Part shown: piece after piece, positions 1 to 64,000 of the stretch
How positions within the stretch are numbered: position 1 is the stretch's first letter
How the letters are laid out: each line of letters begins with the position of its first letter
Source of the DNA: an uncultured Lachnospiraceae bacterium
Lineage (GTDB): Bacteria > Bacillota > Clostridia > Lachnospirales > Lachnospiraceae
Assembly: GCA_947591245.1 (NCBI GenBank)
Contig: CANQCY010000004.1
Span: forward strand, 1 to 64,000
DNA: 64,000 nt
Direction: 5' to 3'
Made by a program: the position numbers and the translations under genes
The notes under the pieces: model-generated
Database searches by the model: none
What the model was told of the DNA's origin: nothing
Seen by the model: only the letters and a program-made list of their open reading frames with translations

Positions 1-74
1 TTTTATTCCACCTTTTCACAAACTTCACATCAATAAATGTTTTTCTGTTTTTTTACTGACTTTCCGAGACTACA

Positions 75-362
75 CTATAAATTTCTATCCGCATCATCTA
101 ATTTACTAATATACTGATCGCAATACATCTTGTATTTTTTTCCTGTGGAAGTAGCAGAAGTATTATTCATTTTTCCAAATGCAGATACTTGATCAACAAA
201 TTCCTGTATTGCATCATGTGTTCGTCCCTCCATAAATCCCTGATCCAATAGCCCCAACAGAATATCTTGATACCTTTCAATTGCATCTTGCAATTCAGTA
301 TATTCATTCAATAAAAATTCCCCCATCTCACTAATATACTTATCCTCTACAATCAAATTCAC
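75..362 (-). CDS. YwqI-like (DUF5344-like) T7SS accessory protein
   Basis: Encodes 95 residues, predicted almost wholly helical, with no signal peptide or membrane segment. The start is a GTG whose bases overlap the stop of the preceding gene (GTGTGA), with a G-rich SD just upstream, so the two are probably translationally coupled. Size and position after a coiled-coil protein match the YwqI (DUF5344) member of the Bacillus ywqH-ywqI-ywqJ set, whose products assist a polymorphic LXG toxin exported by type VII secretion. The assignment is by architecture and neighbours, not a visible signature motif; it could simply be a divergent WXG100 relative. An SD-like AAAGGTGG lies near position 15 on the same strand, so a further gene, possibly the toxin, should start just off the left edge. 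Confidence 0.6.
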   Translation of the reverse strand: MNLIVEDKYISEMGEFLLNEYTELQDAIERYQDILLGLLDQGFMEGRTHDAIQEFVDQVSAFGKMNNTSATSTGKKYKMYCDQYISKLDDADRNL

Positions 363-763
363 ACTGCATCCCCCCTGTCTTTTTCTTGTTCTACCAATAT
401 GCTATATTGTCTTGACTGTTTTTTTAATTCATCAATTTCTCCTCTTTTTTCATCAATTTCCTTTTGAATTTTCCTCATTCCTCCATTCAAATCAACTAGT
501 GCAGCTTGATATTCTTTTCCTTTTGCGCAGTTAATTAAGCCAGAAAACAGATTTATTTTTATCATGTGTTTAAATTTCCCTGGCACTGATTGTAAAAACG
601 AATATGCAGACAAACCTGTTTCTTCCAATTTATCTCGTAAGCTTGCCATCTTGTTTTTTAGAGTTATCAATTCCTGAATCTCATCTTCTAACGTATTCAC
701 CTTAGAGACAATACTCAATATCTGAGATTGATATTTCGAAATCTTTTGGTCCTTATCATTCAT
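359..763 (-). CDS. YwqH-like (DUF5082-like) coiled-coil T7SS accessory protein
   Basis: About 134 residues, with a long N-terminal heptad-rich helix, a central hydrophobic stretch and a second charged helix rich in Glu, Lys and Arg. An upstream in-frame GTG at 772 lies too close to the SD; ATG at 763 has GAGG eight bases upstream and is preferred. The helix-turn-helix hairpin shape and the overlap with a YwqI-like partner suggest the DUF5082 family, which accompanies LXG toxins in T7SSb loci. It lies behind a terminator that follows the WXG100 gene, so it depends on read-through or its own promoter. No catalytic motif is visible. Confidence 0.6.
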   Translation of the reverse strand: MNDKDQKISKYQSQILSIVSKVNTLEDEIQELITLKNKMASLRDKLEETGLSAYSFLQSVPGKFKHMIKINLFSGLINCAKGKEYQAALVDLNGGMRKIQKEIDEKRGEIDELKKQSRQYSILVEQEKDRGDAV

Positions 764-774
764 GTCCTTCACCT

Positions 775-819
775 CTAAAAAATGTGGCTATCACACTACT
801 AATCGTCATGATAGCCACA
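775..819 (-). terminator. Rho-independent terminator after the WXG100 gene
   Basis: Perfect 11-bp inverted repeat (TGTGGCTATCA at 783-793, TGATAGCCACA at 809-819) with a 15-nt loop, followed on the minus strand by six T. It lies 18 bases beyond the WXG100 stop and separates that gene from the YwqH/YwqI-like pair. Confidence 0.85.
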
Positions 820-836
820 CGAATTTTCTTCTTGCG

Positions 837-1130
837 CTATCTTCCAATTGAATTGGCGCCATCTATGTCTCTCTGCTTTTCATTTTCACTATATTTTTTG
901 ATATATGTGGATATATCAGTTATAGCTTTTATCGCTGATTCCAATGCCTTTTTATGCACTGTTTCAAATTCGTTTAGAAACGCCTCTGCCGTTTTATTTT
1001 GCCATCCTTCCGCCAGTGTTTTATTTGTCGAGTTTAAACTGGTCAAGACATTTGAGATAGCTTCTGCTCCTTTCTGATATGTAGTGGAAGTGCTCTCCAG
1101 AACATCATAATCAATTTTGTTTGTTGCCAT
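837..1130 (-). CDS. WXG100 family (EsxA-like) T7SS substrate
   Basis: A 97-residue helical-hairpin protein of the standard WXG100 length. The central turn reads GWQNKTAEAF, so the classical W-x-G is W-x-N here, a variant tolerated in the family. Near the C terminus YSENE fits the Y-x-x-x-D/E export signal recognised by EssC-type ATPases. No signal peptide. SD GAGG precedes the ATG. The gene follows essC by 48 bases and is closed by a strong terminator. The function, a secreted dimer that also works as a structural export partner, is inferred from the family. Confidence 0.85.
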   Translation of the reverse strand: MATNKIDYDVLESTSTTYQKGAEAISNVLTSLNSTNKTLAEGWQNKTAEAFLNEFETVHKKALESAIKAITDISTYIKKYSENEKQRDIDGANSIGR

Positions 1131-1160
1131 AATTTCATCCTCGCTTTCTATTAATATTAT

Positions 1161-1181
1161 TAAACATATTTAATATGTTTA
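1161..1181 (-). repeat. AT-rich inverted repeat between essC and the WXG100 gene
   Basis: TAAACATAT and ATATGTTTA flank a 3-nt spacer. The hairpin overlaps the essC stop. It has no T-run and could mark an mRNA processing or stability point that lets the small substrate gene be expressed above the large ATPase gene; that role is inference. Confidence 0.5.
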
Positions 1182-4100
1182 TTTCAATGTTTTAATTTTA
1201 CTTACGCTCTCACCGTATATCCAAAACGCCTCATTTTCTTGTAGTTTCCTATCATATTTTTGCCTTGTCAACAAAGTCGCATCATACAATTTGATATCAC
1301 GAATATCCTCAAATATGATAAAATGAGGATTTTCAATAAACGGCTTCAAAAACTCCGGTGCACCATAGGATGGAATTTTCTCATTTTGCAAATCAGTAAA
1401 GATTACACAACATTTCAATCCTCTGTACTTCTTTTGAATGTCTTTATACAATTCAAGCAGTTCATCATTCTTTTCAATAAACTCACCCCATCCATCAGAC
1501 TGCACCACCAAAATAAGCGGTGGCATTTTATAAATTTTTGCCATACCCTCTACTGTGCGAATTGCCTGCCTCCTCTCCAATTCTTTTTTTACATCCAAAA
1601 GTATCTCTTGAAAATCTTCTTCTGATTTTGTATACATTTCTATATCAGAAGACTCGGAAAATTCATCAAACATCCCCATATAATTATCAAACACATAAAT
1701 CAAATAATGATTTTTCAAAAAAGCTTTCATTATGTATCTGAGGAACATCTGCGCTTTTTCGCCGCCAGAAATTCCTAATATTGTCTGCTTCAACCAGTCT
1801 ACTCTAACTGGTGCCACACCGGAAAAATTAATCCCCACCGAAAATTGATTCTGATCCGATATAAAACCATACATCTTTTCGTATACATCCTCTACCAAAA
1901 CTTCTGGAACTACCGGAATTGATATTGCTTTCTGCACACCTGAACTCCGATTAGCTTTTTCAATAAAGGCGTTGATGTTTTTAATTTTTTCCATTTCTTT
2001 TTCGCCTGAAAACGCTTTAAAACTTTGAGCTTCCAATATTTCCTTTTGGTATTCAACCAAACACCGTCCATGAATATTTTCTGGCCGCAGTCGTGAATAC
2101 CCGAATAACGTACTGTACTCTGACGTATCATTACAATTCAACGCAATTTTGGTTTCAAAATTTGATATATACTTAAATCCTATTCCCGCAGTCTGCGTAT
2201 TTGCTATTACTACTGTAATACCAACTGAAACTCCCTCCCTACATATAGGAAGAAGCGCATCTTCTTCTATAAGATACAACTCATTCAGCATTGTAAAATT
2301 ATCTATCAAGATTACAGCATGCGGAAGATCGTTATTTCCTGCTTCACAATACGAAACAAATGAACTCGCACCAGCCTCTAACAACTTTTCCTTTCTCCGC
2401 TTCATCTCTGCGTGTAACATTTGAAACAGATTTTTTAACTTTTCATCCTCCGATGCTGTTACTACGCCGCCTACGTGATTTAACCTTTCATAATTTTTCA
2501 AATACATAGATGCAAAATCTATAATGTAGATATTGACCTCATTGACTGTATATTTTGTAGACAAACAGCGAATTATCGTTTGCAGCAAATTAGTTTTTCC
2601 ACTTTGAGTCGAACCAATAATCAATACATTCTGCTCACTCAAATCAATAGAATACATCTCTTGTCTCTGATTATCCGGATCATCATAAATAGCCACATCT
2701 GCTACAACATGTTTTTCTTTCTTTAACAAATCATCCTCAGCTGGAAATTCAATTATCTCTCCCAAAGCTGCCAAGCAAATATTATTGATTTTTCTAAAAT
2801 TATTTGTAATGCAAAAATCTCTTATATACTGTACAGCTGCATCTAATTGCGTCTTATCTTCCTTTATGCTTTTCTGTTTCTTTTGATGATATATGGGCAT
2901 TCTCTTTCCTGATTTTGTTATCTCATATATTGTAAACTCTTTCATCCCAGAATCATCCGCATAAATTGAGGCACCGCTATACGCTGATTGGAATAATTCG
3001 AATATCTCATTATTCCCAACTTGAAGATAAGCTCGTCCAGGCTCTTTGATTTCTGCTGCCAGCGGTGATTTAAGCACCTCATTACTGTCTTGCTGGCTCT
3101 GCACTTTCAGGCACAGTTTGAACCTTGAATTACTCCATATCTGTTCATCTACCTGTCCGGACGGTTTCTGTGTAGCCAAAATCAGATGCACGCCCAAACT
3201 TCTCCCAATTCGTGCAGCGGAAATAAGCTCTTTCATAAATTCCGGCTGATCCGCTTTCAGTTCCGCGAATTCATCCACAACCAGAATTAAATGCGGCAGC
3301 GGCGTCTGTACCTGGCCTTTCCTGAATTTTTGGATATACTTATCTATATGGTTCACTTCTGCTTCCGCAAACAAACGCTGTCTTTTTTTCAGCTCTGCCT
3401 TGATTGACTTAAGCGACCGATCAATCTCTTTCCCATCTATGTTCGTTATCGTCCCGACCATATGAGGCAGATCCCGGAACTGGTTTGCCATGCCGCCACC
3501 CTTAAAGTCAATTATGACAAATCCTACTTCGTATGGGTGATATAAAGTCGCCATAGAGATAATATACGTCTGAAGAAGTTCAGATTTACCGGAGCCTGTT
3601 GTGCCAGCAACCAATCCATGCGGACCATGCGCTTTGTCATGCAGGTCAAGATATATCGTCGCATTTTTTGAGACGCCGATTGGCGCCGCCATCGACTGAT
3701 ACACTTTAGAGTACTTCCATCTCGCTGCCAAATCGATATCTTCTACTGCGATAATATTCAGCATTTCAAACAATGATATGCTTTTTGTCAAAGAACTCTC
3801 CAAAGAGATCTCTTCTGTGTACACAGGTGCAAGAAGTTGTATCATTGCATCAATATCCCGGTCAGAGACTGCATCATACGTAAATTCCTTCGTCTTTTTC
3901 ACATCACTAGTATCTACCAATCTTGCCATGCCAGAGCCAGTGCTTTCTATCAGATAATGGCATCCTTGCGCAATATCCGCTCTTGCATTGCCAAAAAACA
4001 CAAATGTCACGCCTATTTCACTTGCCGTCTCAATAAATCTTGATAAAGGATGATTCTTTAATCCATACTCGTCATATAAGAAAACCAAAATATGCGGTGC

Positions 4101-5672
4101 GCTGACCTTGCTTTGTTCACGGCCGGTCAACTCCTTGAATAAATACTCATATAGTACCGTTTTACTTGAATCGTCACATACAATATTATGAATCCCCAAT
4201 ACCTCGTTCTGAACATGAGGCAGCATCCGAAAGCGCAACACCTGTTTTTCATGTTCCGCCTCAGCAACAAAAAACATCTTTACATCCGAGTGATACTGCC
4301 GTGCGCATACATCCACGATAATATTTTTAAGAATATCAAATCTTGTCTTCTCATCTCCCACAATTCCTACAGCACCCGCATTTTTAAAATTACATACGAT
4401 CGGGGCATTGTCGATATATTTGTACTGTTCATGCAATTTAGACGGCTGCTCCTGCAAATCATCTTCTACCTCCAGCCTCTCCTGTTTTTTGTAATCAACT
4501 ACCCTGACTGCTTCCAATTTTCCTACGCCAAGCCGGATTTCAAGAAAATCTTCATCCGCCTTGCAACGGTCAAACAATTCATAGGAAAAAGATTTCATTT
4601 TCTCTATTTCCTGTTTTTCAGAAATGTATTTTGTCTCCAGGACAGATAATTCCTCTCGTCTTGCTTGGTTCAATTCACTCCGTTTTTTTTCTATGTACGC
4701 AGTATACTTGCTAATTCTGTCGTCAAACTGTTTTTTATAGTCTTTCCCGGCTTCTTTTACCCCAATGACAGCCGTGACAACTCCGGCGCCTGCGGAAACG
4801 ATGCTGAACAATATAAATGCACCGCCTCTAAACATTCCCATAATTATTGATGAGAGAACCATAATTAAAGATGGTAGTAATCTCGTAAGCAGATTATTTT
4901 TGGGTTTCTGGGGAACCGCTGGTGGGTCAAGCACTTCTATTTTCTCATCATCCAGCAAAATCATCACTCTGGAATTACGGTTAAACCGGGGATAGTCGCC
5001 TCTATAAGCAGCGTCCGTGTATGGAATCCCATTCTCACGCAGCTCATTCCTTATCTGTGTAAAAAGATTTTCATCTCGATAATAAAAGCTGAAATCTCCG
5101 ATAGAGAAAAAATCCCCATCTCCAATCTGCGCCCCATCTTTTACAACATTTCCATTATGATATACGCCATATGCCGCATTCTGGATCGAAAGAAGCAATC
5201 CACCGTTATGTTTCTTCAATGTTATTTTGTCATTTTGAGTATAAGGGCTACTTATTATAATATCATTTTCATAAGATGCGCCAATCGAAAACAGGTTCTT
5301 GGAAGCCAGATTATATCTTCTGTCATATATTTTATTTTCATAATCGAAATCCAACAAAAACTGAATGTGCATCGCTGCGCTGTCAGACTTCTGATAGCAT
5401 AATACCAACTCTGAACCATGGCCTATCGGGCTAGTCATTAGTTTTCTGACCTCATCGGCATGTATATATAAATTGTCAGAACATGTAATATTCCATACAT
5501 CGTTATCATCTTTATGGAACAGCAGCTCCACCGGTTCAAAAAACAGCTCCTTTCTGACGCGGACATCACAAGCATGCTCCGTGCCAAATCTTATCATCTT
5601 ATTCTCTGGAGAAACTTCTATTTCTTTATACAAATTTTTATTTAATATTGCGATTCGATATCTCTTTTCCAT
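1179..5672 (-). CDS. essC: FHA-domain EssC-type T7SS ATPase (FtsK/SpoIIIE family)
   Basis: About 1,497 residues, the usual EssC length. In order: two FHA-like beta domains (residues ~1-210), a pair of membrane segments (~262-305), a coiled linker, then three FtsK/SpoIIIE-type modules. The first has Walker A GTTGSGKS near residue 692 and Walker B ILVVDEFAEL; the second has GSTQSGKT near 1,024 with a hydrophobic VILIDNF strand; the third (GISGGEKAQ near 1,303) lacks the GKS/T core, as is usual for EssC D3. It is the membrane motor and substrate-recognition component of T7SSb. ATG at 5672 has AAGGAG seven bases upstream and overlaps the yukD-like stop, implying coupling. The gene is AT-rich compared with the housekeeping genes to the right. 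Confidence 0.93.
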   Translation of the reverse strand: MEKRYRIAILNKNLYKEIEVSPENKMIRFGTEHACDVRVRKELFFEPVELLFHKDDNDVWNITCSDNLYIHADEVRKLMTSPIGHGSELVLCYQKSDSAAMHIQFLLDFDYENKIYDRRYNLASKNLFSIGASYENDIIISSPYTQNDKITLKKHNGGLLLSIQNAAYGVYHNGNVVKDGAQIGDGDFFSIGDFSFYYRDENLFTQIRNELRENGIPYTDAAYRGDYPRFNRNSRVMILLDDEKIEVLDPPAVPQKPKNNLLTRLLPSLIMVLSSIIMGMFRGGAFILFSIVSAGAGVVTAVIGVKEAGKDYKKQFDDRISKYTAYIEKKRSELNQARREELSVLETKYISEKQEIEKMKSFSYELFDRCKADEDFLEIRLGVGKLEAVRVVDYKKQERLEVEDDLQEQPSKLHEQYKYIDNAPIVCNFKNAGAVGIVGDEKTRFDILKNIIVDVCARQYHSDVKMFFVAEAEHEKQVLRFRMLPHVQNEVLGIHNIVCDDSSKTVLYEYLFKELTGREQSKVSAPHILVFLYDEYGLKNHPLSRFIETASEIGVTFVFFGNARADIAQGCHYLIESTGSGMARLVDTSDVKKTKEFTYDAVSDRDIDAMIQLLAPVYTEEISLESSLTKSISLFEMLNIIAVEDIDLAARWKYSKVYQSMAAPIGVSKNATIYLDLHDKAHGPHGLVAGTTGSGKSELLQTYIISMATLYHPYEVGFVIIDFKGGGMANQFRDLPHMVGTITNIDGKEIDRSLKSIKAELKKRQRLFAEAEVNHIDKYIQKFRKGQVQTPLPHLILVVDEFAELKADQPEFMKELISAARIGRSLGVHLILATQKPSGQVDEQIWSNSRFKLCLKVQSQQDSNEVLKSPLAAEIKEPGRAYLQVGNNEIFELFQSAYSGASIYADDSGMKEFTIYEITKSGKRMPIYHQKKQKSIKEDKTQLDAAVQYIRDFCITNNFRKINNICLAALGEIIEFPAEDDLLKKEKHVVADVAIYDDPDNQRQEMYSIDLSEQNVLIIGSTQSGKTNLLQTIIRCLSTKYTVNEVNIYIIDFASMYLKNYERLNHVGGVVTASEDEKLKNLFQMLHAEMKRRKEKLLEAGASSFVSYCEAGNNDLPHAVILIDNFTMLNELYLIEEDALLPICREGVSVGITVVIANTQTAGIGFKYISNFETKIALNCNDTSEYSTLFGYSRLRPENIHGRCLVEYQKEILEAQSFKAFSGEKEMEKIKNINAFIEKANRSSGVQKAISIPVVPEVLVEDVYEKMYGFISDQNQFSVGINFSGVAPVRVDWLKQTILGISGGEKAQMFLRYIMKAFLKNHYLIYVFDNYMGMFDEFSESSDIEMYTKSEEDFQEILLDVKKELERRQAIRTVEGMAKIYKMPPLILVVQSDGWGEFIEKNDELLELYKDIQKKYRGLKCCVIFTDLQNEKIPSYGAPEFLKPFIENPHFIIFEDIRDIKLYDATLLTRQKYDRKLQENEAFWIYGESVSKIKTLK

Positions 5673-5944
5673 CACAGTTCTCCTTCAGCTATCATAATTT
5701 TTGTGCCGTTCATCACATTGTACTCACTTAGCAATTTGTTCCCCCGAAGCAGCGCAATCGGATTTTCTGTTTTAATATAGCACTTTTTTACATTTTCTGT
5801 GTCGATTCCTAGCCGGTATGCAGAATTTAAACTCACTACTAATTCATGTGCTGTGATAAAGAGCGGAATCTCCAAATCATGCGTTTCCACTTTGCCGTTC
5901 TTTTTTTTAATATTTAATATAACCACCGCCGTTTCGTTCCCCAT
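5672..5944 (-). CDS. YukD/EsaB ubiquitin-like T7SS protein
   Basis: A ~90-residue cytosolic protein with the alternating beta pattern of the ubiquitin-like YukD/EsaB family. It opens with a VVILNIKKKNGK strand and turn, continues with DLEIPLFITAHELVVSLN and ends NGTKIMIAEG. No membrane segment. Two tandem ATGs are present; the second (5944) has the better distance to AAGGAG. EsaB is a small required or regulatory component in T7SSb loci and usually neighbours essC, as here. Its place between the ParA-like ATPase and EssC makes the secretion assignment of this operon firm. Confidence 0.82.
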   Translation of the reverse strand: MGNETAVVILNIKKKNGKVETHDLEIPLFITAHELVVSLNSAYRLGIDTENVKKCYIKTENPIALLRGNKLLSEYNVMNGTKIMIAEGEL

Positions 5945-5954
5945 CATGATCTCC

Positions 5955-7007
5955 TTATATCAATAAAAACGCTATATTTCGAATACTGTCCTGTTTTCCA
6001 AAATCCTCAACGCTCATGTCTTCATATTCTGAAAAAAATTCCACATATTCGTCATTTTTGTATCGGCTGACATCCATGTCCGCTGCAAATTCTTTTTCAT
6101 TTTCTACAAATTTATTGCAGATAAACAAATATTTATCCGTACCGATATTGCTTATATTAGAAACCAACCGGTTCGTAGCGAACACACTGTTTTTTGTCGA
6201 TTCGGATACCACAATCACCTGATCTGACAAGCTTAGCATTTTAGCTTTTGCCGCATCAAAAATGGTATCTGCATCTACAACAATATAATCATATTCTCCA
6301 GACTCTTTTGCCCCTTCCGCAAGCATCCCATATACATGGTACTCAATGCCAAACGACATCAATGCTGCTTTCATAGGCGGCAAATAGAAAAATTTCTCTT
6401 TCCTCAACTCTCTGCTAATATCTCTATATATCGTTTTGGGCGGATTCGCCAATCTCGTATATATTCCTTGATTCAATATCGGCGAATCATCCTCCATATG
6501 CTGCTGAAAATTCTGCAGTCTGGATGCCTCTATGTATAACACCCGCTTGTACATATCACTAAGAGCCGACGACAAGCCCAACGCTATCGTTGTCTTCCCC
6601 ACGCCTCCTGCCGCTGACGTAACAAGAATAATTTTGGGATCATTCCCTCCCTCTTTGATCGGAACATTCAGGTTGCTGACGCCCGTTATCTCTAAAAAAA
6701 TTCCCTTCGCACTCGTATATTTGTATATTTCATGGACGTTTCCCGCTTTGCCAGAATCATTTTCTGGACTCTCCATCATCCGGAAAATATGCCCTATCTC
6801 ATGCCTCGCAATTTCTTCCTTATAAAAATCCTGTGAAATAATCAACACATCCATTTTCTGCAGACGGCTAAAAAACTGATCGAAAAAATCCTTGTCAGTA
6901 ATTATTTCTATATCTACCAGATCATGGAATTCGTATATAAATTTTGCCTGAATAGAAGCAATATACGAAAAATCATCATCTACAATAACAATTCTCGGCC
7001 TTTGCAC
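5955..7007 (-). CDS. CpaE/TadZ-like ParA-superfamily ATPase in the T7SS locus
   Basis: 350 residues, GTG start. The N-terminal ~100 residues look like a receiver fold (IVIVDDDF acidic pocket), but the expected phospho-acceptor strand reads DVLIISQDF, so the Asp is absent. From residue ~130 follows a MinD/ParA domain: ILVTSAAGGVGKTT is the P-loop, YDYIVVDADT the later acidic strand. The deviant Walker A signature lysine (KGGxGKT) is replaced by Ala. The layout resembles CpaE/TadZ proteins that place secretion machines at the membrane. Here it probably localises or organises the secretion complex; that is inference from fold and operon. Confidence 0.75.
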   Translation of the reverse strand: MQRPRIVIVDDDFSYIASIQAKFIYEFHDLVDIEIITDKDFFDQFFSRLQKMDVLIISQDFYKEEIARHEIGHIFRMMESPENDSGKAGNVHEIYKYTSAKGIFLEITGVSNLNVPIKEGGNDPKIILVTSAAGGVGKTTIALGLSSALSDMYKRVLYIEASRLQNFQQHMEDDSPILNQGIYTRLANPPKTIYRDISRELRKEKFFYLPPMKAALMSFGIEYHVYGMLAEGAKESGEYDYIVVDADTIFDAAKAKMLSLSDQVIVVSESTKNSVFATNRLVSNISNIGTDKYLFICNKFVENEKEFAADMDVSRYKNDEYVEFFSEYEDMSVEDFGKQDSIRNIAFLLI

Positions 7008-7025
7008 AATGACACCCCCATACTG

Positions 7026-7868
7026 TTACCGTTTCATAGAAGTTGCCAGCATCCTGTTCTGCCTGATCGCAGAGAGCAAACTGTTAAAAGAGCATCCTGG
7101 CTCTTCCAGCATTTGCATAATCGTTCTTATCTTTTCCTCCTGCATTAATGACGACTCCTTTATAATACAAGCCAAATCATTCCGAAGGCTGTTCTCCAAA
7201 TACATAATATCCGGATAACATCTGTTTTTGATCGGAACATATGTCAAATAAACCTGTCCATCCTGTGCATCAAGGTAAATCCGTTTCATTCTGGCGTCAA
7301 TTCCCACGTTAGATAAAAAGCCGTTTTCCTTGATCAGATCCACTTGATTCAATATATTTTCTACAATGCACATAAGTCGCGTCGAATCCAGCGAACACAG
7401 CATAACCTCAAATGATTTTAATTTCCCGACCATATAATATAAAGCGTCCTTGCCATTATATTTAATCAGTTTACATTTAAGCAACGATTTATTTCCTATA
7501 CTGTTGACCACTTTATATTCCGTAGATGCGAAACTTGCTTCGGAATCTAATATGTAAATAAAATCGTTTTGGCAAGAGATCTCATCTATGATATGATCTT
7601 CAATTAGCGCATTTGTTTGGTTTAATTTTTCCAAATCAAACTTCCCGATACTATGATGCTGTTCTCCTTTTCCATCTGCCTCATTTGTTTCTGAAATGAA
7701 ACTTCCAGAAAGCGACTCCCATTTTGCTGCCGGAGGAGGTACTGATGAAATAGTTTCTATGGAGATCGCTTCCACAGAAACAGGATCTATCAGGGAAGTA
7801 CCGCACCCGCTGCACACATTTGAACTATTTGGATTTTTCATTCCGCATCTCAAACAAAATCTGGCCAT
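7026..7868 (-). CDS. Zinc-ribbon protein with DUF6382-like domain
   Basis: About 280 residues. It begins with a zinc ribbon (CLRCGMKNPNSSNVCSGCG), then a linker and a ~190-residue domain. The run KRIYLDAQDGQVYLTYVPI and a later Leu-rich helix resemble DUF6382, a domain often found beside FHA modules. No membrane segment. The in-frame ATG at 7883 is part of the SD for ATG 7868 (AAAGGAAAAGTC), so 7868 is the likely start. EssB, the usual pseudokinase partner of EssC, is missing from the locus and this protein occupies its place, but I cannot show homology to EssB. Confidence 0.6.
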   Translation of the reverse strand: MARFCLRCGMKNPNSSNVCSGCGTSLIDPVSVEAISIETISSVPPPAAKWESLSGSFISETNEADGKGEQHHSIGKFDLEKLNQTNALIEDHIIDEISCQNDFIYILDSEASFASTEYKVVNSIGNKSLLKCKLIKYNGKDALYYMVGKLKSFEVMLCSLDSTRLMCIVENILNQVDLIKENGFLSNVGIDARMKRIYLDAQDGQVYLTYVPIKNRCYPDIMYLENSLRNDLACIIKESSLMQEEKIRTIMQMLEEPGCSFNSLLSAIRQNRMLATSMKR

Positions 7869-7917
7869 GACTTTTCCTTTCAATCCATAGTCTTTTTATA
7901 CCATCTGCACTCTTTTT

Positions 7918-9777
7918 TTACATATCCAGTAATACTTTAAGCCTTTTTATTATGACTTCTTTATCTTTAGAATCTTCATCTCTGTAAATTTTTTCTAATT
8001 TACTTTTGAATATGTTTGCCTCTTCTTGCGTATTCAATAGCGACAACTTTTCTAAAACACTTTCTATATCTTTTTCTTGATTTTCACTTCCGTTGTTCCC
8101 CATCGATTGTGATGGTGATGGTGACGGTGTCGACGGAGAATCCGTAGGCGAAGAATTCTTTACCCCGTTTTTTGGCGACATGTCTCTTGATGTTCCCCCC
8201 TCATTTTCCATCTCTTGAGAAATAAACTTTTCTTTCAAATCTTTCAAAACTTCTCCTAACCCCTTATTACTATCCAAATAACCAGAATACTCCCGATCTG
8301 ACAAGTCTATTGTTTTCAAACAATTCAAAAATTCTTTTGCAGTCTCCTGAATCACCTTCTTTCTTTTTTCATTCATTCTTGAACCTATTTCTAATACCTC
8401 AGGCGTTTTTGTCGGTTCTGGTGTTGCGGTCGGTTTTCTTGACGGCTCAACTGGCTTTTCAATTTCATCTTGATTTTCCGCCACTTGGTTTGATGACGTA
8501 TCATCGGTATTCTGATTCGAATCGAATTTTTTTGCAACCAACCCAATAGCCGCTAATGCTATCACAAACGCAAGAAGAAATGTAGGAACAATAATCAAGT
8601 ATCTTTTGATCATTTTATATTTAGCTCCAGCTGGCCGTTCCTCCATCAATACCGGGGCGGGCACATTCTGCTTTATTTTTTCCGGCTGTACTGTTTTTGC
8701 TACTTGCCCTGTGTTTTCTTCCTGGTTTACTTCCACAATCCGCCTTGGATTTTCTGTTTCAGGTTTAGGTGGCATTGGTCTATTATAAAGCAATGCTTTA
8801 TGGCATTCATTTCTCCACCTCCAATCCGGCTCATAATAATATTCTATACCCTGTGGTGTAACATTAGCTCTTTCATTCATCAGACACACTACCGATTTGT
8901 CATCCGTCACCTTCACTAATGCCGGGAGCACTTGGCACTCAGAAAGTCTCTTCAAGACCTCTGTCATCCCATTTCTTCCCAACATCTTCGCATAGTTTTC
9001 TTTCATGCATTCCAGAAAAAAGTCTCTGTCCTCTTTTCCTAGAATACCGATCATATATTTTTTCATAAATTGATCTGGATTTTTAATTTTTTTATTCATA
9101 TAAATGCCATTTGGATTCATGAAAAATTCTGCAGCTGTTATATATGCATTGTTCCTCTGAAAATCCCCTCTTGCCATAGAAATTGCGTCTGACGGCAAGT
9201 TAAGCAAATTCGGTTGAAAGACGCCGTCCAACATTCCATCCGTTGCAAGAAGAACTGCTGCTGCCGGTTTCTCATATATACCAAATGACCATGAAATCTC
9301 CCCCGCCCTTAAGGGGCGCACAGAAGTTCCATCCGCACCTTTTTGACGTTCTGTAATTGGTTTAATCGTCCCATCATACATTTTCGCTATAATTCCGCCA
9401 TCGCCTGCATGTCCATATATGACGTCTCTTCCATCATATAAAACCGCTGACAATGTTGTATCGTAATCATCAATCAAGCCATTTTCTTTTTCTACATACG
9501 CTACCGTCTTTCTCCATGCATACTCATACCCCTGACGAAGCAATTCTTCTAATTGCTGCTTTGACATGGATGAATCTATTTTCTGCTGGCAAAATTCACA
9601 CAAAGATTCTACTGCCAATTTTGATCCAATATCCGAATATGGCGCGCTTCCGACACCATCCGCCACGATTCCCAAATACCATTTACTGTTCAATTTTATA
9701 TGCTTGCTATAATCCTGGCAGACAACTCCGTGTTGGATATGTGATTTACCCTGTATCGAAAAACCATATGAAATCAT
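7918..9777 (-). CDS. Membrane-anchored PP2C-type Ser/Thr phosphatase
   Basis: About 619 residues. The N-terminal ~270 residues are a PP2C domain with metal-binding acidic motifs: VVCQDYSK, GIVADGVGS, GHAGDGGII and ATDGMLDGVF. A Pro-rich linker leads to one membrane helix (YLIIVPTFLLAFVIALAAIG, residues ~392-412), then a low-complexity Thr/Pro/Ser region and a helical C terminus of unknown function. ATG 9777 is chosen because GGAGGAG lies seven bases upstream; the upstream ATG 9792 sits inside that SD. It probably reverses phosphorylation by the two kinases of the operon, as YegK does in the YegIKL/TerY-P systems; partners are inferred from gene order. Confidence 0.85.
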   Translation of the reverse strand: MISYGFSIQGKSHIQHGVVCQDYSKHIKLNSKWYLGIVADGVGSAPYSDIGSKLAVESLCEFCQQKIDSSMSKQQLEELLRQGYEYAWRKTVAYVEKENGLIDDYDTTLSAVLYDGRDVIYGHAGDGGIIAKMYDGTIKPITERQKGADGTSVRPLRAGEISWSFGIYEKPAAAVLLATDGMLDGVFQPNLLNLPSDAISMARGDFQRNNAYITAAEFFMNPNGIYMNKKIKNPDQFMKKYMIGILGKEDRDFFLECMKENYAKMLGRNGMTEVLKRLSECQVLPALVKVTDDKSVVCLMNERANVTPQGIEYYYEPDWRWRNECHKALLYNRPMPPKPETENPRRIVEVNQEENTGQVAKTVQPEKIKQNVPAPVLMEERPAGAKYKMIKRYLIIVPTFLLAFVIALAAIGLVAKKFDSNQNTDDTSSNQVAENQDEIEKPVEPSRKPTATPEPTKTPEVLEIGSRMNEKRKKVIQETAKEFLNCLKTIDLSDREYSGYLDSNKGLGEVLKDLKEKFISQEMENEGGTSRDMSPKNGVKNSSPTDSPSTPSPSPSQSMGNNGSENQEKDIESVLEKLSLLNTQEEANIFKSKLEKIYRDEDSKDKEVIIKRLKVLLDM

Positions 9778-9820
9778 GATACTCTCCTCCATTTCATCCC
9801 AATTTTATCTGTTCTATGAA

Positions 9821-10573
9821 CTAATACCAGCCCTCATCAATGTCCCGGTCTAATCTGGCTTTTCTTGCATTTCCAGGCAATGGGTCAAATTCAATCTTTT
9901 CTCCAACATGACTGCATGATATGGTTGCCATACTCTCACTCAGCCAGTTAAATATACCTGAAAAATCCTGATCTCTTAATTCCACAACCCGTCTGGTCAA
10001 TGAAAACAATTCATCTTTATTATAATTATCAATCCCGAGTGCCCAAAACGACAACTTCCCATTTGAACCTTTCTCCTCTTCTATTCGAATCTTCTCTGCC
10101 GCCTGCACCATCTCCTTATCCGACGATGTAGATGCACCATCCGTAATCATAAAGATCCACGGCTTATGGCATGGTGTTCCCAGTTGAGCATATAGTGCTG
10201 TACGCGCCTTTACCATATCTATAGCAGTCTGAATCCCCCCTGCCATCTCTGTCAGCCCTCCCGCTTTCAAAGCCGGCGTAGGCATATTGGTAATTGGCAC
10301 AAAATCGCTGATCACCTCCACTGTCGATCCAAATGTGATCAGGGCGACGTCCACTCTTTCTCTGGCGGTTGCATCCTGCAACACTTGTGCCTTAAAATCC
10401 CGAATCCCCTGATTCAGACTTTCAATTGCCTTTCCCGCCATAGAACCTGACACATCCAAGAGCAATGCGCACGCCAAATGTGATTCGCCAAACGATGAAA
10501 TCACATCCCCATACCCATCTTGATTCGGTTTCCGATCCTGCATAAATTCTCTCACACTCATCTGTTTGCTCAT
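9821..10573 (-). CDS. VWA domain protein (TerY/YegL-like), copy 1
   Basis: About 250 residues forming a von Willebrand A domain. It has a complete metal-ion-dependent adhesion site: DVSGSM, the downstream Thr in GGLTEMAGG and Asp in FMITDGAS. No signal peptide, so cytosolic. ATG 10573 lies eight bases after GGAGG; earlier GTG and ATG codons fall within or next to that SD. It follows the first kinase gene by about 30 bases and is paralogous to the protein at 13808-14566, with the same MSKQ start and a shared C-terminal DRxIDEGWY. In TerY-P triads the VWA protein is the scaffold or client of the kinase-phosphatase pair. Confidence 0.85.
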   Translation of the reverse strand: MSKQMSVREFMQDRKPNQDGYGDVISSFGESHLACALLLDVSGSMAGKAIESLNQGIRDFKAQVLQDATARERVDVALITFGSTVEVISDFVPITNMPTPALKAGGLTEMAGGIQTAIDMVKARTALYAQLGTPCHKPWIFMITDGASTSSDKEMVQAAEKIRIEEEKGSNGKLSFWALGIDNYNKDELFSLTRRVVELRDQDFSGIFNWLSESMATISCSHVGEKIEFDPLPGNARKARLDRDIDEGWY

Positions 10574-10603
10574 ACTCATATCCTCCACTTGTCGTATTTT
10601 CGA

Positions 10604-12634
10604 TTATTTCTTTCCGTGATGTTCAGTTGAGTTATCTTTTAAAGCGCCCTTATTGTTTGAATAGTACATCCACCCCGAATCCGCCTTTGCATACACGTAC
10701 TTTCCGTCATACATCTCAAGCACTTTCCTTGTCCCCATATCTGAACTGAAGCGGTATGTATCGCTATGCCCGCCTTTTAAATTTTTGTTAATCCATGTAA
10801 ATGAACCATTCTCCCAACCATTTTTATATTTTCCAATAAATGTCGCGCTTGAATCACTATTATACTTAGAATAATAAACCGTGCATTTTCCGTTCGGATA
10901 TCCGTTTTTGAATGTTCCATTAATCGTATAATACCCTCCATATGCCGTTTGATCTGGATCACCTACCTCTTTTCCCTTGCCAGATGGTTTACCATCTTCA
11001 AAGTTTCCCAGATAGGCATAATCATCCCAAACATAATACACAAATCCTTTCCCGCTTTCGATTCTATCCACCAGTTCACCTTGTTGGATATATATCTTTT
11101 CTTTTCCTTCAAGATAAGATTTCTCATATCCATTTCTGATCAGTTTCATCGCCGCCTCATACTTTTTATCCTCAATATACGTTATGATCTTATTGCCATA
11201 TTTCAGACAATTATTATTTTCTTTATCAAGCTTTTCCTGCGCTGCAATTTGAGCCGGGTCAGCAGTACTATCCCCGCTTTCGATGGCCATATTACTATCC
11301 TGTGCTTGCTGATCTTCTTCACCCAGCTGTTCCTCTACCGTTGGGACAACCGTCCTGTCATCACTATCAGACCTTTTGACATCATTTATGACACCAATAA
11401 CTAGCATTGCAATCAAAACTATACTTGCTACCCTAACCCCCCTCTTTTCTTTCCTCTGGTTTGAATAACTAACTTTAGGCGGTGGCGTCGGTGGCGTCGT
11501 CTGTGTTTCCGATGGTGGATCATCTGACGGCGGCGTCTGTGTTGCTAGAAACAAATTCCTAATCTTTTCTTCCACCGCACATAGTGGGCAGAACCGATTA
11601 TGTCCAAAATAATAATGACTGTCATTGGCGTCGCAGCTCTTAATATCAGAAAACGATTCCTCCAAAGCGTCAATCCACTCCTGTGCATCCGCTCTCTTGG
11701 ACGGATCCCGATATCCATCAATAAAAGTTTTAATAAATAAATTTTGGAGCCTCTCTGGCAAAGCGGAGAAGTCTGGAGCATAAACTGGTGGTGTGATTCC
11801 TTCTCTTTTCTCATAGAATGGAAAAAAACCATCTCTTATATTTTCGATCGGCTGCGGTGCAACGACAGACTGCCTGGCATTCAGACCATCCATCTGCTCC
11901 ATCGTATTTTCTATTTTTCCTTTTTCATCTTTTGCACAAGCAAAAGGATGGCTTCCATTCATTAACAATGTAAACACATGTACTGCCAATGCAAATAAAT
12001 CTGTCTCTTTTGTATAAGTCGGAAGCGGAGCTGTCCTAAGTGTCAACCCACTTTCCATTTTTTTCTGTACCTCGGGCGCTATATAATCCGCCAACCCCAC
12101 TTCGCATCGATATGTTTTTCCATCCGGTGATACGAAATGATACGAATCTGTATCTACCAATGTCACGTGAAACGCATTCTCCAGATCATTCATATCAAGA
12201 TTAACACTTATGTTTAGCGGATTCAGATCTCCACATATCTGACCCATGTCATGAACAGTTTTAAGTGCGTGACAAAGATTCAGTGCTGTCAAAAGGCGAT
12301 ATCGCAAATCAAACTTGTTGTCTGCCCCTGAACTATAAATAGCATTTAATGTCTCTTCCTTATTCAGCTTGGGCATGACATATCCTACAAAGCCATTCTG
12401 GTCATAAATCACATCCTGAGGCCAGGTGACTTGCTGCAGCTCTTCTGCACCCAATTTCATCGTCACCATGTGTCGCAGTTTATCCTCACGCTCTTCATTT
12501 CTTTTGTCTGGTTTAAAGATTTTTGCTACTTGATTATCATTACTGCGTACACTATAGATCGCCCCCTCGCCCCCGCTGGCAATCTTACTGTCTTCCACCA
12601 AGTATGTTATTCCGGATATTCCCTGATACTGCAT
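10604..12634 (-). CDS. Divergent protein kinase with TM helix and MORN repeats
   Basis: About 676 residues. The N-terminal kinase fold has a Gly-rich loop ASGGEGAIYSV, ATP-anchoring KIF, a catalytic loop CGDLNPLN (~136) replacing HRDxxxxN, and DTDSYHF for DFG. A Cys/His cluster follows (CDANDSHYYFGHNRFCPLC, ~343), then a Pro/Thr linker, one membrane helix (~405-425) and a C-terminal region with about three MORN-type repeats (GNFEDGKPSGKG, GTFKNGYPNGKC, GKYKNGWENGSF). ATG 12634 fits SD GAGGG. The family resembles YegI, the kinase of the YegIKL/TerY-P set. The MORN part, predicted outside if the N terminus is cytosolic, may touch wall or membrane lipid. Activity is not proven. Confidence 0.82.
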   Translation of the reverse strand: MQYQGISGITYLVEDSKIASGGEGAIYSVRSNDNQVAKIFKPDKRNEEREDKLRHMVTMKLGAEELQQVTWPQDVIYDQNGFVGYVMPKLNKEETLNAIYSSGADNKFDLRYRLLTALNLCHALKTVHDMGQICGDLNPLNISVNLDMNDLENAFHVTLVDTDSYHFVSPDGKTYRCEVGLADYIAPEVQKKMESGLTLRTAPLPTYTKETDLFALAVHVFTLLMNGSHPFACAKDEKGKIENTMEQMDGLNARQSVVAPQPIENIRDGFFPFYEKREGITPPVYAPDFSALPERLQNLFIKTFIDGYRDPSKRADAQEWIDALEESFSDIKSCDANDSHYYFGHNRFCPLCAVEEKIRNLFLATQTPPSDDPPSETQTTPPTPPPKVSYSNQRKEKRGVRVASIVLIAMLVIGVINDVKRSDSDDRTVVPTVEEQLGEEDQQAQDSNMAIESGDSTADPAQIAAQEKLDKENNNCLKYGNKIITYIEDKKYEAAMKLIRNGYEKSYLEGKEKIYIQQGELVDRIESGKGFVYYVWDDYAYLGNFEDGKPSGKGKEVGDPDQTAYGGYYTINGTFKNGYPNGKCTVYYSKYNSDSSATFIGKYKNGWENGSFTWINKNLKGGHSDTYRFSSDMGTRKVLEMYDGKYVYAKADSGWMYYSNNKGALKDNSTEHHGKK

Positions 12635-12709
12635 CTCTGAATCACCCTCTTTTCTAGATAAGCATTGTGCCACCAACCATCAAGTTACCCCACAAAGAAA
12701 ACATGAAAC

Positions 12710-12820
12710 CTAATTTCCATCCCGCCGCTGATACTGGCGGCACAAATAGTTTTGATTACTGCATTTTTCAATCAAAAGAAGATATTTATTTTCTTCTGAT
12801 GGAATCCAAGTTATTTTCAT
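12710..12820 (-). CDS. Possible 36-residue small protein
   Basis: ATG at 12820 follows a strong SD (AAAGGAGA, seven bases away) and opens a 36-codon frame beginning MKITWIPSEENKYLLLIEKC, with two Cys and a basic C terminus. It fills most of the 211-base gap between the zinc-ribbon gene and the first kinase gene in the same orientation. The good SD is the main support; no family is recognised and it could be a remnant. Confidence 0.45.
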   Translation of the reverse strand: MKITWIPSEENKYLLLIEKCSNQNYLCRQYQRRDGN

Positions 12821-12845
12821 ATGAATCTCTCCTTTTTAATAATTT

Positions 12846-13514
12846 TTACAGTCCAATCGCTGAACGCAGTTTTTTATGAAATTCCGCTGCTCTCTGATAC
12901 GAACAGTTCCTAAGCCGTATGCGGAACCAATGCCCTGGATACGCCGTATAAATCTGAACACCACGAAATATAAAATAGCCTACCACAGAACATCCGCAAA
13001 GAAGGAAAAAAATTATTACACCCGGTCCCCCATCATCTGATGCTGCACAGATAATTCCAAGTATAAATGCAATCACTGCATAGACCAAATATTGAACCGG
13101 ATTAACATGCATGATACTGGTCGCCGATATATCTTTCATGTCCACGATGAAGCCTTTTTTTATAAAACCTTGACGAAATGTAAACCGTCCCTGTTTTACG
13201 TAAAGCCTTTTTTCTGTAAAAAAAACTTCATCCTTACCAATGCCTCCTCCCATCAAAAATGTCAATAAAGGAGAGGATGACAATTTATCTACAATTGTCT
13301 CCCTCGGATCAACCAGAATAGACAATGAATCCCCTGACATGCCTCCGCCCATATTTGAATATGAATAAGAACTGCCTTGCTGCATATTGCTTTGCCTCTG
13401 CGGTCCCTGCCTGCCTCCTTGGGGCGGCATACCTCCAAATCTTGCCCCACATGCACCACAGAATGCCGCATTATCCGGTAAAATACTGTTACATCTTGGA
13501 CATCTTTTACTCAT
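12846..13514 (-). CDS. Zinc-ribbon membrane protein with PH-like domain
   Basis: 222 residues. An N-terminal zinc ribbon (CPRCNSILPDNAAFCGACG) is followed by a Gly/Gln/Ser-rich linker, then a region with the look of a bacterial PH-like domain (EVFFTEKRLYVKQGRF). This is interrupted by two membrane helices (VQYLVYAVIAFILGIICAA; VIIFFLLCGCSVVGYFIF) and resumes at the C terminus. The SD is AGGAGG. It lies between the two kinase-VWA pairs of the island. Its job is unknown; as a membrane-bound zinc-ribbon protein it could recruit soluble components. Confidence 0.65.
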   Translation of the reverse strand: MSKRCPRCNSILPDNAAFCGACGARFGGMPPQGGRQGPQRQSNMQQGSSYSYSNMGGGMSGDSLSILVDPRETIVDKLSSSPLLTFLMGGGIGKDEVFFTEKRLYVKQGRFTFRQGFIKKGFIVDMKDISATSIMHVNPVQYLVYAVIAFILGIICAASDDGGPGVIIFFLLCGCSVVGYFIFRGVQIYTAYPGHWFRIRLRNCSYQRAAEFHKKLRSAIGL

Positions 13515-13807
13515 GCTTCATCCTCCTGTTCTCTTATAAGGTGATTTTTATGTTATCTGTTAATTATGGCGGTCATACCGTCTATCATGTATACCTTCGT
13601 ATCCGAATTCCTGAATTTATTCCCCGATCCCTTTGCTGTTCCTAAACCGACATGGGATATCATTGTGAAATTTTGGTATCTTCATCTCTCTGAAATGGAT
13701 ACCATCATATAGAAGTTTTATTTTCCGGCTGGCAAAGCCGCCACTATAGCATCTCTGTACTGACACGAAACTCCGTCGCGCTTATTTTACCTCCCTTCAC
13801 TCCCTAA
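13515..13807 (-). other. Intergenic stretch with possible eroded reading frame
   Basis: This 293-base gap in the operon carries a 54-codon open frame without ATG (13617-13781, minus). Its residues look coding-like (SGGFASRKIKLLYDGIHF, then KIPKFHNDIPCRF). An SD-like GGGAGG at 13791-13796 is not followed by a suitable start. It may be a gene remnant; otherwise only the SD of the next gene is seen. Confidence 0.3.
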
Positions 13808-14566
13808 CTAATACCACCCTTCATCAATTGCCCGATCCTGACGAGCTATCCTAACACCCAGCGGCAGATCATCCAATTGAGGCTTTTGCCAAACAGACGA
13901 CCGTGATATCGTTGCCAAACTCTTGCTGATCCAGTCGAATATAATAGAAAAATCCTGATCCTTTAATTCCACAACCCGCTTGGTCAACGAAAACAGCTGA
14001 CTTGAATCATAATCACCAGTCCCCAATGCCCAAAATGCCAGTCCACACTTGCCATTTTCCGCCCTTTCCTCTTCCAATCGAATACGCTCTGCCGCATCCG
14101 ACATCTCCTGTTGAGATGACGTGGCCACCCCATCCGTGATCATAAAAATCCATGGTTTATAAAAGGGAGTTCCGATTCTCTGGTAAAGCTCTGTCCTCTC
14201 ATTCACTAAATCAATTGCCAGTTGTATTCCTCTTGCCATTTCTGTACGCCCATCCGCTTTCAATCGCGGTGTCGGCATTTCTGTTACAGGAACAAAGTCG
14301 CTTATCATTTGAACTTCTGATCCAAAAGTAATAATAGCTATATCCACCCGTTTTCTGGCTTCAGGATCTGATAAAACCTGTTCCTTAAACTGTTGTATTG
14401 CCTTGTTTAAGCTTCCGATCGCTTCTCCATACATAGAACCAGATACATCTAACAGTAATGCGCACGCCATGTGTGGCATATGTATTTCAAGCGTTTTCTT
14501 ATACACTTCTGCACTTTGTGCTCTTTTGTCATTAAAAAAATCATTCACTCCTGCTTGTTTACTCAT
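13808..14566 (-). CDS. VWA domain protein (TerY/YegL-like), copy 2
   Basis: About 252 residues, clearly paralogous along its length to the copy at 9821-10573. The MIDAS motif is intact: DVSGSM, TEM in DGRTEMARG, FMITDGVA. The protein is cytosolic. GGAGG eight bases before ATG 14566 fixes the start and removes an apparent overlap with the upstream kinase gene. Kinase 2 and VWA 2 form a tandem unit like kinase 1 and VWA 1, so the pair was duplicated as a unit or acquired twice. The C termini differ slightly (QLDDLPLGVRIARQDRAIDE), which may give specificity for the neighbouring kinase. Confidence 0.85.
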   Translation of the reverse strand: MSKQAGVNDFFNDKRAQSAEVYKKTLEIHMPHMACALLLDVSGSMYGEAIGSLNKAIQQFKEQVLSDPEARKRVDIAIITFGSEVQMISDFVPVTEMPTPRLKADGRTEMARGIQLAIDLVNERTELYQRIGTPFYKPWIFMITDGVATSSQQEMSDAAERIRLEEERAENGKCGLAFWALGTGDYDSSQLFSLTKRVVELKDQDFSIIFDWISKSLATISRSSVWQKPQLDDLPLGVRIARQDRAIDEGWY

Positions 14567-14592
14567 ATATAAATCCTCCTGATCCGTTTTGC

Positions 14593-16299
14593 CTATATCC
14601 ATGATAAGAAACATATTAATGGCAGCATCAGAACTAAAATTAAGATTATAATTGATGCAATCCGCATAGGATTCCAGTTCTTTTTTGTGCCGTCTCCATT
14701 TGTAAACAATTCTTTTCTTTTAGTGAAATAAACATAACTCAAAGCAATTTCGGCGATATATATTCCAATTTCAACCCCAATCCAAGAAATTCTCCCTTTT
14801 ATATCTTCTATAATTTCACTGATAGATGGTTGAACATCAGCATAAATCATTATAAGATAAAACAATGGCATAATAGCACATATACTTTCTGAAATGTAGA
14901 AACACCTCGGACCATTTGCTTTATATCTTGCAAGTTGGAATCTTGTATAAACTTGAAAGCAAGCTAGGAACACCAAGTAAATACCATAAAAAACACTCGC
15001 ACCACGAGAAGGGCTAATAATTAACATAAAAGCATTTTCAAAATTGTAACCAGCAGAAACAAAAAGTGCAAAATTAATGAGGTATTTATAATACTTCATA
15101 GGGTGAGGATTGTTATGCCCTTTGGGAGTGTTTGTTATTCCAGATGAAAGTTCTTGCTCAGAATAATGATCTGATTCTGATCGGTTCTTCTCTCCAGAAT
15201 CGCTGCTCTCTCTGCCTCCACTCATCAGAATTGCAATCTTCTCTTCTATACCGCATATAGGGCACTGCGCTGCATGATCGAAATAATAATGCCCCTTACT
15301 TTCGCAAGAACTAATATTATTTTTCACATCAAACAATGCATCAATCCACTCCTCCGCCTTCACCCTCATACTCGGATCAGAGTATCCGTCCACAAAAGTT
15401 CTTACAAACAACGCCCTTAAATTCTTCGGAAGCGCATCAATCTCTGGTGCATACACAGGAACTGAAATACCATCCCTTTTCTCATAAAATGGGAAAAAAC
15501 CATCTCTTATGTTTTCAATTGGCTGTGGCGCAACAACGGAATCCCTCACATAATTACTGCTCATCTGACGCAATTCCTCATCTTGCCCATTTCCTAACGT
15601 TTTAGCACAAGCAAATGGATGACATCCATTCATTAACAGGGAAAAGATATGGACAGCCAGAGCAAATAAATCTGTCTCCTTCGTATAGGTCGGAAGCGGC
15701 ATACTTTTTAATGTCATCCCTCCTGACATTCTATTTTGCAGTTCCGGCGCGATATAATCCGCCAACCCTACCTCACAGCGGTATGTCTTATCTCTTGCCG
15801 TAAAGTGGTAAGAATCGGCGTCCACCAAGGTCACATGGAATGCATTTTCATCGTTCATATTAAGATTGACGCTTATATTTTGAGGATTCAAATCCCCACA
15901 TACCTGTCCCATTTCATGAACAGTCTGTATAGCATAACAAAGATTGACTGCCACCAAGAGCCGATATCTCAAATCGAACTGACTAACCCCGGAACTGTAA
16001 ACCGATGTAAGAGGTTCGCACTGCTCTACCCTTTGCATAACATATCCTGCAAATCCCTGGCTATTGTAAACCACATCCTGAGGCCAGGTAATCTCTTCCC
16101 GTATATTCCCAGTCAGATTTGCCTGAACCATTTCCTTTATTTTTTCTTCCCGCTCTGCACTACGCTTTTCTGGTTTAAAAATTTTAATGACCCTTGACCT
16201 GTCATCCTCTACTTCAAAAATCACCCCTTCCCCACCGCTAGCCAGCTTTTCTCCGGTCAAATATACCTGACCTTTTAATCCCTGGTACTTAATAGACAT
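14593..16299 (-). CDS. Divergent protein kinase with C-terminal multi-TM domain
   Basis: 568 residues. The kinase half matches the first kinase of the island: LASGGEGVIFEV loop, CGDLNPQN (~136) as catalytic loop, DADSYHF in place of DFG. The Cys/His cluster (CESKGHYYFDHAAQCPICG, ~345) is also conserved. The C terminus is entirely different: instead of one helix and MORN repeats it carries several membrane segments from ~397 on. This part matches the membrane domain of the 190-residue zinc-ribbon protein at 17546-18094 (shared features: KYLINF-type helix, KYKxNxPxC, YFxKRKE). SD GGAG fixes the start. Role inferred as a membrane-anchored partner of VWA copy 2. Confidence 0.82.
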   Translation of the reverse strand: MSIKYQGLKGQVYLTGEKLASGGEGVIFEVEDDRSRVIKIFKPEKRSAEREEKIKEMVQANLTGNIREEITWPQDVVYNSQGFAGYVMQRVEQCEPLTSVYSSGVSQFDLRYRLLVAVNLCYAIQTVHEMGQVCGDLNPQNISVNLNMNDENAFHVTLVDADSYHFTARDKTYRCEVGLADYIAPELQNRMSGGMTLKSMPLPTYTKETDLFALAVHIFSLLMNGCHPFACAKTLGNGQDEELRQMSSNYVRDSVVAPQPIENIRDGFFPFYEKRDGISVPVYAPEIDALPKNLRALFVRTFVDGYSDPSMRVKAEEWIDALFDVKNNISSCESKGHYYFDHAAQCPICGIEEKIAILMSGGRESSDSGEKNRSESDHYSEQELSSGITNTPKGHNNPHPMKYYKYLINFALFVSAGYNFENAFMLIISPSRGASVFYGIYLVFLACFQVYTRFQLARYKANGPRCFYISESICAIMPLFYLIMIYADVQPSISEIIEDIKGRISWIGVEIGIYIAEIALSYVYFTKRKELFTNGDGTKKNWNPMRIASIIILILVLMLPLICFLSWI

Positions 16300-16339
16300 T
16301 TTGCATGCTCCTTACACTTACCATTCTTTTGTTACACTC

Positions 16340-17251
16340 TTAAAAAGATGACATCTGTTCTACAGCATACTCGTTACCACAATTGGACGCTTCCCTATAA
16401 TACTCATATGCGTCATCTGCTTGGTAACCAGCCCCTATGCCAACCCCTTGACTTATTAAATCTCCAATCATTGCATATACGTCACCTTTTTGCTCTGTCG
16501 TCATATTCATATTATTTTTTACCATAAGAAGTGTCTGAAGATCCTGTTCCAAAACTATATTGGAATAAGACATATTATTATGTAGCACGGCTATCAAATA
16601 GGCTCCCCAAGGATTCAGCCCCAGCACTCCTTCTTTGGACATATATTCTTCCAGGTCAGGAATATTCTGCTCATTAAATGCCGTAAACGCTAATATCCAG
16701 TAGGTGTTGATGCGCCATTCATCTACATCATCTTCTGTCCCTGATGCCGAAATGAACCCATTCTCCATATCTTGCAACCGTTTTAGCACCTCATGGCACT
16801 CTGTCTTAGCCAATGTATAATTTCCTTGCTGCCTCGCCTGTTCTGCCCGATTGATTTTCTGCGGAATCTCTGTATCTGGATGAGGAGTTGTTGGCGGCAC
16901 TGGCGTCCGTATTGGCGCTGGTTTTGGCGTCGGTATCTGTTCCTTTTCCATTTTTACCGAAGAATTTATCGCTCTCTGCTGACGTCCTCCGGCCTTTTGA
17001 TAATATTCATCAGCAATCTTCTGGTTCTTCGCAAAATAAACTCCGTTTTCATACATGTAAGCCAGACCCAAATAGCCTTTTTCAAGCCCCATTTTTTCTG
17101 CTTTATGAAACATCTGATAAGCTTTGGTCAAATTTTTTTCATGCCCTTTCGTACCATATAAGCAACGCTCGCCTAGCTCACAGATTGCCTCTCCATCCTT
17201 TTGGTTTACCAATTGCAGTAATTCCTCATTTGATTTATTTGAATAATCCAT
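16340..17251 (-). CDS. Sel1-repeat protein with Pro-rich linker
   Basis: About 303 residues. Residues ~1-95 contain Sel1/TPR-like helical repeats (GERCLYGTKGHEKNLTKAYQ; GLAYMYENGVYF). A Pro/Thr linker follows, then a helical C-terminal domain of ~170 residues, again TPR-like, ending with another Sel1-type unit (YQADDAYEYYREASNCGNEY). No signal peptide. ATG 17251 lies eight bases after the SD; GTG 17257 is too close. Probably a cytosolic scaffold for the kinase/VWA complex. A truncated copy of its N terminus lies at 18468-18605. Confidence 0.72.
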   Translation of the reverse strand: MDYSNKSNEELLQLVNQKDGEAICELGERCLYGTKGHEKNLTKAYQMFHKAEKMGLEKGYLGLAYMYENGVYFAKNQKIADEYYQKAGGRQQRAINSSVKMEKEQIPTPKPAPIRTPVPPTTPHPDTEIPQKINRAEQARQQGNYTLAKTECHEVLKRLQDMENGFISASGTEDDVDEWRINTYWILAFTAFNEQNIPDLEEYMSKEGVLGLNPWGAYLIAVLHNNMSYSNIVLEQDLQTLLMVKNNMNMTTEQKGDVYAMIGDLISQGVGIGAGYQADDAYEYYREASNCGNEYAVEQMSSF

Positions 17252-17289
17252 GTCCACAACCTCATCTCACTTAAATAAAATATGATTTA

Positions 17290-17502
17290 CTATGCCCCCT
17301 GCTCCCCCCACCTCTGATACTGCCTCCACATCTCATCCTCCGGAATACGGGAATTATCTTTCCTTTTCTCCCATATCTGGCGGTCTAACTCCCGTTTCCT
17401 GCCTATGCATCCACGAACAAAAATCCATTTCCATTTTTCTTTACCTATTTTCGCGCCGCCCTCCACGTCGCCGACGAAAAAAATTTTTCTGCCTCCCCGC
17501 AT
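17290..17502 (-). CDS. Possible 70-residue Trp-rich basic protein
   Basis: ATG 17502 has a near-ideal SD (GGGAGGG, nine bases away) and opens 70 codons in the operon orientation, between the Sel1 gene and the 4-TM zinc-ribbon gene. The product is basic, with five Trp and a charged helical second half (KRELDRQIWEKRKDNSR, then WRQYQRW). I recognise no family. Without it the stretch 17252-17545 would be a 294-base gap. Confidence 0.45.
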   Translation of the reverse strand: MRGGRKIFFVGDVEGGAKIGKEKWKWIFVRGCIGRKRELDRQIWEKRKDNSRIPEDEMWRQYQRWGEQGA

Positions 17503-17545
17503 GAATTTTGTCCCTCCCTCGCCATCTTTCTGAATTCCATCCGCT

Positions 17546-18094
17546 TTAATTTACAAACATTTCTTTCCTCTTATTGAAGTAAATTCGATTCAACACGATG
17601 CATACAATGCTGCTGATCACTCCCCCGATAGCCGCTGACAGCGGCCCGCTTTCATTCACCACTAAGAAAAACATTATGCTATAGAACAGCAAAACCCCTG
17701 CATTCATGCCATACAAAAGGTAAAGGCACATAGGTGCGTTTGATTTGTACTTTACGAGACGATTTCTTGTAAAAATGGCATATCCCGCCAAGGCAAAATC
17801 CAATAACCCATACACCACATCTACGACGCGGAGGCCATCAAACGTATCATATACCATTTCTGCCGAAATCCCGATATCCAGTGTTCCTGAATAAATGCTT
17901 CCCGTTATGTATTGGAATCCTTCACGAATGTCGTATAGAACACTGCAGAACAGCTCAAAATTAACCAAAAATTTAAACCATTTCATCGGATAATCTGCAA
18001 TCTGCTCTGAACCAACAAATTCTGACGACCCACACTGTGGACAAAATTTTGCATTGTTTTCCGCCTCTTTGTGACACTTTGCACACACTTTCAT
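17546..18094 (-). CDS. Zinc-ribbon plus multi-TM protein
   Basis: About 182 residues: an N-terminal zinc ribbon (CAKCHKEAENNAKFCPQCG), a short linker, then four probable membrane segments ending at YFNKRKEMFVN. The membrane part is homologous by eye to the C terminus of the kinase at 14593-16299. ATG 18094 sits about seven bases from GGAGG; ATG 18118 is upstream of that SD. It is the first intact gene of the leftward operon. Zinc ribbons recur in at least three proteins here, suggesting a shared adaptor role; the exact function is unknown. Confidence 0.65.
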   Translation of the reverse strand: MKVCAKCHKEAENNAKFCPQCGSSEFVGSEQIADYPMKWFKFLVNFELFCSVLYDIREGFQYITGSIYSGTLDIGISAEMVYDTFDGLRVVDVVYGLLDFALAGYAIFTRNRLVKYKSNAPMCLYLLYGMNAGVLLFYSIMFFLVVNESGPLSAAIGGVISSIVCIVLNRIYFNKRKEMFVN

Positions 18095-18295
18095 ACCATA
18101 CCTCCATTTCTTCTTCAACCATCAGTTACAGCCGTGCTTCTCCTCTCCCGTCCCCGAAAGAGCCCCGGCAGTTCCCGCCCCATGCGGAAACTGTTTACAG
18201 TATACATCACTCCCGCTCCCATTTTGTTTTTGCTGCATGGCATTTCACAGATGATTTTTGTCCAAGAGTTTCCTAAGCTCCCTGGCGCCGCTTGT

Positions 18296-18502
18296 CTAGC
18301 GGGAATACATCTCATATACCAAGAACGGCTCGCCCTTTTGGATATGCTTATCCATTTCCTCCATCAGGAAATCAACCGGGTCCTTGCTCTTGATATATCG
18401 GATGACAAAGCTGTCAAACGGATCCTTTCTTCTCAGGACGGAAAATCCGCACTCATCGAGTATCTCGTCAATGCGTTCGGCCGTGATCTGAATCGTCCCC
18501 TG
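18296..18502 (-). pseudogene. Orphan C-terminal coding fragment
   Basis: A 68-residue frame bounded upstream by an in-frame stop and lacking a start signal. It reads like genuine protein (ITAERIDEILDECGFSVLRR, then DPVDFLMEEMDKHI) and ends in a natural stop. The content fits the tail of a ~100-residue or larger protein whose N terminus was lost. I do not recognise the family. It overlaps the truncated Sel1 fragment in another frame, as expected at a deletion join. Confidence 0.5.
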
Positions 18503-18605
18503 TCATCCCATTCAGATAACGATTGCCTAATTCGCATATTGCCTCTCCATCTTTTTGATTTGCCAGATGATTTAATTCTTCATTGGACATTTTTGAATAA
18601 TCCAT
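18468..18605 (-). pseudogene. Truncated Sel1-protein paralogue (N-terminal 45 residues)
   Basis: ATG with an SD-like GGAAAGG opens a frame starting MDYSKMSNEELNHLANQKDG, which matches the first ~35 residues of the Sel1 protein at 16340-17251 (MDYSNKSNEELLQLVNQKDG, then EAICELG). Homology ends abruptly near residue 35 and the frame stops at 18468, running into unrelated sequence. This is a deletion or recombination scar just downstream of the operon promoter. Confidence 0.65.
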
Positions 18606-18812
18606 CATATTTTACCTTTCCGTTTCGATTAGTTTTTTACCTAATCCGCCAATACCAGCTGCTTTTGCTGAATCCCTTTGTTGACCTGCGCATTGACCTA
18701 AGGAAACGGCGTCATTCTGCGATGCTGCCAAACATCTGGTTGTTACCTGCTTTCCGCTTTTCCTTGTCATAAGGATGCGCCTGTTCTTCAATGCACAGTA
18801 TTTACCAACCCC

Positions 18813-18841
18813 ATCTTACAACAAATTGTTGTAAAAGTCAA
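18813..18841 (-). promoter_or_regulatory. Leftward sigma-A promoter with palindromic operator in the spacer
   Basis: On the minus strand TTGACT (18836-18841), a 17-bp spacer and TAAGAT (18813-18818) form a good housekeeping promoter aimed at the island. The perfect 19-bp palindrome TTACAACAAATTGTTGTAA occupies 18816-18834, covering the spacer and part of the -10. A bound repressor would block transcription. The adjacent XRE gene is the obvious candidate. Confidence 0.7.
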
Positions 18842-18858
18842 TACAACGATTTGCAGTA
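18842..18858 (+). promoter_or_regulatory. Second, imperfect operator-like site before the XRE gene
   Basis: TACAACGATTTGCAGTA matches the core of the 19-bp palindrome at 12 of 17 positions and starts 25 bp from it, between the palindrome and the XRE start. It may allow autoregulation of the XRE gene. A clear rightward -35 was not found. Confidence 0.4.
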
Positions 18859-18884
18859 TGATATATTCTCTTTGAGGTGATTTC

Positions 18885-19094
18885 ATGTATAAAAGAATAC
18901 GTGGTTTACGCGAGGATAACGACCTTACGCAGAAGCAGCTAAGCGAATACCTGCATTGCCGGCAGCAGACATACAGCAACTATGAATTGGGCTGCCGCGA
19001 CATTCCAACCTCAGTGCTTATCGATCTGGCAAGATTCTATCACACGTCTACTGATTATATACTTGGCCTCACCGACCGACGAGACCCGTTTTGA
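18885..19094 (+). CDS. XRE-family HTH transcriptional regulator
   Basis: 69 residues, essentially one helix-turn-helix domain: LREDNDLTQKQLSEYL is helix 1-2 and QQTYSNYELGCRDIPTSVL the recognition region, ending DYILGLTD, typical of XRE/Cro proteins. SD GAGGTGA precedes the ATG. It is transcribed away from the T7SS island across a palindromic operator that lies within the island promoter, so it is probably its repressor. No ligand or protease domain is present, so derepression would need another factor. Confidence 0.85.
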   Translation: MYKRIRGLREDNDLTQKQLSEYLHCRQQTYSNYELGCRDIPTSVLIDLARFYHTSTDYILGLTDRRDPF

Positions 19095-19126
19095 TATCCT
19101 TGGCGGCTGCCGCCATGCGGGGCGTC

Positions 19127-19154
19127 AAAAAAAAGCCGAGACGCAAATCCCGGC
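19127..19154 (-). terminator. Rho-independent terminator (leftward)
   Basis: On the minus strand GCCGGG and CTCGGC form a 6-bp stem (one G-U pair) around an 8-nt loop, followed by eight T. It terminates leftward transcripts from the AEC permease and methyltransferase side before they reach the XRE region. Confidence 0.7.
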
Positions 19155-19174
19155 AATTCTGTCTAATGCACCAG

Positions 19175-19320
19175 CTATCCCTCCGCTCTTGTCCCACCAA
19201 ACCCATTGGCAAATGCGCTGATGCTTTTGAGCGGGCTTTTGGGGTTCCTTGGTTCTTTGTTTCCAGCGCAACCTTGAAATCACATTCTGCTGCTTCCGCA
19301 ATCCATCCGCCAATCTTCAT
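19175..19320 (-). pseudogene. Frameshifted AlbA_2/Schlafen-type domain remnant
   Basis: Two consecutive frames together give the start of an AlbA_2 (Schlafen-like, divergent AAA-4) domain: AECDFKVALETKNQ in one frame, then KSPLKSISAFANGFGGT in the +1 frame, followed by a stop. The pattern of an EFKxAL strand and later SAFANxxGG is characteristic of the family. The rest of the gene is absent. Such proteins often travel with mobile or defence DNA. Confidence 0.55.
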
Positions 19321-19351
19321 CCCGCCCTCCGTGCAACCTTGTAACCAGTCA

Positions 19352-20293
19352 TCACAAATACCCCATGCTCCGCAAAATAAAAATCCACATCGTCAAGCTG
19401 ACCGAAGAAAACAGCGTTGTCAGGACAATGATACTGCTCGTGAGCGCTTCGTCGTTTTGCGTATTTTTCACCATAATATAGCAGGATGCCGTCGTCGGAG
19501 AGCCCAGCATAATGAGAATCCCCACCAGCTCCTGATTGCGGTAACCCATCCAGACGGCCGCCGGCAGAAAAACGGCGCACAGGACAAATAGCTTTATGCA
19601 TGTGGCGACAGCTGCCGGTTTCAGCTTTTTAACCGCTTTCCTTCCCTCAAACCCGGCGCCGATCGAGAGCAGTGCGAGCGGCGATGCCGTCGCGGCCACC
19701 ATGCTGATTGTCTTGTTCACAAATACCGGAAAATGAATATTAAGAGCAGTAAATGGCAGCGCGGCAAGAATACCGATCAAAATCGGGTTTTTAAAAATGC
19801 TGGCAATGGTCGTCCGTATGTCCGCCTTCTTTTCGCCGTCCCCCCCTTTTAATGTAAGGATAACGACGGCAAAAATATTAAACAGCGGAACCGCGCCTAT
19901 GATCATAAGCGGAGCCATGCCGGCATCATGATACATATTATCAATAAAAGCCAGTCCCAGTATCGCCGCGCTGCTACGATAAGACGCCTGAATAAACGCG
20001 CCCTTCTCCGATTCATTTTTCATAAAAAGCTCTGTCAGCCCCCATATCGCAAGAATGATAAAGAGGGTAACAAAAAAACAGAACAATACATACCCCGCAT
20101 CAAAATCTTTACTGATATCATTTTCAGTAAGATCCTTAAACACCAAAACCGGAAGAGCCGCATAAAATACGTATTTATCTGCAGAACGGACAAATTCTCC
20201 GCCGATCACATGTTTGTTCCGCAGGATCTTCCCGAGTATCATCACAAGAAAAATCGGAACCGTCGCATTCAGGCTATACAAAAAATTAGACAT
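19352..20293 (-). CDS. AEC-family (auxin efflux carrier-like) permease
   Basis: About 313 residues with eight to ten hydrophobic segments and the family layout. The N-terminal half starts NATVPIFLVMILGKILR; PVLVFKDL follows helix 2; the C-terminal repeat has the broken-helix signature PLALLSIGAGFE, and the last helices follow PTTASCYIM. AEC proteins transport small organic anions or amino acids out of or into the cell; the substrate cannot be read from sequence. ATG 20293 is about six bases from GGAG. It stands alone between scarred DNA and the methyltransferase remnant, ending ahead of a terminator at 19127-19154. Confidence 0.85.
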   Translation of the reverse strand: MSNFLYSLNATVPIFLVMILGKILRNKHVIGGEFVRSADKYVFYAALPVLVFKDLTENDISKDFDAGYVLFCFFVTLFIILAIWGLTELFMKNESEKGAFIQASYRSSAAILGLAFIDNMYHDAGMAPLMIIGAVPLFNIFAVVILTLKGGDGEKKADIRTTIASIFKNPILIGILAALPFTALNIHFPVFVNKTISMVAATASPLALLSIGAGFEGRKAVKKLKPAAVATCIKLFVLCAVFLPAAVWMGYRNQELVGILIMLGSPTTASCYIMVKNTQNDEALTSSIIVLTTLFSSVSLTMWIFILRSMGYL

Positions 20294-20382
20294 TCTTTTC
20301 TCCATTCGTACATTCATTTTTCTGTCGCCGCGTTTCAGTGGCATCAGTACAACAAGTATTATACAAAAACCAATAATGTCCG

Positions 20383-20544
20383 CTATTCAAACTCGGCGCG
20401 TCCTTCGCTGTTCTTAACTATTATTGAACCTCTACTACTGGCATCTGCATTAGATGCCGCACCTGCTTTAGTCAATGTCAATGTATTCGTCTCAAACAAC
20501 CGCTCGTGAAAGTGAAATCTCGCATTCGCTATTAAGGCATCCAT
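20383..20544 (-). CDS. 53-residue ORF overlapping the methyltransferase 3' end
   Basis: ATG 20544 has AAGGAG ten bases upstream and opens a 53-codon frame overlapping the last ~53 bases of the cytosine methyltransferase gene in another frame. It reads MDALIANARFHFHERLFETN, then a Thr/Ala/Ser-rich stretch and an acidic end. A short overlapping gene behind a methyltransferase could be the start of the cognate restriction enzyme, truncated here. No family recognised. Confidence 0.4.
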   Translation of the reverse strand: MDALIANARFHFHERLFETNTLTLTKAGAASNADASSRGSIIVKNSEGRAEFE

Positions 20545-21477
20545 TTTCCAAACACTCCTTTATTTTTTCTTCTACCGCTTGCGCCACCGGCGGAGGAAAA
20601 GCATTTCCAATCATCCGGCATGCAGCAGTTTTCTTCTTTCCAAATGTCCATGTGTCGGGAAAGCCCTGTATCCTTGCCATCATCCGGCTAGTCAAGCGGG
20701 GCATTCCCTCAAAATCCGGTTCTGGTGCTGCATCAGCTACTCCCCGTCCATCTATTCCGAGTTCCCCCCATGCTTTTCTTGCCCTTACTGGACCAAGATC
20801 GGAACCACCATGTTTTTTAGAACCTCCAACTAAAGTTGGTGCAATCTTATTAGCGCTTTTCGCCCAAAGTTTTGCCCCTTCCCATTTATTTTCTGCCATT
20901 AAATCGTATAGCGTCTCACCAACAGTAGGCGCACATCCCGGTTCTCCCTTTGAATATGAAAAAGAAATGTTTTCATCTTTTCGCATCGCAACGATCACTA
21001 CACGCGGGCGAAGCTGCGGAACAGCAAAATCCGAAGCATTCAACAACTTAATTTGTGCGTTATATCCAAGAATTTCAATCGATTTAAGAATATGTTCTCG
21101 ATAGTCATCAAAACCTGCATCTAAAAAACCCCTTACATTTTCCAGCATAACGGCTCTAGGTTCCATTTCTTTAATCAATCGAATTGCCTCGGGAAATAAA
21201 TCTCGTTCATCATCCTTTCCTAACTGCTTACCCGCAATAGAAAAAGGAGGACAGGGCACGCCGCCCGCTAACAAATCCACTCCCCGATAAGGTTTCCCGT
21301 CAAAATCATGCACATCTGCACATATTACATTCCATTCAGGCCGATTTAATTTCAAAGTTTTACAATAATCTGCTTCATATTCAACAAGCGCAACATGAGT
21401 GAATCCGGCCAATGCCAGCCCAAGAGCCGTCCACCTGCTCCTGCACAAATTTTAACACACGTTAACGGTCTTCGCAT
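20492..21477 (-). pseudogene. DNA cytosine-5 methyltransferase, frameshifted in motif I
   Basis: About 328 residues if repaired. ATG 21477 has GGAGG seven bases upstream and begins MRRPLTCVKICAGAGG, the SAM-binding motif I. One base is then missing near 21432, and the frame continues ALGLALAGFTHVALVEYE with all later motifs intact: PCPPFS (IV, catalytic Cys), ENVRGFL (VI), QLRPRVVIV (VIII) and GNAFPPPVA (X). The intact frame could only start at a TTG at 21448, without motif I and with no good SD. So it is a recent pseudogene or the reading has an error. It would be an orphan or restriction-linked Dcm-type enzyme; no intact endonuclease is adjacent. Confidence 0.7.
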
Positions 21478-21528
21478 AGCATATCCTCCTTCATTTCAAT
21501 AATCCACTACCCATTATTGGCTTAAATC

Positions 21529-21557
21529 AGTATAACATATGTTCGATAATACATCAA
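21529..21557 (-). promoter_or_regulatory. Promoter of the methyltransferase gene
   Basis: Minus strand TTGATG (21552-21557), 17-bp spacer, TATACT (21529-21534), about 50 bases before ATG 21477. The palindrome AACATATGTT (21534-21543) sits in the spacer next to the -10 and could be an operator. Confidence 0.55.
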
Positions 21558-21682
21558 GATAAGCTCATGGAAATGTTTGTGTCAAGTATTCGTTGGCGCT
21601 TTTCCTGTTTTTCTTTATGCGTCTCTTTTTTATACTAACTGAATTTTAAGACTAACTCCTACAGGCCCGAGGTTTCATATAA

Positions 21683-21735
21683 AGCCGGAAATCCCGCGCA
21701 TGCGGCACAAAGCCACATACGTAAAATTTCCGGCT
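21683..21735 (-). terminator. Terminator-like hairpin after the PrcB-like lipoprotein gene
   Basis: AGCCGGAAAT (21683-21692) and ATTTCCGGCT (21726-21735) form a perfect 10-bp stem whose loop holds a second small GC-rich hairpin. T-runs are short on both sides. It lies just beyond the lipoprotein stop. Confidence 0.55.
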
Positions 21736-21739
21736 CTTT

Positions 21740-22153
21740 TCAGTGCTCAAACAGTACCTCTCTGTCTGTCTTTTCTGTTTTTATGATTATGTACGGATAG
21801 CTTGCCTTCTGTTTCACGGTTTCGTCCCTGCCCGGGCCGAGCAGCTCCGTTTCCAGACACAGCTTATCCCCCATCTCATACAGCCCTCGTACCGCAATGC
21901 TAAATCCCCCGGTAGGCTGCTCTCCGTATCCGGCAACGATATAAAGAAACTCTCCGTCCATATATGTCATCTGAAACGGGTTTATTTTCTTTTCCTCCAG
22001 CTCCTTTAACAAATCCTCCGGACAGTCCCTCACGGCGACCACCGTGTAATCCCAGTCCTTTCCGCGCTCTGCCTGCTGCGTTTCCTGTTCGCAGCCAATC
22101 ACGAGAATCAGCATACATAGTGCCAGAAAAATGACAATGCCCCTTTTACGCAT
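21740..22153 (-). CDS. PrcB_C-domain lipoprotein
   Basis: About 137 residues. A hydrophobic N-terminal helix ends in the lipobox LVIGC, so the mature protein is anchored outside the membrane by lipid on that Cys. The remainder includes YIVAGYGEQPTGGFSIAV, the hallmark of PrcB_C domains, and a C-terminal strand SYPYIIIKT. PrcB was first described as an accessory subunit of a surface protease complex; in Firmicutes the domain occurs in many small lipoproteins of unknown role. It lies directly downstream of purA in the same orientation but looks functionally unrelated. Confidence 0.78.
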   Translation of the reverse strand: MRKRGIVIFLALCMLILVIGCEQETQQAERGKDWDYTVVAVRDCPEDLLKELEEKKINPFQMTYMDGEFLYIVAGYGEQPTGGFSIAVRGLYEMGDKLCLETELLGPGRDETVKQKASYPYIIIKTEKTDREVLFEH

Positions 22154-22218
22154 CATTTCCTCCCGCGCATTTTCTTCTTTCTACACTGTATGTATTATTT
22201 TGCAATTTATTCCATGGA

Positions 22219-23493
22219 TCAGCGGTAAATAATCTCATGCCGGCCCGGGCCGTTTGAAATCATCTTGATCGGCACCTCCAGCTCTTTCTCTATAAATTCA
22301 ATATATTTGCGGCAGTTTTCGGGAAGCTTGTCATATTCCGTAATGCCGCGGATATCTTCTTTCCACCCCGGAAGCGTCTCGTATACCGGTTTTGCCTTTT
22401 TAAGCCGCGCCGTCGTCGGAAAATCCCTCGTCACTTTTCCGTCAATCTCATATCCTACACAGATCGGCAGCTCATCGAGATAACCAAGCACATCCAGCAC
22501 TGTAAGCGCCGCCTCCGTCGCTCCCTGAATACGGCATCCGTATCGGCTTGCCACCGCATCGAACCAGCCCATTCGTCTCGGGCGTCCCGTTGTGGCGCCA
22601 AATTCGCCGCCGTCGCCGCCTCGTTTTCTAAGCTCATCCGCCTCATCACCAAAGATTTCACTCACAAATTCCCCAGCTCCTACTGCACTGGAATACGCCT
22701 TTACGACTGTCACGATACGCTTGATCTCATAGGGCGGTATGCCCGCTCCCACAGCGCCGTATGCCGCCAGCGTTGAAGATGAGGTAACCATAGGATAAAT
22801 TCCATGATCCGGATCTTTCAGCGAACCGAGCTGCCCCTCCAATAAAATTCGCTTGCCCTCCTTGAGCGCCGCATGCAAATAAGAAGAAACGTCGCATACA
22901 TACGGCTCAATCTGACTGCGGTACTCCCGCAGCGTCTCCAAAATCTCATCTGGGTTTAATGCCGGTTTATGATACAAGTTCTCCAGCAGCACGTTTTTTT
23001 GTACGCATACGCTTTCCAATTTTTCGCGAAGAACGTCCTCATCGAACAATTCTGAAACCTGCACGCCGATTTTGGCATATTTATCTGAATAAAACGGCGC
23101 AATTCCCGATTTCGTTGAACCAAAGGATTTACCGCCAAGTCTTTCCTCTTCATACTGGTCAAAAAGGATATGGTATGGCATAACGATCTGCGCCCGATCA
23201 GATACAAGTATTCGCGGCTTCGGCACGCCCCGTTTGACAATATCATTAATCTCCCTGAACAAATCCGGAATATTTAATGCCACGCCGTTTCCGATAATGC
23301 TTGTTGTATGATCATAGAAAACGCCGGATGGCAGGATATGCAATGCAAATTTACCGTAATCGTTGACGATCGTATGTCCTGCGTTGCTGCCGCCCTGAAA
23401 ACGGACAATAATATCAGACTCTTCACCGAGCATATCTGTAATCTTGCCCTTTCCTTCGTCTCCCCAATTGGCGCCTACAATTGCTGTAACCAT
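22219..23493 (-). CDS. purA: Adenylosuccinate synthetase
   Basis: About 424 residues, full length. It joins IMP and aspartate with GTP to give adenylosuccinate, the first step from IMP to AMP. The N-terminal NWGDEGKGK P-loop-like motif and GSNAGHT are diagnostic; KAYSSAVGAGEF and GATTGRPRRMGWFD occur in the expected order. ATG 23493 is seven bases after AAGGAGG; ATG 23499 is too close. It has its own promoter, separate from the purC-purF-purB set upstream, while PurB catalyses the next step. Confidence 0.97.
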   Translation of the reverse strand: MVTAIVGANWGDEGKGKITDMLGEESDIIVRFQGGSNAGHTIVNDYGKFALHILPSGVFYDHTTSIIGNGVALNIPDLFREINDIVKRGVPKPRILVSDRAQIVMPYHILFDQYEEERLGGKSFGSTKSGIAPFYSDKYAKIGVQVSELFDEDVLREKLESVCVQKNVLLENLYHKPALNPDEILETLREYRSQIEPYVCDVSSYLHAALKEGKRILLEGQLGSLKDPDHGIYPMVTSSSTLAAYGAVGAGIPPYEIKRIVTVVKAYSSAVGAGEFVSEIFGDEADELRKRGGDGGEFGATTGRPRRMGWFDAVASRYGCRIQGATEAALTVLDVLGYLDELPICVGYEIDGKVTRDFPTTARLKKAKPVYETLPGWKEDIRGITEYDKLPENCRKYIEFIEKELEVPIKMISNGPGRHEIIYR

Positions 23494-23561
23494 AGCCATT
23501 CCTCCTTAAAATTATGGTTTTTCACACTTCCAGTACGCCTGAATGCAGACGCACCAGATTT

Positions 23562-23590
23562 ATTATATATGATTTTGGGATGTATTTCAA
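23562..23590 (-). promoter_or_regulatory. purA promoter
   Basis: Minus strand TTGAAA (23585-23590), 17-bp spacer, TATAAT (23562-23567), about 70 bases before the purA start. Confidence 0.7.
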
Positions 23591-23601
23591 GGAAAAAATC
23601 C

Positions 23602-24228
23602 TCACCCTTTCTGTTCGCTTTGCCGCCCTTTCTGTTCGCTTTGCTGCCCTTTCTGTTCAGTTCCCATCAGCTCATACGCAGCGACCGCGCCCACTGAATT
23701 TCCCAATACGATGCAGATAAACTTAACAAAATTCGCCGCACTCGGATTGAACGCCAGAAACGGGAAATCGGCGATGCAGTGTTCAAAGCCGGACAATATA
23801 AAGATCATGATGCAGAATACCGTAACCACTTCTTTTTTCGTATAAACTGCAACAAGCATCAGCACCCCGCACAGCGCCCCTAACAGAAACAGCTGCCAGA
23901 AGCTATAGGAGAACTTTGTCTGCGACACGCTGACGACCTTATCATACAGTCCCTCCCGGCACGATGCCGCCATCAGCGCCGGAAGAGGCGCGCCGATCAG
24001 ATTGAAAACCAAAATCTGCAGTAAGTCTTTTATCTTGCTTTCCCGCAAAAAGCCGATTCTCCCCGTATATAACGGCAGTTTATTCTGAATAATTGTAAGA
24101 AGGGCAAAGCTGAACAGCATCGCCCCTATGTACTTATTGTCAGAAATTAAATTTATCACCACTCCGATCCCGATTAATACGCCGCTTAACAATGACCTGG
24201 AAAATAATGCAACACCTTTTTTCTGCAA
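23602..24228 (-). CDS. Formate/nitrite transporter (FNT) family protein
   Basis: About 208 residues with six hydrophobic segments in the FNT fold. GVLIGIGVVINL opens, QNKLPLYTGRIG marks the second helix region and SGFEHCIADFPFLA is the conserved GFEH motif of FNT channels. FNT proteins pass small monovalent anions such as formate, nitrite or hydrosulfide. The likely start is TTG 24228, six bases after AGGAGA; upstream starts would overlap purB. The C terminus ends in a hydrophilic repeat (EQKGQQS, EQKGRQS, EQKG) encoded by a tandem repeat. Beside purine genes, formate handling would make sense because purine synthesis uses formyl groups; the link is inference. Confidence 0.85.
   Translation of the reverse strand: MQKKGVALFSRSLLSGVLIGIGVVINLISDNKYIGAMLFSFALLTIIQNKLPLYTGRIGFLRESKIKDLLQILVFNLIGAPLPALMAASCREGLYDKVVSVSQTKFSYSFWQLFLLGALCGVLMLVAVYTKKEVVTVFCIMIFILSGFEHCIADFPFLAFNPSAANFVKFICIVLGNSVGAVAAYELMGTEQKGQQSEQKGRQSEQKG
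23605..23660 (-). repeat. 21-bp tandem repeat in the 3' end of the FNT gene
   Basis: Two full 21-bp units (23605-23625, 23626-23646) differing at one base, and a partial third (23647-23660). The unit is in frame and encodes the heptad EQKGQQS/EQKGRQS at the cytoplasmic tail. Confidence 0.85.
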
Positions 24229-24241
24229 AACGATTCTCCTC

Positions 24242-25696
24242 TCACACGCTGATTTCCGCTTTGATCCCAAGCAATTCCTTGTTTTCATCGAGAATCGGCT
24301 GAATCACTTCGTCAAGAAACTCTGTCACCTGGCTCGGCGCCCGTCCCACGTACCGGCTCGGTTCCATTGTCTTCTGCAGCTCTTCTAACGTCATCGGGAA
24401 CTCTTCATCTGCCGCGATCAGCTCGAGCAGGTTGTTGTCAAGCCCCTTTTCTTTCACATTCCTACCCGCCTGCATCGACAGAGTACGGATTTTTTCGTGG
24501 AGTTCCTGGCGGTTTCCGCCCGCTTTCACCGCATCCATCATAATATTTTCCGTCGCCATAAACGGAAGCTCGGACATCAGCCGCTTCGTGATAACTTTAT
24601 CATAAACGACCAGACCATCCACGACATTCAGATACAGATCGAGTACGCCGTCAATCGTCAAAAACGCCTCCGCCACACTGAGGCGCTTATTCGCCGAATC
24701 GTCCAGCGTTCTCTCAAACCACTGCGTAGCGGAAGTGATCGCCGGGTTCAGCGCATCGATTATCACGTAACGGGAGAGAGAAGATATTCTCTCGCTCCGC
24801 ATCGGATTTCTCTTATATGCCATGGCAGATGAACCGATCTGGCTCTTTTCAAATGGTTCCTCCACTTCTTTTAAGTGCTGCAGAAGACGGATATCATTTG
24901 AAAATTTATGCGCGCTCGCCGCAATTCCGGCGAGCACATTGCACACCCTCGTATCCAGCTTTCGGGAATACGTCTGTCCGGACACTGGAAAACATGCCTG
25001 AAATCCCATTTTTTCCGCAATCATTCGATCCGCCTTTTTGCACGCTTCCTCGTCGTTCTCAAACAGCTCGAGAAAGCTTGCCTGCGTTCCGGTCGTCCCC
25101 TTTGATCCGAGAAGCTTCATATTTGAAAGCACATGCTCAAGATCCTCAAGATCCATCACGAGCTCCTGCATCCAAAGCGTCGCCCTTTTCCCTACTGTCG
25201 TCGGCTGTGCCGGCTGAAAATGGGTAAACGCCAGCGTCGGCAGATCCTTATACTTGCGGGCAAATCCTGAGAGCTCGCTGATCACATTCACTACTTTCTT
25301 TTTCACAAGCCTGAGGCCTTCCGTCATAATGATTATGTCGGTATTGTCCCCGACATAGCATGACGTCGCACCGAGATGGATAATTTCAGCCGCTTTCGGG
25401 CACTGCCGCCCATACGCATACACATGGCTCATCACATCATGGCGAACCTCTTTTTCACGCGCCTTTGCCACATCATAATTAATATCCTCCGCATGGGCTT
25501 TCAGCTCTTCAATCTGCTCGTCGGAAATACGCGGGTTTCCGTCCGCATCTTTCAGCCCGAGCTCTTTCTCCGTCTCCGCCAGAGCGATCCAAAGCCTGCG
25601 CCACGTGCGGAATTTCATATCCGGCGAAAATATATACTGCATTTCCTTGCTCGCATATCGTTCCGACAATGGGCTTACATAACAATCTGTACTCAT
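24242..25696 (-). CDS. purB: Adenylosuccinate lyase
   Basis: 484 residues. It cleaves adenylosuccinate to AMP and SAICAR to AICAR, releasing fumarate. The fumarase/aspartase superfamily signature is seen as IGSSAMAYKRNPMRSERI; LGATSCYVGDNTD and TFAHFQPAQP-like FTHFQPAQPTTVG mark the other active-site regions. SD TAGGAGG lies five bases before ATG. It lies in the leftward run purC-purF-purB and is followed by the FNT gene with no terminator seen. The length and the YKRNP signature fit the longer, eukaryote-like PurB branch. Confidence 0.96.
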   Translation of the reverse strand: MSTDCYVSPLSERYASKEMQYIFSPDMKFRTWRRLWIALAETEKELGLKDADGNPRISDEQIEELKAHAEDINYDVAKAREKEVRHDVMSHVYAYGRQCPKAAEIIHLGATSCYVGDNTDIIIMTEGLRLVKKKVVNVISELSGFARKYKDLPTLAFTHFQPAQPTTVGKRATLWMQELVMDLEDLEHVLSNMKLLGSKGTTGTQASFLELFENDEEACKKADRMIAEKMGFQACFPVSGQTYSRKLDTRVCNVLAGIAASAHKFSNDIRLLQHLKEVEEPFEKSQIGSSAMAYKRNPMRSERISSLSRYVIIDALNPAITSATQWFERTLDDSANKRLSVAEAFLTIDGVLDLYLNVVDGLVVYDKVITKRLMSELPFMATENIMMDAVKAGGNRQELHEKIRTLSMQAGRNVKEKGLDNNLLELIAADEEFPMTLEELQKTMEPSRYVGRAPSQVTEFLDEVIQPILDENKELLGIKAEISV

Positions 25697-25738
25697 CCTT
25701 ACCTCCTAAAAATAAATCGACTCATATTTCAAACCGCC

Positions 25739-27169
25739 TTACAGCGCATTTCTTATGTCTTCCTTCGGCGGCTCTACCGGATATCTCCCGGAAAAGCAGG
25801 CATCGCAGTAATGCATATCGCCGCCGATCAGTTCATTCAGCCGCTCCCCGTCCAGATAACCGAGCGAATCGGCGCCTATCTTCCGGCAGACCTCTTCTAT
25901 CGTGTTATTGTAGGCGATCAGCTGGTCGCAGCTCGGCACATCTGTCCCGAAATAGCATGGATTCAAAAACGGCGGCGAACTGATTCTCACATGTACTTCT
26001 GTCGCTCCGGCCGTCTTGAGCATGCGGACGATACGCTCGCTCGTTGTTCCTCGCACAATCGAATCATCCACCATGACTACCCGTTTGCCCCGCACTACCT
26101 CTTTGAGGACGTTCAATTTGATTTTCACGCTGCTCTCCCTCGCCGACTGCTTGGGCTTGATAAAGGTTCGTCCCACATAACTGTTTTTCATAAATGCCGT
26201 CCCATACTGAATGCCTGATTCCAACGCAAATCCCATCGCCGCCACATTTCCGGACTCCGGTACTCCTACGACGATATCCGCCTCCACCGGATGCATCTGG
26301 GCAAGAATTTTTCCCGCCATAATGCGGCTGTTGTACACGCTGATCCCATCTACATAACTGTCCGGACGGGCAAAATAAATGTATTCAAAAATGCATCTTG
26401 CCGGCTTCTCATTGCACAGCGTCTCGTCAGACTGAATTCCGTCGGCATCCAGCATCACGATCTCGCCCGGTTTCACATCGCGGACAAATTCTGCATCGAC
26501 CGCATCCAACGCGCACGTCTCAGACGCGAGGACATAACATTTGTCCCTCCTGCCGATCACCAGCGGGCGAAATCCGAACGGATCCCTTGCGCCGATCAGC
26601 TTTCGCGGGCTGGATATAATAATCGAATACGCTCCTTTGAGCTTCATCATGGCATGCTTGATCGCCTCTTCCGCAGTCGCTGTCTGCAGTCGCTCCCTTG
26701 CGATCAGGTAAGCGATAACCTCCGTATCGATCGTAGTCTGAAAAATAGCTCCGGTATATTCCATCTCTTCACGAAGCTGTTTTGCATTGATCAGATTGCC
26801 ATTGTGGGCAAGCATGAGCGATCCTTTCACATAATTCAGGTAGAGGGGCTGTATGTTCTGCTCGCTGCTGGCGCCCGCCGTAGAATAGCGGACATGGCCA
26901 ACCCCGATATTTCCTTTCAGCTTTTCAAGCGACTCTGCATCAAAGACCTCGTTTACCAGCCCCATTCCCTTTTTCGCAAGAACTTTTCCCTTCGGTCCGC
27001 TCGTGTCGCTCACCGCTATGCCGCAGCTCTCCTGTCCGCGGTGCTGCAAAGCGAACAATCCATAATAAATACTGGAGGCAACGTCCTTGCCGTCCAGATC
27101 GTACATTCCCAGCACTCCACACTCCTCGTGAAGCCCTTCCTCAATATGCTCATCTATCTCAGATTTCAT
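25739..27169 (-). CDS. purF: Amidophosphoribosyltransferase
   Basis: About 476 residues. It makes phosphoribosylamine from PRPP and glutamine, the committed step of purine synthesis. A short propeptide precedes the N-terminal nucleophile Cys (HEECGVLGMYD). The glutaminase domain has RGQESCGIA and GHVRYST, and the PRTase domain has VVMVDDSIVRGTT. Cysteines in ARCIFEYIYFARPD, VPSCDQ and YCDACFSGRYP fit the 4Fe-4S form known from Bacillus PurF. ATG 27169 follows GAGGAG by five bases, nine bases after the purC stop. Regulation is normally by nucleotide feedback. Confidence 0.96.
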   Translation of the reverse strand: MKSEIDEHIEEGLHEECGVLGMYDLDGKDVASSIYYGLFALQHRGQESCGIAVSDTSGPKGKVLAKKGMGLVNEVFDAESLEKLKGNIGVGHVRYSTAGASSEQNIQPLYLNYVKGSLMLAHNGNLINAKQLREEMEYTGAIFQTTIDTEVIAYLIARERLQTATAEEAIKHAMMKLKGAYSIIISSPRKLIGARDPFGFRPLVIGRRDKCYVLASETCALDAVDAEFVRDVKPGEIVMLDADGIQSDETLCNEKPARCIFEYIYFARPDSYVDGISVYNSRIMAGKILAQMHPVEADIVVGVPESGNVAAMGFALESGIQYGTAFMKNSYVGRTFIKPKQSARESSVKIKLNVLKEVVRGKRVVMVDDSIVRGTTSERIVRMLKTAGATEVHVRISSPPFLNPCYFGTDVPSCDQLIAYNNTIEEVCRKIGADSLGYLDGERLNELIGGDMHYCDACFSGRYPVEPPKEDIRNAL

Positions 27170-27177
27170 ATTTCTCC

Positions 27178-27891
27178 TCACTTCTGCAAACCAATTCTCT
27201 TTGCCACTTCATTATAAGCATCCTCAACGCCTCCGAGATCCCGTCGGAATCGATCCTTGTCCAGCTTTTCCCTTGTCTTGATATCCCAGAACCGGCATGT
27301 ATCCGGCGAAATCTCATCAGCGAGAATAATCGTACCGTCCGGCGTTTTTCCGAACTCTATTTTGAAATCGATGAGCTCAATGCCGCATTCTTCAAAAAAG
27401 CCGGTCAAAAAGCCATTCACCATAAATGCATATTTGGTAATCGCGTCAATGTCCTCCTGTGTAGCGATTCCGATCGCACGGGCAAAATAGTCGTTAATCA
27501 ACGGATCCCCCAGCGCATCATCCTTGTAACTGAATTCTAACGTAGGACAAAGAAGCTTCTTTCCCTCTTCTATTCCAAGCCGCTTAGAGAAACTTCCCGC
27601 CGCCGTATTGCGGATAATGACCTCGAGAGGAATGATCGATACTTTCTTGACTGCCGTTTCCCGGTCGCTCAGCTCTTCCACAAAATGGGTCGGAACGCCG
27701 GCCTGCTCCAGCTTCTGGAACAGGAAATTTGTCATACGGTTGTTAATCACGCCTTTTCCGACAATTGTCCCCTTCTTCTCGCCATTAAAGGCAGTAGCGT
27801 CGTCTTTGTACTCAACAATGCACACATCTTCCACATCCGTCGCATAAACCTTTTTTGCCTTTCCCTCATAAAGCATCTCTTTCTTTTCCAC
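27178..27891 (-). CDS. purC: SAICAR synthetase
   Basis: 237 residues, the standard bacterial length. It ligates aspartate to CAIR with ATP. Motifs: [10 protein letters not shown] at the N terminus, [28 protein letters not shown]-like [17 protein letters not shown] and [17 protein letters not shown] start about nine bases after GGAGG. It is the first purine gene of the set and lies 43 bases after the GH3-like lipoprotein gene in the same orientation, with no separate promoter evident, so read-through from the promoter at 29414-29442 is possible. Confidence 0.96.
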
Positions 27892-27934
27892 TTTTTCGCC
27901 CTCCTTGATAATAAAAATAACAACCGTCTTACGG

Positions 27935-29347
27935 CTATGCTTCTTTCAAAATCCCCCTCAGGAATTTATTCTGCAAAATGCGAAGCGCCGCCTGATCTAT
28001 CACATTTTCCTCAATTTCTCCGGCGATGACCGCCTGCTTTATTGAAGAAATTGCAACCTCAATATTATCCGGATTGTAAATCATATCCGCCCCTGACTGA
28101 ATAGCCTTGACCACCGCCTGTTTCGTCGTATACCGGTTCGTAATCACCGGTACGTCAAGCTGTTCCGTCAGGATAATTCCGTTAAATCCCATTTCGTCAC
28201 GGAGCATGTCCGTCAAAATAGTTTTGGATAAAGAAGCCGGAGTTCCCTCGTCCACTTTGCTCACCGTCACATGACTCACCATGATAAAATCGGCGCCGGC
28301 CTTGATGCCTTCCGCAAAAGGAGCCAGATTCTCCCTTCGGAGTTTTGACAAACCCATATCAATTTCACGGTCTATCAGCCGGTGGTATGCCGCCACTGCG
28401 GAAATTCCCGGAAACATTTTCAGTACCGTACACACTCCGTTTCCTTTCGCTTTGTGCATGCCGGTTATAATTGCGGCGGCCGCCTCTCCGACCTTGTCTT
28501 CGTCCGTACCAAAGCAGCTGTTATTATAACCCTGCTCCGCATACGCTTCCATACATGCCCTATACTTTTTATTGTACTCCTTGAGCTTACTCTGATACGC
28601 CTTCCATTTTTTCTTCTGTTTTGATTTGGAAAGCTTCTTTGCCGACTTGTTCACATACTGCGGCTTCTCTCCGACTACCGACCGGACGCCGTCGCTGACG
28701 CTTCGCTCCGCAACCGGAATCCCCTCCTGCGCCACATCCGCTGCCGGCGCAAAATTCAGGTTGAAACCAAGTCCTTCAAGCCCTGCCGCAATGACCTCTC
28801 CGGTATTCTGCAGCTGGTTTACCGTCATGTTTTCCCCCATTTCTGCCGGACTCACATATCCGGTAGAAGTAATCGTATCTGTGACCGCCGCAATCGAATT
28901 GTCGCCGCCGCCTTCTTCCTCCGTCCCAATATACAGCGGAATCGCGACCGCCGCACCCGAAACTGCGACCGCCGCATCCGCGGATTGCCTGACCTGCTGT
29001 ATCAGACCCTTGATCTGCTCCGCGCTCTGAATGTTCTGCGCCCCAAATACAACCCCGCCTATTTTATATGTTTGAATTGCCTCCAAAAACTCCGGTGAAG
29101 CCTCCGTCACTGCTCCGCTGCCTTCCACAAGCCTGTCTGCATCCATCAGAAACATCTGTCCGATTTTCTCTTCCAGCGTCATTCGCTTCACATACTCCTC
29201 GGATTTTTCGAAAGCCTTCTGCTGCATCTCGCCCTGCGAAGGTTGTTCCGGCGCATCCGGTTCCGCCGCAGATTCTCCGTTTCCGTTACATCCCGCCAAA
29301 TTGAAACAAAGGCAGAGTGCCAGAAAAACGCATATTATCTTTTTCAT
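27935..29347 (-). CDS. GH3-like (NagZ-type) lipoprotein with degraded catalytic motifs
   Basis: About 470 residues. Lipobox LAGC after a hydrophobic leader predicts a lipid-anchored surface protein. Glycoside hydrolase 3 features include [11 protein letters not shown] and a TIM-barrel pattern resembling beta-N-acetylhexosaminidase NagZ. The NagZ His/Asp loop KHFPGHGDT is here LKMFPGIS, and the nucleophile strand, usually S/T-D-D-L, is LTEQLDV. Both catalytic elements are therefore changed. A Lys-rich insertion (residues ~245-275) is also unusual. It may bind muropeptide or another sugar without hydrolysing it, but a shifted active site cannot be excluded. SD GGAGA supports ATG 29347. Confidence 0.75.
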
Positions 29348-29413
29348 ACTGTTCTCCATTCATGCACGTTTTCTGAGTGTTTTCCAACCACTTGCGCGCA
29401 ATTATACGAAAAT

Positions 29414-29442
29414 ATTATATCAAATATCCAATTATTTGTAAA
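29414..29442 (-). promoter_or_regulatory. Leftward promoter of the GH3-like lipoprotein gene
   Basis: Minus strand TTTACA (29437-29442), 17-bp spacer, TATAAT (29414-29419), about 65 bases before the start codon. Its -35 overlaps the -35 region of the divergent Cys-rich gene. Confidence 0.65.
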
Positions 29443-29468
29443 CAGGTCAAGCCGTCTTACATAATATA
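29442..29468 (+). promoter_or_regulatory. Sigma-K-like promoter before the Cys-rich gene
   Basis: AC (29442-29443), 16 bp, then CATAATATA (29460-29468) fits the mother-cell sigma-K pattern AC-N16-CATAnnnTA. A weak sigma-A reading (TTGTAA-N18-CATAAT) is also possible, so the class is tentative. Confidence 0.4.
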
Positions 29469-29499
29469 TCATTGTAAAACAATTTAGGAGGAACCAACT

Positions 29500-29736
29500 A
29501 TGAGCGACTTATCAGCAACAAACTGCGGCAACGGATGCTCCTGCAATGAAGGCGGCAACAACAGCTGCTGCACATGGATTATCATCATCCTTCTTCTGAG
29601 CTCCTGCTGCGGCAACGGCGGAGGCTGGGGAGGCTTCGGAGGCGGAAGCGACTGCAGCTGCATCATTTGGATTTTACTGCTTCTGTGCTGCTGCGGCGGC
29701 GGAAACGGCGGCTGCGGATTCGGCGGCTTCTGCTAA
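29500..29736 (+). CDS. Cys/Gly-rich small protein with two hydrophobic segments
   Basis: 78 residues with 14 Cys and many Gly. The order is a polar Cys-rich start, hydrophobic CTWIIIILLLSSCC, a Gly-rich loop (GGGWGGFGGG), hydrophobic CSCIIWILLLLCCC, and a Gly/Cys tail ending FGGFC. The halves look like an internal duplication. SD TTAGGAGG lies nine bases before ATG. Composition recalls insoluble, disulfide-linked spore coat or crust proteins and chorion-like high-Cys proteins annotated in Clostridia. A sigma-K-like promoter upstream supports a spore-surface role; both points are inference. Confidence 0.75.
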   Translation: MSDLSATNCGNGCSCNEGGNNSCCTWIIIILLLSSCCGNGGGWGGFGGGSDCSCIIWILLLLCCCGGGNGGCGFGGFC

Positions 29737-29741
29737 AAACA

Positions 29742-29802
29742 AAAGCCAGACGACGGCTTTCGGCCATCCGGAGAGGTGCCGGCGCTTTATGCCCGGCGCC
29801 TC
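29742..29802 (+). terminator. Two hairpins behind the Cys-rich gene
   Basis: A small hairpin (AAAGCC at 29742-29747 with GGCTTT at 29755-29760) is followed by a 10-bp GC-rich stem (29773-29782 with 29793-29802, one G-U pair). T-runs are poor, so termination may be partial, with read-through to the 55-residue gene downstream. Confidence 0.4.
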
Positions 29803-29845
29803 TTGCCATACTGCAATAACCTGAAAATACTGGAGGATTGATCCT

Positions 29846-30013
29846 ATGAATGATGAGAAAAAAACAAAGCTCGTCGAAGATGACACAACCATTTATGAGG
29901 TTGATCTGGAGTGCGTCAATTGCCAAAATACCGCCTCCCCTCCCAAAAAATCGGAAAGCGGGACGCTTCTCTGGGAATTTCCCGCGCCTACGTATCTGAA
30001 CGATAAAACTTAA
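29846..30013 (+). CDS. 55-residue acidic hypothetical protein
   Basis: ATG has a good SD (GGAGG, about seven bases away) and opens 55 codons starting MNDEKKTKLVEDDTTIYEVD and including the pair CVNC. Its 3' end overlaps the convergent aroC gene by 26 bases. It is soluble, with no signal peptide. Placement after the Cys-rich gene suggests co-transcription. The CxxC could bind metal or form a disulfide. Family not recognised. Confidence 0.6.
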   Translation: MNDEKKTKLVEDDTTIYEVDLECVNCQNTASPPKKSESGTLLWEFPAPTYLNDKT

Positions 30014-31097
30014 CGATTCTGTCCATTCGGGACGTCATCCCCACAAACATTTTGTCCACGACAGCGAGCGCCGCCATCGCTTCCACGACAGCCACGGCGC
30101 GCGGCACGATAACGGGATCATGGCGTCCCTTAATCTGTACGCAGATCTGCTCTCCCGACTTGTTTACAGTCTGTTGTTCTCTGAAAATCGACGGCGTAGG
30201 CTTAAACGCCGCCCTCAGTATAATCGGGCTTCCATCACTCATTCCGCCCAGTATTCCGCCCGCATGATTGCTGCTCTTCTCAACGTTTCCGGTCGGCCCG
30301 ATGCAAAACGGATCATTGTTATACGACCCGCTTGCCTTGGCTGCCGCAAACCCATCGCCGATCTCCACCCCCTTCACGGCGCCCACTGACATAACCGCTT
30401 GCGCCAGCGCCGCATCCAGTTTCCCGAACACCGGCTCGCCGATTCCCGCCGGCATGCCCTTAATGACGCACTCAATCACGCCGCCCGCGGAATCATGCCC
30501 CCGCATCTGCTCGCAAAGGAACTCTTCCGCCCTCTCCGACGCCTCTAAATCCGGCATTCTGATCGGACTTTTCTCTATATTATCTATAGACATCTTTGCA
30601 CGGTCGATCTCTATTTCCCCGATGGACGTCACATATGCGCATATCTCTATCTGCAGCTCGTCCAGTATCTTTCTCGCAACGGCGCCTCCCGCCACCCTGC
30701 CGATCGTCTCTCTGGCGGAACTTCTCCCGCCGCCCCGGTAATCCCGAAAGCCGTACTTTTCATCAAACGTAAAATCCGCATGTCCCGGGCGGTAATAAGA
30801 GGCAATCTCCGTATAGTCCTGCGATCTCTGCGACGTATTGCGCACAATCATTGAAATAGGCGTCCCCGTCGTCCTTCCCTCAAACACGCCGGACAGTATC
30901 TCCACCTCATCCGCCTCTTTTCTCGGCGTGGCGTATTTTGTTTCTCCCGGCTTCCTCCGGTCTAAAAATTTCTGTACATCTTCCTCGCAAAGGCAGATTC
31001 CGGCGGGGCATCCGTCCACAACGACCCCCACGCCCTTGCCGTGGGATTCCCCCCATGTAGACACTTTAAATATATCTCCGTAAATCGAGCCAGCCAT
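29988..31097 (-). CDS. aroC: Chorismate synthase
   Basis: 369 residues. It converts EPSP to chorismate using reduced FMN, the last common step of aromatic synthesis. Family signatures are clear: TWGESHGKGVGVVVDGCP near the N terminus, YRGGGRSSARETIGRVAGG in the middle and GRHDPVIVPRAVAVVEAM near the end. SD AAGGAGG lies ten bases before ATG. It stands alone, convergent with the 55-residue gene and divergent from the CheX-like gene, with no other shikimate gene in view. Confidence 0.97.
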   Translation of the reverse strand: MAGSIYGDIFKVSTWGESHGKGVGVVVDGCPAGICLCEEDVQKFLDRRKPGETKYATPRKEADEVEILSGVFEGRTTGTPISMIVRNTSQRSQDYTEIASYYRPGHADFTFDEKYGFRDYRGGGRSSARETIGRVAGGAVARKILDELQIEICAYVTSIGEIEIDRAKMSIDNIEKSPIRMPDLEASERAEEFLCEQMRGHDSAGGVIECVIKGMPAGIGEPVFGKLDAALAQAVMSVGAVKGVEIGDGFAAAKASGSYNNDPFCIGPTGNVEKSSNHAGGILGGMSDGSPIILRAAFKPTPSIFREQQTVNKSGEQICVQIKGRHDPVIVPRAVAVVEAMAALAVVDKMFVGMTSRMDRIVKFYRSDT

Positions 31098-31235
31098 TTC
31101 CCATCTTCCTCCTTCACTTAAAAAGCATGGTAAAATATGAAAAAAATGTTTTCTTTTTGTCCTATATATAGTATAATAAAAACAGGATTTTTACAATAAG
31201 GATCTTGAAATTTTAAGATAAAGGAGAATGTATTT

Positions 31236-32102
31236 ATGTTTAGCCAATTTTTTGGAAATTATCTTCTGAATAATGGTGCAATTACTGAAGACCAGTTTTC
31301 TTCCTGCATGGAATACATGCGGGCGAACCGCGTGAAATTAGGTCTTGTAGCTGAATCAGAGGGCCTTATCACACGGGCGCAGGCAGAAGAGTTGAACCGC
31401 CTGCAGATGCAGACTGATAAACGGTTTGGTGATCTTGCGGTTGAAAAGGGGTATTTGACCGACACAGACATCTCGCATCTTCTTCAGCTTCAGGGAAGCC
31501 CATATCTGATTTTTGTGCAGGCGCTGGAGGAAAACGGCATCCTCCCCCGGGATAAATGCATGGAACTCGTATCGCAATTCCAGAAAGACGCCGGACTTAC
31601 GAAATCCGCTCTGGAAGCAATTAAATGCGGTGATTTCGACCGCCTGCTTCCTTCATTTATTCATACAGATAAAGAGAGGTGTCTTCCCATCATCTCGCTT
31701 GCCCTGAGAAATATTGTCCGTTTCGTAAGCCCGTACATACGTATTGAAGCAGCTGAAAGGGCAACCGAATATTCCGCCCGGTATATTGCCTATCAAAAAA
31801 CGACAGGCGCCTACGAAGGATTTCTCGGTTTCGGCAGCAATGACGACGCAATCCTTACGATCGCAGACGGATATGCCGGCGAATATTTCGAGAAACCGGA
31901 TATGGACGCCCTCGATTCCGTAGGCGAGTTCACGAACTGCATCAATGGGCTGAATGCAACAGAATTAAGCTATCAGGAAGTTCAGATCGACATACTTCCC
32001 CCCGCATATCTGTTTGATTCCAGCGTACAGGATGCCGACGGTTTCTACATGCTTCCGATTTACATTATGGGAAAAAGAGTAGATATGATTGTTAAATGTT
32101 AA
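31236..32102 (+). CDS. CheX-like phosphatase-family protein with MshEN/GspE_N-like N terminus
   Basis: 288 residues in two parts. Residues ~1-90 have two repeats of the type NNGAITEDQF and SEGLITRAQAEEL, then KRFGDLAVEKGYLTD, resembling the GspE_N/MshEN module, which in some proteins binds c-di-GMP. The C-terminal ~150 residues resemble CheX/CheC, with SVGEFTNCINGL as the ExxN active-site helix that dephosphorylates CheY-P. Only one such helix is clear. A response regulator gene follows 25 bases later, so it probably dephosphorylates or reads that regulator. SD AAGGAG precedes the ATG. Confidence 0.72.
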   Translation: MFSQFFGNYLLNNGAITEDQFSSCMEYMRANRVKLGLVAESEGLITRAQAEELNRLQMQTDKRFGDLAVEKGYLTDTDISHLLQLQGSPYLIFVQALEENGILPRDKCMELVSQFQKDAGLTKSALEAIKCGDFDRLLPSFIHTDKERCLPIISLALRNIVRFVSPYIRIEAAERATEYSARYIAYQKTTGAYEGFLGFGSNDDAILTIADGYAGEYFEKPDMDALDSVGEFTNCINGLNATELSYQEVQIDILPPAYLFDSSVQDADGFYMLPIYIMGKRVDMIVKC

Positions 32103-32127
32103 TGATTCGCATAAGGGAGGTTATTCT

Positions 32128-32484
32128 ATGGCAACAGTATTAATAGTGGATGATTCCCGGACGTCCCGGAGAATATTGAGAAATATACTTACTGACAACG
32201 GTTATGAGGTAGTCGCTGAAGCAGAGGACGGGCAGCTCGGTTATGAAAACTACGTGGAATTTTCGCCGGATTTCGTTACTCTTGACATCACGATGCCTGT
32301 TCTGGACGGGCTTGGCTGTCTGCAGAAAATAATGATCTTCGATCCGAACGCCAAAGTCATCATGGTCACCAGCGCCGGACAGAAAACCAAAATGGTTGAC
32401 GCCATTAAAGCCGGCGCTTCTGAATTTATCCAAAAACCCTTTGAACCGGAACAGATTTTGTCGGTAGTGAAAACAATTGTTTGA
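32128..32484 (+). CDS. CheY-like single-domain response regulator
   Basis: 118 residues, receiver domain only. The acidic pocket is VDDSRTSR, the phospho-acceptor Asp is in VTLDITMP, Thr/Ser in MVTSAG and Lys in FIQKPFEP, so all conserved residues are present. ATG 32128 follows GGGAGG at a good distance; the upstream ATG has none. It pairs with the CheX-like gene just upstream. No flagellar genes are in the window, so the output may be motility or another second-messenger circuit. Confidence 0.9.
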   Translation: MATVLIVDDSRTSRRILRNILTDNGYEVVAEAEDGQLGYENYVEFSPDFVTLDITMPVLDGLGCLQKIMIFDPNAKVIMVTSAGQKTKMVDAIKAGASEFIQKPFEPEQILSVVKTIV

Positions 32485-32497
32485 CTTTTGAAAACAA

Positions 32498-32527
32498 AAA
32501 CCGGAGCGCGGCGCCCCGGTTTTTTTG
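32498..32527 (+). terminator. Bidirectional terminator between cheY-like and ptsI
   Basis: A GC-rich stem (ACCGG/CCGGT with the inner part able to extend it) is followed by seven T on the plus strand and five T on the minus strand, serving both convergent genes. Confidence 0.75.
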
Positions 32528-32562
32528 CGCCCGTTTCCTTTCCCCTGAATACGAAATATACG

Positions 32563-34197
32563 TCATGCGCGCAAATCCAAATTCCTCACGACATCCCTCA
32601 CCTTCAGTACAAATGCGGGCGAAACGGACAACTCGTCGATTCCCATTCTGAGGAACGTCTCCGTCAAATCCGTGTCTGCCGCAAGCTCGCCGCATATGCC
32701 GATCCATGCGCCGTGCTTGTGGGCGTTTTCCGCCGACATCCGGATCAGCCTTAAGATCGCTTCGTGATGGGTGTCGCAAAAGCCTTCCAGCTTTGCATTC
32801 TGCCGGTCGCACGCCAGTGTATACTGCGTCAGGTCGTTTGTTCCCACGCTGAAAAAGTCAACCATAGGCGCAAGCCGGTCGCTGATCAGCGCCGCCGCCG
32901 GCGTCTCTATCATGACGCCAAGCTCCACATTTTCCGAATACTCGATTCCATCCACGCGCAGTCCGCTTTTTACCTCTTCACAAAAATCAAGGATTTTTTC
33001 CAACTCGGATACGCTCGTGATCATCGGAAACATAATGCCGAGATTTCCGTACGCGGACGCACGGTACAACGCCCGCAGCTGCGTTTTGAATATTTCCGGG
33101 CGCGTCAGGCAGATGCGGATCGCTCGGTATCCCATCGCCGGATTCTCTTCGTGTTCAAGCCCGAAATAATCCGCCTTTTTATCTGCGCCGATATCAAGGG
33201 TGCGGATAATCACCTTCTTTCCGGCCATGCTTTCAAGTGCCTTTTTGTATGCGTCAAACTGCTGTTCTTCCGTCGGATAATCATTGCTCTCCAAATACAG
33301 AAATTCACTGCGGAACAGCCCGATTCCGCCCGCGTCATTTAATCTGGCCGCGCCGATATTATCCACGCTTCCGATATTTGCATAAATATTTATCTTCTTT
33401 CCATCCAGCGTGACATTTTCCTTGCCCTTTAGTTCCTCCAGAAGTTTCTTTTTTTCTTCATCTTCCTTCTGCTTCTTCAAAAGACGCTCCGATGTTTCCT
33501 CATCCGGATTAACAAAAATCTCGCCCGTGAAGCCGTCCACGATCGCATCATCGCCATCTTCCAGCGCGTCCAAAAACGCATCGCCCGCACCGATCACAGC
33601 CGGAATATTCATGTTTCTGGCAAGTATCGCCGTGTGGGAATTTGACGATCCGTACGCCGTGACAAATGCCAGAACCATATTTTTGTCCAGCAGCACCGTC
33701 TCGCTGGGGGCGAGATCATCCGCGCAAATGATTACCTTTTCGTTTCCTGCGGCGTTTCCGTTTTCTTCCAAATCAAGATTTCGGATTATACGGTTAGATA
33801 TATCCTTTACATCCGCCGCCCGTTCCCGCATATAGCTATCTTCCATCGAGCTGAACATCTCTGCGAAATGATCCGCCGTGACCGCAACTGCATATTCTGC
33901 GTTTACCTTCTGCGTCTCAATAATATTCCGTATGGATTCGTTGTAATCCTCATCCTCTATCATCATCATATGCGTCTCAAAGATACGGGCATTTTCTTCC
34001 CCCACCTCTTTAAGCGCTTTTTCATAAATTTCCTCGAGCTGTTTTACGGCAGAGGCTTTTGCCTTTGCCAGACGCATGATTTCGCTTTTTGCATCTTCGA
34101 CATGATTGCGTTTGACGGCGACCTCTTTCCTCTTAAAAATAGAAATTTTACCGATTGCAACCGCACCATAAACGCCTTTGCCCGTAAATACTTTCAT
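32563..34197 (-). CDS. ptsI: PTS enzyme I (phosphoenolpyruvate-protein phosphotransferase)
   Basis: About 544 residues. It transfers phosphate from PEP to HPr, the first step of PTS sugar uptake. The active His is in GSSNSHTAILARNMNIPAV; the PEP-binding domain shows LFRSEFLYLE, DIGADKKADYF and FFSVGTNDLTQYTLA. ATG 34197 lies six bases from AAGGAG. It follows the HPr gene by 17 bases, giving the order ptsH-ptsI. The tail is one of the divergent forms (LSVSPAFVLKVRD). Confidence 0.96.
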   Translation of the reverse strand: MKVFTGKGVYGAVAIGKISIFKRKEVAVKRNHVEDAKSEIMRLAKAKASAVKQLEEIYEKALKEVGEENARIFETHMMMIEDEDYNESIRNIIETQKVNAEYAVAVTADHFAEMFSSMEDSYMRERAADVKDISNRIIRNLDLEENGNAAGNEKVIICADDLAPSETVLLDKNMVLAFVTAYGSSNSHTAILARNMNIPAVIGAGDAFLDALEDGDDAIVDGFTGEIFVNPDEETSERLLKKQKEDEEKKKLLEELKGKENVTLDGKKINIYANIGSVDNIGAARLNDAGGIGLFRSEFLYLESNDYPTEEQQFDAYKKALESMAGKKVIIRTLDIGADKKADYFGLEHEENPAMGYRAIRICLTRPEIFKTQLRALYRASAYGNLGIMFPMITSVSELEKILDFCEEVKSGLRVDGIEYSENVELGVMIETPAAALISDRLAPMVDFFSVGTNDLTQYTLACDRQNAKLEGFCDTHHEAILRLIRMSAENAHKHGAWIGICGELAADTDLTETFLRMGIDELSVSPAFVLKVRDVVRNLDLRA

Positions 34198-34214
34198 AAT
34201 ATTCTCCTTTTCCC

Positions 34215-34481
34215 TCATTCTCCAAACCCAGTCTGAAACAGCCCTGATATTTCATCCAGCGCGTCCTGTTCCTCTTTGCCGTCGCATACAATCTCTACTT
34301 CGGAACCGCACTTGATGCCGGCGGACATGATCTGCATTACCGCTTTGGCATTGACGTTCTTCCCGTTTACGTTTAATGTAATGCTGCATTCTTTGTAACC
34401 CGACGCCGCCTTTGCAAGCACGCCTGCCGGCCTCATGTGCAGCCCTTGTTCATTTACAACTGTTATAGTATTAGAAACCAT
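34215..34481 (-). CDS. ptsH: HPr phosphocarrier protein lacking regulatory Ser46
   Basis: 88 residues. The catalytic His is in EQGLHMRPAG, so it can carry phosphate from enzyme I to EII. In Gram-positive HPr the HPrK target is the Ser of KSIMGVMS; here the aligned stretch is KAVMQIMS, with Ala at position 46. It therefore cannot be phosphorylated by HPr kinase and cannot act as the CcpA co-effector in the classical way. ATG 34481 follows GGGAG. It is first in the ptsH-ptsI pair. Another HPr elsewhere may serve catabolite repression. Confidence 0.92.
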   Translation of the reverse strand: MVSNTITVVNEQGLHMRPAGVLAKAASGYKECSITLNVNGKNVNAKAVMQIMSAGIKCGSEVEIVCDGKEEQDALDEISGLFQTGFGE

Positions 34482-34528
34482 GATTTTTATCTCCCTTTCC
34501 ATTTATTTTTTATTGTTTACAAAAACAA

Positions 34529-34557
34529 TTGAACAATACACATTTTTTTGGTATAAT
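34529..34557 (+). promoter_or_regulatory. Promoter of the xylanase gene
   Basis: TTGAAC (34529-34534), 17-bp spacer, TATAAT (34552-34557), 35 bases before the ATG. An inverted repeat ATTGTTT/AAACAAT just upstream (around 34512-34529) lies between the divergent xylanase and ptsH starts and could be an operator. Confidence 0.7.
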
Positions 34558-34592
34558 ATAATTATCATTTTGAAAGGAGGCAGCATAATAAT

Positions 34593-36398
34593 ATGCTTAT
34601 TATGCGCAAAAACATGCAAAGAAAAGCAAAAAAAGCGATTTCAGCTTTTTTGTCTATGGCGCTCGTTTTCACCGTTTGTTCTTCTACACCAAATGCCAAC
34701 GCGGCTCCTAAAATAAAAAAACTGAAATTAAATCAAACCAAAAAGACATTGAAAGTCGGACAGAAATTAAAATTAAAGGTTAAGAAAGTCACACCTTCCA
34801 AAGCAAGCAAAGCGGTAACATGGAAATCCAGCAAAAAATCAGTGGCTTCCGTAACCAAAAAAGGAGTCGTAACCGCAGTATCAAAGGGGACGGCAAAGAT
34901 CACGGCCACCTCTTCCAAGAACAAAAAGGTTAAGGCTACATGTACGATCAAAGTAAAGGAGGCTGCCGCCACTCAAAACACGCCAGCAGCCACCGACCCG
35001 GCGCAGACGGCAACATCTGCTCCGACGGCTGCCGATCCGGCAGCTCCGACAGCTCCGGCAACTTCCGCTCCGGCAGTTACAGATCCGCCGGCTCCGATCG
35101 AGACAGAAAAACCGGGACCGCAATACACGCCGAATATTACTCTTCCCGAGTATGCATTGAGGGATTATGAGGAGAATTTCAGGATCGGAACGGTAGTAAA
35201 TTACGAGAAAACGCAGAATGTCAATTTCACGGCTCTTGCAAAACAGCAATTCAGCGTTGTTTCATTTGAGAACGAAATGAAAAACTACTCCTTGCTCGAT
35301 ACGCAGGCGTCAAAGGACGCTGTGGAACAGACCGGTGACGATTCAACGGTTGTCTGCCGTTTTGAAAGAGCAGACGAGATGGTTGAATGGGCAATAGCAA
35401 ACGACATGAAGGTCCGCGGCCACGTACTGACTTGGATGGGCGGCTCCAATGACGAATACTGCCGTAAGGGTTATGACAAAGCAAACGACTACGTAGACAG
35501 GGAAACGATGTTAAAACGTATTAAAAGCTATGAGGAACAGGTCATTGACCACTTTGCCACAAAGTACCCCGGCACCGTCATCGCATGGGACGTCGTAAAT
35601 GAAGCAATTGACGCGGATCAGCCGGATAATAAGGATACCGGGCTCAATCTTGGATACAGCACGTTTGAGTCAATCATCGGCGGAGGCGGAGAATACATAA
35701 AATACGCCTTCCAGTATGCAAAAGCCGCAGTAGAAAAGACAGGGCAGGAGATTGATCTGTTCTATAACGATTTCAATACATTTACCTCGGATAAGAAAGC
35801 CTGTATCATTGAGCTGATCAATTATCTGAACGAAGACGAACAGCTCCTTGACTGTATGGGAATGGAAGGCTACATTATCCCGGGATGGCCGTCTGAAGCA
35901 GAGTTTGAACAGGCGATGGAAGACTACGCCGAGTGCGGCGTCAAGGTGGGCTGCAACGAAGTTTGTTTCCGTCTGAGCGACCAGTACTGTGCGGACAGCA
36001 AATATAATCCCGATAACAGCGTCAAGACGGGCGAACATGCGGGCGTCACGGACAAGGATATCGAGGATCACGTCACAAGATGCGGAAAGATGTTCTCTGA
36101 CGCATACATTAAATTTGCTAAAAAATATCCCGGAAAGCTCACGAATGTCAGCATATGGGCATTACTTGACCGTCCGGATTTAGAGGAAATCACCCCTGAC
36201 CAGCACTATGATTATTCCATCTATGGAACGCACTCCGGACTGTTCACCGGGATGGTAAACAGGGAAGATCCGACGCCGGATCCCGATAACCCCGGAAAGC
36301 TGCTTACATCATCAGAAAACGTCGCTCCTGATCCGGATGACATGAAAGCGAAGGACGAATTCTATGCCGTCATCAAAGCATTGCAGGAAGCGCAGTAA
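34593..36398 (+). CDS. Secreted GH10 endo-xylanase with Big_2 domain
   Basis: 601 residues. A signal peptide with a cleavage-like ANA region (~30-38) is followed by a Big_2 Ig-like domain (~43-125, ending KVKATCTIKV), an Ala/Pro/Thr linker (~130-180) and a GH10 barrel. Acid/base Glu is in WDVVNEAID; the nucleophile Glu is in VGCNEVCF; FENEMK is the substrate-binding strand. RGHVLTWMGG has Met where most GH10 have His, and the tail motif is WALLDRPD instead of WGxxDxxSW, so it is a divergent member. Secreted, it would cut xylan backbones. A strong promoter and a terminator make it monocistronic. Confidence 0.88.
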   Translation: MLIMRKNMQRKAKKAISAFLSMALVFTVCSSTPNANAAPKIKKLKLNQTKKTLKVGQKLKLKVKKVTPSKASKAVTWKSSKKSVASVTKKGVVTAVSKGTAKITATSSKNKKVKATCTIKVKEAAATQNTPAATDPAQTATSAPTAADPAAPTAPATSAPAVTDPPAPIETEKPGPQYTPNITLPEYALRDYEENFRIGTVVNYEKTQNVNFTALAKQQFSVVSFENEMKNYSLLDTQASKDAVEQTGDDSTVVCRFERADEMVEWAIANDMKVRGHVLTWMGGSNDEYCRKGYDKANDYVDRETMLKRIKSYEEQVIDHFATKYPGTVIAWDVVNEAIDADQPDNKDTGLNLGYSTFESIIGGGGEYIKYAFQYAKAAVEKTGQEIDLFYNDFNTFTSDKKACIIELINYLNEDEQLLDCMGMEGYIIPGWPSEAEFEQAMEDYAECGVKVGCNEVCFRLSDQYCADSKYNPDNSVKTGEHAGVTDKDIEDHVTRCGKMFSDAYIKFAKKYPGKLTNVSIWALLDRPDLEEITPDQHYDYSIYGTHSGLFTGMVNREDPTPDPDNPGKLLTSSENVAPDPDDMKAKDEFYAVIKALQEAQ

Positions 36399-36445
36399 GC
36401 ATAATCCGTAATGATTTAAATTTTCTTGAATCAATACATCAAAAT

Positions 36446-36483
36446 AAGGCCATGCGGGATTTGATCCCAGCATGGCCTTGTTT
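36446..36483 (+). terminator. Terminator after the xylanase gene
   Basis: AAGGCCATGC and GCATGGCCTT form a perfect 10-bp stem with an inner GGAT/ATCC pairing, followed by G and TTTT. The minus strand also has T-rich sequence after the stem, so it may also end the lysC operon coming the other way. Confidence 0.85.
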
Positions 36484-36560
36484 TGCGCGGAAGGCGTAAG
36501 CCATGGCGCCGCCCGCGAACGCGAGGAACCCGCAAAGCGCGTTTCTCATCGTTTAACGAT
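36482..36560 (+). repeat. Dispersed ~78-bp repeat, copy 1
   Basis: Starts at the T-run of the xylanase terminator with TTTGCGCGGAAGGC and ends with the palindrome ATCGTTTAACGAT. It matches, at roughly four of five positions, the reverse complement of 56032-56107. Both copies share GGCGCCGCCCGCG, GCAAAGCGCGTT and an imperfect hairpin in the second half. Confidence 0.75.
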
Positions 36561-36591
36561 CTTTCGCTGCTATTGCTATTCACGCAACATC

Positions 36592-37797
36592 TTAAAAATC
36601 AAACTCTTCATGTACGGCGTTCACCGCCTTCTCAGTATCGGCGCGGTCGATCAACACGGTAACGCGGATTTCCGACGTCGAAATCTGCTGAATATTTACA
36701 TTTGCATCAAACAGCGCCTCGAACATTCTTGCCGCCACGCCCGGATTCGTCTGCATTCCGGCGCCCACGATGGATACCTTCGATACATTCCGGTTTACTT
36801 TTACATCCTGGCATTTCAGGCTGCCGCTGCGGTGCCTCTCTACTGTCTCCACCGCCACATCCGCCATATCCTCTGTCACGGTAAAACTGATATCCTTTGT
36901 ATTGCCGCGTCCGATCGACTGCAGAATCATGTCTACATTTACATTGTGATTCGCAAGATGGCGGAACAGCTTAAATGCTACACCCGGCTGATCTTCCAGT
37001 CCTACCAGCGCAATCCGTACTACATTTTCATCACTTGCCACTCCGCTTACGAGCATTTTTTCCATTTTTACTTCCTCCTTAACTATCGTGCCCTCGGATG
37101 TATTCAGGCTGGAACGCACAACCAGCTGTACTCCGTATTTTTTCGCCATCTCTACCGAACGATTGTGAAGAACTCCGGCGCCGAGACTTGCGAGCTCAAG
37201 CATTTCATCGTACGTGATTTCTTCCAGTTTCTTCGCATCCTTCACAATTCGCGGATCTGCGGTAAACACTCCATCCACGTCCGTATAAATCTCGCAGGCG
37301 TCCGCATGAAGCGCCGCTGCGAGCGCAACCGCAGTCGTATCCGATCCTCCCCTGCCGAGCGTCGTGTAATCATCATATTTATCGATTCCCTGAAATCCTG
37401 TCACAATGACAATCTTGCGCTGCTCCAGCTCATGCCGTATACGATCGCGGTCAATCTTCGTCAGCCTTGCATTTCCCGATACAGCGGTCGTACGCATTGC
37501 CACCTGAAACGCGTTGAGGGAAATCGCCGGAACGCCGAGCGAATGCATCGCCATCGCCATAAGCGACACCGACGTCTGCTCCCCCGTGGTAAGCAGCATA
37601 TCAAGCTCGCGTTTGGAGGCGTTTGGATTGATATCCTCTGCCATCTGCAGAAGCACATCCGTCTGCTTTCCCATTGCGGACAATACGACAATTACATCGT
37701 TTCCTTTTCTATATTCCTCGATACAGCGGTTTGCCACATTAAAGATACGTTCTTTATTGGCAACAGATGTCCCGCCAAATTTTTTTACTACTAACAT
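36592..37797 (-). CDS. lysC: Aspartate kinase
   Basis: About 401 residues. It phosphorylates aspartate, the entry to lysine, threonine and methionine synthesis. KKFGGTSVAN is the N-terminal signature, TTLGRGGSDTTAVALAAALHA the nucleotide site, and two ACT domains follow (LVGLEDQPGVAFKLF; IVGAGMQTNPGVAARMF), the site of amino-acid feedback. ATG 37797 is nine bases from AAGGAG. It ends the leftward run hom-apgM-lysC. The two-ACT architecture fits a Lys- and/or Thr-sensitive enzyme; which one cannot be read directly. Confidence 0.95.
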   Translation of the reverse strand: MLVVKKFGGTSVANKERIFNVANRCIEEYRKGNDVIVVLSAMGKQTDVLLQMAEDINPNASKRELDMLLTTGEQTSVSLMAMAMHSLGVPAISLNAFQVAMRTTAVSGNARLTKIDRDRIRHELEQRKIVIVTGFQGIDKYDDYTTLGRGGSDTTAVALAAALHADACEIYTDVDGVFTADPRIVKDAKKLEEITYDEMLELASLGAGVLHNRSVEMAKKYGVQLVVRSSLNTSEGTIVKEEVKMEKMLVSGVASDENVVRIALVGLEDQPGVAFKLFRHLANHNVNVDMILQSIGRGNTKDISFTVTEDMADVAVETVERHRSGSLKCQDVKVNRNVSKVSIVGAGMQTNPGVAARMFEALFDANVNIQQISTSEIRVTVLIDRADTEKAVNAVHEEFDF

Positions 37798-37810
37798 ATT
37801 CATTTTCTCC

Positions 37811-39010
37811 TTATTTAAGCAGCTCGCGAATCAGCATATATCCTTTCTCAAAATAATTTCCGCTTTCCTTCGCTTCCTTTTCATTGTATTTCCATGTATT
37901 TTCCTGTTTCTCCGTACTGTCATACAGCAGATATGGAACAGGCTCGCTCGAATGCGTACGGGTACGGATCGGCGTCGGATGATCCGGCATGACAAGCATC
38001 CGGAAATCCTGCCCCGTCTGTTTCATGCTCTCAAATACCGGGCCGATTATCCTGCCATCCAGATATTCAATCGCTTTTACCTTTCTCTCGACGCTTCCCT
38101 GATGTCCCATCTCGTCCGGCGCTTCCACATGGATATATACAAAATCGCTGCCTCCCTCCGTCAGCGTTTTCACTGCCGCCGCCGCTTTTCCCTCATAATT
38201 CGTTTCCAGCGTTCCGTCTGCGCCTTCAACTTCTATATTTTGCATTTCTGCGCCTACGGCAATTCCCTTCAGAAGGTCAACTGCAGATATCATTGCGCCT
38301 TTCTTTCCAAATTTCCCCTCGAATGAGTCCAGCGCCGGTTTCGTCCCGGCTCCCCAAAACCAAATTGAATTTGCTTTATTTAATCCCTTTTTCGCACGTT
38401 CAATATTGATCGGATGCTCATTCAATATCTCGTAGCTTCTCTTCATTTTCTTCCTGAGTATTTCATCCTGCGGAAGATAATCTCCGATCGCCTTTCCCAA
38501 AATATCATGAGGCGGCGTCAGTTCAGCCGCATCGCCGTTTTTCCAAATCGTACAGTGGCGGTAGCTCGTTCCCACATAAAACTGATACTCGCCGTCCTCA
38601 AGCTCTTTCCGCACGGCATCGAGAAGCGCTGCCGCATCCTCTGTGGAAATCTCGCCGCTGCTGTGGTCAATCATCTTTTTCTGCTCATATGGCAGTCCGT
38701 CATCCGAAACCGTCACAAGATTGCAGCGGATTGCAATATCGTTATCCTCCATCTCCACGCCGATGCTCAATGCCTCCAGCGGCGAACGGCCGGTGTAATA
38801 CTGATTCGGATCATATCCGAGCACTGCCAGATTCGCCGTATCGCTGCCCGGCTTCATTCCGTCCGGAATCGTTTTTGCAAGCCCGATGTCTGACTCTTTG
38901 GCGATTTTATCCATGTATGGGGTTTTGGCGTACTCTAACGGCGTTTTGCCCCCAAGCTCTTCCAGCGGCTCATCTGCCATCCCATCCCCCAGAACAATAA
39001 TATACTTCAT
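37811..39010 (-). CDS. ApgM-type phosphoglycerate mutase-like protein (possible homoserine kinase)
   Basis: 399 residues of the alkaline-phosphatase superfamily, ApgM/COG3635 branch. Metal and substrate motifs: VLGDGMAD with the nucleophile-type site at GSDTANLAVLGYDP, GRSPLEALSIG, YIHVEAPDEMGHQG and VMPDHPTPIRTRTHS. The family is named for cofactor-independent phosphoglycerate mutase. Here it sits between homoserine dehydrogenase and aspartate kinase, with no thrB or thrC-type gene nearby; members of this branch have been proposed to be homoserine kinases in such contexts. I therefore favour a threonine-pathway role, as inference. Confidence 0.85.
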   Translation of the reverse strand: MKYIIVLGDGMADEPLEELGGKTPLEYAKTPYMDKIAKESDIGLAKTIPDGMKPGSDTANLAVLGYDPNQYYTGRSPLEALSIGVEMEDNDIAIRCNLVTVSDDGLPYEQKKMIDHSSGEISTEDAAALLDAVRKELEDGEYQFYVGTSYRHCTIWKNGDAAELTPPHDILGKAIGDYLPQDEILRKKMKRSYEILNEHPINIERAKKGLNKANSIWFWGAGTKPALDSFEGKFGKKGAMISAVDLLKGIAVGAEMQNIEVEGADGTLETNYEGKAAAAVKTLTEGGSDFVYIHVEAPDEMGHQGSVERKVKAIEYLDGRIIGPVFESMKQTGQDFRMLVMPDHPTPIRTRTHSSEPVPYLLYDSTEKQENTWKYNEKEAKESGNYFEKGYMLIRELLK

Positions 39011-39044
39011 CGTTACCCATTACCTCTTTCCCATATAAACAACA

Positions 39045-40247
39045 CTATGATTGTACCCGAATTCTCGTGATTAAAGTCGTAAACTGTTTTGCTTTTTCCG
39101 CAAACGTCTTTTCCTGCAGCGGAGAGGTAATAAATCCGCATTCCCCGGCAATACCAGCATCAATCATTTCTACGCCGCCGAACTGCTCGGCAATCTTGCT
39201 TTTTTCTGATTCTCCGACACGGACGAAGAAACGGTTCTCCATCTCGTCCACCGGCGTGATTTCCAATTTATCCTTACTCCATGTGATCGGAACATGCTCG
39301 CCCTGATGCTTCACCGCCGCTACCACATCTGCCGCAACTGCGCTCGCTGTCGGAAGCTTGCCGGCGCCCGCCCCATAGAACATCACGTCGCCAAGCATGT
39401 TTCCCGTCACAGAAATACCGTTAAATACGCCATTGACACTGTACAGCGGATGATCTGAGCCAACCATTCTCGGCGCTACCATCGCATATACATGATCTCC
39501 GACTTTTTTACTCGTTCCGAAAATCTTAATGGCGGAATTTACTTTCTTTGCATATGTAAAATCCTCTGCAGTGATTTTCGTAATGCCTTCCGTATATATA
39601 TCCTCGTAATCGACCTGCTTTCCATAAGCGAGCGACGTCAAAATTGCAATTTTCCGACAAGCATCGTAGCCTTCCACATCCGCGGTCGGATCCTTTTCCG
39701 CATAGCCGAGCTCCTGAGCCTCTTTCAGGACATCGGCAAAATCCAAACCCTGCTCGGACATTTTTGTCAAAATAAAATTTGTCGTACCGTTTAAAATCCC
39801 ATTGATCTCTTCAATCTCATCTGCCGTTATACACTGGTTGATCGGACGTATAATGGGAATGCCGCCTCCCACGCTCGCCTCAAAAAAGAAATTTACCTTC
39901 TTTTCTGCCGCAATCTGAATAAGCTCAGCCCCATGCGCCGCCACCAGCTCTTTATTCGACGTACACACGCTTTTCCCTTTCAGCAATGCCGTCTTTACAA
40001 AGTCATAAGCCGGCTTCGTGCCTCCCATTGTCTCCACGACCACGCCGATCTCATCATCCTCTGCGATCACCGAATAATCGTGCACAAGTATATCCTGAAC
40101 CGGATCTCCGAAGAAATCCCTCAGATCCAACACATATTTAACCTCTACCGTTTCTCCTGAACGTTTGGCAATGCTTCCGGCATTTGTATTGATAACCTCA
40201 ACTACGCCGGATCCGATCGTACCATAACCTAATACTGCGATTTTCAT
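39045..40247 (-). CDS. hom: Homoserine dehydrogenase
   Basis: 400 residues. It reduces aspartate semialdehyde to homoserine with NAD(P)H. The N-terminal Rossmann motif is VLGYGTIGSGVVEVI; GILNGTTNFILTKM and GYAEKDPTADVEGYDACRKIAIL are the family signatures; a C-terminal ACT domain (FFVRVGESEKSKIAEQF) indicates feedback control. Its ATG overlaps the cheW stop by four bases (ATGA), so it is translationally coupled to a chemotaxis-type gene, an odd pairing. apgM and lysC follow. Confidence 0.95.
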   Translation of the reverse strand: MKIAVLGYGTIGSGVVEVINTNAGSIAKRSGETVEVKYVLDLRDFFGDPVQDILVHDYSVIAEDDEIGVVVETMGGTKPAYDFVKTALLKGKSVCTSNKELVAAHGAELIQIAAEKKVNFFFEASVGGGIPIIRPINQCITADEIEEINGILNGTTNFILTKMSEQGLDFADVLKEAQELGYAEKDPTADVEGYDACRKIAILTSLAYGKQVDYEDIYTEGITKITAEDFTYAKKVNSAIKIFGTSKKVGDHVYAMVAPRMVGSDHPLYSVNGVFNGISVTGNMLGDVMFYGAGAGKLPTASAVAADVVAAVKHQGEHVPITWSKDKLEITPVDEMENRFFVRVGESEKSKIAEQFGGVEMIDAGIAGECGFITSPLQEKTFAEKAKQFTTLITRIRVQS

Positions 40248-40846
40248 AAAACACCTGACCTTTCCTGCTTTTCGTCTTCGCGGTTTTCATCTTCGCGGTT
40301 TTCATCTTCGCGGCTTTCGTCCTCCGCCTGATCCTCTTCCTCTTCTTCTTCCTCTTCCTCTTCTTTCTCTGTCTTGGTAAAGTCTGTTTCCCGTATGCTT
40401 TTTACCTGTTCATCCGTAAAAAGCTCTCCCGGCTGAATTACGACTACCAGTTTATCGTCCTTGCGGATAATAAAATCCAGGAAATCCGTGCCCTTCGTTC
40501 TCGTCATCTGGGGCACCGGCTGCACATCCCCTCCCTCTGCCCGAAACACATTTTCCACGCCGTCTACGATACAGGCAAGCGTTCCCGCTTTTGTCCTGAG
40601 AAGCAAAAGCTTCCTCTTCTCCACCGCGCCAACCGGCTGTCCGTCTGGTTTCTTAGCCGGAAGCCCGATTATACGGTTAATATCAAAAACCGGAATAACT
40701 GCGCCGCGAATTTCTACCGTTCCGAGTATAAAATCAGGCGCATCCGCCAACGGCTGTACCTCCTGAAATGTTTCGAGGCTCTGCATGCCGCCGATTTCGA
40801 TTCCATACTTCTTTCCGCTTATTGTAAAAACAATGACCTCTTTCAC
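40244..40846 (-). CDS. cheW: CheW-like coupling protein with acidic repeat tail
   Basis: About 200 residues. The first ~140 form a CheW domain: TISGKKYGIEIGGMQSLE, GTVEIRGAVIPVFDINRIIGLP and TLACIVDGVENVFR. CheW links chemoreceptors to the CheA kinase. The C-terminal ~45 residues are an extremely acidic run of Glu followed by EDENR repeats encoded by a 15-bp tandem repeat. GTG 40846 is six bases from AAGGTG. It lies between prfB and hom; no cheA or receptor is in the window. The stop overlaps the hom start. Confidence 0.88.
   Translation of the reverse strand: MKEVIVFTISGKKYGIEIGGMQSLETFQEVQPLADAPDFILGTVEIRGAVIPVFDINRIIGLPAKKPDGQPVGAVEKRKLLLLRTKAGTLACIVDGVENVFRAEGGDVQPVPQMTRTKGTDFLDFIIRKDDKLVVVIQPGELFTDEQVKSIRETDFTKTEKEEEEEEEEEEDQAEDESREDENREDENREDEKQERSGVL
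40269..40328 (-). repeat. 15-bp tandem repeat in the cheW tail
   Basis: Four units of 15 bp (40269-40328), two identical and two diverged, in frame, encoding copies of a charged ESRED/ENRED pentapeptide. Slippage would change the tail by multiples of five residues. Confidence 0.85.
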
Positions 40847-40872
40847 TTTAATCACCTTGCCCTTTCCGGCAG

Positions 40873-41976
40873 TCAGCTATTTATCCATTTGAGGTAACCA
40901 TTCATAAACATATCTAACTCTCCGTCCATCACCGCCCCTACATTTCCGGTCTCCACATTTGTCCTGTGGTCTTTCACCATCGTATATGGCTGCATAACAT
41001 AGGAACGAATCTGATTGCCCCAGCCGATTTCTTTCTGCTCGCCACGGATATCGGATTCCTTTTCCAGATTTTCCTGTTCCTTAAGAAGATACAGCTTCGC
41101 TTTCAACATTTGCATCGCCTTATCCTTATTCATATGCTGCGAACGCTCATTCTGGCACTGAACGACAATGCCGGTAGGGAAATGCGTGATACGGATCGCG
41201 GACGACGTTTTATTGATATGCTGTCCTCCGGCTCCGCTCGAACGGTACGTATCGATACGTATATCGTCATCTGCAATCTCGATATCCAAATCTTTTTCGA
41301 TATCCGGCATTACATCACACGACACAAACGACGTCTGGCGCTTCCCCGCCGCATTAAACGGCGAAATCCGCACAAGGCGGTGTACCCCGTGCTCGCTCTT
41401 TAAATACCCATATGCATTCATTCCGTTGATTTGAAGCGTCACAGATTTGAACCCCGCCTCGTCGCCGTCCAGAAAATCCAGCATTTCCACGGAATATCCT
41501 TTTTTCTCTGCCCACCGCTGATACATCCGGCAAAGCATGCTCGCCCAGTCGCAGCTCTCCGTTCCCCCGGCTCCCGCATGAAGCGTCAGAATCGCATTAC
41601 TCTCGTCATACTCGCCTTTCAGCATCGTAGTGATCCGCAAATCTTCAAACTCACAGACAAAATCTTTTAATTCCTGTCCGATCTCTGAGACAAGCTCCTC
41701 GTCCCCTTCCTCATAAGCCATCTCAATCAGGGTCATGATGTCCTCATACTGGTTCGACAGCGCGTCCGCGCGGCCCACAACGCTTTTTAAGTCCTTTACC
41801 TCTTTCATAAGCCGGCTTGCCCGATCTGCGTCATCCCAAAAATCCGGGGCTTCCATATTTTTTTCGAGCTCTTCGATCCGAAACCGCTTGCTCTCAAGGT
41901 TCAGCGAATCCCTGACCTCATCGAGCGGCTCTTCATATGAACCGAGCTCCGTTTTATAATTATCTAATTCAACCAC
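40873..41976 (-). CDS. prfB: Peptide chain release factor 2
   Basis: About 367 residues. RF2 ends translation at UGA and UAA: the stop-reading SPF is in VRISPFNAAG, and the catalytic GGQ in SSGAGGQHINKT. GTG 41976 follows AGGAG by seven bases. RF2 genes of most bacteria contain a programmed frameshift (CTT TGA C) near codon 25; here the corresponding place reads AAC CTT GAG AGC, so the gene is uninterrupted. It follows secA by 58 bases. Confidence 0.95.
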   Translation of the reverse strand: MVELDNYKTELGSYEEPLDEVRDSLNLESKRFRIEELEKNMEAPDFWDDADRASRLMKEVKDLKSVVGRADALSNQYEDIMTLIEMAYEEGDEELVSEIGQELKDFVCEFEDLRITTMLKGEYDESNAILTLHAGAGGTESCDWASMLCRMYQRWAEKKGYSVEMLDFLDGDEAGFKSVTLQINGMNAYGYLKSEHGVHRLVRISPFNAAGKRQTSFVSCDVMPDIEKDLDIEIADDDIRIDTYRSSGAGGQHINKTSSAIRITHFPTGIVVQCQNERSQHMNKDKAMQMLKAKLYLLKEQENLEKESDIRGEQKEIGWGNQIRSYVMQPYTMVKDHRTNVETGNVGAVMDGELDMFMNGYLKWINS

Positions 41977-42034
41977 GTGCATTCTCCTGTTACTGCTTAA
42001 AAACCATACTGCTTCCGCACTTGAGGACGGCGCC

Positions 42035-44599
42035 TTACGCCCGTCCGCAACAGTGCTTGTATTTCTTTCCGGAACCGCATGGACACGGCGCATTTCTGCT
42101 GATCTTCTCCGTCTTTCTCACCCTCGGAGCGTTTGCCGAATCGTCTTTGTTCGTTCCGGTTTCCTTTGCGACCTGCTCACGCTCTACCTTCTGCTCGATC
42201 CTGACATGCATCAGCGCTTTCACCGTCTCTTCGCGAATGGACTCCGTCATTTCTGCAAACATGTCGTAACTCTGGAAACGGTATTCCGTAACCGGATCCC
42301 TCTGACCGTAAGCCTGAAGTCCGATTCCCTGACGCAGCTGATCCATATCGTCGATATGGTTCATCCAGTGCTGGTCTGTCACCTTGAGAAGGATCACCCT
42401 CTCAATCTCACGGATCTGTTCCTGTTCAGGAAACTCCGCTTCCTTCATCTCATATATGTGCAGGGCCTGCTCTTTCAGACGCTGTATCAGTGCGTTTTTA
42501 TTGATGTTTTTATCCCTTTCCGGATCAAACGCAATCGGTTCAAACGGGATGATCGGAATCAGGTTCATATTGAGTTCGTCCAGATCCCACTCCTCCGGAA
42601 TTTGATCGTCTCCGATCGTACGGTTCACGTATTTCTCTATGACTTCATCAATCATGCCATATATCGTATCGCGCATGCTCTCGCCATCCAGCACCTTGCG
42701 CCTCTCTGCGTAAATGATCTCTCTCTGCTGGTTATTGATAATATCATACTCGAGAAGGTTTTTACGGATTCCGTAGTTATTTCCCTCGATCTTCATCTGC
42801 GCGCGCTCAATCGCTTTATTGAGCATGCGATGCTGAATCTGCTCGCCCTCCGGCATGCCCAGCGAATTAAAAATATTCATCAGATTCTGGGAGCCAAACA
42901 GGCGCATCAGGTCGTCCTCAAGAGAAATGTAAAACTTGGACTCGCCCGGGTCGCCCTGGCGTCCGGAACGTCCGCGCAGCTGATTATCAATTCGCCTCGA
43001 CTCGTGACGCTCCGTACCGATGATCCGCAATCCGCCCAATTCCTGAACTCCCTCGCCGAGTTTGATGTCGGTACCGCGCCCCGCCATGTTGGTCGCAATC
43101 GTGACCGCCCCCGCGACGCCGGCGTCTGCAATGATTTCCGCCTCCATTTCATGGTACTTTGCGTTCAGCACCTTGTGCTTGATGCCCTGCTTGCGGAGCA
43201 TGGCGCTCAGCTCTTCGGACGCCTCGATCGTAATGGTGCCGACCAGAACCGGCTGCCGCCTCTCATAGCATTCCTTTATATCATTGACAATCGCATTCAG
43301 CTTTTCTCTCTTTGTCTTATAAACAGAATCATTAAAATCCTTACGGGCAATCGGTTTATTCGTGGGTATTTCCACAACATCCATGCCGTAGATCTCGCGG
43401 AACTCTTTTTCCTCCGTCAGGGCAGTACCCGTCATACCGCATTTTTTATGGTATTTATTAAAGAAATTCTGGAACGTAATCGTAGCAAGCGTCTTGCTCT
43501 CTCTCTTCACCTTCACATGTTCCTTCGCCTCGATCGCCTGATGGAGTCCGTCCGAATAGCGGCGTCCCGGCATGATGCGGCCGGTAAATTCATCGACAAT
43601 CAGCACCTCGTCGTCCTTTACGACATAATCCTTATCAAGGAACATAAGATTGTGCGCGCGCAAAGCCAGTATAATACAATGCTGGATCTCCAAATGCTCC
43701 GGATCCGCCAGATTCTCAATATGGAAAAACCGCTCAACCTTTGCGATACCCTGTGCCGTAAGGTTCACTGTCTTTTCCTTCTCATCCACTACAAAATCGC
43801 CGGTCTCATCGTCATCTTCCTTCATGATGAGGTCCATCTTGGAAAGCTCTTTTGCCGTTCCCCTTTTTAACTGCCTCGCAAGATTGTCGCACGCCTCATA
43901 AATCTTGGTGGATTTTCCGCTGCTTCCCGATATAATGAGCGGCGTTCTCGCCTCGTCGATCAATACCGAGTCAACCTCGTCCACAATCGCATAATGCAGC
44001 TCCCGCTGAACAAGCTGTTCTTTATAAATGACCATGTTGTCACGGAGATAATCAAAACCGAGCTCATTATTTGTGGCATAGGTAATGTCGCAGTTGTAAG
44101 CTTCCCTTCTCTCGTCATTGTCCATACTATTCAAAATACATCCGACAGTAAGGCCGAGAAACTCATGGATCTGTCCCATCCACTCCGCATCACGCTTTGC
44201 CAGGTAATCATTTACCGTAACGATGTGGACGCCTCGCCCCTCCAGCGCGTTTAAGTAAGCCGGAAGAGTCGAAACCAGCGTCTTTCCTTCACCGGTACGC
44301 ATCTCTGTAATACGCCCCTGATGAAGAATCACGCCGCCGATCAGCTGCACCCGGTAATGACGCATGCCTATCGTTCTTTTGGAAGCCTCGCGAACCACCG
44401 CATATGCTTCCGGAAGAATGTCGTCAAGCGTCTCCCCTTTTGACAGGCGCTCTTTAAATTCCCGCGTTTTATCCTTCAATGCATCGTCCGACATTTTTTC
44501 ATATTCAGACTCCATATTTTCAATCTTATCGACAATCGGAAGCACTCGCTTTACTTCCCTCTCGCTGTGCGTGCCGATAACCTTACTTAATAATCCCAT
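42035..44599 (-). CDS. secA: Preprotein translocase ATPase SecA
   Basis: About 854 residues. It drives Sec-dependent export. Walker [45 protein letters not shown] and [10 protein letters not shown] are in order, and the C terminus carries the zinc-binding SEC-C tail [17 protein letters not shown] 44599 follows GGAGAG by seven bases. It is the only SecA seen here and probably the housekeeping SecA1. The order secA-prfB is common in Firmicutes. It would export the xylanase and the lipoproteins of the window. Confidence 0.97.
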
Positions 44600-44802
44600 G
44601 CGTTCACTCTCCATAAAAAATCAAAGTTTCCTTGTACTAACAAGCTCTAAAGCTCCTTGTATATTCTATCACTAGATGCCGTGCGTTTCAATAACTATTT
44701 TTCCCCGATCCCTGTTTTTTACAAACCGTTCATATCTTTTTTACATTTTTCATTATGGATAATATTCCAAAGAAGCCCCGAATCGCCGCGTCCTCGCTAT
44801 AT

Positions 44803-44842
44803 CAAAAAAGCGCCCCTGTTCCTCCGCATGCGGAAAAACAGG
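44803..44842 (-). terminator. Terminator after hpf
   Basis: On the minus strand CCTGTT...AACAGG encloses a CCGCATGCGG palindrome, followed by GGCGC and six T. The rest of the ~290-base gap between secA and hpf (44600-44886) shows nothing else clear. Confidence 0.75.
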
Positions 44843-44886
44843 AGAGCCCTATTTGCATTCGTCTGCCCGATAAGCAAAAATTTATA

Positions 44887-45414
44887 TCAATACTCCGGTT
44901 CGATCAATCCGTATGTATTTCCCTTTCTCTTATAAACTACGTTTACTTCTTCCGTCTCAGAATTGCGGAACACAAAGAAACTATGTCCGAGCAGCTCCAT
45001 CTGTACGCATGCCTCCTCCGGATCCATAGGCTTCATGGCAAATCTCTTGGAACGGATAATATTGATTTCCTCTTCTTCATATGCCTCTTCATCAATAAAT
45101 TCCTGATTCAAGTGCGCCGCATTCTGCGCTTTGTCAATCAGCTTATTTTTATACTTGCGCAGCTGTCTCTCGATCACCTCTTCCACAAGGTCGATCGACA
45201 CATACATATCGCTGCTTACTTCCTCGGCGCGGATGATGCTTCCTTTCATCGGGATCGTGATCTCGATCTTCTGACGATTCTTCTCCGTGCTCAAAGTAAC
45301 ATGAACTTCTGTCGTATCAGTAAAATATCTCTCCAGTTTTCCGATTTTCTCTTCAACTGCCGAACGTAATCCCTCCGTTATATCTAAGTTTTTGCCACTA
45401 ATCACCAAATTCAT
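44887..45414 (-). CDS. hpf: Long-form ribosome hibernation-promoting factor
   Basis: 175 residues. The N-terminal ~100 form the ribosome-binding beta-alpha-beta fold (NLVISGKNLDITEGLR, VHVTLSTEKNRQKIEITIP). A linker leads to the C-terminal dimerisation domain (IIRSKRFAMKPMDPEEACVQMELLGHSFFVFRN) that joins two 70S ribosomes into 100S dimers in stationary phase. The length identifies the long form typical of Firmicutes. It has its own TTGCTG-N17-TATAAT promoter and lies downstream of a DnaA-box cluster. Confidence 0.95.
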   Translation of the reverse strand: MNLVISGKNLDITEGLRSAVEEKIGKLERYFTDTTEVHVTLSTEKNRQKIEITIPMKGSIIRAEEVSSDMYVSIDLVEEVIERQLRKYKNKLIDKAQNAAHLNQEFIDEEAYEEEEINIIRSKRFAMKPMDPEEACVQMELLGHSFFVFRNSETEEVNVVYKRKGNTYGLIEPEY

Positions 45415-45474
45415 TATAAATCAGCTCCTTTGCCCATAATATTCGAAACACAAAAAAACCTGTCCCGTAATTAC

Positions 45475-45503
45475 ATTATATACCATATTGAAATATTCAG
45501 CAA
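45475..45503 (-). promoter_or_regulatory. hpf promoter
   Basis: Minus strand TTGCTG (45498-45503), 17-bp spacer, TATAAT (45475-45480), about 60 bases before the hpf start. Confidence 0.7.
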
Positions 45504-45611
45504 GAAAAAGTTGCTAAATTTTTGCTTCTTTCAAGCAACTCAAGCCGGAATTGCCTGACAATTAGGCCAAGTGTCAAACAACATTTTTTTGCTACAAAAG
45601 TCTACCATTTT

Positions 45612-45681
45612 TGTGGATAATGTGGATAACTTTGTGTATAACTCGAAAATGTCGTAAACTCGTTCCTTTAATTGTGGATAA
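45612..45681 (+). promoter_or_regulatory. Cluster of DnaA boxes
   Basis: TGTGGATAA, the reverse complement of the DnaA box TTATCCACA, occurs exactly at 45612-45620, 45621-45629 and 45673-45681, with a one-mismatch copy (TGTGTATAA) at 45633-45641. All have the same orientation. They lie in a 361-base gap (45415-45775) upstream of hpf. Nearby are an inverted repeat GTTGCT/AGCAAC and the hpf promoter. No dnaA or dnaN gene is near, so this is not an obvious oriC. Confidence 0.7.
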
Positions 45682-45731
45682 CTTTGTTCTCAAATCAGAC
45701 TACATTTGTCTGCGTACCCTTGTTCTAAAAT

Positions 45732-45768
45732 GAGTTGTCACACACTTTGGCGTCAGCAGCGACAACTC
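45732..45768 (-). terminator. Hairpin at the end of the methyltransferase gene
   Basis: GAGTTGTC (45732-45739) and GACAACTC (45761-45768) make a perfect 8-bp stem just past the stop of the leftward gene, followed by ATTTTAG on the minus strand and ATCTTTTT on the plus strand. Confidence 0.5.
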
Positions 45769-45775
45769 ATCTTTT

Positions 45776-46642
45776 TCATCCTATAAAATTAACGCGCCCG
45801 CTCGCCCCGCACGGGAGCACAAGCCCATTTGAGCTGACCGGAAGCCCCAGCTCGTCCGCCCGCACCGTACCGCCGAACTTCGCCTTGACCGCTATGCCGA
45901 GCATATACGCCAGAACAGCCGGCTGCAAACCCGTCGTATAAGAATTCACCAGATAAAACAGCGGGTTGTCAGACAAAACCTTTGTGCAGAGCGAGATGAA
46001 CGGGAACACCTTATCCTCGATCTTCCACACTTCTCCCTTGGGACCCCTGCCGTAAGACGGCGGATCCATAATAATACCGTCATAGACGTTGCCGCGCCGG
46101 ATCTCCCTCTCTACAAACTTCACGCAGTCATCTACCAGATAGCGGATCGGCGCATCGGCAAGTCCGGAAGCCGCAGCATTTTCTTTTGCCCACGCAACCA
46201 TGCCCTTTGACGCGTCAACATGCGTTACCGCCGCTCCCGCTTTCGCGCATGCTGCCGTCGCTCCGCCCGTATAGGCGAAAAGATTGAGCACCTTAACCGG
46301 ACGGCCGGCGTTTCGGATTTGTTCGGACGCCCAGTCCCAGTTTGCCGCCTGTTCGGGAAAAAGGCCGGTATGCTTAAAACTAAACGGCTTCAAATGAAAT
46401 TTCAGGTCTTTGTAGGAGACATCCCATTGCTCCGGAAGGTTAAAAAATTCCCACTGTCCGCCGCCCTTGCTGCTCCGGTGGTAATGCGCATTTTTGTTCT
46501 TCCATTGGGGAGCCTGACGCGGCGTATCCCATATCACCTGCGGATCCGGACGAACAAGGATATATTTTCCCCATCGCTCCAGCTTCTCCCCATTTGACGT
46601 ATCAATCACCTCATAATCCTTCCATCCGTCTGCTACCCACAT
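45776..46642 (-). CDS. Class I SAM-dependent methyltransferase (RlmI/RlmK-like)
   Basis: 288 residues. SAM-binding motif I is VLNLFAYTGGATAACA, motif II VTHVDASKGMV, and IIMDPPSYGRG is the catalytic DPPSY typical of rRNA cytosine/guanine methyltransferases such as RlmI and the C-terminal domain of RlmL/RlmK. No PUA domain or other RNA-binding domain is obvious at the N terminus, which starts directly with a compact beta domain. SD AGAGG precedes ATG. It follows the alpha-galactosidase gene by 20 bases, though the functions seem unlinked. The exact rRNA target is not deducible. Confidence 0.85.
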   Translation of the reverse strand: MWVADGWKDYEVIDTSNGEKLERWGKYILVRPDPQVIWDTPRQAPQWKNKNAHYHRSSKGGGQWEFFNLPEQWDVSYKDLKFHLKPFSFKHTGLFPEQAANWDWASEQIRNAGRPVKVLNLFAYTGGATAACAKAGAAVTHVDASKGMVAWAKENAAASGLADAPIRYLVDDCVKFVEREIRRGNVYDGIIMDPPSYGRGPKGEVWKIEDKVFPFISLCTKVLSDNPLFYLVNSYTTGLQPAVLAYMLGIAVKAKFGGTVRADELGLPVSSNGLVLPCGASGRVNFIG

Positions 46643-46662
46643 ATCGGAATTCCTCTCTTTCC

Positions 46663-48879
46663 TTACCGCAAAACCCGCTTGAGCGAGATAAGTTTTCCCT
46701 CAAAATCCTTATCTGCGCCGTGAATCTCGATTCCTGCACTCATCAGCATTTTTCCGGAAAATACCCCCTCGCGATCGTCAAGCTTATACCATGCGTCTTC
46801 ATCCAACCCTTTCAGCTTAATCCGGTCATTCCAGCGGCAAATCCTGTTCACCACCCGCACAAAGGACACAAGCGCTTCCTCCTTATCCTTTGAAACGACC
46901 ATATAGCAGTCATAATACCGCTTTTCCGGCAGAGAAGCAATTCGGTAATAATCCCCTTCGCGAATCAAATCATTATATTTATGGTACATCTGCACCTGAT
47001 CTTTAATCTTTTCCCTGTCCTCCCGCGCTATCCTCGTCACATCCAGCTCATAGCCGAAGGTTCCGCCGAGCGCCACCTGTCCGCGGGTATCGAACGGCGT
47101 CGTCCGGTGCGTGGCGTGATTCGGGCAGTCGCTCACATGCGCTCCCATCGTCGATAACGGATACACCATCGCCGTACCCCGCTGAATCTCAAGGCGCTCT
47201 ATCGCATCGGTGTCGTCACTGCACCAGATCTGCGGGCTGTAATACAGCATGCCCGGATCAAATCTTCCTCCGCCGGATGAACAATTCTCCAATAAAAGTT
47301 CCGGAAAATCCGTCACAAGCCGGTTCTGCATTTCATAGACGCCAAGCACGAACCGGTGGTATACCATCCCCTGCTCGTCCTGAGCCGCCGCGTGGCTCGC
47401 CACATTTGTAAGGCTGCGGTTCATATCCCACTTCACATAATCGATTTCCGCCTCTTTCACGACGGTATATATTCTTTTATAGATTTCGTCGCGCACTTCT
47501 TTTCTGCCGATATCGAGCACATACTGATTCCTTCCGCGGCTTACATCCCTGTCGCGATACTGCAGGATCCAGTCCGGATGCTCGCGGAACAGGTCGGAAT
47601 CCGGGTTCACCATCTCCGGCTCCACCCATATTCCGAATTTGAGCCCGCGCTCGCGCACTCCGTCCGCCAGCCTTTTTACGCCGCCCGGCAGCTTTTCTTC
47701 GTTTGCAAACCAGTCCCCCAGCGACCTGCTGTCATCATTCCTGCGTCCGAACCAGCCGTCGTCCATCACAAGCATCTCAATACCGAGTCCCGCCGCTTCC
47801 TCCGCTATGCTCCACAATTTTTCAGTGTCGAAATCAAAATACGTCGCCTCCCAGTTATTGATCAGAATCGGACGTTTTTTATCCCGGTATGAGCCCCGTA
47901 TCAAATGCCCCCGGTACAAATCATGAAAATTTCTCGTCATGCCGCCGATTCCGGTATCGGAAAATACCATCACCGCCTCCGGTGCGGTAAAAATTTCCCC
48001 GGGCTGCAGTTTCCATGAAAAATGATGCGGATGAATACCCATCACCGTCCTGATATGTCCAAACTGGTTTTTCTCTACCTGGGCTAGAAAATTTCCGGAA
48101 TACACGAAGTTGATACCGTACACGCGCCCCCTGTCCTCCGTGGCGTCCGGCTCCAGAATTGCCATAAACGGATTTTCCTGATGCGAGCTCACGCCGCGGA
48201 CAGATGAAATCGACTGCTTTCCCTCTCCGATGCTGCGCCGGTAAATTTTGCGCTCCCTTCCCCATGCGCCGTGAAGCGTAATCAGGTCGCGCTCTCCCTC
48301 TCGGAAATCAAGGCACAGCGAAAATACCCGGTCAAGGTAGCAATTTCTTTCTGAATTATTTTTGACTTTTACCCACCGCGTTATTGCATCCTCTTCCTCA
48401 AACACCGAGTAATACAGCTCGACGCCGAGTTTCAAATCGGGCTCGGACATATGTATGACCAGCGTCTGGCAGTCGTCGGAATAAGTGGCGGGCATCCCTT
48501 CCAGCTCCGGCTTGCCTTTCAGCGTCTCGTATCCGTCATAGAAAAATTCCAGCGCCTCTTTCCCGCTCCCGCAGTCCGCATCGAGGCACGGCTCGCGGAA
48601 ATCGCCGTAGCCCGGCATCCCGTATTCCCACGAAAAGGTATCCACAAAATTCAACTTGTCTCTTTCAATGTATGCCGGAATACAGTGGTCCCGGTCGCCT
48701 CCCAGAAGAACGGAGAGGCATTCCGCATCTTCGTCCGACATCTCATTTCCATCGGGCTGTATCCGATCCCCGTAATACATATGCCCCACATAGCCGTCAG
48801 CCGATACCCCGATCACATACGAGGATTTCTTTGTGTCCAATTTAAACATTTTCTGTTTCTCATTAATTTGTATTGCCAT
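46663..48879 (-). CDS. Alpha-galactosidase (GH36)
   Basis: 738 residues, the usual GH36 length. It removes alpha-1,6-linked galactose from melibiose and raffinose-type sugars. The N-terminal beta-supersandwich is followed by a TIM barrel with NWEATYFDF and MLVMDDGWFGRRNDD; the nucleophile Asp is in YVKWDMNRSLT and the acid/base Asp in WCSDDTDAIERL; NCSSGGGRFD is also diagnostic. No signal peptide, so it is cytoplasmic and acts on imported sugar. SD GAGG precedes ATG. No transporter or regulator is adjacent. Confidence 0.95.
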   Translation of the reverse strand: MAIQINEKQKMFKLDTKKSSYVIGVSADGYVGHMYYGDRIQPDGNEMSDEDAECLSVLLGGDRDHCIPAYIERDKLNFVDTFSWEYGMPGYGDFREPCLDADCGSGKEALEFFYDGYETLKGKPELEGMPATYSDDCQTLVIHMSEPDLKLGVELYYSVFEEEDAITRWVKVKNNSERNCYLDRVFSLCLDFREGERDLITLHGAWGRERKIYRRSIGEGKQSISSVRGVSSHQENPFMAILEPDATEDRGRVYGINFVYSGNFLAQVEKNQFGHIRTVMGIHPHHFSWKLQPGEIFTAPEAVMVFSDTGIGGMTRNFHDLYRGHLIRGSYRDKKRPILINNWEATYFDFDTEKLWSIAEEAAGLGIEMLVMDDGWFGRRNDDSRSLGDWFANEEKLPGGVKRLADGVRERGLKFGIWVEPEMVNPDSDLFREHPDWILQYRDRDVSRGRNQYVLDIGRKEVRDEIYKRIYTVVKEAEIDYVKWDMNRSLTNVASHAAAQDEQGMVYHRFVLGVYEMQNRLVTDFPELLLENCSSGGGRFDPGMLYYSPQIWCSDDTDAIERLEIQRGTAMVYPLSTMGAHVSDCPNHATHRTTPFDTRGQVALGGTFGYELDVTRIAREDREKIKDQVQMYHKYNDLIREGDYYRIASLPEKRYYDCYMVVSKDKEEALVSFVRVVNRICRWNDRIKLKGLDEDAWYKLDDREGVFSGKMLMSAGIEIHGADKDFEGKLISLKRVLR

Positions 48880-48906
48880 AATTTACCTCATTTCCGACCA
48901 ATGCAT

Positions 48907-49788
48907 TTACCTTATTTCAATCCTTAGTTCAATGTCCTTGGTCCCCATTTTATATTTTGTTTTAAATGCTTTCGTCCTGTAGCCAAAATCCGGTTTATGC
49001 GTCTTTTTCATCGTCTTCCGGCACTTCATGAAATAGTCGGTATAAATATAATCGTCATCCCCATCGTCGGAGCAGGCGTCCAATTCATACCATTTTCCCC
49101 TGTATTTCACTATGTTCCATGCGTGAAGCTGCCATTTTTTCCCATTCTTTATCTTGCCGCTCACAAACTCGCATGGAATATCCATACGCATCAAAAGCTT
49201 ATACATCATGAGCGCATAACCGTTACAGACCGTTTTATTTTTATAAAATCCGCCGTAAGCTGACGAAAGGAATTTTTTTCCGGAATCATACTTTACCAGA
49301 TCGGTCACCGTGCCGTACGCCAGAAGAATCCGTCCGTATTTCGTGGACTTCTTTTTCATGATCGACTTTGCCAGCCTTTTTACCCTCTCGTTTACCTTGC
49401 GGGTCTGCGATAGCGTTTCAAAATATGTAACGCTATAGAAATGAAGCCCCGCCCGGTCATAATAACAGGACGCCTGATCAATCAAGCCGAACAGGTATCC
49501 TCCGTCATCCGTCGTCTTTTTGTCGTCGATCTCCTGCGCCATATCAAAAAACACGCTGAAATAACTTTCTTCGTCGCCGCAGTTAATCCTGCGGACAATC
49601 GATTCCGCCAGCGCCGTGCGCTTACACGGGATCGTAAATTCTTTCTTTCTCTTCATTAAATTGTCTGAAATCTGCCGATATATCTGCTTTTTCGTCATTG
49701 CTGCGGTTTTCGCCTGAATCTCCGCAGGCATGGGACACAGGAAACACAACAGCAATACAATTAATACCGTATATGACTTTTTCATAGC
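48907..49788 (-). CDS. Secreted transglutaminase-like protein
   Basis: About 293 residues with an N-terminal signal peptide (KSYTVLIVLLLCFLCPMPAEIQA). The C-terminal half is a transglutaminase-like Cys-His-Asp fold: Cys in NKTVCNGYALMM, His in WQLHAWNIV, Asp in WYELDACSDDG. Bacterial members act as proteases or cross-linkers on surface proteins. ATG 49788 follows AGGAGG by five bases. It precedes the alpha-galactosidase gene without clear functional connection; the target is unknown. Confidence 0.8.
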   Translation of the reverse strand, partial: AMKKSYTVLIVLLLCFLCPMPAEIQAKTAAMTKKQIYRQISDNLMKRKKEFTIPCKRTALAESIVRRINCGDEESYFSVFFDMAQEIDDKKTTDDGGYLFGLIDQASCYYDRAGLHFYSVTYFETLSQTRKVNERVKRLAKSIMKKKSTKYGRILLAYGTVTDLVKYDSGKKFLSSAYGGFYKNKTVCNGYALMMYKLLMRMDIPCEFVSGKIKNGKKWQLHAWNIVKYRGKWYELDACSDDGDDDYIYTDYFMKCRKTMKKTHKPDFGYRTKAFKTKYKMGTKDIELRIEIR

Positions 49789-49807
49789 CGCCTCCTGTCC
49801 CATAATT

Positions 49808-49842
49808 GCAAAACAGCGCCTCCCCTATAGGAAAGACGCTGT
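49808..49842 (-). terminator. Terminator after tRNA-Arg
   Basis: ACAGCG/CGCTGT stem with further internal pairing (CTTTCC/GGGGAG), then TTTTGC on the minus strand, two bases beyond the tRNA 3' end. Confidence 0.8.
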
Positions 49843-49843
49843 A

Positions 49844-49917
49844 CGTGGGTTAGAGGATTCGAACCCCCGACCTTTTGGTCCGTAGCCAAACGCTCTATCC
49901 AGCTGAGCTAAACCCAC
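49844..49917 (-). tRNA. tRNA-Arg (anticodon ACG)
   Basis: Minus strand cloverleaf: acceptor GTGGGTT pairs with AACCCAC; D arm GCTCAGCTGGATAGAGC; anticodon loop CTACGGA (ACG) closed by TTTGG/CCAAA; T arm GGGGGTTCGAATCC. The discriminator base is G and the CCA end is not encoded. It lies downstream of sigF and is closed by its own terminator. Confidence 0.95.
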
Positions 49918-49971
49918 AAAATATTATGTTTTCACAAACAAAATATATGATAGCATACGCAAATATATTTG

Positions 49972-50694
49972 TCAACCCCTCCCCGTCATATAATTTCTCA
50001 TTCTGTGCAATATTTTCTTTTCGAGACGGCTTACCTGAACCTGACTAATTCCCATTTTCTCCGCCACCTCGCGCTGCGGGCGGTTTTCATAATACCGCAT
50101 TCGGATGAGGCCCCGTTCCCTGTCATCCAAAAGAACCAGCATCTGTTCTACCAGCATTCGGTTCAAAAGCTCTTCGCTCCAGTCTGTTTTTTCCCGAATC
50201 CGTTCTTCCAAAAGCATTTCTTTTCCATCGGCAAAGCCGACCGGCTTGTGAATCGACTCCACCTCTGAATTCGCTTCCAGCGCGATCACAATATCCTCCG
50301 CCGGAATTTCCGTTGCCGCCGCCAGTTCTTCGATCGACGGCTCTCTGTTTAACTCTTGCGAAAGACGGTCCGCCGCCTTTTTGATCTTCCATCCGTTTTC
50401 CTTGATGCTCCGGCTGACCCGCACCATGCCGTCATCCCTCAAAAAACGCTTGATCTCGCCGTTGATCAACGGAACTGCATATGTTGAAAATTTGACCTCA
50501 AAATTTATATCAAACTTGTCCACCGCCTTGATCAGTCCGATTGCGCCGATTTGAACCAACTCTTCCTGATCATACCCGCGTCCGGTATATCTTCCCACAA
50601 TGCTGTACACCAGCCCCATATTATTCTGTATCACCTGGTCTCTTGCCGATTTATCCCCTTTTCGTGCCATTTTTATCAGCTCTATGGTTTCCAT
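49972..50694 (-). CDS. sigF: Sporulation sigma factor F
   Basis: About 240 residues. Sigma-70 region 2 (LVYSIVGRYTGRGYDQEELVQIGAIGLIKAVDKFD) and region 4 (NRPQREVAEKMGISQVQVSRLEKKIL) are clear, with a region 3 between. It directs forespore transcription after septation. Context fixes the identity: it is the third gene of spoIIAA-spoIIAB-sigF. ATG 50694 is ten bases from GAGGGG; GTG 50700 is an alternative start. Activity is held by SpoIIAB until SpoIIAA is dephosphorylated. Confidence 0.95.
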   Translation of the reverse strand: METIELIKMARKGDKSARDQVIQNNMGLVYSIVGRYTGRGYDQEELVQIGAIGLIKAVDKFDINFEVKFSTYAVPLINGEIKRFLRDDGMVRVSRSIKENGWKIKKAADRLSQELNREPSIEELAAATEIPAEDIVIALEANSEVESIHKPVGFADGKEMLLEERIREKTDWSEELLNRMLVEQMLVLLDDRERGLIRMRYYENRPQREVAEKMGISQVQVSRLEKKILHRMRNYMTGRG

Positions 50695-50709
50695 TGGCAC
50701 AGTTCCCCT

Positions 50710-51150
50710 CTATGATAGATTAATCGCGCTATATATCGTTTTTTTCATTCTGATCCTGGTTCCCCCGCCCGGTTCCGAATCCACCTGAAGATCGTCCATA
50801 AACGCTTCCATAAACGCAAATCCCATGCCCGACCGGTCAAGCTCCGGTTTTGAAGTATATAATGGCTCCATCGCTTTTTCGACGTCTTCAATCCCCTCTC
50901 CCTCATCGGAAATTTCCAAATATACTGTGTTTTCCTCTATCTTCCCGGCAATTTTGACCATACCCTGCTGTTTTTCATAACCGTGTATGATCGCATTTGT
51001 GACCGCCTCTGACACCGCTGTCTTGATATCGGACAATTCCTCCAGCGTCGGATTCAGCTTCAGCACAAACGCACTCACCACCGCCCTCGCAAAACTCTCA
51101 TTTTCAGATATGCTGCTAAACTCTATTTTCATTTCATTATATGTACCCAT
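50710..51150 (-). CDS. spoIIAB: Anti-sigma F factor
   Basis: About 146 residues of the GHKL ATPase/kinase fold: N box [12 protein letters not shown]1 box ISDEGEGI and G2-type box [15 protein letters not shown]. It binds sigma-F and phosphorylates SpoIIAA. ATG 51150 follows GGAGG at about six bases; ATG 51168 is upstream of the SD. It lies 23 bases after spoIIAA. Confidence 0.95.
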
Positions 51151-51173
51151 CTCTGCCTCCATTCGCATTATTG

Positions 51174-51482
51174 TCAGACCTTTTGGATAATCTTGTACAG
51201 ACCCGACATTGAAAAAATCCGGTCCACACCCGCTTCCACTCCTGTTACAAAAACATTGCCGCCGAAAAAATGCATTTTGCGGTAACGCCCCATAACCATG
51301 CCGATCCCCGAACTATCCATAAATGTCATTCCCGAAAAGTCGAAAACAACATTTTTTACATTTCCTTTTTCTATGAGGACGTCTGTCGTTTTGCTAATCT
51401 GTGCAGCGGCATGATGATCCAGTTCCTCGCTTATATGTAAAACAAGGTTTGCTCCCTTTCTCTCCAAAGAAAAATTTTCCAT
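51174..51482 (-). CDS. spoIIAA: Anti-sigma F factor antagonist
   Basis: About 102 residues, STAS fold. The phosphorylatable Ser is in [14 protein letters not shown]. Unphosphorylated, it captures SpoIIAB and frees sigma-F. ATG 51482 gives the usual family length; the in-frame extension upstream is not expected to be translated. It is first in the spoIIA operon. I could not find a convincing sigma-H promoter in front of it. Confidence 0.93.
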
Positions 51483-51529
51483 AACGCTCTCACTCTCCAT
51501 TCCTGCGCAGATATTATGCGCATAAAATA

Positions 51530-51578
51530 AGAACTGCAAAAGAATTGAACAAAACCTTCCTTATCCTCTTGCAGTTCT
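51530..51578 (-). terminator. Inverted repeat between the TPR gene and spoIIAA
   Basis: AGAACTGCAA (51530-51539) and TTGCAGTTCT (51569-51578) are perfect 10-bp arms with a 29-nt loop, followed on the minus strand by TATTTTATG. It probably insulates spoIIA from the upstream TPR gene. Confidence 0.5.
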
Positions 51579-51603
51579 CTGTTCCCTCATCCAAAATTTG
51601 CGT

Positions 51604-52995
51604 TTACTCGCCCAGCTGGCTGATTCTGCTCCGCGCCTCGGCAGCGCGTCCTGTCGTATCATCGACATCAAGCACTTTCTGATAATACTCCTTCGCCGTC
51701 TTCTTCTTTCCCCGCTGGTGATATACGCGCCCCATAAAATACAGGGCGTCCTGATTCTCCGGCTCGATCGACAGAACCTGCGTCAATAACCGTTCTGCCT
51801 CGTCATACTTCCCGGTATTGAATAAATTGCGCCCCTCCTCAAACAATGTCCTCACATCCTGCGACGTCAGTTTCTTCGATACTGTCTGAAACAGGGCTTT
51901 CTCCTCCTCTGATTCAAAATCCGCTTCCGTATATCCGTTCACCGTCGTTGCCGCCAGCATCAGATCGCCGTCTGTATAATATTTCACAGCGAGCAGCAGT
52001 TTCTGGCTCTTCTCCAGCTTCTCCTTATTGGTATTTTTTTCTTCGTCAAGCTTCTTCTGCAGCTTGTCCGCATTTTCCTTTTCCTGATCCCTCTCTTGTT
52101 GAAGGGCGGAAATCTCCGCTTCTTTCACCGAAAGCATCTGATTATTTTCAGCGATGCTCTCAGAATTATTGCTCGCCAGATTTCCCTTGAGCGTTGGGCG
52201 GATCAGCACAAAACTGACGATCAGGCCAATCATAATTCCTATGATCACATTGACCGCCGGCATCCAGTGCCGTTTCTCCTCTTTATACGCGCCTACCGGA
52301 CGGACATTTGCCAGCGTATCCTTCTTCGGCTGCTGCCTGTATGCCCGCGCGGCATTGTCGCGCCCTTTTCCCGGCTCCGTAAACTTTTCACCGATTTCCT
52401 GCATGTACCGCAACGTGGTGGTGTTGTTGAAATCGATTTTCCGCACCCATTTCAAGCACTTGACCGCTTTCGGATAATCGCTTGCCTTCATATACAGAAG
52501 CGCCAGCAGCTGATGAGCCCGGACAAACTTAGGATTGAGGCTGACTACCTTTTTCAGCTGGATTACGGCAAGATCCTCATTGCCGCTCTTTGCCGCAGAC
52601 AGTGCAGAATTGTATTTTTTGATCGTTTGGTTTATGGTGTCCAAAGCGCCCTGGTTTCTTCGCACCACTCCGATATAATACTCGGCACGGTTGTCCTCCG
52701 GCTCCAGATAACGGCTCAACACCCACTCGCTCAGAGCGGCAACCGTCTCTCCCATCTCATTATAAATAAGGCCGAGCAAATTTCTGGCGTTGGTATTGCA
52801 TTTATTGAATTCAAGGCTCCTTTTCAAGACAAGAACCGCACCTGACAAATCACGCACCCGCGCTTTTTCCAGACCCAGATTGTAATATGCATTGGACATG
52901 CGCCTCGCATAATGGATCATATCTAAGCCTTGTCCACAAAAATTGCACACTTCTGTATCATCCGCTAAATTTGCGTCACATCTTGGACATTTCAT
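51604..52995 (-). CDS. Zinc-ribbon, TPR-repeat membrane protein
   Basis: 463 residues. It starts with a zinc ribbon (CPRCDANLADDTEVCNFCG) and a set of TPR repeats (residues ~30-200: YNLGLEKARVRDLSGAVLVL, NLLGLIYNEMG, AHQLLALLYMKASDY). One membrane helix follows (AVNVIIGIMIGLIVSFVLI), then a coiled coil (~290-330) and two more TPR units near the C terminus (ALYFMGRVYHQRG). The arrangement, cytosolic adaptor plus external TPR region, suggests a scaffold across the membrane. It lies upstream of spoIIA and may matter in sporulation or envelope assembly; no direct evidence. Confidence 0.75.
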   Translation of the reverse strand: MKCPRCDANLADDTEVCNFCGQGLDMIHYARRMSNAYYNLGLEKARVRDLSGAVLVLKRSLEFNKCNTNARNLLGLIYNEMGETVAALSEWVLSRYLEPEDNRAEYYIGVVRRNQGALDTINQTIKKYNSALSAAKSGNEDLAVIQLKKVVSLNPKFVRAHQLLALLYMKASDYPKAVKCLKWVRKIDFNNTTTLRYMQEIGEKFTEPGKGRDNAARAYRQQPKKDTLANVRPVGAYKEEKRHWMPAVNVIIGIMIGLIVSFVLIRPTLKGNLASNNSESIAENNQMLSVKEAEISALQQERDQEKENADKLQKKLDEEKNTNKEKLEKSQKLLLAVKYYTDGDLMLAATTVNGYTEADFESEEEKALFQTVSKKLTSQDVRTLFEEGRNLFNTGKYDEAERLLTQVLSIEPENQDALYFMGRVYHQRGKKKTAKEYYQKVLDVDDTTGRAAEARSRISQLGE

Positions 52996-53030
52996 TCCCG
53001 TTCCTCCGACTAATCAATCACAGCACCGTT

Positions 53031-53180
53031 TCAAAGGGAAACCGAAACCTTCGCTTCCGAAATCAGCTCTCTCACAATATCTGTCAAATCAGTTAAATTG
53101 TTGTTATTTACCAGGTCCTCGACCTGCTCCACATTGGGGCTGGGTTCGTATTTTTCAAGCTCTTCCTCAAAATTTATCAT
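53031..53180 (-). CDS. Small acidic conserved-looking protein (49 residues)
   Basis: ATG 53180 is four to five bases from GGAGAA and gives MINFEEELEKYEPS, an Asn-rich middle (VNNNNLTDLTD) and a helical end. It is soluble and acidic. It precedes the TPR gene by 35 bases in the same orientation, so the two are likely co-transcribed. Family not recognised. Confidence 0.6.
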   Translation of the reverse strand: MINFEEELEKYEPSPNVEQVEDLVNNNNLTDLTDIVRELISEAKVSVSL

Positions 53181-53336
53181 TCTATTCTCCATTTCTGCGG
53201 GGCGATCCCACACATAATGCTCTGAATCGTAACGTCCTATGAAACATGATAACTACTTTCATGCAAAAAAGCAAGAGGGAAAAACCTTTTTTTGTAAAAA
53301 CAATCGCAAACTTTGACAAAATATGATTTGCCGCCG

Positions 53337-56006
53337 TTACTGAAGCTGCGCGAGCCGCTCTTTCACTTGCTGCATCATACCCTGATACTTCGCAAGCTTC
53401 TCTTTCTCTTCCTCCAGTTTTTGCGCCGGCGCCTTTTTTACAAAGTTCGGATTTCCGAGCATTCCTTCAGAACGTTTCAATTCCCCGGCAAGGCGTTTTT
53501 CTTCCTTCCTCAAACGCTCGATCTCTTTTTCCACATCTACAAGCTCCGCAAACGGCATGTAAATCGCGCCTTTATCAATTACGACCGATACGGCGTCCTG
53601 AGCGATCCCATTCTTGTCCTCCTGTATGGAAACATCGCTGGCATACCCGAGGGTGGCGAAAAATACGCTGTTTTTCTCAAATATCTCCTTTACGGCAGGA
53701 TCTTGCGTCACTACGATCACATTCACCTTTTTGCTCGGAGGAACGTTCATTTCTCCCCGCACATTGCGAATGCCCTTAACCGCCTCTTTAATCCGCTCCA
53801 CGGCGTCCAGATCATCCGGAAACTCCTCGGCCGGATCGATGCGCGCATCCATGATCGTTCCGGTTGGCCAGTCTGAAATCATGATCGTCGCATTTTCATC
53901 ATCCATAAGCGTACAATAAATTTCCTCCGTAATAAACGGCATATACGGATGCAAGAGCTTCAATGCGTCAATCAGAACGGTCTTAAGCGTATAAAGCGCC
54001 GCCGCTTTCGTCTCATCCGCTTCATTGTAAAGACGCGGCTTCACCATTTCAATATACCAGTCGCAAAATTCCTCCCAGATGAAGTCGTAAATTTTCTGCA
54101 CCGCAATACCCAGTTCAAAATTTTCCATAAGCGCGGTCACGTCTTTGGCCAGCCGGCTGCACTTTGCCAGAATCCACTTGTCCGCTTGAGTTAAATCGGA
54201 TAATTCCGCTGTCTTTCCGGTATACTCTTTATTCTGCGCAAAATTCATCATAATAAACCTTGACGCATTCCACACCTTATTTGCAAAATTCCGGCTCGCC
54301 TCTACGCGCTCCCAGTAAAAACGCATATCATTTCCGGGCGCATTTCCGGTCACAAGCGTCAGTCTGAGGGCGTCTGCACCGTATTTATCAATCACCTCCA
54401 ACGGGTCAATGCCATTGCCAAGCGATTTGCTCATCTTCCGCCCCTGCGAATCCCTGACAAGCCCATGAATCAATACGGTATCAAACGGCGCCTGTCCGGT
54501 CTGCTCAATCCCGCTGAACATCATCCGCATAACCCAGAACGGAATGATATCATATCCGGTCACAAGCGTGCTGGTTGGGTAAAAATACTTCATTTCCTCC
54601 GTCTCATCCGGCCATCCGAGCGTCGAGAACGGCCAGAGCGCCGAACTGAACCATGTATCAAGCGTATCGGGATCCTGGCGCATCTTCTTTCCGCATTTCG
54701 GACATACTGCCTCTTTCTCCTTCGTGACTGCCATTTCACCGCATTCGTCACAATAAAACGCCGGTATCTGATGTCCCCACCAAAGCTGCCTTGAAATACA
54801 CCAGTCCCGTATATTTTCCAGCCAGTGGTAATAAATTTTATTGAAATGATCGGGTACAAATTTCGTCTTGCCCTGTTTCACCGCGTCAATCGCCGGTCCG
54901 GCAAGCGGTTTCATCTTTACGAACCACTGCTTGCTCACTCTCGGCTCTACTGTCGTGCCGCAGCGGTAACACGTACCTACATTATGGTCATGATCTTCTG
55001 TCTTGACAAGCGCTCCCTCTGCCTCGAGATCTTTTATAATCGCCTCACGCGCTTCATAGCGGTCCATCCCCGCATACTGCGCATAATCGTCCACAATCTT
55101 CGCATCATCTGTCATCACATTGATCACCGGCAGATCATGGCGGAGTCCGACCTCGAAATCGTTCGGATCGTGCGCCGGCGTAATTTTCACTACGCCGGTT
55201 CCGAATTCCATATCTACATAATCATCTGCAATCAGCGGAATCTCCCTGTGCACGATCGGAAGAACGAGCATCTTTCCGATCATGTCCTTATATCTCTCAT
55301 CCTTCGGGTTCACTGCCACGGCAGTATCGCCGAGAAGCGTTTCCGGACGCGTCGTCGCCAGATTAATGCAGCCGCTTCCGTCGGCAAACGGATAGCGCAG
55401 ATGCCAGAAATGCCCTTTTTGATCCTCATATTCAACCTCGGCGTCGGAAATAGACGTCAGGCAGTGCGGACACCAGTTAATAATACGCTCGCCCCGGTAA
55501 ATGAGCCCCTTATCGTAGAGTTTGACAAACACTTCCCTCACTGCCTTATTGCAGCCCTCATCCATCGTAAACCTCTCGCGGTCCCAATCGCACGACGAGC
55601 CCATTTTTTTCAGCTGTGACACAATCCGCCCGCCATACTGCTTTTTCCATTCCCATGCGCGCTCCAAAAACTTTTCACGCCCAATTTCTTCCTTCGTCAG
55701 ACCCTCTTCCCGCATTGCCTCCACGATTTTCGCCTCGGTAGCAATCGACGCATGATCCGTACCCGGCAGCCACAGCGTCTCAAATCCCTGCATTCGTTTG
55801 AAACGGATAATAATATCCTGAAGCGTATTGTCGAGCGCATGTCCCATATGCAGCTGTCCCGTGATATTGGGCGGCGGGATCACGATCGTATACGGTTTCT
55901 TCTGCGGATTGACCTCTGCATGGAAATATTTATTATTGACCCACTTCATATAAAGCCGATCCTCAATATCCTTCGGGTTGTACGTTTTCTCCAATTCTTT
56001 CTTCAT
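53337..56006 (-). CDS. valS: Valyl-tRNA synthetase
   Basis: About 889 residues. It charges tRNA-Val. HIGH-type motif PPPNITGQLHMGHAL, the editing domain (TTRPETLLGDTAVAVNP), KMSKS-type SQGRKMSKSLGNGIDPL and a C-terminal coiled-coil arm (EKEIERLRKEEKRLAGELKR) are all present. ATG 56006 follows GGAGG by six bases; the long upstream frame reads through the leader and should be ignored. A T-box-type leader with terminator controls it. Confidence 0.96.
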   Translation of the reverse strand: MKKELEKTYNPKDIEDRLYMKWVNNKYFHAEVNPQKKPYTIVIPPPNITGQLHMGHALDNTLQDIIIRFKRMQGFETLWLPGTDHASIATEAKIVEAMREEGLTKEEIGREKFLERAWEWKKQYGGRIVSQLKKMGSSCDWDRERFTMDEGCNKAVREVFVKLYDKGLIYRGERIINWCPHCLTSISDAEVEYEDQKGHFWHLRYPFADGSGCINLATTRPETLLGDTAVAVNPKDERYKDMIGKMLVLPIVHREIPLIADDYVDMEFGTGVVKITPAHDPNDFEVGLRHDLPVINVMTDDAKIVDDYAQYAGMDRYEAREAIIKDLEAEGALVKTEDHDHNVGTCYRCGTTVEPRVSKQWFVKMKPLAGPAIDAVKQGKTKFVPDHFNKIYYHWLENIRDWCISRQLWWGHQIPAFYCDECGEMAVTKEKEAVCPKCGKKMRQDPDTLDTWFSSALWPFSTLGWPDETEEMKYFYPTSTLVTGYDIIPFWVMRMMFSGIEQTGQAPFDTVLIHGLVRDSQGRKMSKSLGNGIDPLEVIDKYGADALRLTLVTGNAPGNDMRFYWERVEASRNFANKVWNASRFIMMNFAQNKEYTGKTAELSDLTQADKWILAKCSRLAKDVTALMENFELGIAVQKIYDFIWEEFCDWYIEMVKPRLYNEADETKAAALYTLKTVLIDALKLLHPYMPFITEEIYCTLMDDENATIMISDWPTGTIMDARIDPAEEFPDDLDAVERIKEAVKGIRNVRGEMNVPPSKKVNVIVVTQDPAVKEIFEKNSVFFATLGYASDVSIQEDKNGIAQDAVSVVIDKGAIYMPFAELVDVEKEIERLRKEEKRLAGELKRSEGMLGNPNFVKKAPAQKLEEEKEKLAKYQGMMQQVKERLAQLQ

Positions 56007-56031
56007 TTTTTTCCTCCATTCCTTTCCATTG

Positions 56032-56107
56032 CAAACGATAGGGAACGCGCTTTGCGAGTTTCTCATCGTCCGCGGGCGGCGCCGCGGCTTAATGCCTTCC
56101 GCGCAAA
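56032..56107 (-). repeat. Dispersed ~78-bp repeat, copy 2
   Basis: Lies between the valS attenuator T-run and the valS SD. On the minus strand it begins TTTGCGCGGAAGGCATTAAG and matches 36482-36560. The second half has arms GACGATGAGAAAC and GTTCCCTATCGTT around TCGCAAAGCGC. Confidence 0.75.
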
Positions 56108-56108
56108 T

Positions 56109-56139
56109 AAAAAGCCTCAGACTGATACCAGCCCAAAGC
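56109..56139 (-). terminator. Attenuator terminator in the valS leader
   Basis: Minus strand GCTTTGGGCTG-gtat-CAGTCTGAGGC forms an 11-bp stem with G-U pairs, followed by five T and ATTT. It is the expected T-box terminator, ~100 bases before the valS ATG. Confidence 0.7.
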
Positions 56140-56278
56140 TTCCAACGTGACGCCGTCCGATACCGTCTCCTTATAAGGGCGAACTTTCGTCGCGGTACCA
56201 CCTTATTTCAAATAAAAAATATCACTGCATTATTTTTATTTTCGCGTACGCAATTATCCAGTCGCGCGTTTGATTATT

Positions 56279-56307
56279 ATCATAGACAATATTTCCCCAT
56301 CTGTCAA
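56279..56307 (-). promoter_or_regulatory. valS promoter
   Basis: Minus strand TTGACA (56302-56307), 17-bp spacer, TATGAT (56279-56284): near-consensus sigma-A promoter. Confidence 0.75.
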
Positions 56308-56432
56308 GGGAAAATTAACGCTATCCGCCGCCATTCTCATGAAGAATGAAATTTGCCCGCACTTTACGCCTCCGGTTTCATATAATAAATAACAACGCCC
56401 ATTCCGGTTTTAACCGTGGAAATGAGGTTTTT

Positions 56433-57713
56433 ATGGAATCACCTGTAAAAATATTTGAATTTACCCTGATACGGACGCCGGCCGCAGCCCGTCAGAGCGT
56501 CCCCCGCAGCCTCCTTGTGTTAGATGAAGAGCTTAAACGGCGGGGCGGAATCGTTTCTTACGTACATAAAGCCGAGCGGGAGAATTTCTGCACGGACCCT
56601 CTGGTGATCCGCGCAAATGCCGGAGACCGCATCCGGCTTCGCCTCGCCATTGCTTCCGAAGCCGCCGGCGGCGCTCCTGTTTATGAATATTCATTTACCG
56701 CCGCAGAACCGGGCATGTTATGCTTTCGCGACTGTTTCGGCCTCCATGATATAAGCGGCGCCCTCGTGATCGAGGAAACAGGAGCCGCATTTCACGACAT
56801 TTACACGGACAGAGAGCTTGCCTTCGGAACAAAAGCCGTCATACGCCGCCGGGACAAATCCGCCTTTCGCGAGTTTGTTCTTTTTGCGGGCAATACCGGT
56901 ATTAACCGGCGGTCTGAACCGCTTCAAAGCCGTCTGGAAAAAAATGGCGGCGCCTATTGTTTCAGCTCCATCATCCATGGTGATCCCGCCACGCCGATTT
57001 TGGAAACATATCCGGGCGACGAGCTCAAAATCCTGACCGTGAACGAGGACGGCGAACGGGAACTCCCCTTCTATATCGCCGGTCTGCCCGGAAAATCGGA
57101 CAATCCGCATGCTATCCATATCAATAACCCTTATGCGGCCGGAGATTACCTCTACTGCTTCGGCAGCGAAAATGACTGCAAAACAGGGCTGTGGGGAATT
57201 CTGCGCGCCCACACAAAAACCGGCGTCTATTTAACCCCTCTCCATACGCAGGCACAGCCAGCCCCGGCGCCGCCCCGCCAAAACTGCAGCGCTGATTTGC
57301 GGGAAAATAATGCCGTTCGCAAATATGCCGCCGCGGTAGTCCGCTCAAATCGCCCGTCCGGAAAAAAAGATAAAAAATATGGTTCCGGCGCGCGGCTCGT
57401 TCCCCTGGACAGCAAAAAAAGAATAAGTAAAAAACAGCCCCCTCTTACTATTTCAGCAAACGCCGGAGACTGGATCGAATTTACGCTTTACAATATGCTT
57501 GATCCCTCTGATTCTACGTCGGGGCGCGTGTCGCTCTGCCCCCGGAACCTGTTATTTGACCCGGTTTTCCACTCCGGTATCAATGTGGGATATAATCCGT
57601 GGGAACAAACAGTAAAGCCCGGAAAAAGCAGAACCTATCTGTGGTATGCTGACAGGGATCTCAGCTCATGCGGGCTGGTATCGTTGGGGGATATTAAAAT
57701 CAACCTAAGCTGA
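56433..57713 (+). CDS. Multicopper-oxidase-like cupredoxin protein without clear copper ligands
   Basis: About 426 residues. Three regions have the cupredoxin rhythm of an ANAGDRIRLRL-type strand followed by a closing GLHDISGALVIEE-type strand: ~45-125, ~190-270 (ETYPGDELKIL to CKTGLWGILR) and ~345-425 (ANAGDWIEFTLYN to SCGLVSLGDI). This is the three-domain layout of laccases, including the spore-coat kind. The usual HxH pairs and the HCH cluster of the copper sites are not visible; only scattered His remain. It may be a structural relic or bind a different ligand. No signal peptide. ATG 56433 follows GAGG. Confidence 0.55.
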   Translation: MESPVKIFEFTLIRTPAAARQSVPRSLLVLDEELKRRGGIVSYVHKAERENFCTDPLVIRANAGDRIRLRLAIASEAAGGAPVYEYSFTAAEPGMLCFRDCFGLHDISGALVIEETGAAFHDIYTDRELAFGTKAVIRRRDKSAFREFVLFAGNTGINRRSEPLQSRLEKNGGAYCFSSIIHGDPATPILETYPGDELKILTVNEDGERELPFYIAGLPGKSDNPHAIHINNPYAAGDYLYCFGSENDCKTGLWGILRAHTKTGVYLTPLHTQAQPAPAPPRQNCSADLRENNAVRKYAAAVVRSNRPSGKKDKKYGSGARLVPLDSKKRISKKQPPLTISANAGDWIEFTLYNMLDPSDSTSGRVSLCPRNLLFDPVFHSGINVGYNPWEQTVKPGKSRTYLWYADRDLSSCGLVSLGDIKINLS

Positions 57714-57906
57714 CGGCAAGCTCCCGCTCCGCCATTACGTTTACTGCCCGGCAGGATAGGGCCTCCTTTGCCTCTTCCAGGTACATTTTCCTCAAAAACA
57801 AGACCATTCCCGCCGCGACTGCGAGTACAAGCCCGAATTTAAGCATCCATAATATGATTTTCTTTTTGCGCTCTGCTTTTTTTCTCAACATAAGTGCTTT
57901 TGTCAT
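57700..57906 (-). CDS. Small single-TM basic protein
   Basis: 68 residues. A very basic start (LRKKAERKKKIILW) leads into one membrane helix (MLKFGLVLAVAAGMVLFLR), so the N terminus should be inside, followed by a short tail. SD GGAGG precedes ATG at about eight bases. Its end overlaps the convergent cupredoxin gene by 14 bases, and it lies 23 bases downstream of the thioredoxin-domain gene. Function unknown. Confidence 0.65.
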   Translation of the reverse strand: MTKALMLRKKAERKKKIILWMLKFGLVLAVAAGMVLFLRKMYLEEAKEALSCRAVNVMAERELAVSLG

Positions 57907-57929
57907 AACCGCTTCCTCCGTTTATTTTT

Positions 57930-59972
57930 TTATAAGTTTTTTTCTATTTCTGACGCGTCTGAAAAGGGACGGCCGCACATCTGATTTCTGCACAGATAAT
58001 ATTGGATTCCCGATTCCGGAATAGGATAATTTTCCGTGAAGGGCGCCACGTCAGACAAATCCTTTGCATTCTTCCGGCATTTAAGAAGTACCGCCGGTCT
58101 GGTTCCTTTCCATCTCCGCAGTACGGAAAACAATTCTTTGAACGCCGGATGAGGCGCGGGCGCACCGTCCGGCGCCGCCTCGTCTGACGCCACGCAGACG
58201 ATCTCCGCACCCGGATGCAGCATCCGGTGAAATGCCAGAAGCGCATAACTGTGGCCCGACGGAATCCGTCCGGCGTCAAAAGCTATAAATTCCGCCTGAT
58301 CGTTTAAAAAATCCAGCCACTGAGCTTTTCCCGTCAGACGGGACAGCCACAGCAAAACATGCAGCGCCACCGCATTACCCGACGGCGCCGCTCCGTCATA
58401 CGTTTCTTTGGGACGGTGGATCAGCCTCTCGTCATCATTGCCGTAAAAATAAAAACCACCCCTCTTTTCGTCCCAGAAAAGATCCATCATCTGCTCTGCC
58501 AGCTGCGCCGCCCTTTTCAGATAGCTGATTTCAAACACGGCCTCATATAAATGGATAAGGGCAAGACAATAATACGCATAGTCGTCCAAATTACCGAAAA
58601 AAGCGCTCTCCCCATCCCTGTATCTCACCAAAAGGCGTCCGGAATCGTCGAACAAATCATCGGCGAGAAAGCTATCCGCCCTCCGCGCCATTCTAATATA
58701 TGCCTCATTCTCAAATAGGAAGCCCGCCTGCGCGCAGGCAGAAATCATCATGGCGTTCCACGCCGTCAATATTTTGTCATCCCTGTGCAGCGGCATCCGT
58801 TCCCTTCGATAAGCATATATTTTTTTGCGAAGCTCCTTCATCCATCTCGGCGTCTTTCCGATTGTTCCGTGCCCCAGCAGATTCGGTATGCTCTTACCCT
58901 CAAAATTTCCCTCGTCAGAGACGCCGTACCACTTGCAAAACGTCTCCGCATCCTTTCCCAGAACCGTTTCGATTTCTTCCTTCGTAAATACGTAATAGCT
59001 TCCCTCCGAACCGCCGCTGTCAGCATCCTGTCCGCAATAAAAAGCTCCCTCCGGACTCATCAGCTCGCGCCTCGCATAATCCAGTATGCGCTTGACCACT
59101 TCCTCATAAATCGGCTTTTTGGCAATAACGTATGCCTGTGCATAAACCTGTGCCAGCAGCGCATTGTCGTAAAGCATTTTTTCAAAATGGGGAACAATCC
59201 ACTCGTCATCGGTTGAATATCTGGAAAACCCGCCTCCGATCTGGTCAAACATCCCGCCCCGCGCCATAAAATCCAGTGTCTTTTCTCCCATTTTCAGGCA
59301 GGCGTCATCTTCCTCCGACACGCCGTATTCCAAAAGAAGCATGATGTTATGCGGAGCCGGAAATTTGGGCGCAGTTCCGAAGCCGCCATATCTGTAATCA
59401 AAACGTCCTTTAAGCTCCTGAATGCCGCGCTCCAGCGCAGTTTCCGGTTTTTCACCCTCGCCGCCCTCTGTTTCCTGCTCCCGCCCCAGCATGTCTACAA
59501 TTTTCTGACCTGCCTGCATCAGCCTCTCCCTGTCATTTTTCCACAATTCCTCTGTCTTTTCCAAAATATCAAGGAGGCCCGTCACGCCATACCGGGATTT
59601 TTTCGGCAAATATGTTCCTGCGTAAAACGGTTTCTTGTCCGGCGTCATTAAAATTGTTACGGGCCAGCCGCCGCTGCCAGTCAAAGCCTGGCATACTGTC
59701 ATATACACTGCATCGATATCCGGGCGCTCCTCCCGGTCCACCTTGACCGACACAAATCCCCGGTTTAAAACCTCTGCTACCTCGACGTCCTCAAACGACT
59801 CATGAGCCATCACATGGCACCAGTGGCAGGTTGAATACCCGATGCTTAAGAAAACGGGCTTGTTTTCCCGCGAAGCCCGTTCAAACGCTTCGTTCCCCCA
59901 TGCAAACCAGTCAATGGGATTATTTTTATGCTGCAATAAATAAGGTGATTTTTCACATGCTAAACGATTCAT
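57930..59972 (-). CDS. YyaL-type thioredoxin-domain protein (DUF255)
   Basis: About 680 residues. The N-terminal ~160 residues are the spermatogenesis-associated/DUF255 thioredoxin-like domain, with [14 protein letters not shown] and the CxxC of [14 protein letters not shown]. The remainder is an alpha/alpha-barrel region resembling AGE/cellobiose epimerases ([47 protein letters not shown]). Function in bacteria is not established. ATG 59972 is close behind GGAGAGAGG. No signal peptide, so cytosolic. Confidence 0.88.
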
Positions 59973-60124
59973 TCCTCTCTCCAAAACATGTTTTATTCTT
60001 ATTCTATACAAATTGGAGAATCGCTATGCAAAAAATCACCTTATCAAATAATGACAATATTCTATTTTAATGATGTTGGAGTCAATCCATTTAGAAATCA
60101 GCGGCGAATAGGCCGCGCCGCTTC

Positions 60125-61057
60125 CTATTCAAGCTGGATCCCTTTCAGAAGTCCTGCGAGAGACGTCGTCGCCTCTTCGTCCTTATATTCCAGAGCCGCT
60201 TCTTTTCCAGAATCTCCCTGTTCTTTTCCAATCTCCGGCGCAATGTCCTCCGCCTGTTTCATACTCAGACGGATCTTTCCATCCGCTGCGTCCAGCACCT
60301 TCACCTTCACTTTCATTCCAAGGTGAACCGCTTCCTTGGGCGACTTCAAAAATTTATTGCAGATCTGGGAAATGTGGACCAAACCAGTCAAATCTTCGCC
60401 GATGTCCACAAAACAACCATAGGATTCGATTCTCGTGATCGTCCCCTCTGTGACAAACCCTTTTTGAAGGGCGTTCAGTTTTGCCTCGTGCGCTTTCACC
60501 GCCTCTTCTTTTTCCACATCCTTTGCCGAGAGAACCAGTTTATCCGCCTCTTCATCCGCCGTGATCACGCGTACCTTCAACAGCCTTCCGACGTAGCTTT
60601 CGAGCTCTTCCTCCTCCACATAATGAAGCGCCAGCTGGGATGCGGGAATAAATCCTCTGATTCCCTCTATATATGCGATAACCCCGGCGTTTACCGTACT
60701 TTTCACCCGGACTTCATACAGCGTTCGCTCCTGACGCGCCTTCCGCAGGATTTCCCAGCTCTCAGCCTCCTTCGCCTGTTTCAGCGACAAAACCGTCCTC
60801 CCCTGCTCGTCCTCATACATAACCATAACGCGCAGCACGTCGCCCACTCTGATTTCATCCATTGCACGGAAATCCGGGTCGTCGCTATACTGCTCCGAAG
60901 GGATAACTCCCTGTGAAAATGACTGCAGGTCGACAATGATCTCTTCCTCCTCCACGGACACTGCCGTTCCCTGAATAATATCGCCTTCCTCGAATTTCAC
61001 AAAGGAAGCGTTAATCTCATCTTCAAAATCTTCCATTGTCTGTTTTTCTTCACTCAT
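60125..61057 (-). CDS. S1-domain RNA-binding protein (RpsA-like)
   Basis: 310 residues with three S1 domains: ~25-100 (GDIIQGTAVSVEEEEIIVDL), ~110-185 (VNAGVIAYIEGIRGFIPASQL) and ~205-275 (GTITRIESYGCFVDIGEDLTGLVHISQI), then an acidic tail. This is the short ribosomal-protein-S1 homologue of Firmicutes (YpfD type), thought to bind mRNA or ribosomes. Its start overlaps the rsmA stop by eight bases, so it is the last gene of a metG-tatD-rsmA run. Confidence 0.85.
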   Translation of the reverse strand: MSEEKQTMEDFEDEINASFVKFEEGDIIQGTAVSVEEEEIIVDLQSFSQGVIPSEQYSDDPDFRAMDEIRVGDVLRVMVMYEDEQGRTVLSLKQAKEAESWEILRKARQERTLYEVRVKSTVNAGVIAYIEGIRGFIPASQLALHYVEEEELESYVGRLLKVRVITADEEADKLVLSAKDVEKEEAVKAHEAKLNALQKGFVTEGTITRIESYGCFVDIGEDLTGLVHISQICNKFLKSPKEAVHLGMKVKVKVLDAADGKIRLSMKQAEDIAPEIGKEQGDSGKEAALEYKDEEATTSLAGLLKGIQLE

Positions 61058-61955
61058 ATGATCCTAATCCTTTCGCATCCGTTTCCATATATTTATCCGC
61101 AAGTTCATCGGCGAGCCGCGCAAACTCCGGCAGCCCCAATTTTTCTCCCCGGACGTTTATGCCAAACCCAAGCCGGTCAATTGCGTCCGCCGCCTCTTCC
61201 TTGGAAAAGGGAAGTTCGCGGCTGTTTGCCACTGCATTCTGCAGCGTCTTGCGCCGCTGGTTAAATGCCGCCCGGATCAGGCGGAACATCAGCCTTTCAT
61301 CCCGAACCTCCACCGGCATCCGCGTTCGGCAGTCCAGCCGTATAACTGCGCTTCCCACATTCGGACGCGGAATAAAGCAGTTCGGAGGTACGAATGCCGC
61401 AATATAGGGCTCAGCATAATACTGTACTGCAAGAGATAACGCTCCGCATGATTTGCTGCCCGGCTCCGCCCTCATTCGGTCGGCGACCTCTTTTTGTACC
61501 ATAACCGTCACGCTGGCAAGCGGAACGCGACTTTCAAACAGTTCCATAATAAGCGGCGTTGTAATATAATACGGCAGATTCGCCACGACCTTGATCGGCT
61601 TGCCGCTGTTATAACGATCTGCAATATTCCGTATATCCTGCTTCAAAATATCTCCCTGCACAATCTCCACATTATCATAGGAGGACAGCGTGTCCTGAAG
61701 GATCGGAATCAGGTTTTTATCAATCTCTACCGCCAGCACCTGTCTGGCCCGCTCGCACAAATACTGCGTAAGCGTGCCGATACCCGGCCCGATTTCCAGC
61801 ACGAAATCTTCCCCGGTAATCTGTGCCGCATCCACAATTTTGTCAAGCACATGGGGATCAATCAAAAAATTCTGGCCGAATTTTTTCTTAAACTGGAATC
61901 GGTGTTTCTGCAAAATCTCAATCGTCTCTTTGGGATTACCCAGCTTCGCCATCTC
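61050..61955 (-). CDS. rsmA: 16S rRNA dimethyladenosine transferase
   Basis: About 301 residues. It dimethylates A1518 and A1519 of 16S rRNA. KFGQNFLIDPHVLDKIV, the SAM motif EIGPGIGTLTQYL, acidic AVEIDKNLIPIL and the catalytic NLPYYITTPLIM are all present. ATG 61955 follows AAGGGG at six bases. It sits directly behind tatD, a common order with metG. Confidence 0.96.
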   Translation of the reverse strand, partial: EMAKLGNPKETIEILQKHRFQFKKKFGQNFLIDPHVLDKIVDAAQITGEDFVLEIGPGIGTLTQYLCERARQVLAVEIDKNLIPILQDTLSSYDNVEIVQGDILKQDIRNIADRYNSGKPIKVVANLPYYITTPLIMELFESRVPLASVTVMVQKEVADRMRAEPGSKSCGALSLAVQYYAEPYIAAFVPPNCFIPRPNVGSAVIRLDCRTRMPVEVRDERLMFRLIRAAFNQRRKTLQNAVANSRELPFSKEEAADAIDRLGFGINVRGEKLGLPEFARLADELADKYMETDAKGLGSYE

Positions 61956-61968
61956 ATACCCCTTCACG

Positions 61969-62736
61969 CTATACCAGACGATATAGCTTATTTGCATTGC
62001 GTTCCGTCGCCCTGATTACATCCTCACGCTCTAGTCCCTTGATACGGGCAATTTCATCTGCAACAAAGGCAAGCTTCGTCGAATCGTTGCGCCTGCCGCG
62101 TTCCGGTTCCGGCGAAAGATAAGGACAGTCGGTTTCTAACACGATCGACTCCAATGGTATCGCCTCCACCGTCTCTTTCAGCTTCCGCCCATTATTGAAA
62201 GTCACAACGCCCCCCACGCCGATATAATACCCCATTTGAACATATTCTTTCGCCATTTCTGCGGAATAAGAATAACAGTGAATCACTCCGCCGCACTCGT
62301 ATGCCTTTGTATCGCGGATTATCTTCATCGTATGCTCCGCCGCCTCGCGGCTATGATAAATAATCGGCAGGTTTACTTCCTTCGCCAGGGCGATCTGCCG
62401 TTCAAACCACATTTTCTGTATTGAAGGATCCGGTTTCTTCCAATGGTAATCCAGCCCGATCTCTCCAATCGCCACCACCTTTTCATCTGACGAGCGGGCG
62501 CGGAGCCAGTCAATATCCTCCTCCGTCGCCGATCCCGTCTCTGTCGGGTGAACGCCGATCGCGGCATATACTCCTTCGTGCTTTTCGGCAAGTTCGAGCG
62601 CCGCCTTGCTCGTGGCAATATCCGCCCCCACTGTCACAACCGTGCCGACCCCCTTTTCTGGCAGGCTTGCCAGAAGCGCTTCCCTGTCTCCGTCAAACGC
62701 CCGATCATCATAATGGCTGTGGGTATCAAAAATCAT
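61969..62736 (-). CDS. tatD: TatD-family metal-dependent DNase
   Basis: About 255 residues. Metal-binding residues of the TIM-barrel hydrolase: DTHSHYDD, the Glu in AIGEIGLDYHW, IIYHSREA, IHCYSYSAEM and the Asp of LETDCPYLSPEP. It is a 3'-5' exonuclease-type enzyme of DNA repair and quality control in studied bacteria. ATG 62736 gives the usual MIFDTH start; ATG 62748 is an alternative with a slightly different SD. The long upstream frame overlapping metG is not expected to be coding. Confidence 0.93.
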   Translation of the reverse strand: MIFDTHSHYDDRAFDGDREALLASLPEKGVGTVVTVGADIATSKAALELAEKHEGVYAAIGVHPTETGSATEEDIDWLRARSSDEKVVAIGEIGLDYHWKKPDPSIQKMWFERQIALAKEVNLPIIYHSREAAEHTMKIIRDTKAYECGGVIHCYSYSAEMAKEYVQMGYYIGVGGVVTFNNGRKLKETVEAIPLESIVLETDCPYLSPEPERGRRNDSTKLAFVADEIARIKGLEREDVIRATERNANKLYRLV

Positions 62737-62812
62737 GTCTTTCACCATGCCTTTCCATGTCGGTTCCATTCCGTCAGCCCCATGCCGCATCTGAGTGCGG
62801 TGAAAACTGTTT

Positions 62813-64000
62813 TCAGCAGATCTCCGCCCCCGCCGGCATGTCACGCTCCGGTACGAGAAGCGACAGCTTTCCGTCTGCATCCTCCGCACACAGAAGCATC
62901 CCCTCTGACAATACGCCTGCGAGCTTAGCCGGTTTGAGGTTCGCCAGAACCATAACCTTTTTGCCCACCATTTCCTCCGCCGTATAATCCGCCTTAATTC
63001 CGGAAACGATCTGTTTCACCGTACTGCCAATACGAACCTGGGAACAGAGAAGCTTCCTTGATTTCGCCACCTCTTCACAGGCAATGACCTCACCCACCTG
63101 AAACTGCATTTTCATGAAATCATCAAATGTAATTTCCGCTTTATTTTCAATATCTATCACATTTTCCGCTGAAGCGCCCTCGCCGCCTTCATCCGAAGAG
63201 GCATCCGCAGCTTCCTGCTTCTCCTGTATTTTCTTCATAAATTCCGCAACGTCAATCCGGGCGAACAAAATTTCCGGCTTCTCAGCCACTTTCGTCCCCG
63301 ACCTGTAACCGCCGGCTTTTAAATCTTCAACACCGCCTTTCTCCGCCCCGATCTGCCGCAAAATTTTCTCTGACGTTTCCGGCATAAAAGCATCAAGAAG
63401 CGTTGCGCCGACGCGGATTCCGTCCATCAGGTTATAGAGTACGGCGGCAAGATGCGGTTTCTTTTCCTCATCTTTCGCAAGTACCCACGGCATCGTCTCG
63501 TCAATGTATTTATTGCAGCGCTTAAATAGCGTAAATATCTCCGTAACGGCGTCCGCTACGCGCAGCTGATCCATTTTTTCCTTTACTTTTCCGGCGGCGG
63601 CATCGATCACCGCTTTCAGCTCCTCGTCCACCGGCTCCGATACGCCTGAATCTGCCACCACGCCGTCAAAATACTTATTCGACATTGAAATCGTGCGGTT
63701 GACAAGGTTCCCGAGCGTATTAGCAAGATCTGAATTGACCCGTTCGGCAAGAAGTTCCCACGTGATTACACCGTCATTTTCAAACGGAATCTCATGCAGC
63801 ACAAAATAGCGCACCGCATCTACGCCGAACTCTTCCACCAGATCGTCTGCGTACAGCACATTTCCTTTACTTTTGCTCATCTTGCCGTCTCCCTGCAGAA
63901 GCCACGGATGTCCGAATATCTGCTTGGGCAGAGGCAGATCCAGCGCCATGAGTATAATCGGCCAGTAAATCGTGTGAAAACGCAGAATATCTTTACCGAT
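62813..64000 (-). CDS. metG: Methionyl-tRNA synthetase (C-terminal part, runs off window)
   Basis: 396 codons to the right edge, continuing in frame beyond it (IGKDILRFHTIYWP precedes the first Met). KMSKSKGN lies near the edge; the anticodon-binding helical domain follows and the C terminus is a Trbp111-like tRNA-binding domain (FMKMQFQVGEVIACEEVAKS to LPERDMPAG-type LLVPERDMPAG). The N-terminal catalytic half lies outside. It leads the metG-tatD-rsmA run and charges tRNA-Met. Confidence 0.95.
   Translation of the reverse strand: MGKDILRFHTIYWPIILMALDLPLPKQIFGHPWLLQGDGKMSKSKGNVLYADDLVEEFGVDAVRYFVLHEIPFENDGVITWELLAERVNSDLANTLGNLVNRTISMSNKYFDGVVADSGVSEPVDEELKAVIDAAAGKVKEKMDQLRVADAVTEIFTLFKRCNKYIDETMPWVLAKDEEKKPHLAAVLYNLMDGIRVGATLLDAFMPETSEKILRQIGAEKGGVEDLKAGGYRSGTKVAEKPEILFARIDVAEFMKKIQEKQEAADASSDEGGEGASAENVIDIENKAEITFDDFMKMQFQVGEVIACEEVAKSRKLLCSQVRIGSTVKQIVSGIKADYTAEEMVGKKVMVLANLKPAKLAGVLSEGMLLCAEDADGKLSLLVPERDMPAGAEIC

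Follow-up and report, generated by a model that had tools for sequence, protein, structure and literature searches.

Gene content of the locus

The window analysed here is a stretch of 64,000 nucleotides of Lachnospiraceae DNA, base 1 of which is the end of its contig. Minus-strand open frames are present for all the genes named in the original prediction; they span positions 75 to 18118, and the gene run is cut at the contig end. The last gene before this end (75..362) encodes a small Lap-like protein of 95 amino acids (g1) with no Pfam family above cut-off, the homologue of which occupies the same place in locus L038 (34% over 95 amino acids). It is preceded by a gene (359..772) for a 137-amino acid coiled-coil protein (g2), YwqH-like or Lap-like, which matches PF16888 below cut-off (0.04; 6.6e-10 for the L038 homologue). 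These genes are followed, moving away from the contig end, by those for a WXG100 protein (EsxA/TsxA-like; 837..1130; PF06013, 1.3e-10), an EssC/TsxC ATPase (1179..5675; TIGR03928, 1082 bits for a cut-off of 778) with an N-terminal FHA tandem, TM-like stretches and Walker A motifs at residues 691 and 1021, and a YukD-like ubiquitin-fold protein (TsxB; 5672..5947), for which the PF08817 match (9.1e-5) is below cut-off and the position next to essC is conserved in relatives. Next come a TadZ/CpaE-like ATPase with an N-terminal receiver-like domain (TsfV-like; 5955..7007; PF13614, 3.9e-13; PF21194, weak at 0.041) and a TsfJ-like protein combining a zinc ribbon with DUF6382 (7026..7883; PF19909, 1.1e-7; PF13240, 9.1e-5). 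The DUF6382 assignment and the Lap-like (LXG-partner) look of the two genes at 75-772 were absent from the original prediction.

The remainder of the run consists largely of signalling genes: a PP2C phosphatase of TerY-P type with one TM-like stretch and its motifs present (7918..9792; PF13672, 4.5e-27), a TerY-like VWA protein, VWA1 (9821..10588; PF13519, 6.2e-9; triad VWA HMM, 2.7e-40), and a kinase, KinMORN (10604..12676; PF00069, 7.3e-9; triad kinase HMM, 8.4e-99), with a zinc ribbon, a TM-like stretch and a weak, below cut-off MORN-like repeat. Beyond these lie a zinc-ribbon protein with TM-like stretches (12846..13514; PF13240, 2.2e-6), a second TerY-like VWA protein (13808..14614; PF13519, 3.7e-8; triad VWA HMM, 5.7e-36), a second kinase, KinTM, with a zinc ribbon and TM-like stretches (14593..16299; PF00069, 6.5e-9; triad kinase HMM, 9.4e-92), a Sel1-repeat protein (16340..17257; PF08238, 5.7e-8), and a protein with a zinc ribbon and a TM domain (17546..18118; PF13240, 1.1e-5) that is related to the KinTM tail (39% to residues 433-539, 1.6e-10). 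The single leftward run that had been proposed is thus confirmed by open frames and Pfam/TIGR matches, as are its three zinc-ribbon proteins, one of them below the Pfam cut-off.

The gaps from KinMORN to the WXG100 gene are 15, 28, 34, 18, 7, −4 and 48 bp. This proximal part appears operon-like with the secretion core, and would probably be transcribed as an operon; promoter and terminator scans were no richer than shuffles. The GC content of the locus is 0.33-0.46, versus 0.488 in the rest of the window, and an EssC of this type was found in 1 of 39 genus genomes, giving the region the appearance of a mobile island. A C5 DNA methylase is encoded nearby (20492-21448).

The secretion core

In a FastTree phylogeny that left out EssCs of 1000 amino acids or less (L180), the window EssC falls in a 59-row clade, the f-clade, apart from T7SSb (local support 98). 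The accompanying genes are recurrent in this clade: the YukD HMM matched in each of the 26 named f-clade loci that have 8 kb or more on either side of essC, and matches to the TadZ HMM were obtained in 32 of the 48 named loci. With base 1 at the contig end, the window by itself is no proof that a gene is absent; searches of the whole genome (85% complete) gave no match to EssB or EsaA, the absence of which had been noted in the original prediction. The EssB search was positive in 6/6 T7SSb genomes and B. subtilis. The EsaA search matched 6/6 T7SSb genomes, all below cut-off, and also the f-type genome G082 and some control genomes for which no T7SSb is claimed. Of the nine genomes of the family that carry an EssC locus of this type, eight had neither protein; G082 has one EssB-like match broken by stops and one EsaA-like match. 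A contig-edge artefact is unlikely to be the whole reason for the missing genes after these searches of an 85% complete genome.

The DUF6382 protein is itself altered in the window. In an alignment of 30 of 33 DUF6382 rows (left out were L141, truncated at a contig end, and two longer rows, L159 and L181), 28 of the 29 relatives keep a C-terminal FHA domain, as read by eye. The window protein has neither this FHA domain nor a TM-like stretch; a zinc ribbon is present instead, and it is the only one of the 30 rows with the zinc-ribbon pattern. Its structural model has a kinase-like fold, with YukC/EssB as the best Foldseek match (2.3e-6) and LIMK2 and other kinases level with YukC in the VIA list. 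Direct homology to EssB was not supported by profile comparison (hhalign probability 1.5%, E 0.033); the fold alone is common to both. By virtue of its predicted fold, DUF6382 could be the cytosolic equivalent of the EssB pseudokinase.

The EssC FHA domains match Pfam weakly (0.017). For the AlphaFold2 model of residues 1-250 (pLDDT 88.8), the two best Foldseek matches are FHA domains from solved EssC structures (5fwh, 1.9e-7; 1wv3, 2.1e-7). Canonical FHA domains that read phospho-Thr have an Arg after the key Gly, plus an S..H motif. The window domains have GT and GA at the key Gly, and no S..H. Among 47 distinct f-clade EssCs of the 59, window included (duplicates and EssCs of 1450 amino acids or less were left out), the Arg is found in 0/47 FHA1 and 1/47 FHA2 domains, and S..H once. 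It had been proposed that the EssC FHA domains bind phospho-Thr made by the locus kinases, a model encouraged by the two modelled FHA folds, the two kinases nearby and the fact that phospho-control has been raised for some T7SS subtypes in the available text of PMC11217815. The missing motif residues do not support a phospho-Thr-reading role; furthermore, the YukC pseudokinase of B. subtilis binds the YukB FHA region, and, according to the available part of PMC9600267, this contact between FHA and EssB does not depend on phosphorylation. This model is, thus, very improbable. The portions of PMC11217815 available describe the T7SSf FHA motifs as ‘only partially conserved’ in the T7SSf section, whereas the Discussion states good conservation for T7SSe, f and j.

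The kinase, phosphatase and VWA module

Judging from sequence comparisons, the signalling set is a TerY-P type module with two membrane kinases, two VWA proteins and a membrane PP2C phosphatase. HMMs built without the window rows (E-values for 15 proteins) match kinase, PP2C and VWA alike, in agreement with the TerY-P/YegIKL-type triad originally proposed, YegIKL being the label used there. The window PP2C scores 7.1e-46 with the HMM from other triads, versus 1.6e-5 with that of f-type-locus PPM phosphatases, and this comparison speaks against its being an orthologue of the latter. Catalytic residues are kept, those of KinMORN among them, and the kinases are predicted to be active; the Cys/His residues of the C-terminal kinase zinc ribbon (332, 337, 346 and 349) are invariant or nearly so in an alignment of 11 rows.

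Genomes from the family (150), genus (39), order (392), phylum (398) and the family of locus L246 (38) were searched with the kinase, and neighbourhoods were fetched for the stronger matches, leaving out nine weak ones in the 150 family genomes and G309 in the L246 family. The triad-type kinase was found without essC at 35 of the 36 other fetched places, although some of these stretches end close to the kinase (e.g. L099, L245, L268) and essC could lie just beyond; L110, with a PknB-type kinase and no EssC found, was left out of the count. It occurs together with VWA and PP2C at 26/36. Signalling genes located apart from essC, which the original prediction had named as evidence against itself, are therefore largely what was found. 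The whole gene set was not found again by these searches or by an HMM scan of 80 named essC loci, and the TerY-P module was present in 0 of the 48 named f-clade loci. These distributions would be expected if the neighbours were brought together by chance, a mobile TerY-P module serving in stress response or defence having been inserted beside an acquired T7SSf-like locus and working separately, and the island-like character of the region described above favours the same explanation.

Other observations argue against such independence. The two gene sets share a strand, the PP2C and DUF6382 genes are 34 bp apart, and the DUF6382 protein is altered in this very locus. In L246, from another family, a TerY-type kinase lies 11 bp from essC; this stretch ends 147 bp upstream of the kinase, so any VWA and PP2C genes there would fall outside it. 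The position of the module is also that of kinase/PPM pairs in some relatives: on one strand, L170, L171, L202 and L159 have PPM, kinase, small ORF, DUF6382, TadZ and YukD, and the window KinMORN-VWA1-PP2C genes sit where these loci have the pair. More generally, a PknB-type kinase is encoded on the essC strand within the fetched flank in 22/48 named f-clade loci (13 upstream, as in the window, and 10 downstream, one locus having both), with minus-strand matches in no locus. A PPM phosphatase is found in 16/48 (13 upstream) and both genes in 14/48; the corresponding numbers for the 26 loci whose two flanks both reach 8 kb are 15 for kinase, 10 for PPM and 9 for both. None of 23 T7SSb control loci has a kinase or PPM gene. 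In the family genomes, 5 of 11 loci read by hand have a kinase within 10 kb, versus 0.45 expected (P 4e-5), or 4 of 10 versus 0.38 (P 3e-4) without G105, the EssC of which lies just outside the f-clade. Chance association is a serious alternative to which we give roughly one chance in three.

The module could also belong to an anti-phage or abortive device, in which TerY-P detects infection or damage and sets off T7 export or the release of an effector. TerY-P occurs with WXG100 and EssC-like ATPases in CoCoNuT and Helicobacter islands, according to the available parts of PMC11090510 and PMC4978471, and the methylase gene mentioned above is close by. However, the CoCoNuT EssC-like protein is described as lacking the FHA and TM parts that the window EssC has, and no restriction or nuclease gene was recognised by Pfam search in the window gene run, making such a device improbable.

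Proposed mechanism

The reading that we retain, at about even odds, is that of a T7SSf-like export apparatus with a TerY-P module in regulatory position, phosphorylation controlling export. The apparatus would comprise the EssC ATPase, YukD, WXG100, the TadZ-like ATPase and the DUF6382 protein, g1 and g2 being partners of an effector probably encoded beyond the contig end. The TerY-P module would occupy the position held in some relatives by a PknB-type kinase and an Stp-type PPM phosphatase, possibly replacing them. Its kinases may phosphorylate one another or some component of the core, the PP2C would reverse this phosphorylation, and the VWA proteins may act as scaffolds or sensors (perhaps of a metal), the net phosphorylation state allowing EssC to assemble or to work as an ATPase. 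This state is probably not read out through phospho-Thr binding by any FHA domain encoded in the window locus. A more likely route is the FHA-less, zinc-ribbon DUF6382 protein; like the EssB pseudokinase of B. subtilis, it may make phosphorylation-independent contact with the non-canonical pair of EssC FHA domains. Secretion under phosphorylation control, as first suggested, therefore remains plausible given the recurrence of kinase and PPM genes around the same core in relatives, whereas its reading by EssC FHA domains is not supported.

If this is correct, the regulatory position of T7SSf-like systems is modular, one apparatus being driven either by a TerY-P module or by a PknB-type kinase, which a PPM often accompanies. 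This would help to explain the recurrence of kinases and phosphatases in new T7SS subtypes, widen the published picture of a kinase-free T7SSf and supply DUF6382 with testable partners.

A more speculative extension comes from L246, the EssC of which has no FHA match in Pfam and is alone among 111 EssCs (107 of them different) in showing a zinc-ribbon pattern within residues 1-80; the window EssC keeps its two FHA folds. TerY-P kinases carry a zinc ribbon of their own, and it is for this reason that zinc-ribbon gating is proposed: two T7SS lineages may each have recruited a TerY-P kinase, with a zinc ribbon on an FHA-less core cytosolic component, secretion being gated by (perhaps metal-dependent) zinc-ribbon contacts between kinase and core instead of phospho-Thr/FHA, in an exchangeable signal-input slot. 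The coincidence was noticed after the fact in two loci, the window and L246 (separate post hoc tests: 0.009 for EssC rows, 0.033 for DUF6382 rows), and we consider this proposal unlikely, although less so than an anti-phage role.

Comparison with known systems

The locus resembles the T7SSf described by Garrett, Higginson and Palmer (2024; PMC11217815), the components of which include, in the available text, WXG100 (TsfA), an FHA-bearing EssC (TsfC), YukD-like TsfB, TadZ-like TsfV, TsfJ and the PPM phosphatase TsfF. Counterparts of the first four are present in the window, together with a DUF6382 protein and a PP2C phosphatase. It differs in having two kinases and two VWA proteins, no kinase being genetically associated with T7SSf according to that text, in its triad-type PP2C, distinct from the PPM type of f-type relatives, and in its DUF6382 protein, which has a zinc ribbon and lacks the C-terminal FHA domain and two TM helices that accompany DUF6382 in TsfJ. 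The absence of a kinase is doubtful as a definition of T7SSf, since 22 of the 48 named f-clade loci carry one. T7SSc, as described in the available part of PMC11217815, shares a kinase, vWA, PPM phosphatase, YukD, WXG100 and an EssC-type ATPase with the window; unlike the window EssC with its two FHA folds, this ATPase is described without FHA, and T7SSc has an EspG-like chaperone (TscG) and no DUF6382 or TadZ-like protein in that description. Among the genes visible before the contig end, none was recognised as EspG-like. The Paenibacillus loci L217 and L220, which adjoin genes resembling (by eye) those of Tad pili, gave no triad matches, and neither did L193.

T7SSb is alike in its EssC with two non-canonical FHA domains, YukD, WXG100 and Lap-like genes; the window genome has no EssB or EsaA match, and a DUF6382 protein and TadZ-like ATPase are found instead. 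In the T6SS threonine phosphorylation pathway, a kinase and a phosphatase also lie next to a secretion machine, with an FHA reader; no FHA domain with canonical residues was seen in the window locus. The Agrobacterium case of this pathway is cited in PMC11217815, in the text available.

In the available parts of PMC11090510 and of PMC4978471, which cite Anantharaman 2012, the TerY-P triad consists of a TerY-like VWA, a PP2C and a kinase with a C-terminal zinc ribbon. The window has all three near WXG100 and EssC-type genes; in those accounts the triad accompanies restriction or helicase modules, whereas here it accompanies a T7SSf-like core. A literature search for TerY with PP2C found nothing, and one for YegI with PP2C gave matches on subjects other than T7SS. 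The original prediction knew of no described system with this gene set; this is partly answered by T7SSf, T7SSc and the TerY-P islands with WXG100/EssC-like proteins, as far as the available texts go. Core and module are each of known types, and their combination is new as a variant, in which a TerY-P set is placed in front of a T7SSf-like core.

Organization of the locus

The island occupies positions 75-18118 and comprises fifteen genes, all on the minus strand. The original prediction of a single leftward run of WXG100, EssC, YukD, phosphatase, VWA, kinase and zinc-ribbon genes was borne out by domain matches on the minus-strand frames of this interval. The source genome (2.07 Mb, 55 contigs) is 85% complete, and the locus is truncated directly past its first gene (75..362) because the window, 64,000 bases long, begins at the end of contig C4 (96,362 bases). 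Intergenic gaps are of -4 to 48 bp from the first kinase gene, KinMORN (10604..12676), to the WXG100 gene, and reach 169, 293 and 288 bp farther upstream of KinMORN. The island is bordered at 19352-21448 by genes for a transporter of the Mem_trans family and a C5 cytosine DNA methylase, followed by purine-like genes.

The core genes and the signalling module could be separate arrivals. The EssC type of the window was found in only one of 39 genomes of the genus, another type (31-35% identity) being present in six other genus genomes, and GC is low throughout the island; this rarity and low GC speak against a link and make separate arrival of both parts possible.

A T7SSf-like core

A profile search identified EssC above the TIGR03928 cut-off in 36 of 150 genomes of the family, part of which share a recurrent block encoding a DUF6382 protein, a TadZ-like ATPase, YukD and EssC. 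A profile scan of genome contigs with an alignment of 12 block-type EssCs yielded at least 80 named loci. A FastTree phylogeny of 111 EssCs, 107 of them different, placed the window EssC within a clade of 59 rows (the f-clade), together with 48 of these loci, and T7SSb formed a separate clade. Among the matches listed, 32 of the 48 f-clade loci have a TadZ-like gene. In each of two family genomes, G070 and G129, there are two T7SSf-like loci whose EssCs differ (L035 and L039; L041 and L042).

EssB (PF10140) was detected in six of six T7SSb genomes and in B. subtilis, whereas a whole-genome search of the window's genome, at 85% completeness, gave no match. Eight of nine family genomes with such an EssC locus likewise had none, the exception being one match interrupted by stops in G082; these nine include G105, whose EssC, on a long branch, falls narrowly outside the clade of 59 rows. 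EsaA, with no match in the window's genome, showed the same contrast to T7SSb, a G082 match again excepted, its matches in six of six T7SSb genomes all being under the cut-off.

The protein with a zinc ribbon and DUF6382 (7026-7883, minus strand, from domain matches) is predicted to be kinase-like (model pLDDT 81). Foldseek ranked the YukC/EssB pseudokinase first for the model (2.3e-6), closely followed by many kinases; sequence profiles did not support direct kinship with EssB (probability 1.5%, E 0.033). Given the kinase-like fold of the model, this protein is a candidate, not a proven, stand-in for the EssB pseudokinase. By eye, 28 of 29 aligned relatives have a C-terminal FHA domain (L184 does not), and 24 of 29 contain the strict FHA pattern (Gly, then R/K/T/N/S, with S..H); the window protein ends ahead of this region in the same alignment and is the only one of 30 DUF6382 rows with the zinc-ribbon pattern. 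Elsewhere in the genome (L221:4504-5811, contig C34), a DUF6382-HMM match with FHA lies at the end of what appears by eye to be a Tad-pilus-like cluster, a context suggesting that the family may also serve Tad pili.

FHA domains of EssC

The N-terminal 250 residues of EssC have the predicted fold of the EssC FHA pair. Phospho-Thr-binding FHA domains have an Arg following the key Gly, plus S..H. Among the matches listed, 47 distinct f-clade EssC N-termini had this Arg in none of the FHA1 domains and one of the FHA2 domains, and S..H once. Phospho-Thr readout by these domains, as proposed originally, is therefore disfavoured. The original interpretation as a whole is partly supported, including the triad type of the signalling genes, and the observation itself was confirmed. 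In B. subtilis, the same EssC region binds the EssB pseudokinase in a contact judged phosphorylation independent (PMC9600267). The T7SSf motifs are described as "only partially conserved" in the T7SSf section of PMC11217815 and as well conserved in its Discussion.

The kinase/VWA/PP2C module

Triad HMMs were built from TerY-P sets elsewhere (TerY-like VWA, PP2C, zinc-ribbon kinase), with window rows left out and E-values calculated for a set of 15 proteins. They matched both kinases (8.4e-99 and 9.4e-92), both VWA proteins (2.7e-40 and 5.7e-36) and the PP2C (7.1e-46, versus 1.6e-5 with an HMM of PPMs from f-type loci). With all five proteins matched, the set is a TerY-P triad, as described in part of PMC11090510; the name YegIKL was the original prediction's own label. 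An alignment of 11 rows shows conservation of both the catalytic residues and the zinc ribbon of the kinase. The transmembrane tail of the second kinase, KinTM (14593..16299), is homologous to the upstream zinc-ribbon/TM protein at 17546-18118 (39%, 1.6e-10). Tails resembling it are found in further genomes of the family, not accompanied by a kinase-part match.

Neighbourhoods of triad-type kinases were collected as 38 stretches; owing to overlap within two pairs, these represent 36 places, of which one belongs to the window's genome. VWA and PP2C genes lie beside the kinase at 26 of the 36, and EssC at one (L246), several stretches being limited by contig ends. In L246, a PASTA-domain kinase lies 11 bp upstream of EssC, followed by WXG100; this EssC, which branches beside the f-clade in the FastTree tree, has no FHA match and an N-terminal zinc-ribbon pattern. 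Both EssC-linked TerY-P loci, and no other compared row, have a zinc ribbon in place of FHA. That such loci exchange FHA for a zinc ribbon on the core is the boldest reading, a post hoc idea from n = 2, and unlikely. A third triad-type kinase paralogue, 58% identical, is encoded in the window's genome (L098:1912-3633, contig C22), with no VWA or PP2C match nearby in a 20 kb stretch that starts at a contig end. G105 carries a T7SSf-like EssC locus on one contig and, on another (L101/L102), three matched triad-type kinases together with two VWA and two PP2C.

Kinases and phosphatases around essC

Among the matches listed, triad-type genes occur in none of the 48 f-clade loci, a PknB-type kinase in 22, always on the essC strand (13 loci upstream, 10 downstream, one with both), an Stp-type PPM in 16 (13 upstream, 3 downstream), and both together in 14. 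Where at least 8 kb was available on both sides (n=26, among the matches listed), the figures for kinase, PPM and both were 15, 10 and 9; T7SSb loci, a taxonomically different control, gave 0/23 for kinase and 0/23 for PPM. Read by hand, 5 of 11 loci in the nine family genomes had a kinase within 10 kb of EssC (0.45 expected, P 4e-5), or 4 of 10 without G105 (0.38 expected, P 3e-4), loci of one genome not being independent. PMC11217815 reports no kinase found with T7SSf; from these PknB-type counts, that statement fails in the wider locus set, provided that the loci are T7SSf.

Four loci (L170, L171, L202 and L159) encode PPM, kinase, a small ORF, DUF6382, TadZ and YukD in this order on a single strand, separated by at most 288 bp; L170 has an additional FHA gene and the L159 kinase is split over two frames. 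At the PPM/kinase position, the window has KinMORN, VWA1 (9821..10588) and PP2C. G107 (L058:7529-12981) shows a combination different from that of the window: a protein with VWA and FHA domains adjoins a PPM and a PknB-type kinase, on the side of essC that also holds the WXG-like genes. A separate cluster on contig C29 of the window's genome (L222:4155-7402) encodes a PknB-type kinase, an FHA protein and a small zinc-ribbon-like protein, and may serve the T7SS as a remote partner. Two FHA matches in this genome exceed the cut-off, and this FHA protein is one of them.

Comparison with known systems

TerY-P genes beside WXG100/EssC-like genes have already been published (PMC11090510, section 10; passages of PMC4978471), and an S/T kinase in YukD operons was noted in 2006 (part of PMC1779556). 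No description of TerY-P on a T7SSf-like core was found in the literature searched, outside which most subscription papers lie. EssB and EsaA of T7SSb were not found in the window's genome. The core gene set is close to T7SSf as published in PMC11217815 (Garrett et al., 2024): WXG100, YukD, FHA-bearing EssC, PPM phosphatase, DUF6382+FHA protein and TadZ-like ATPase. The same source describes T7SSc as a subtype with a kinase, a vWA protein and a PPM.
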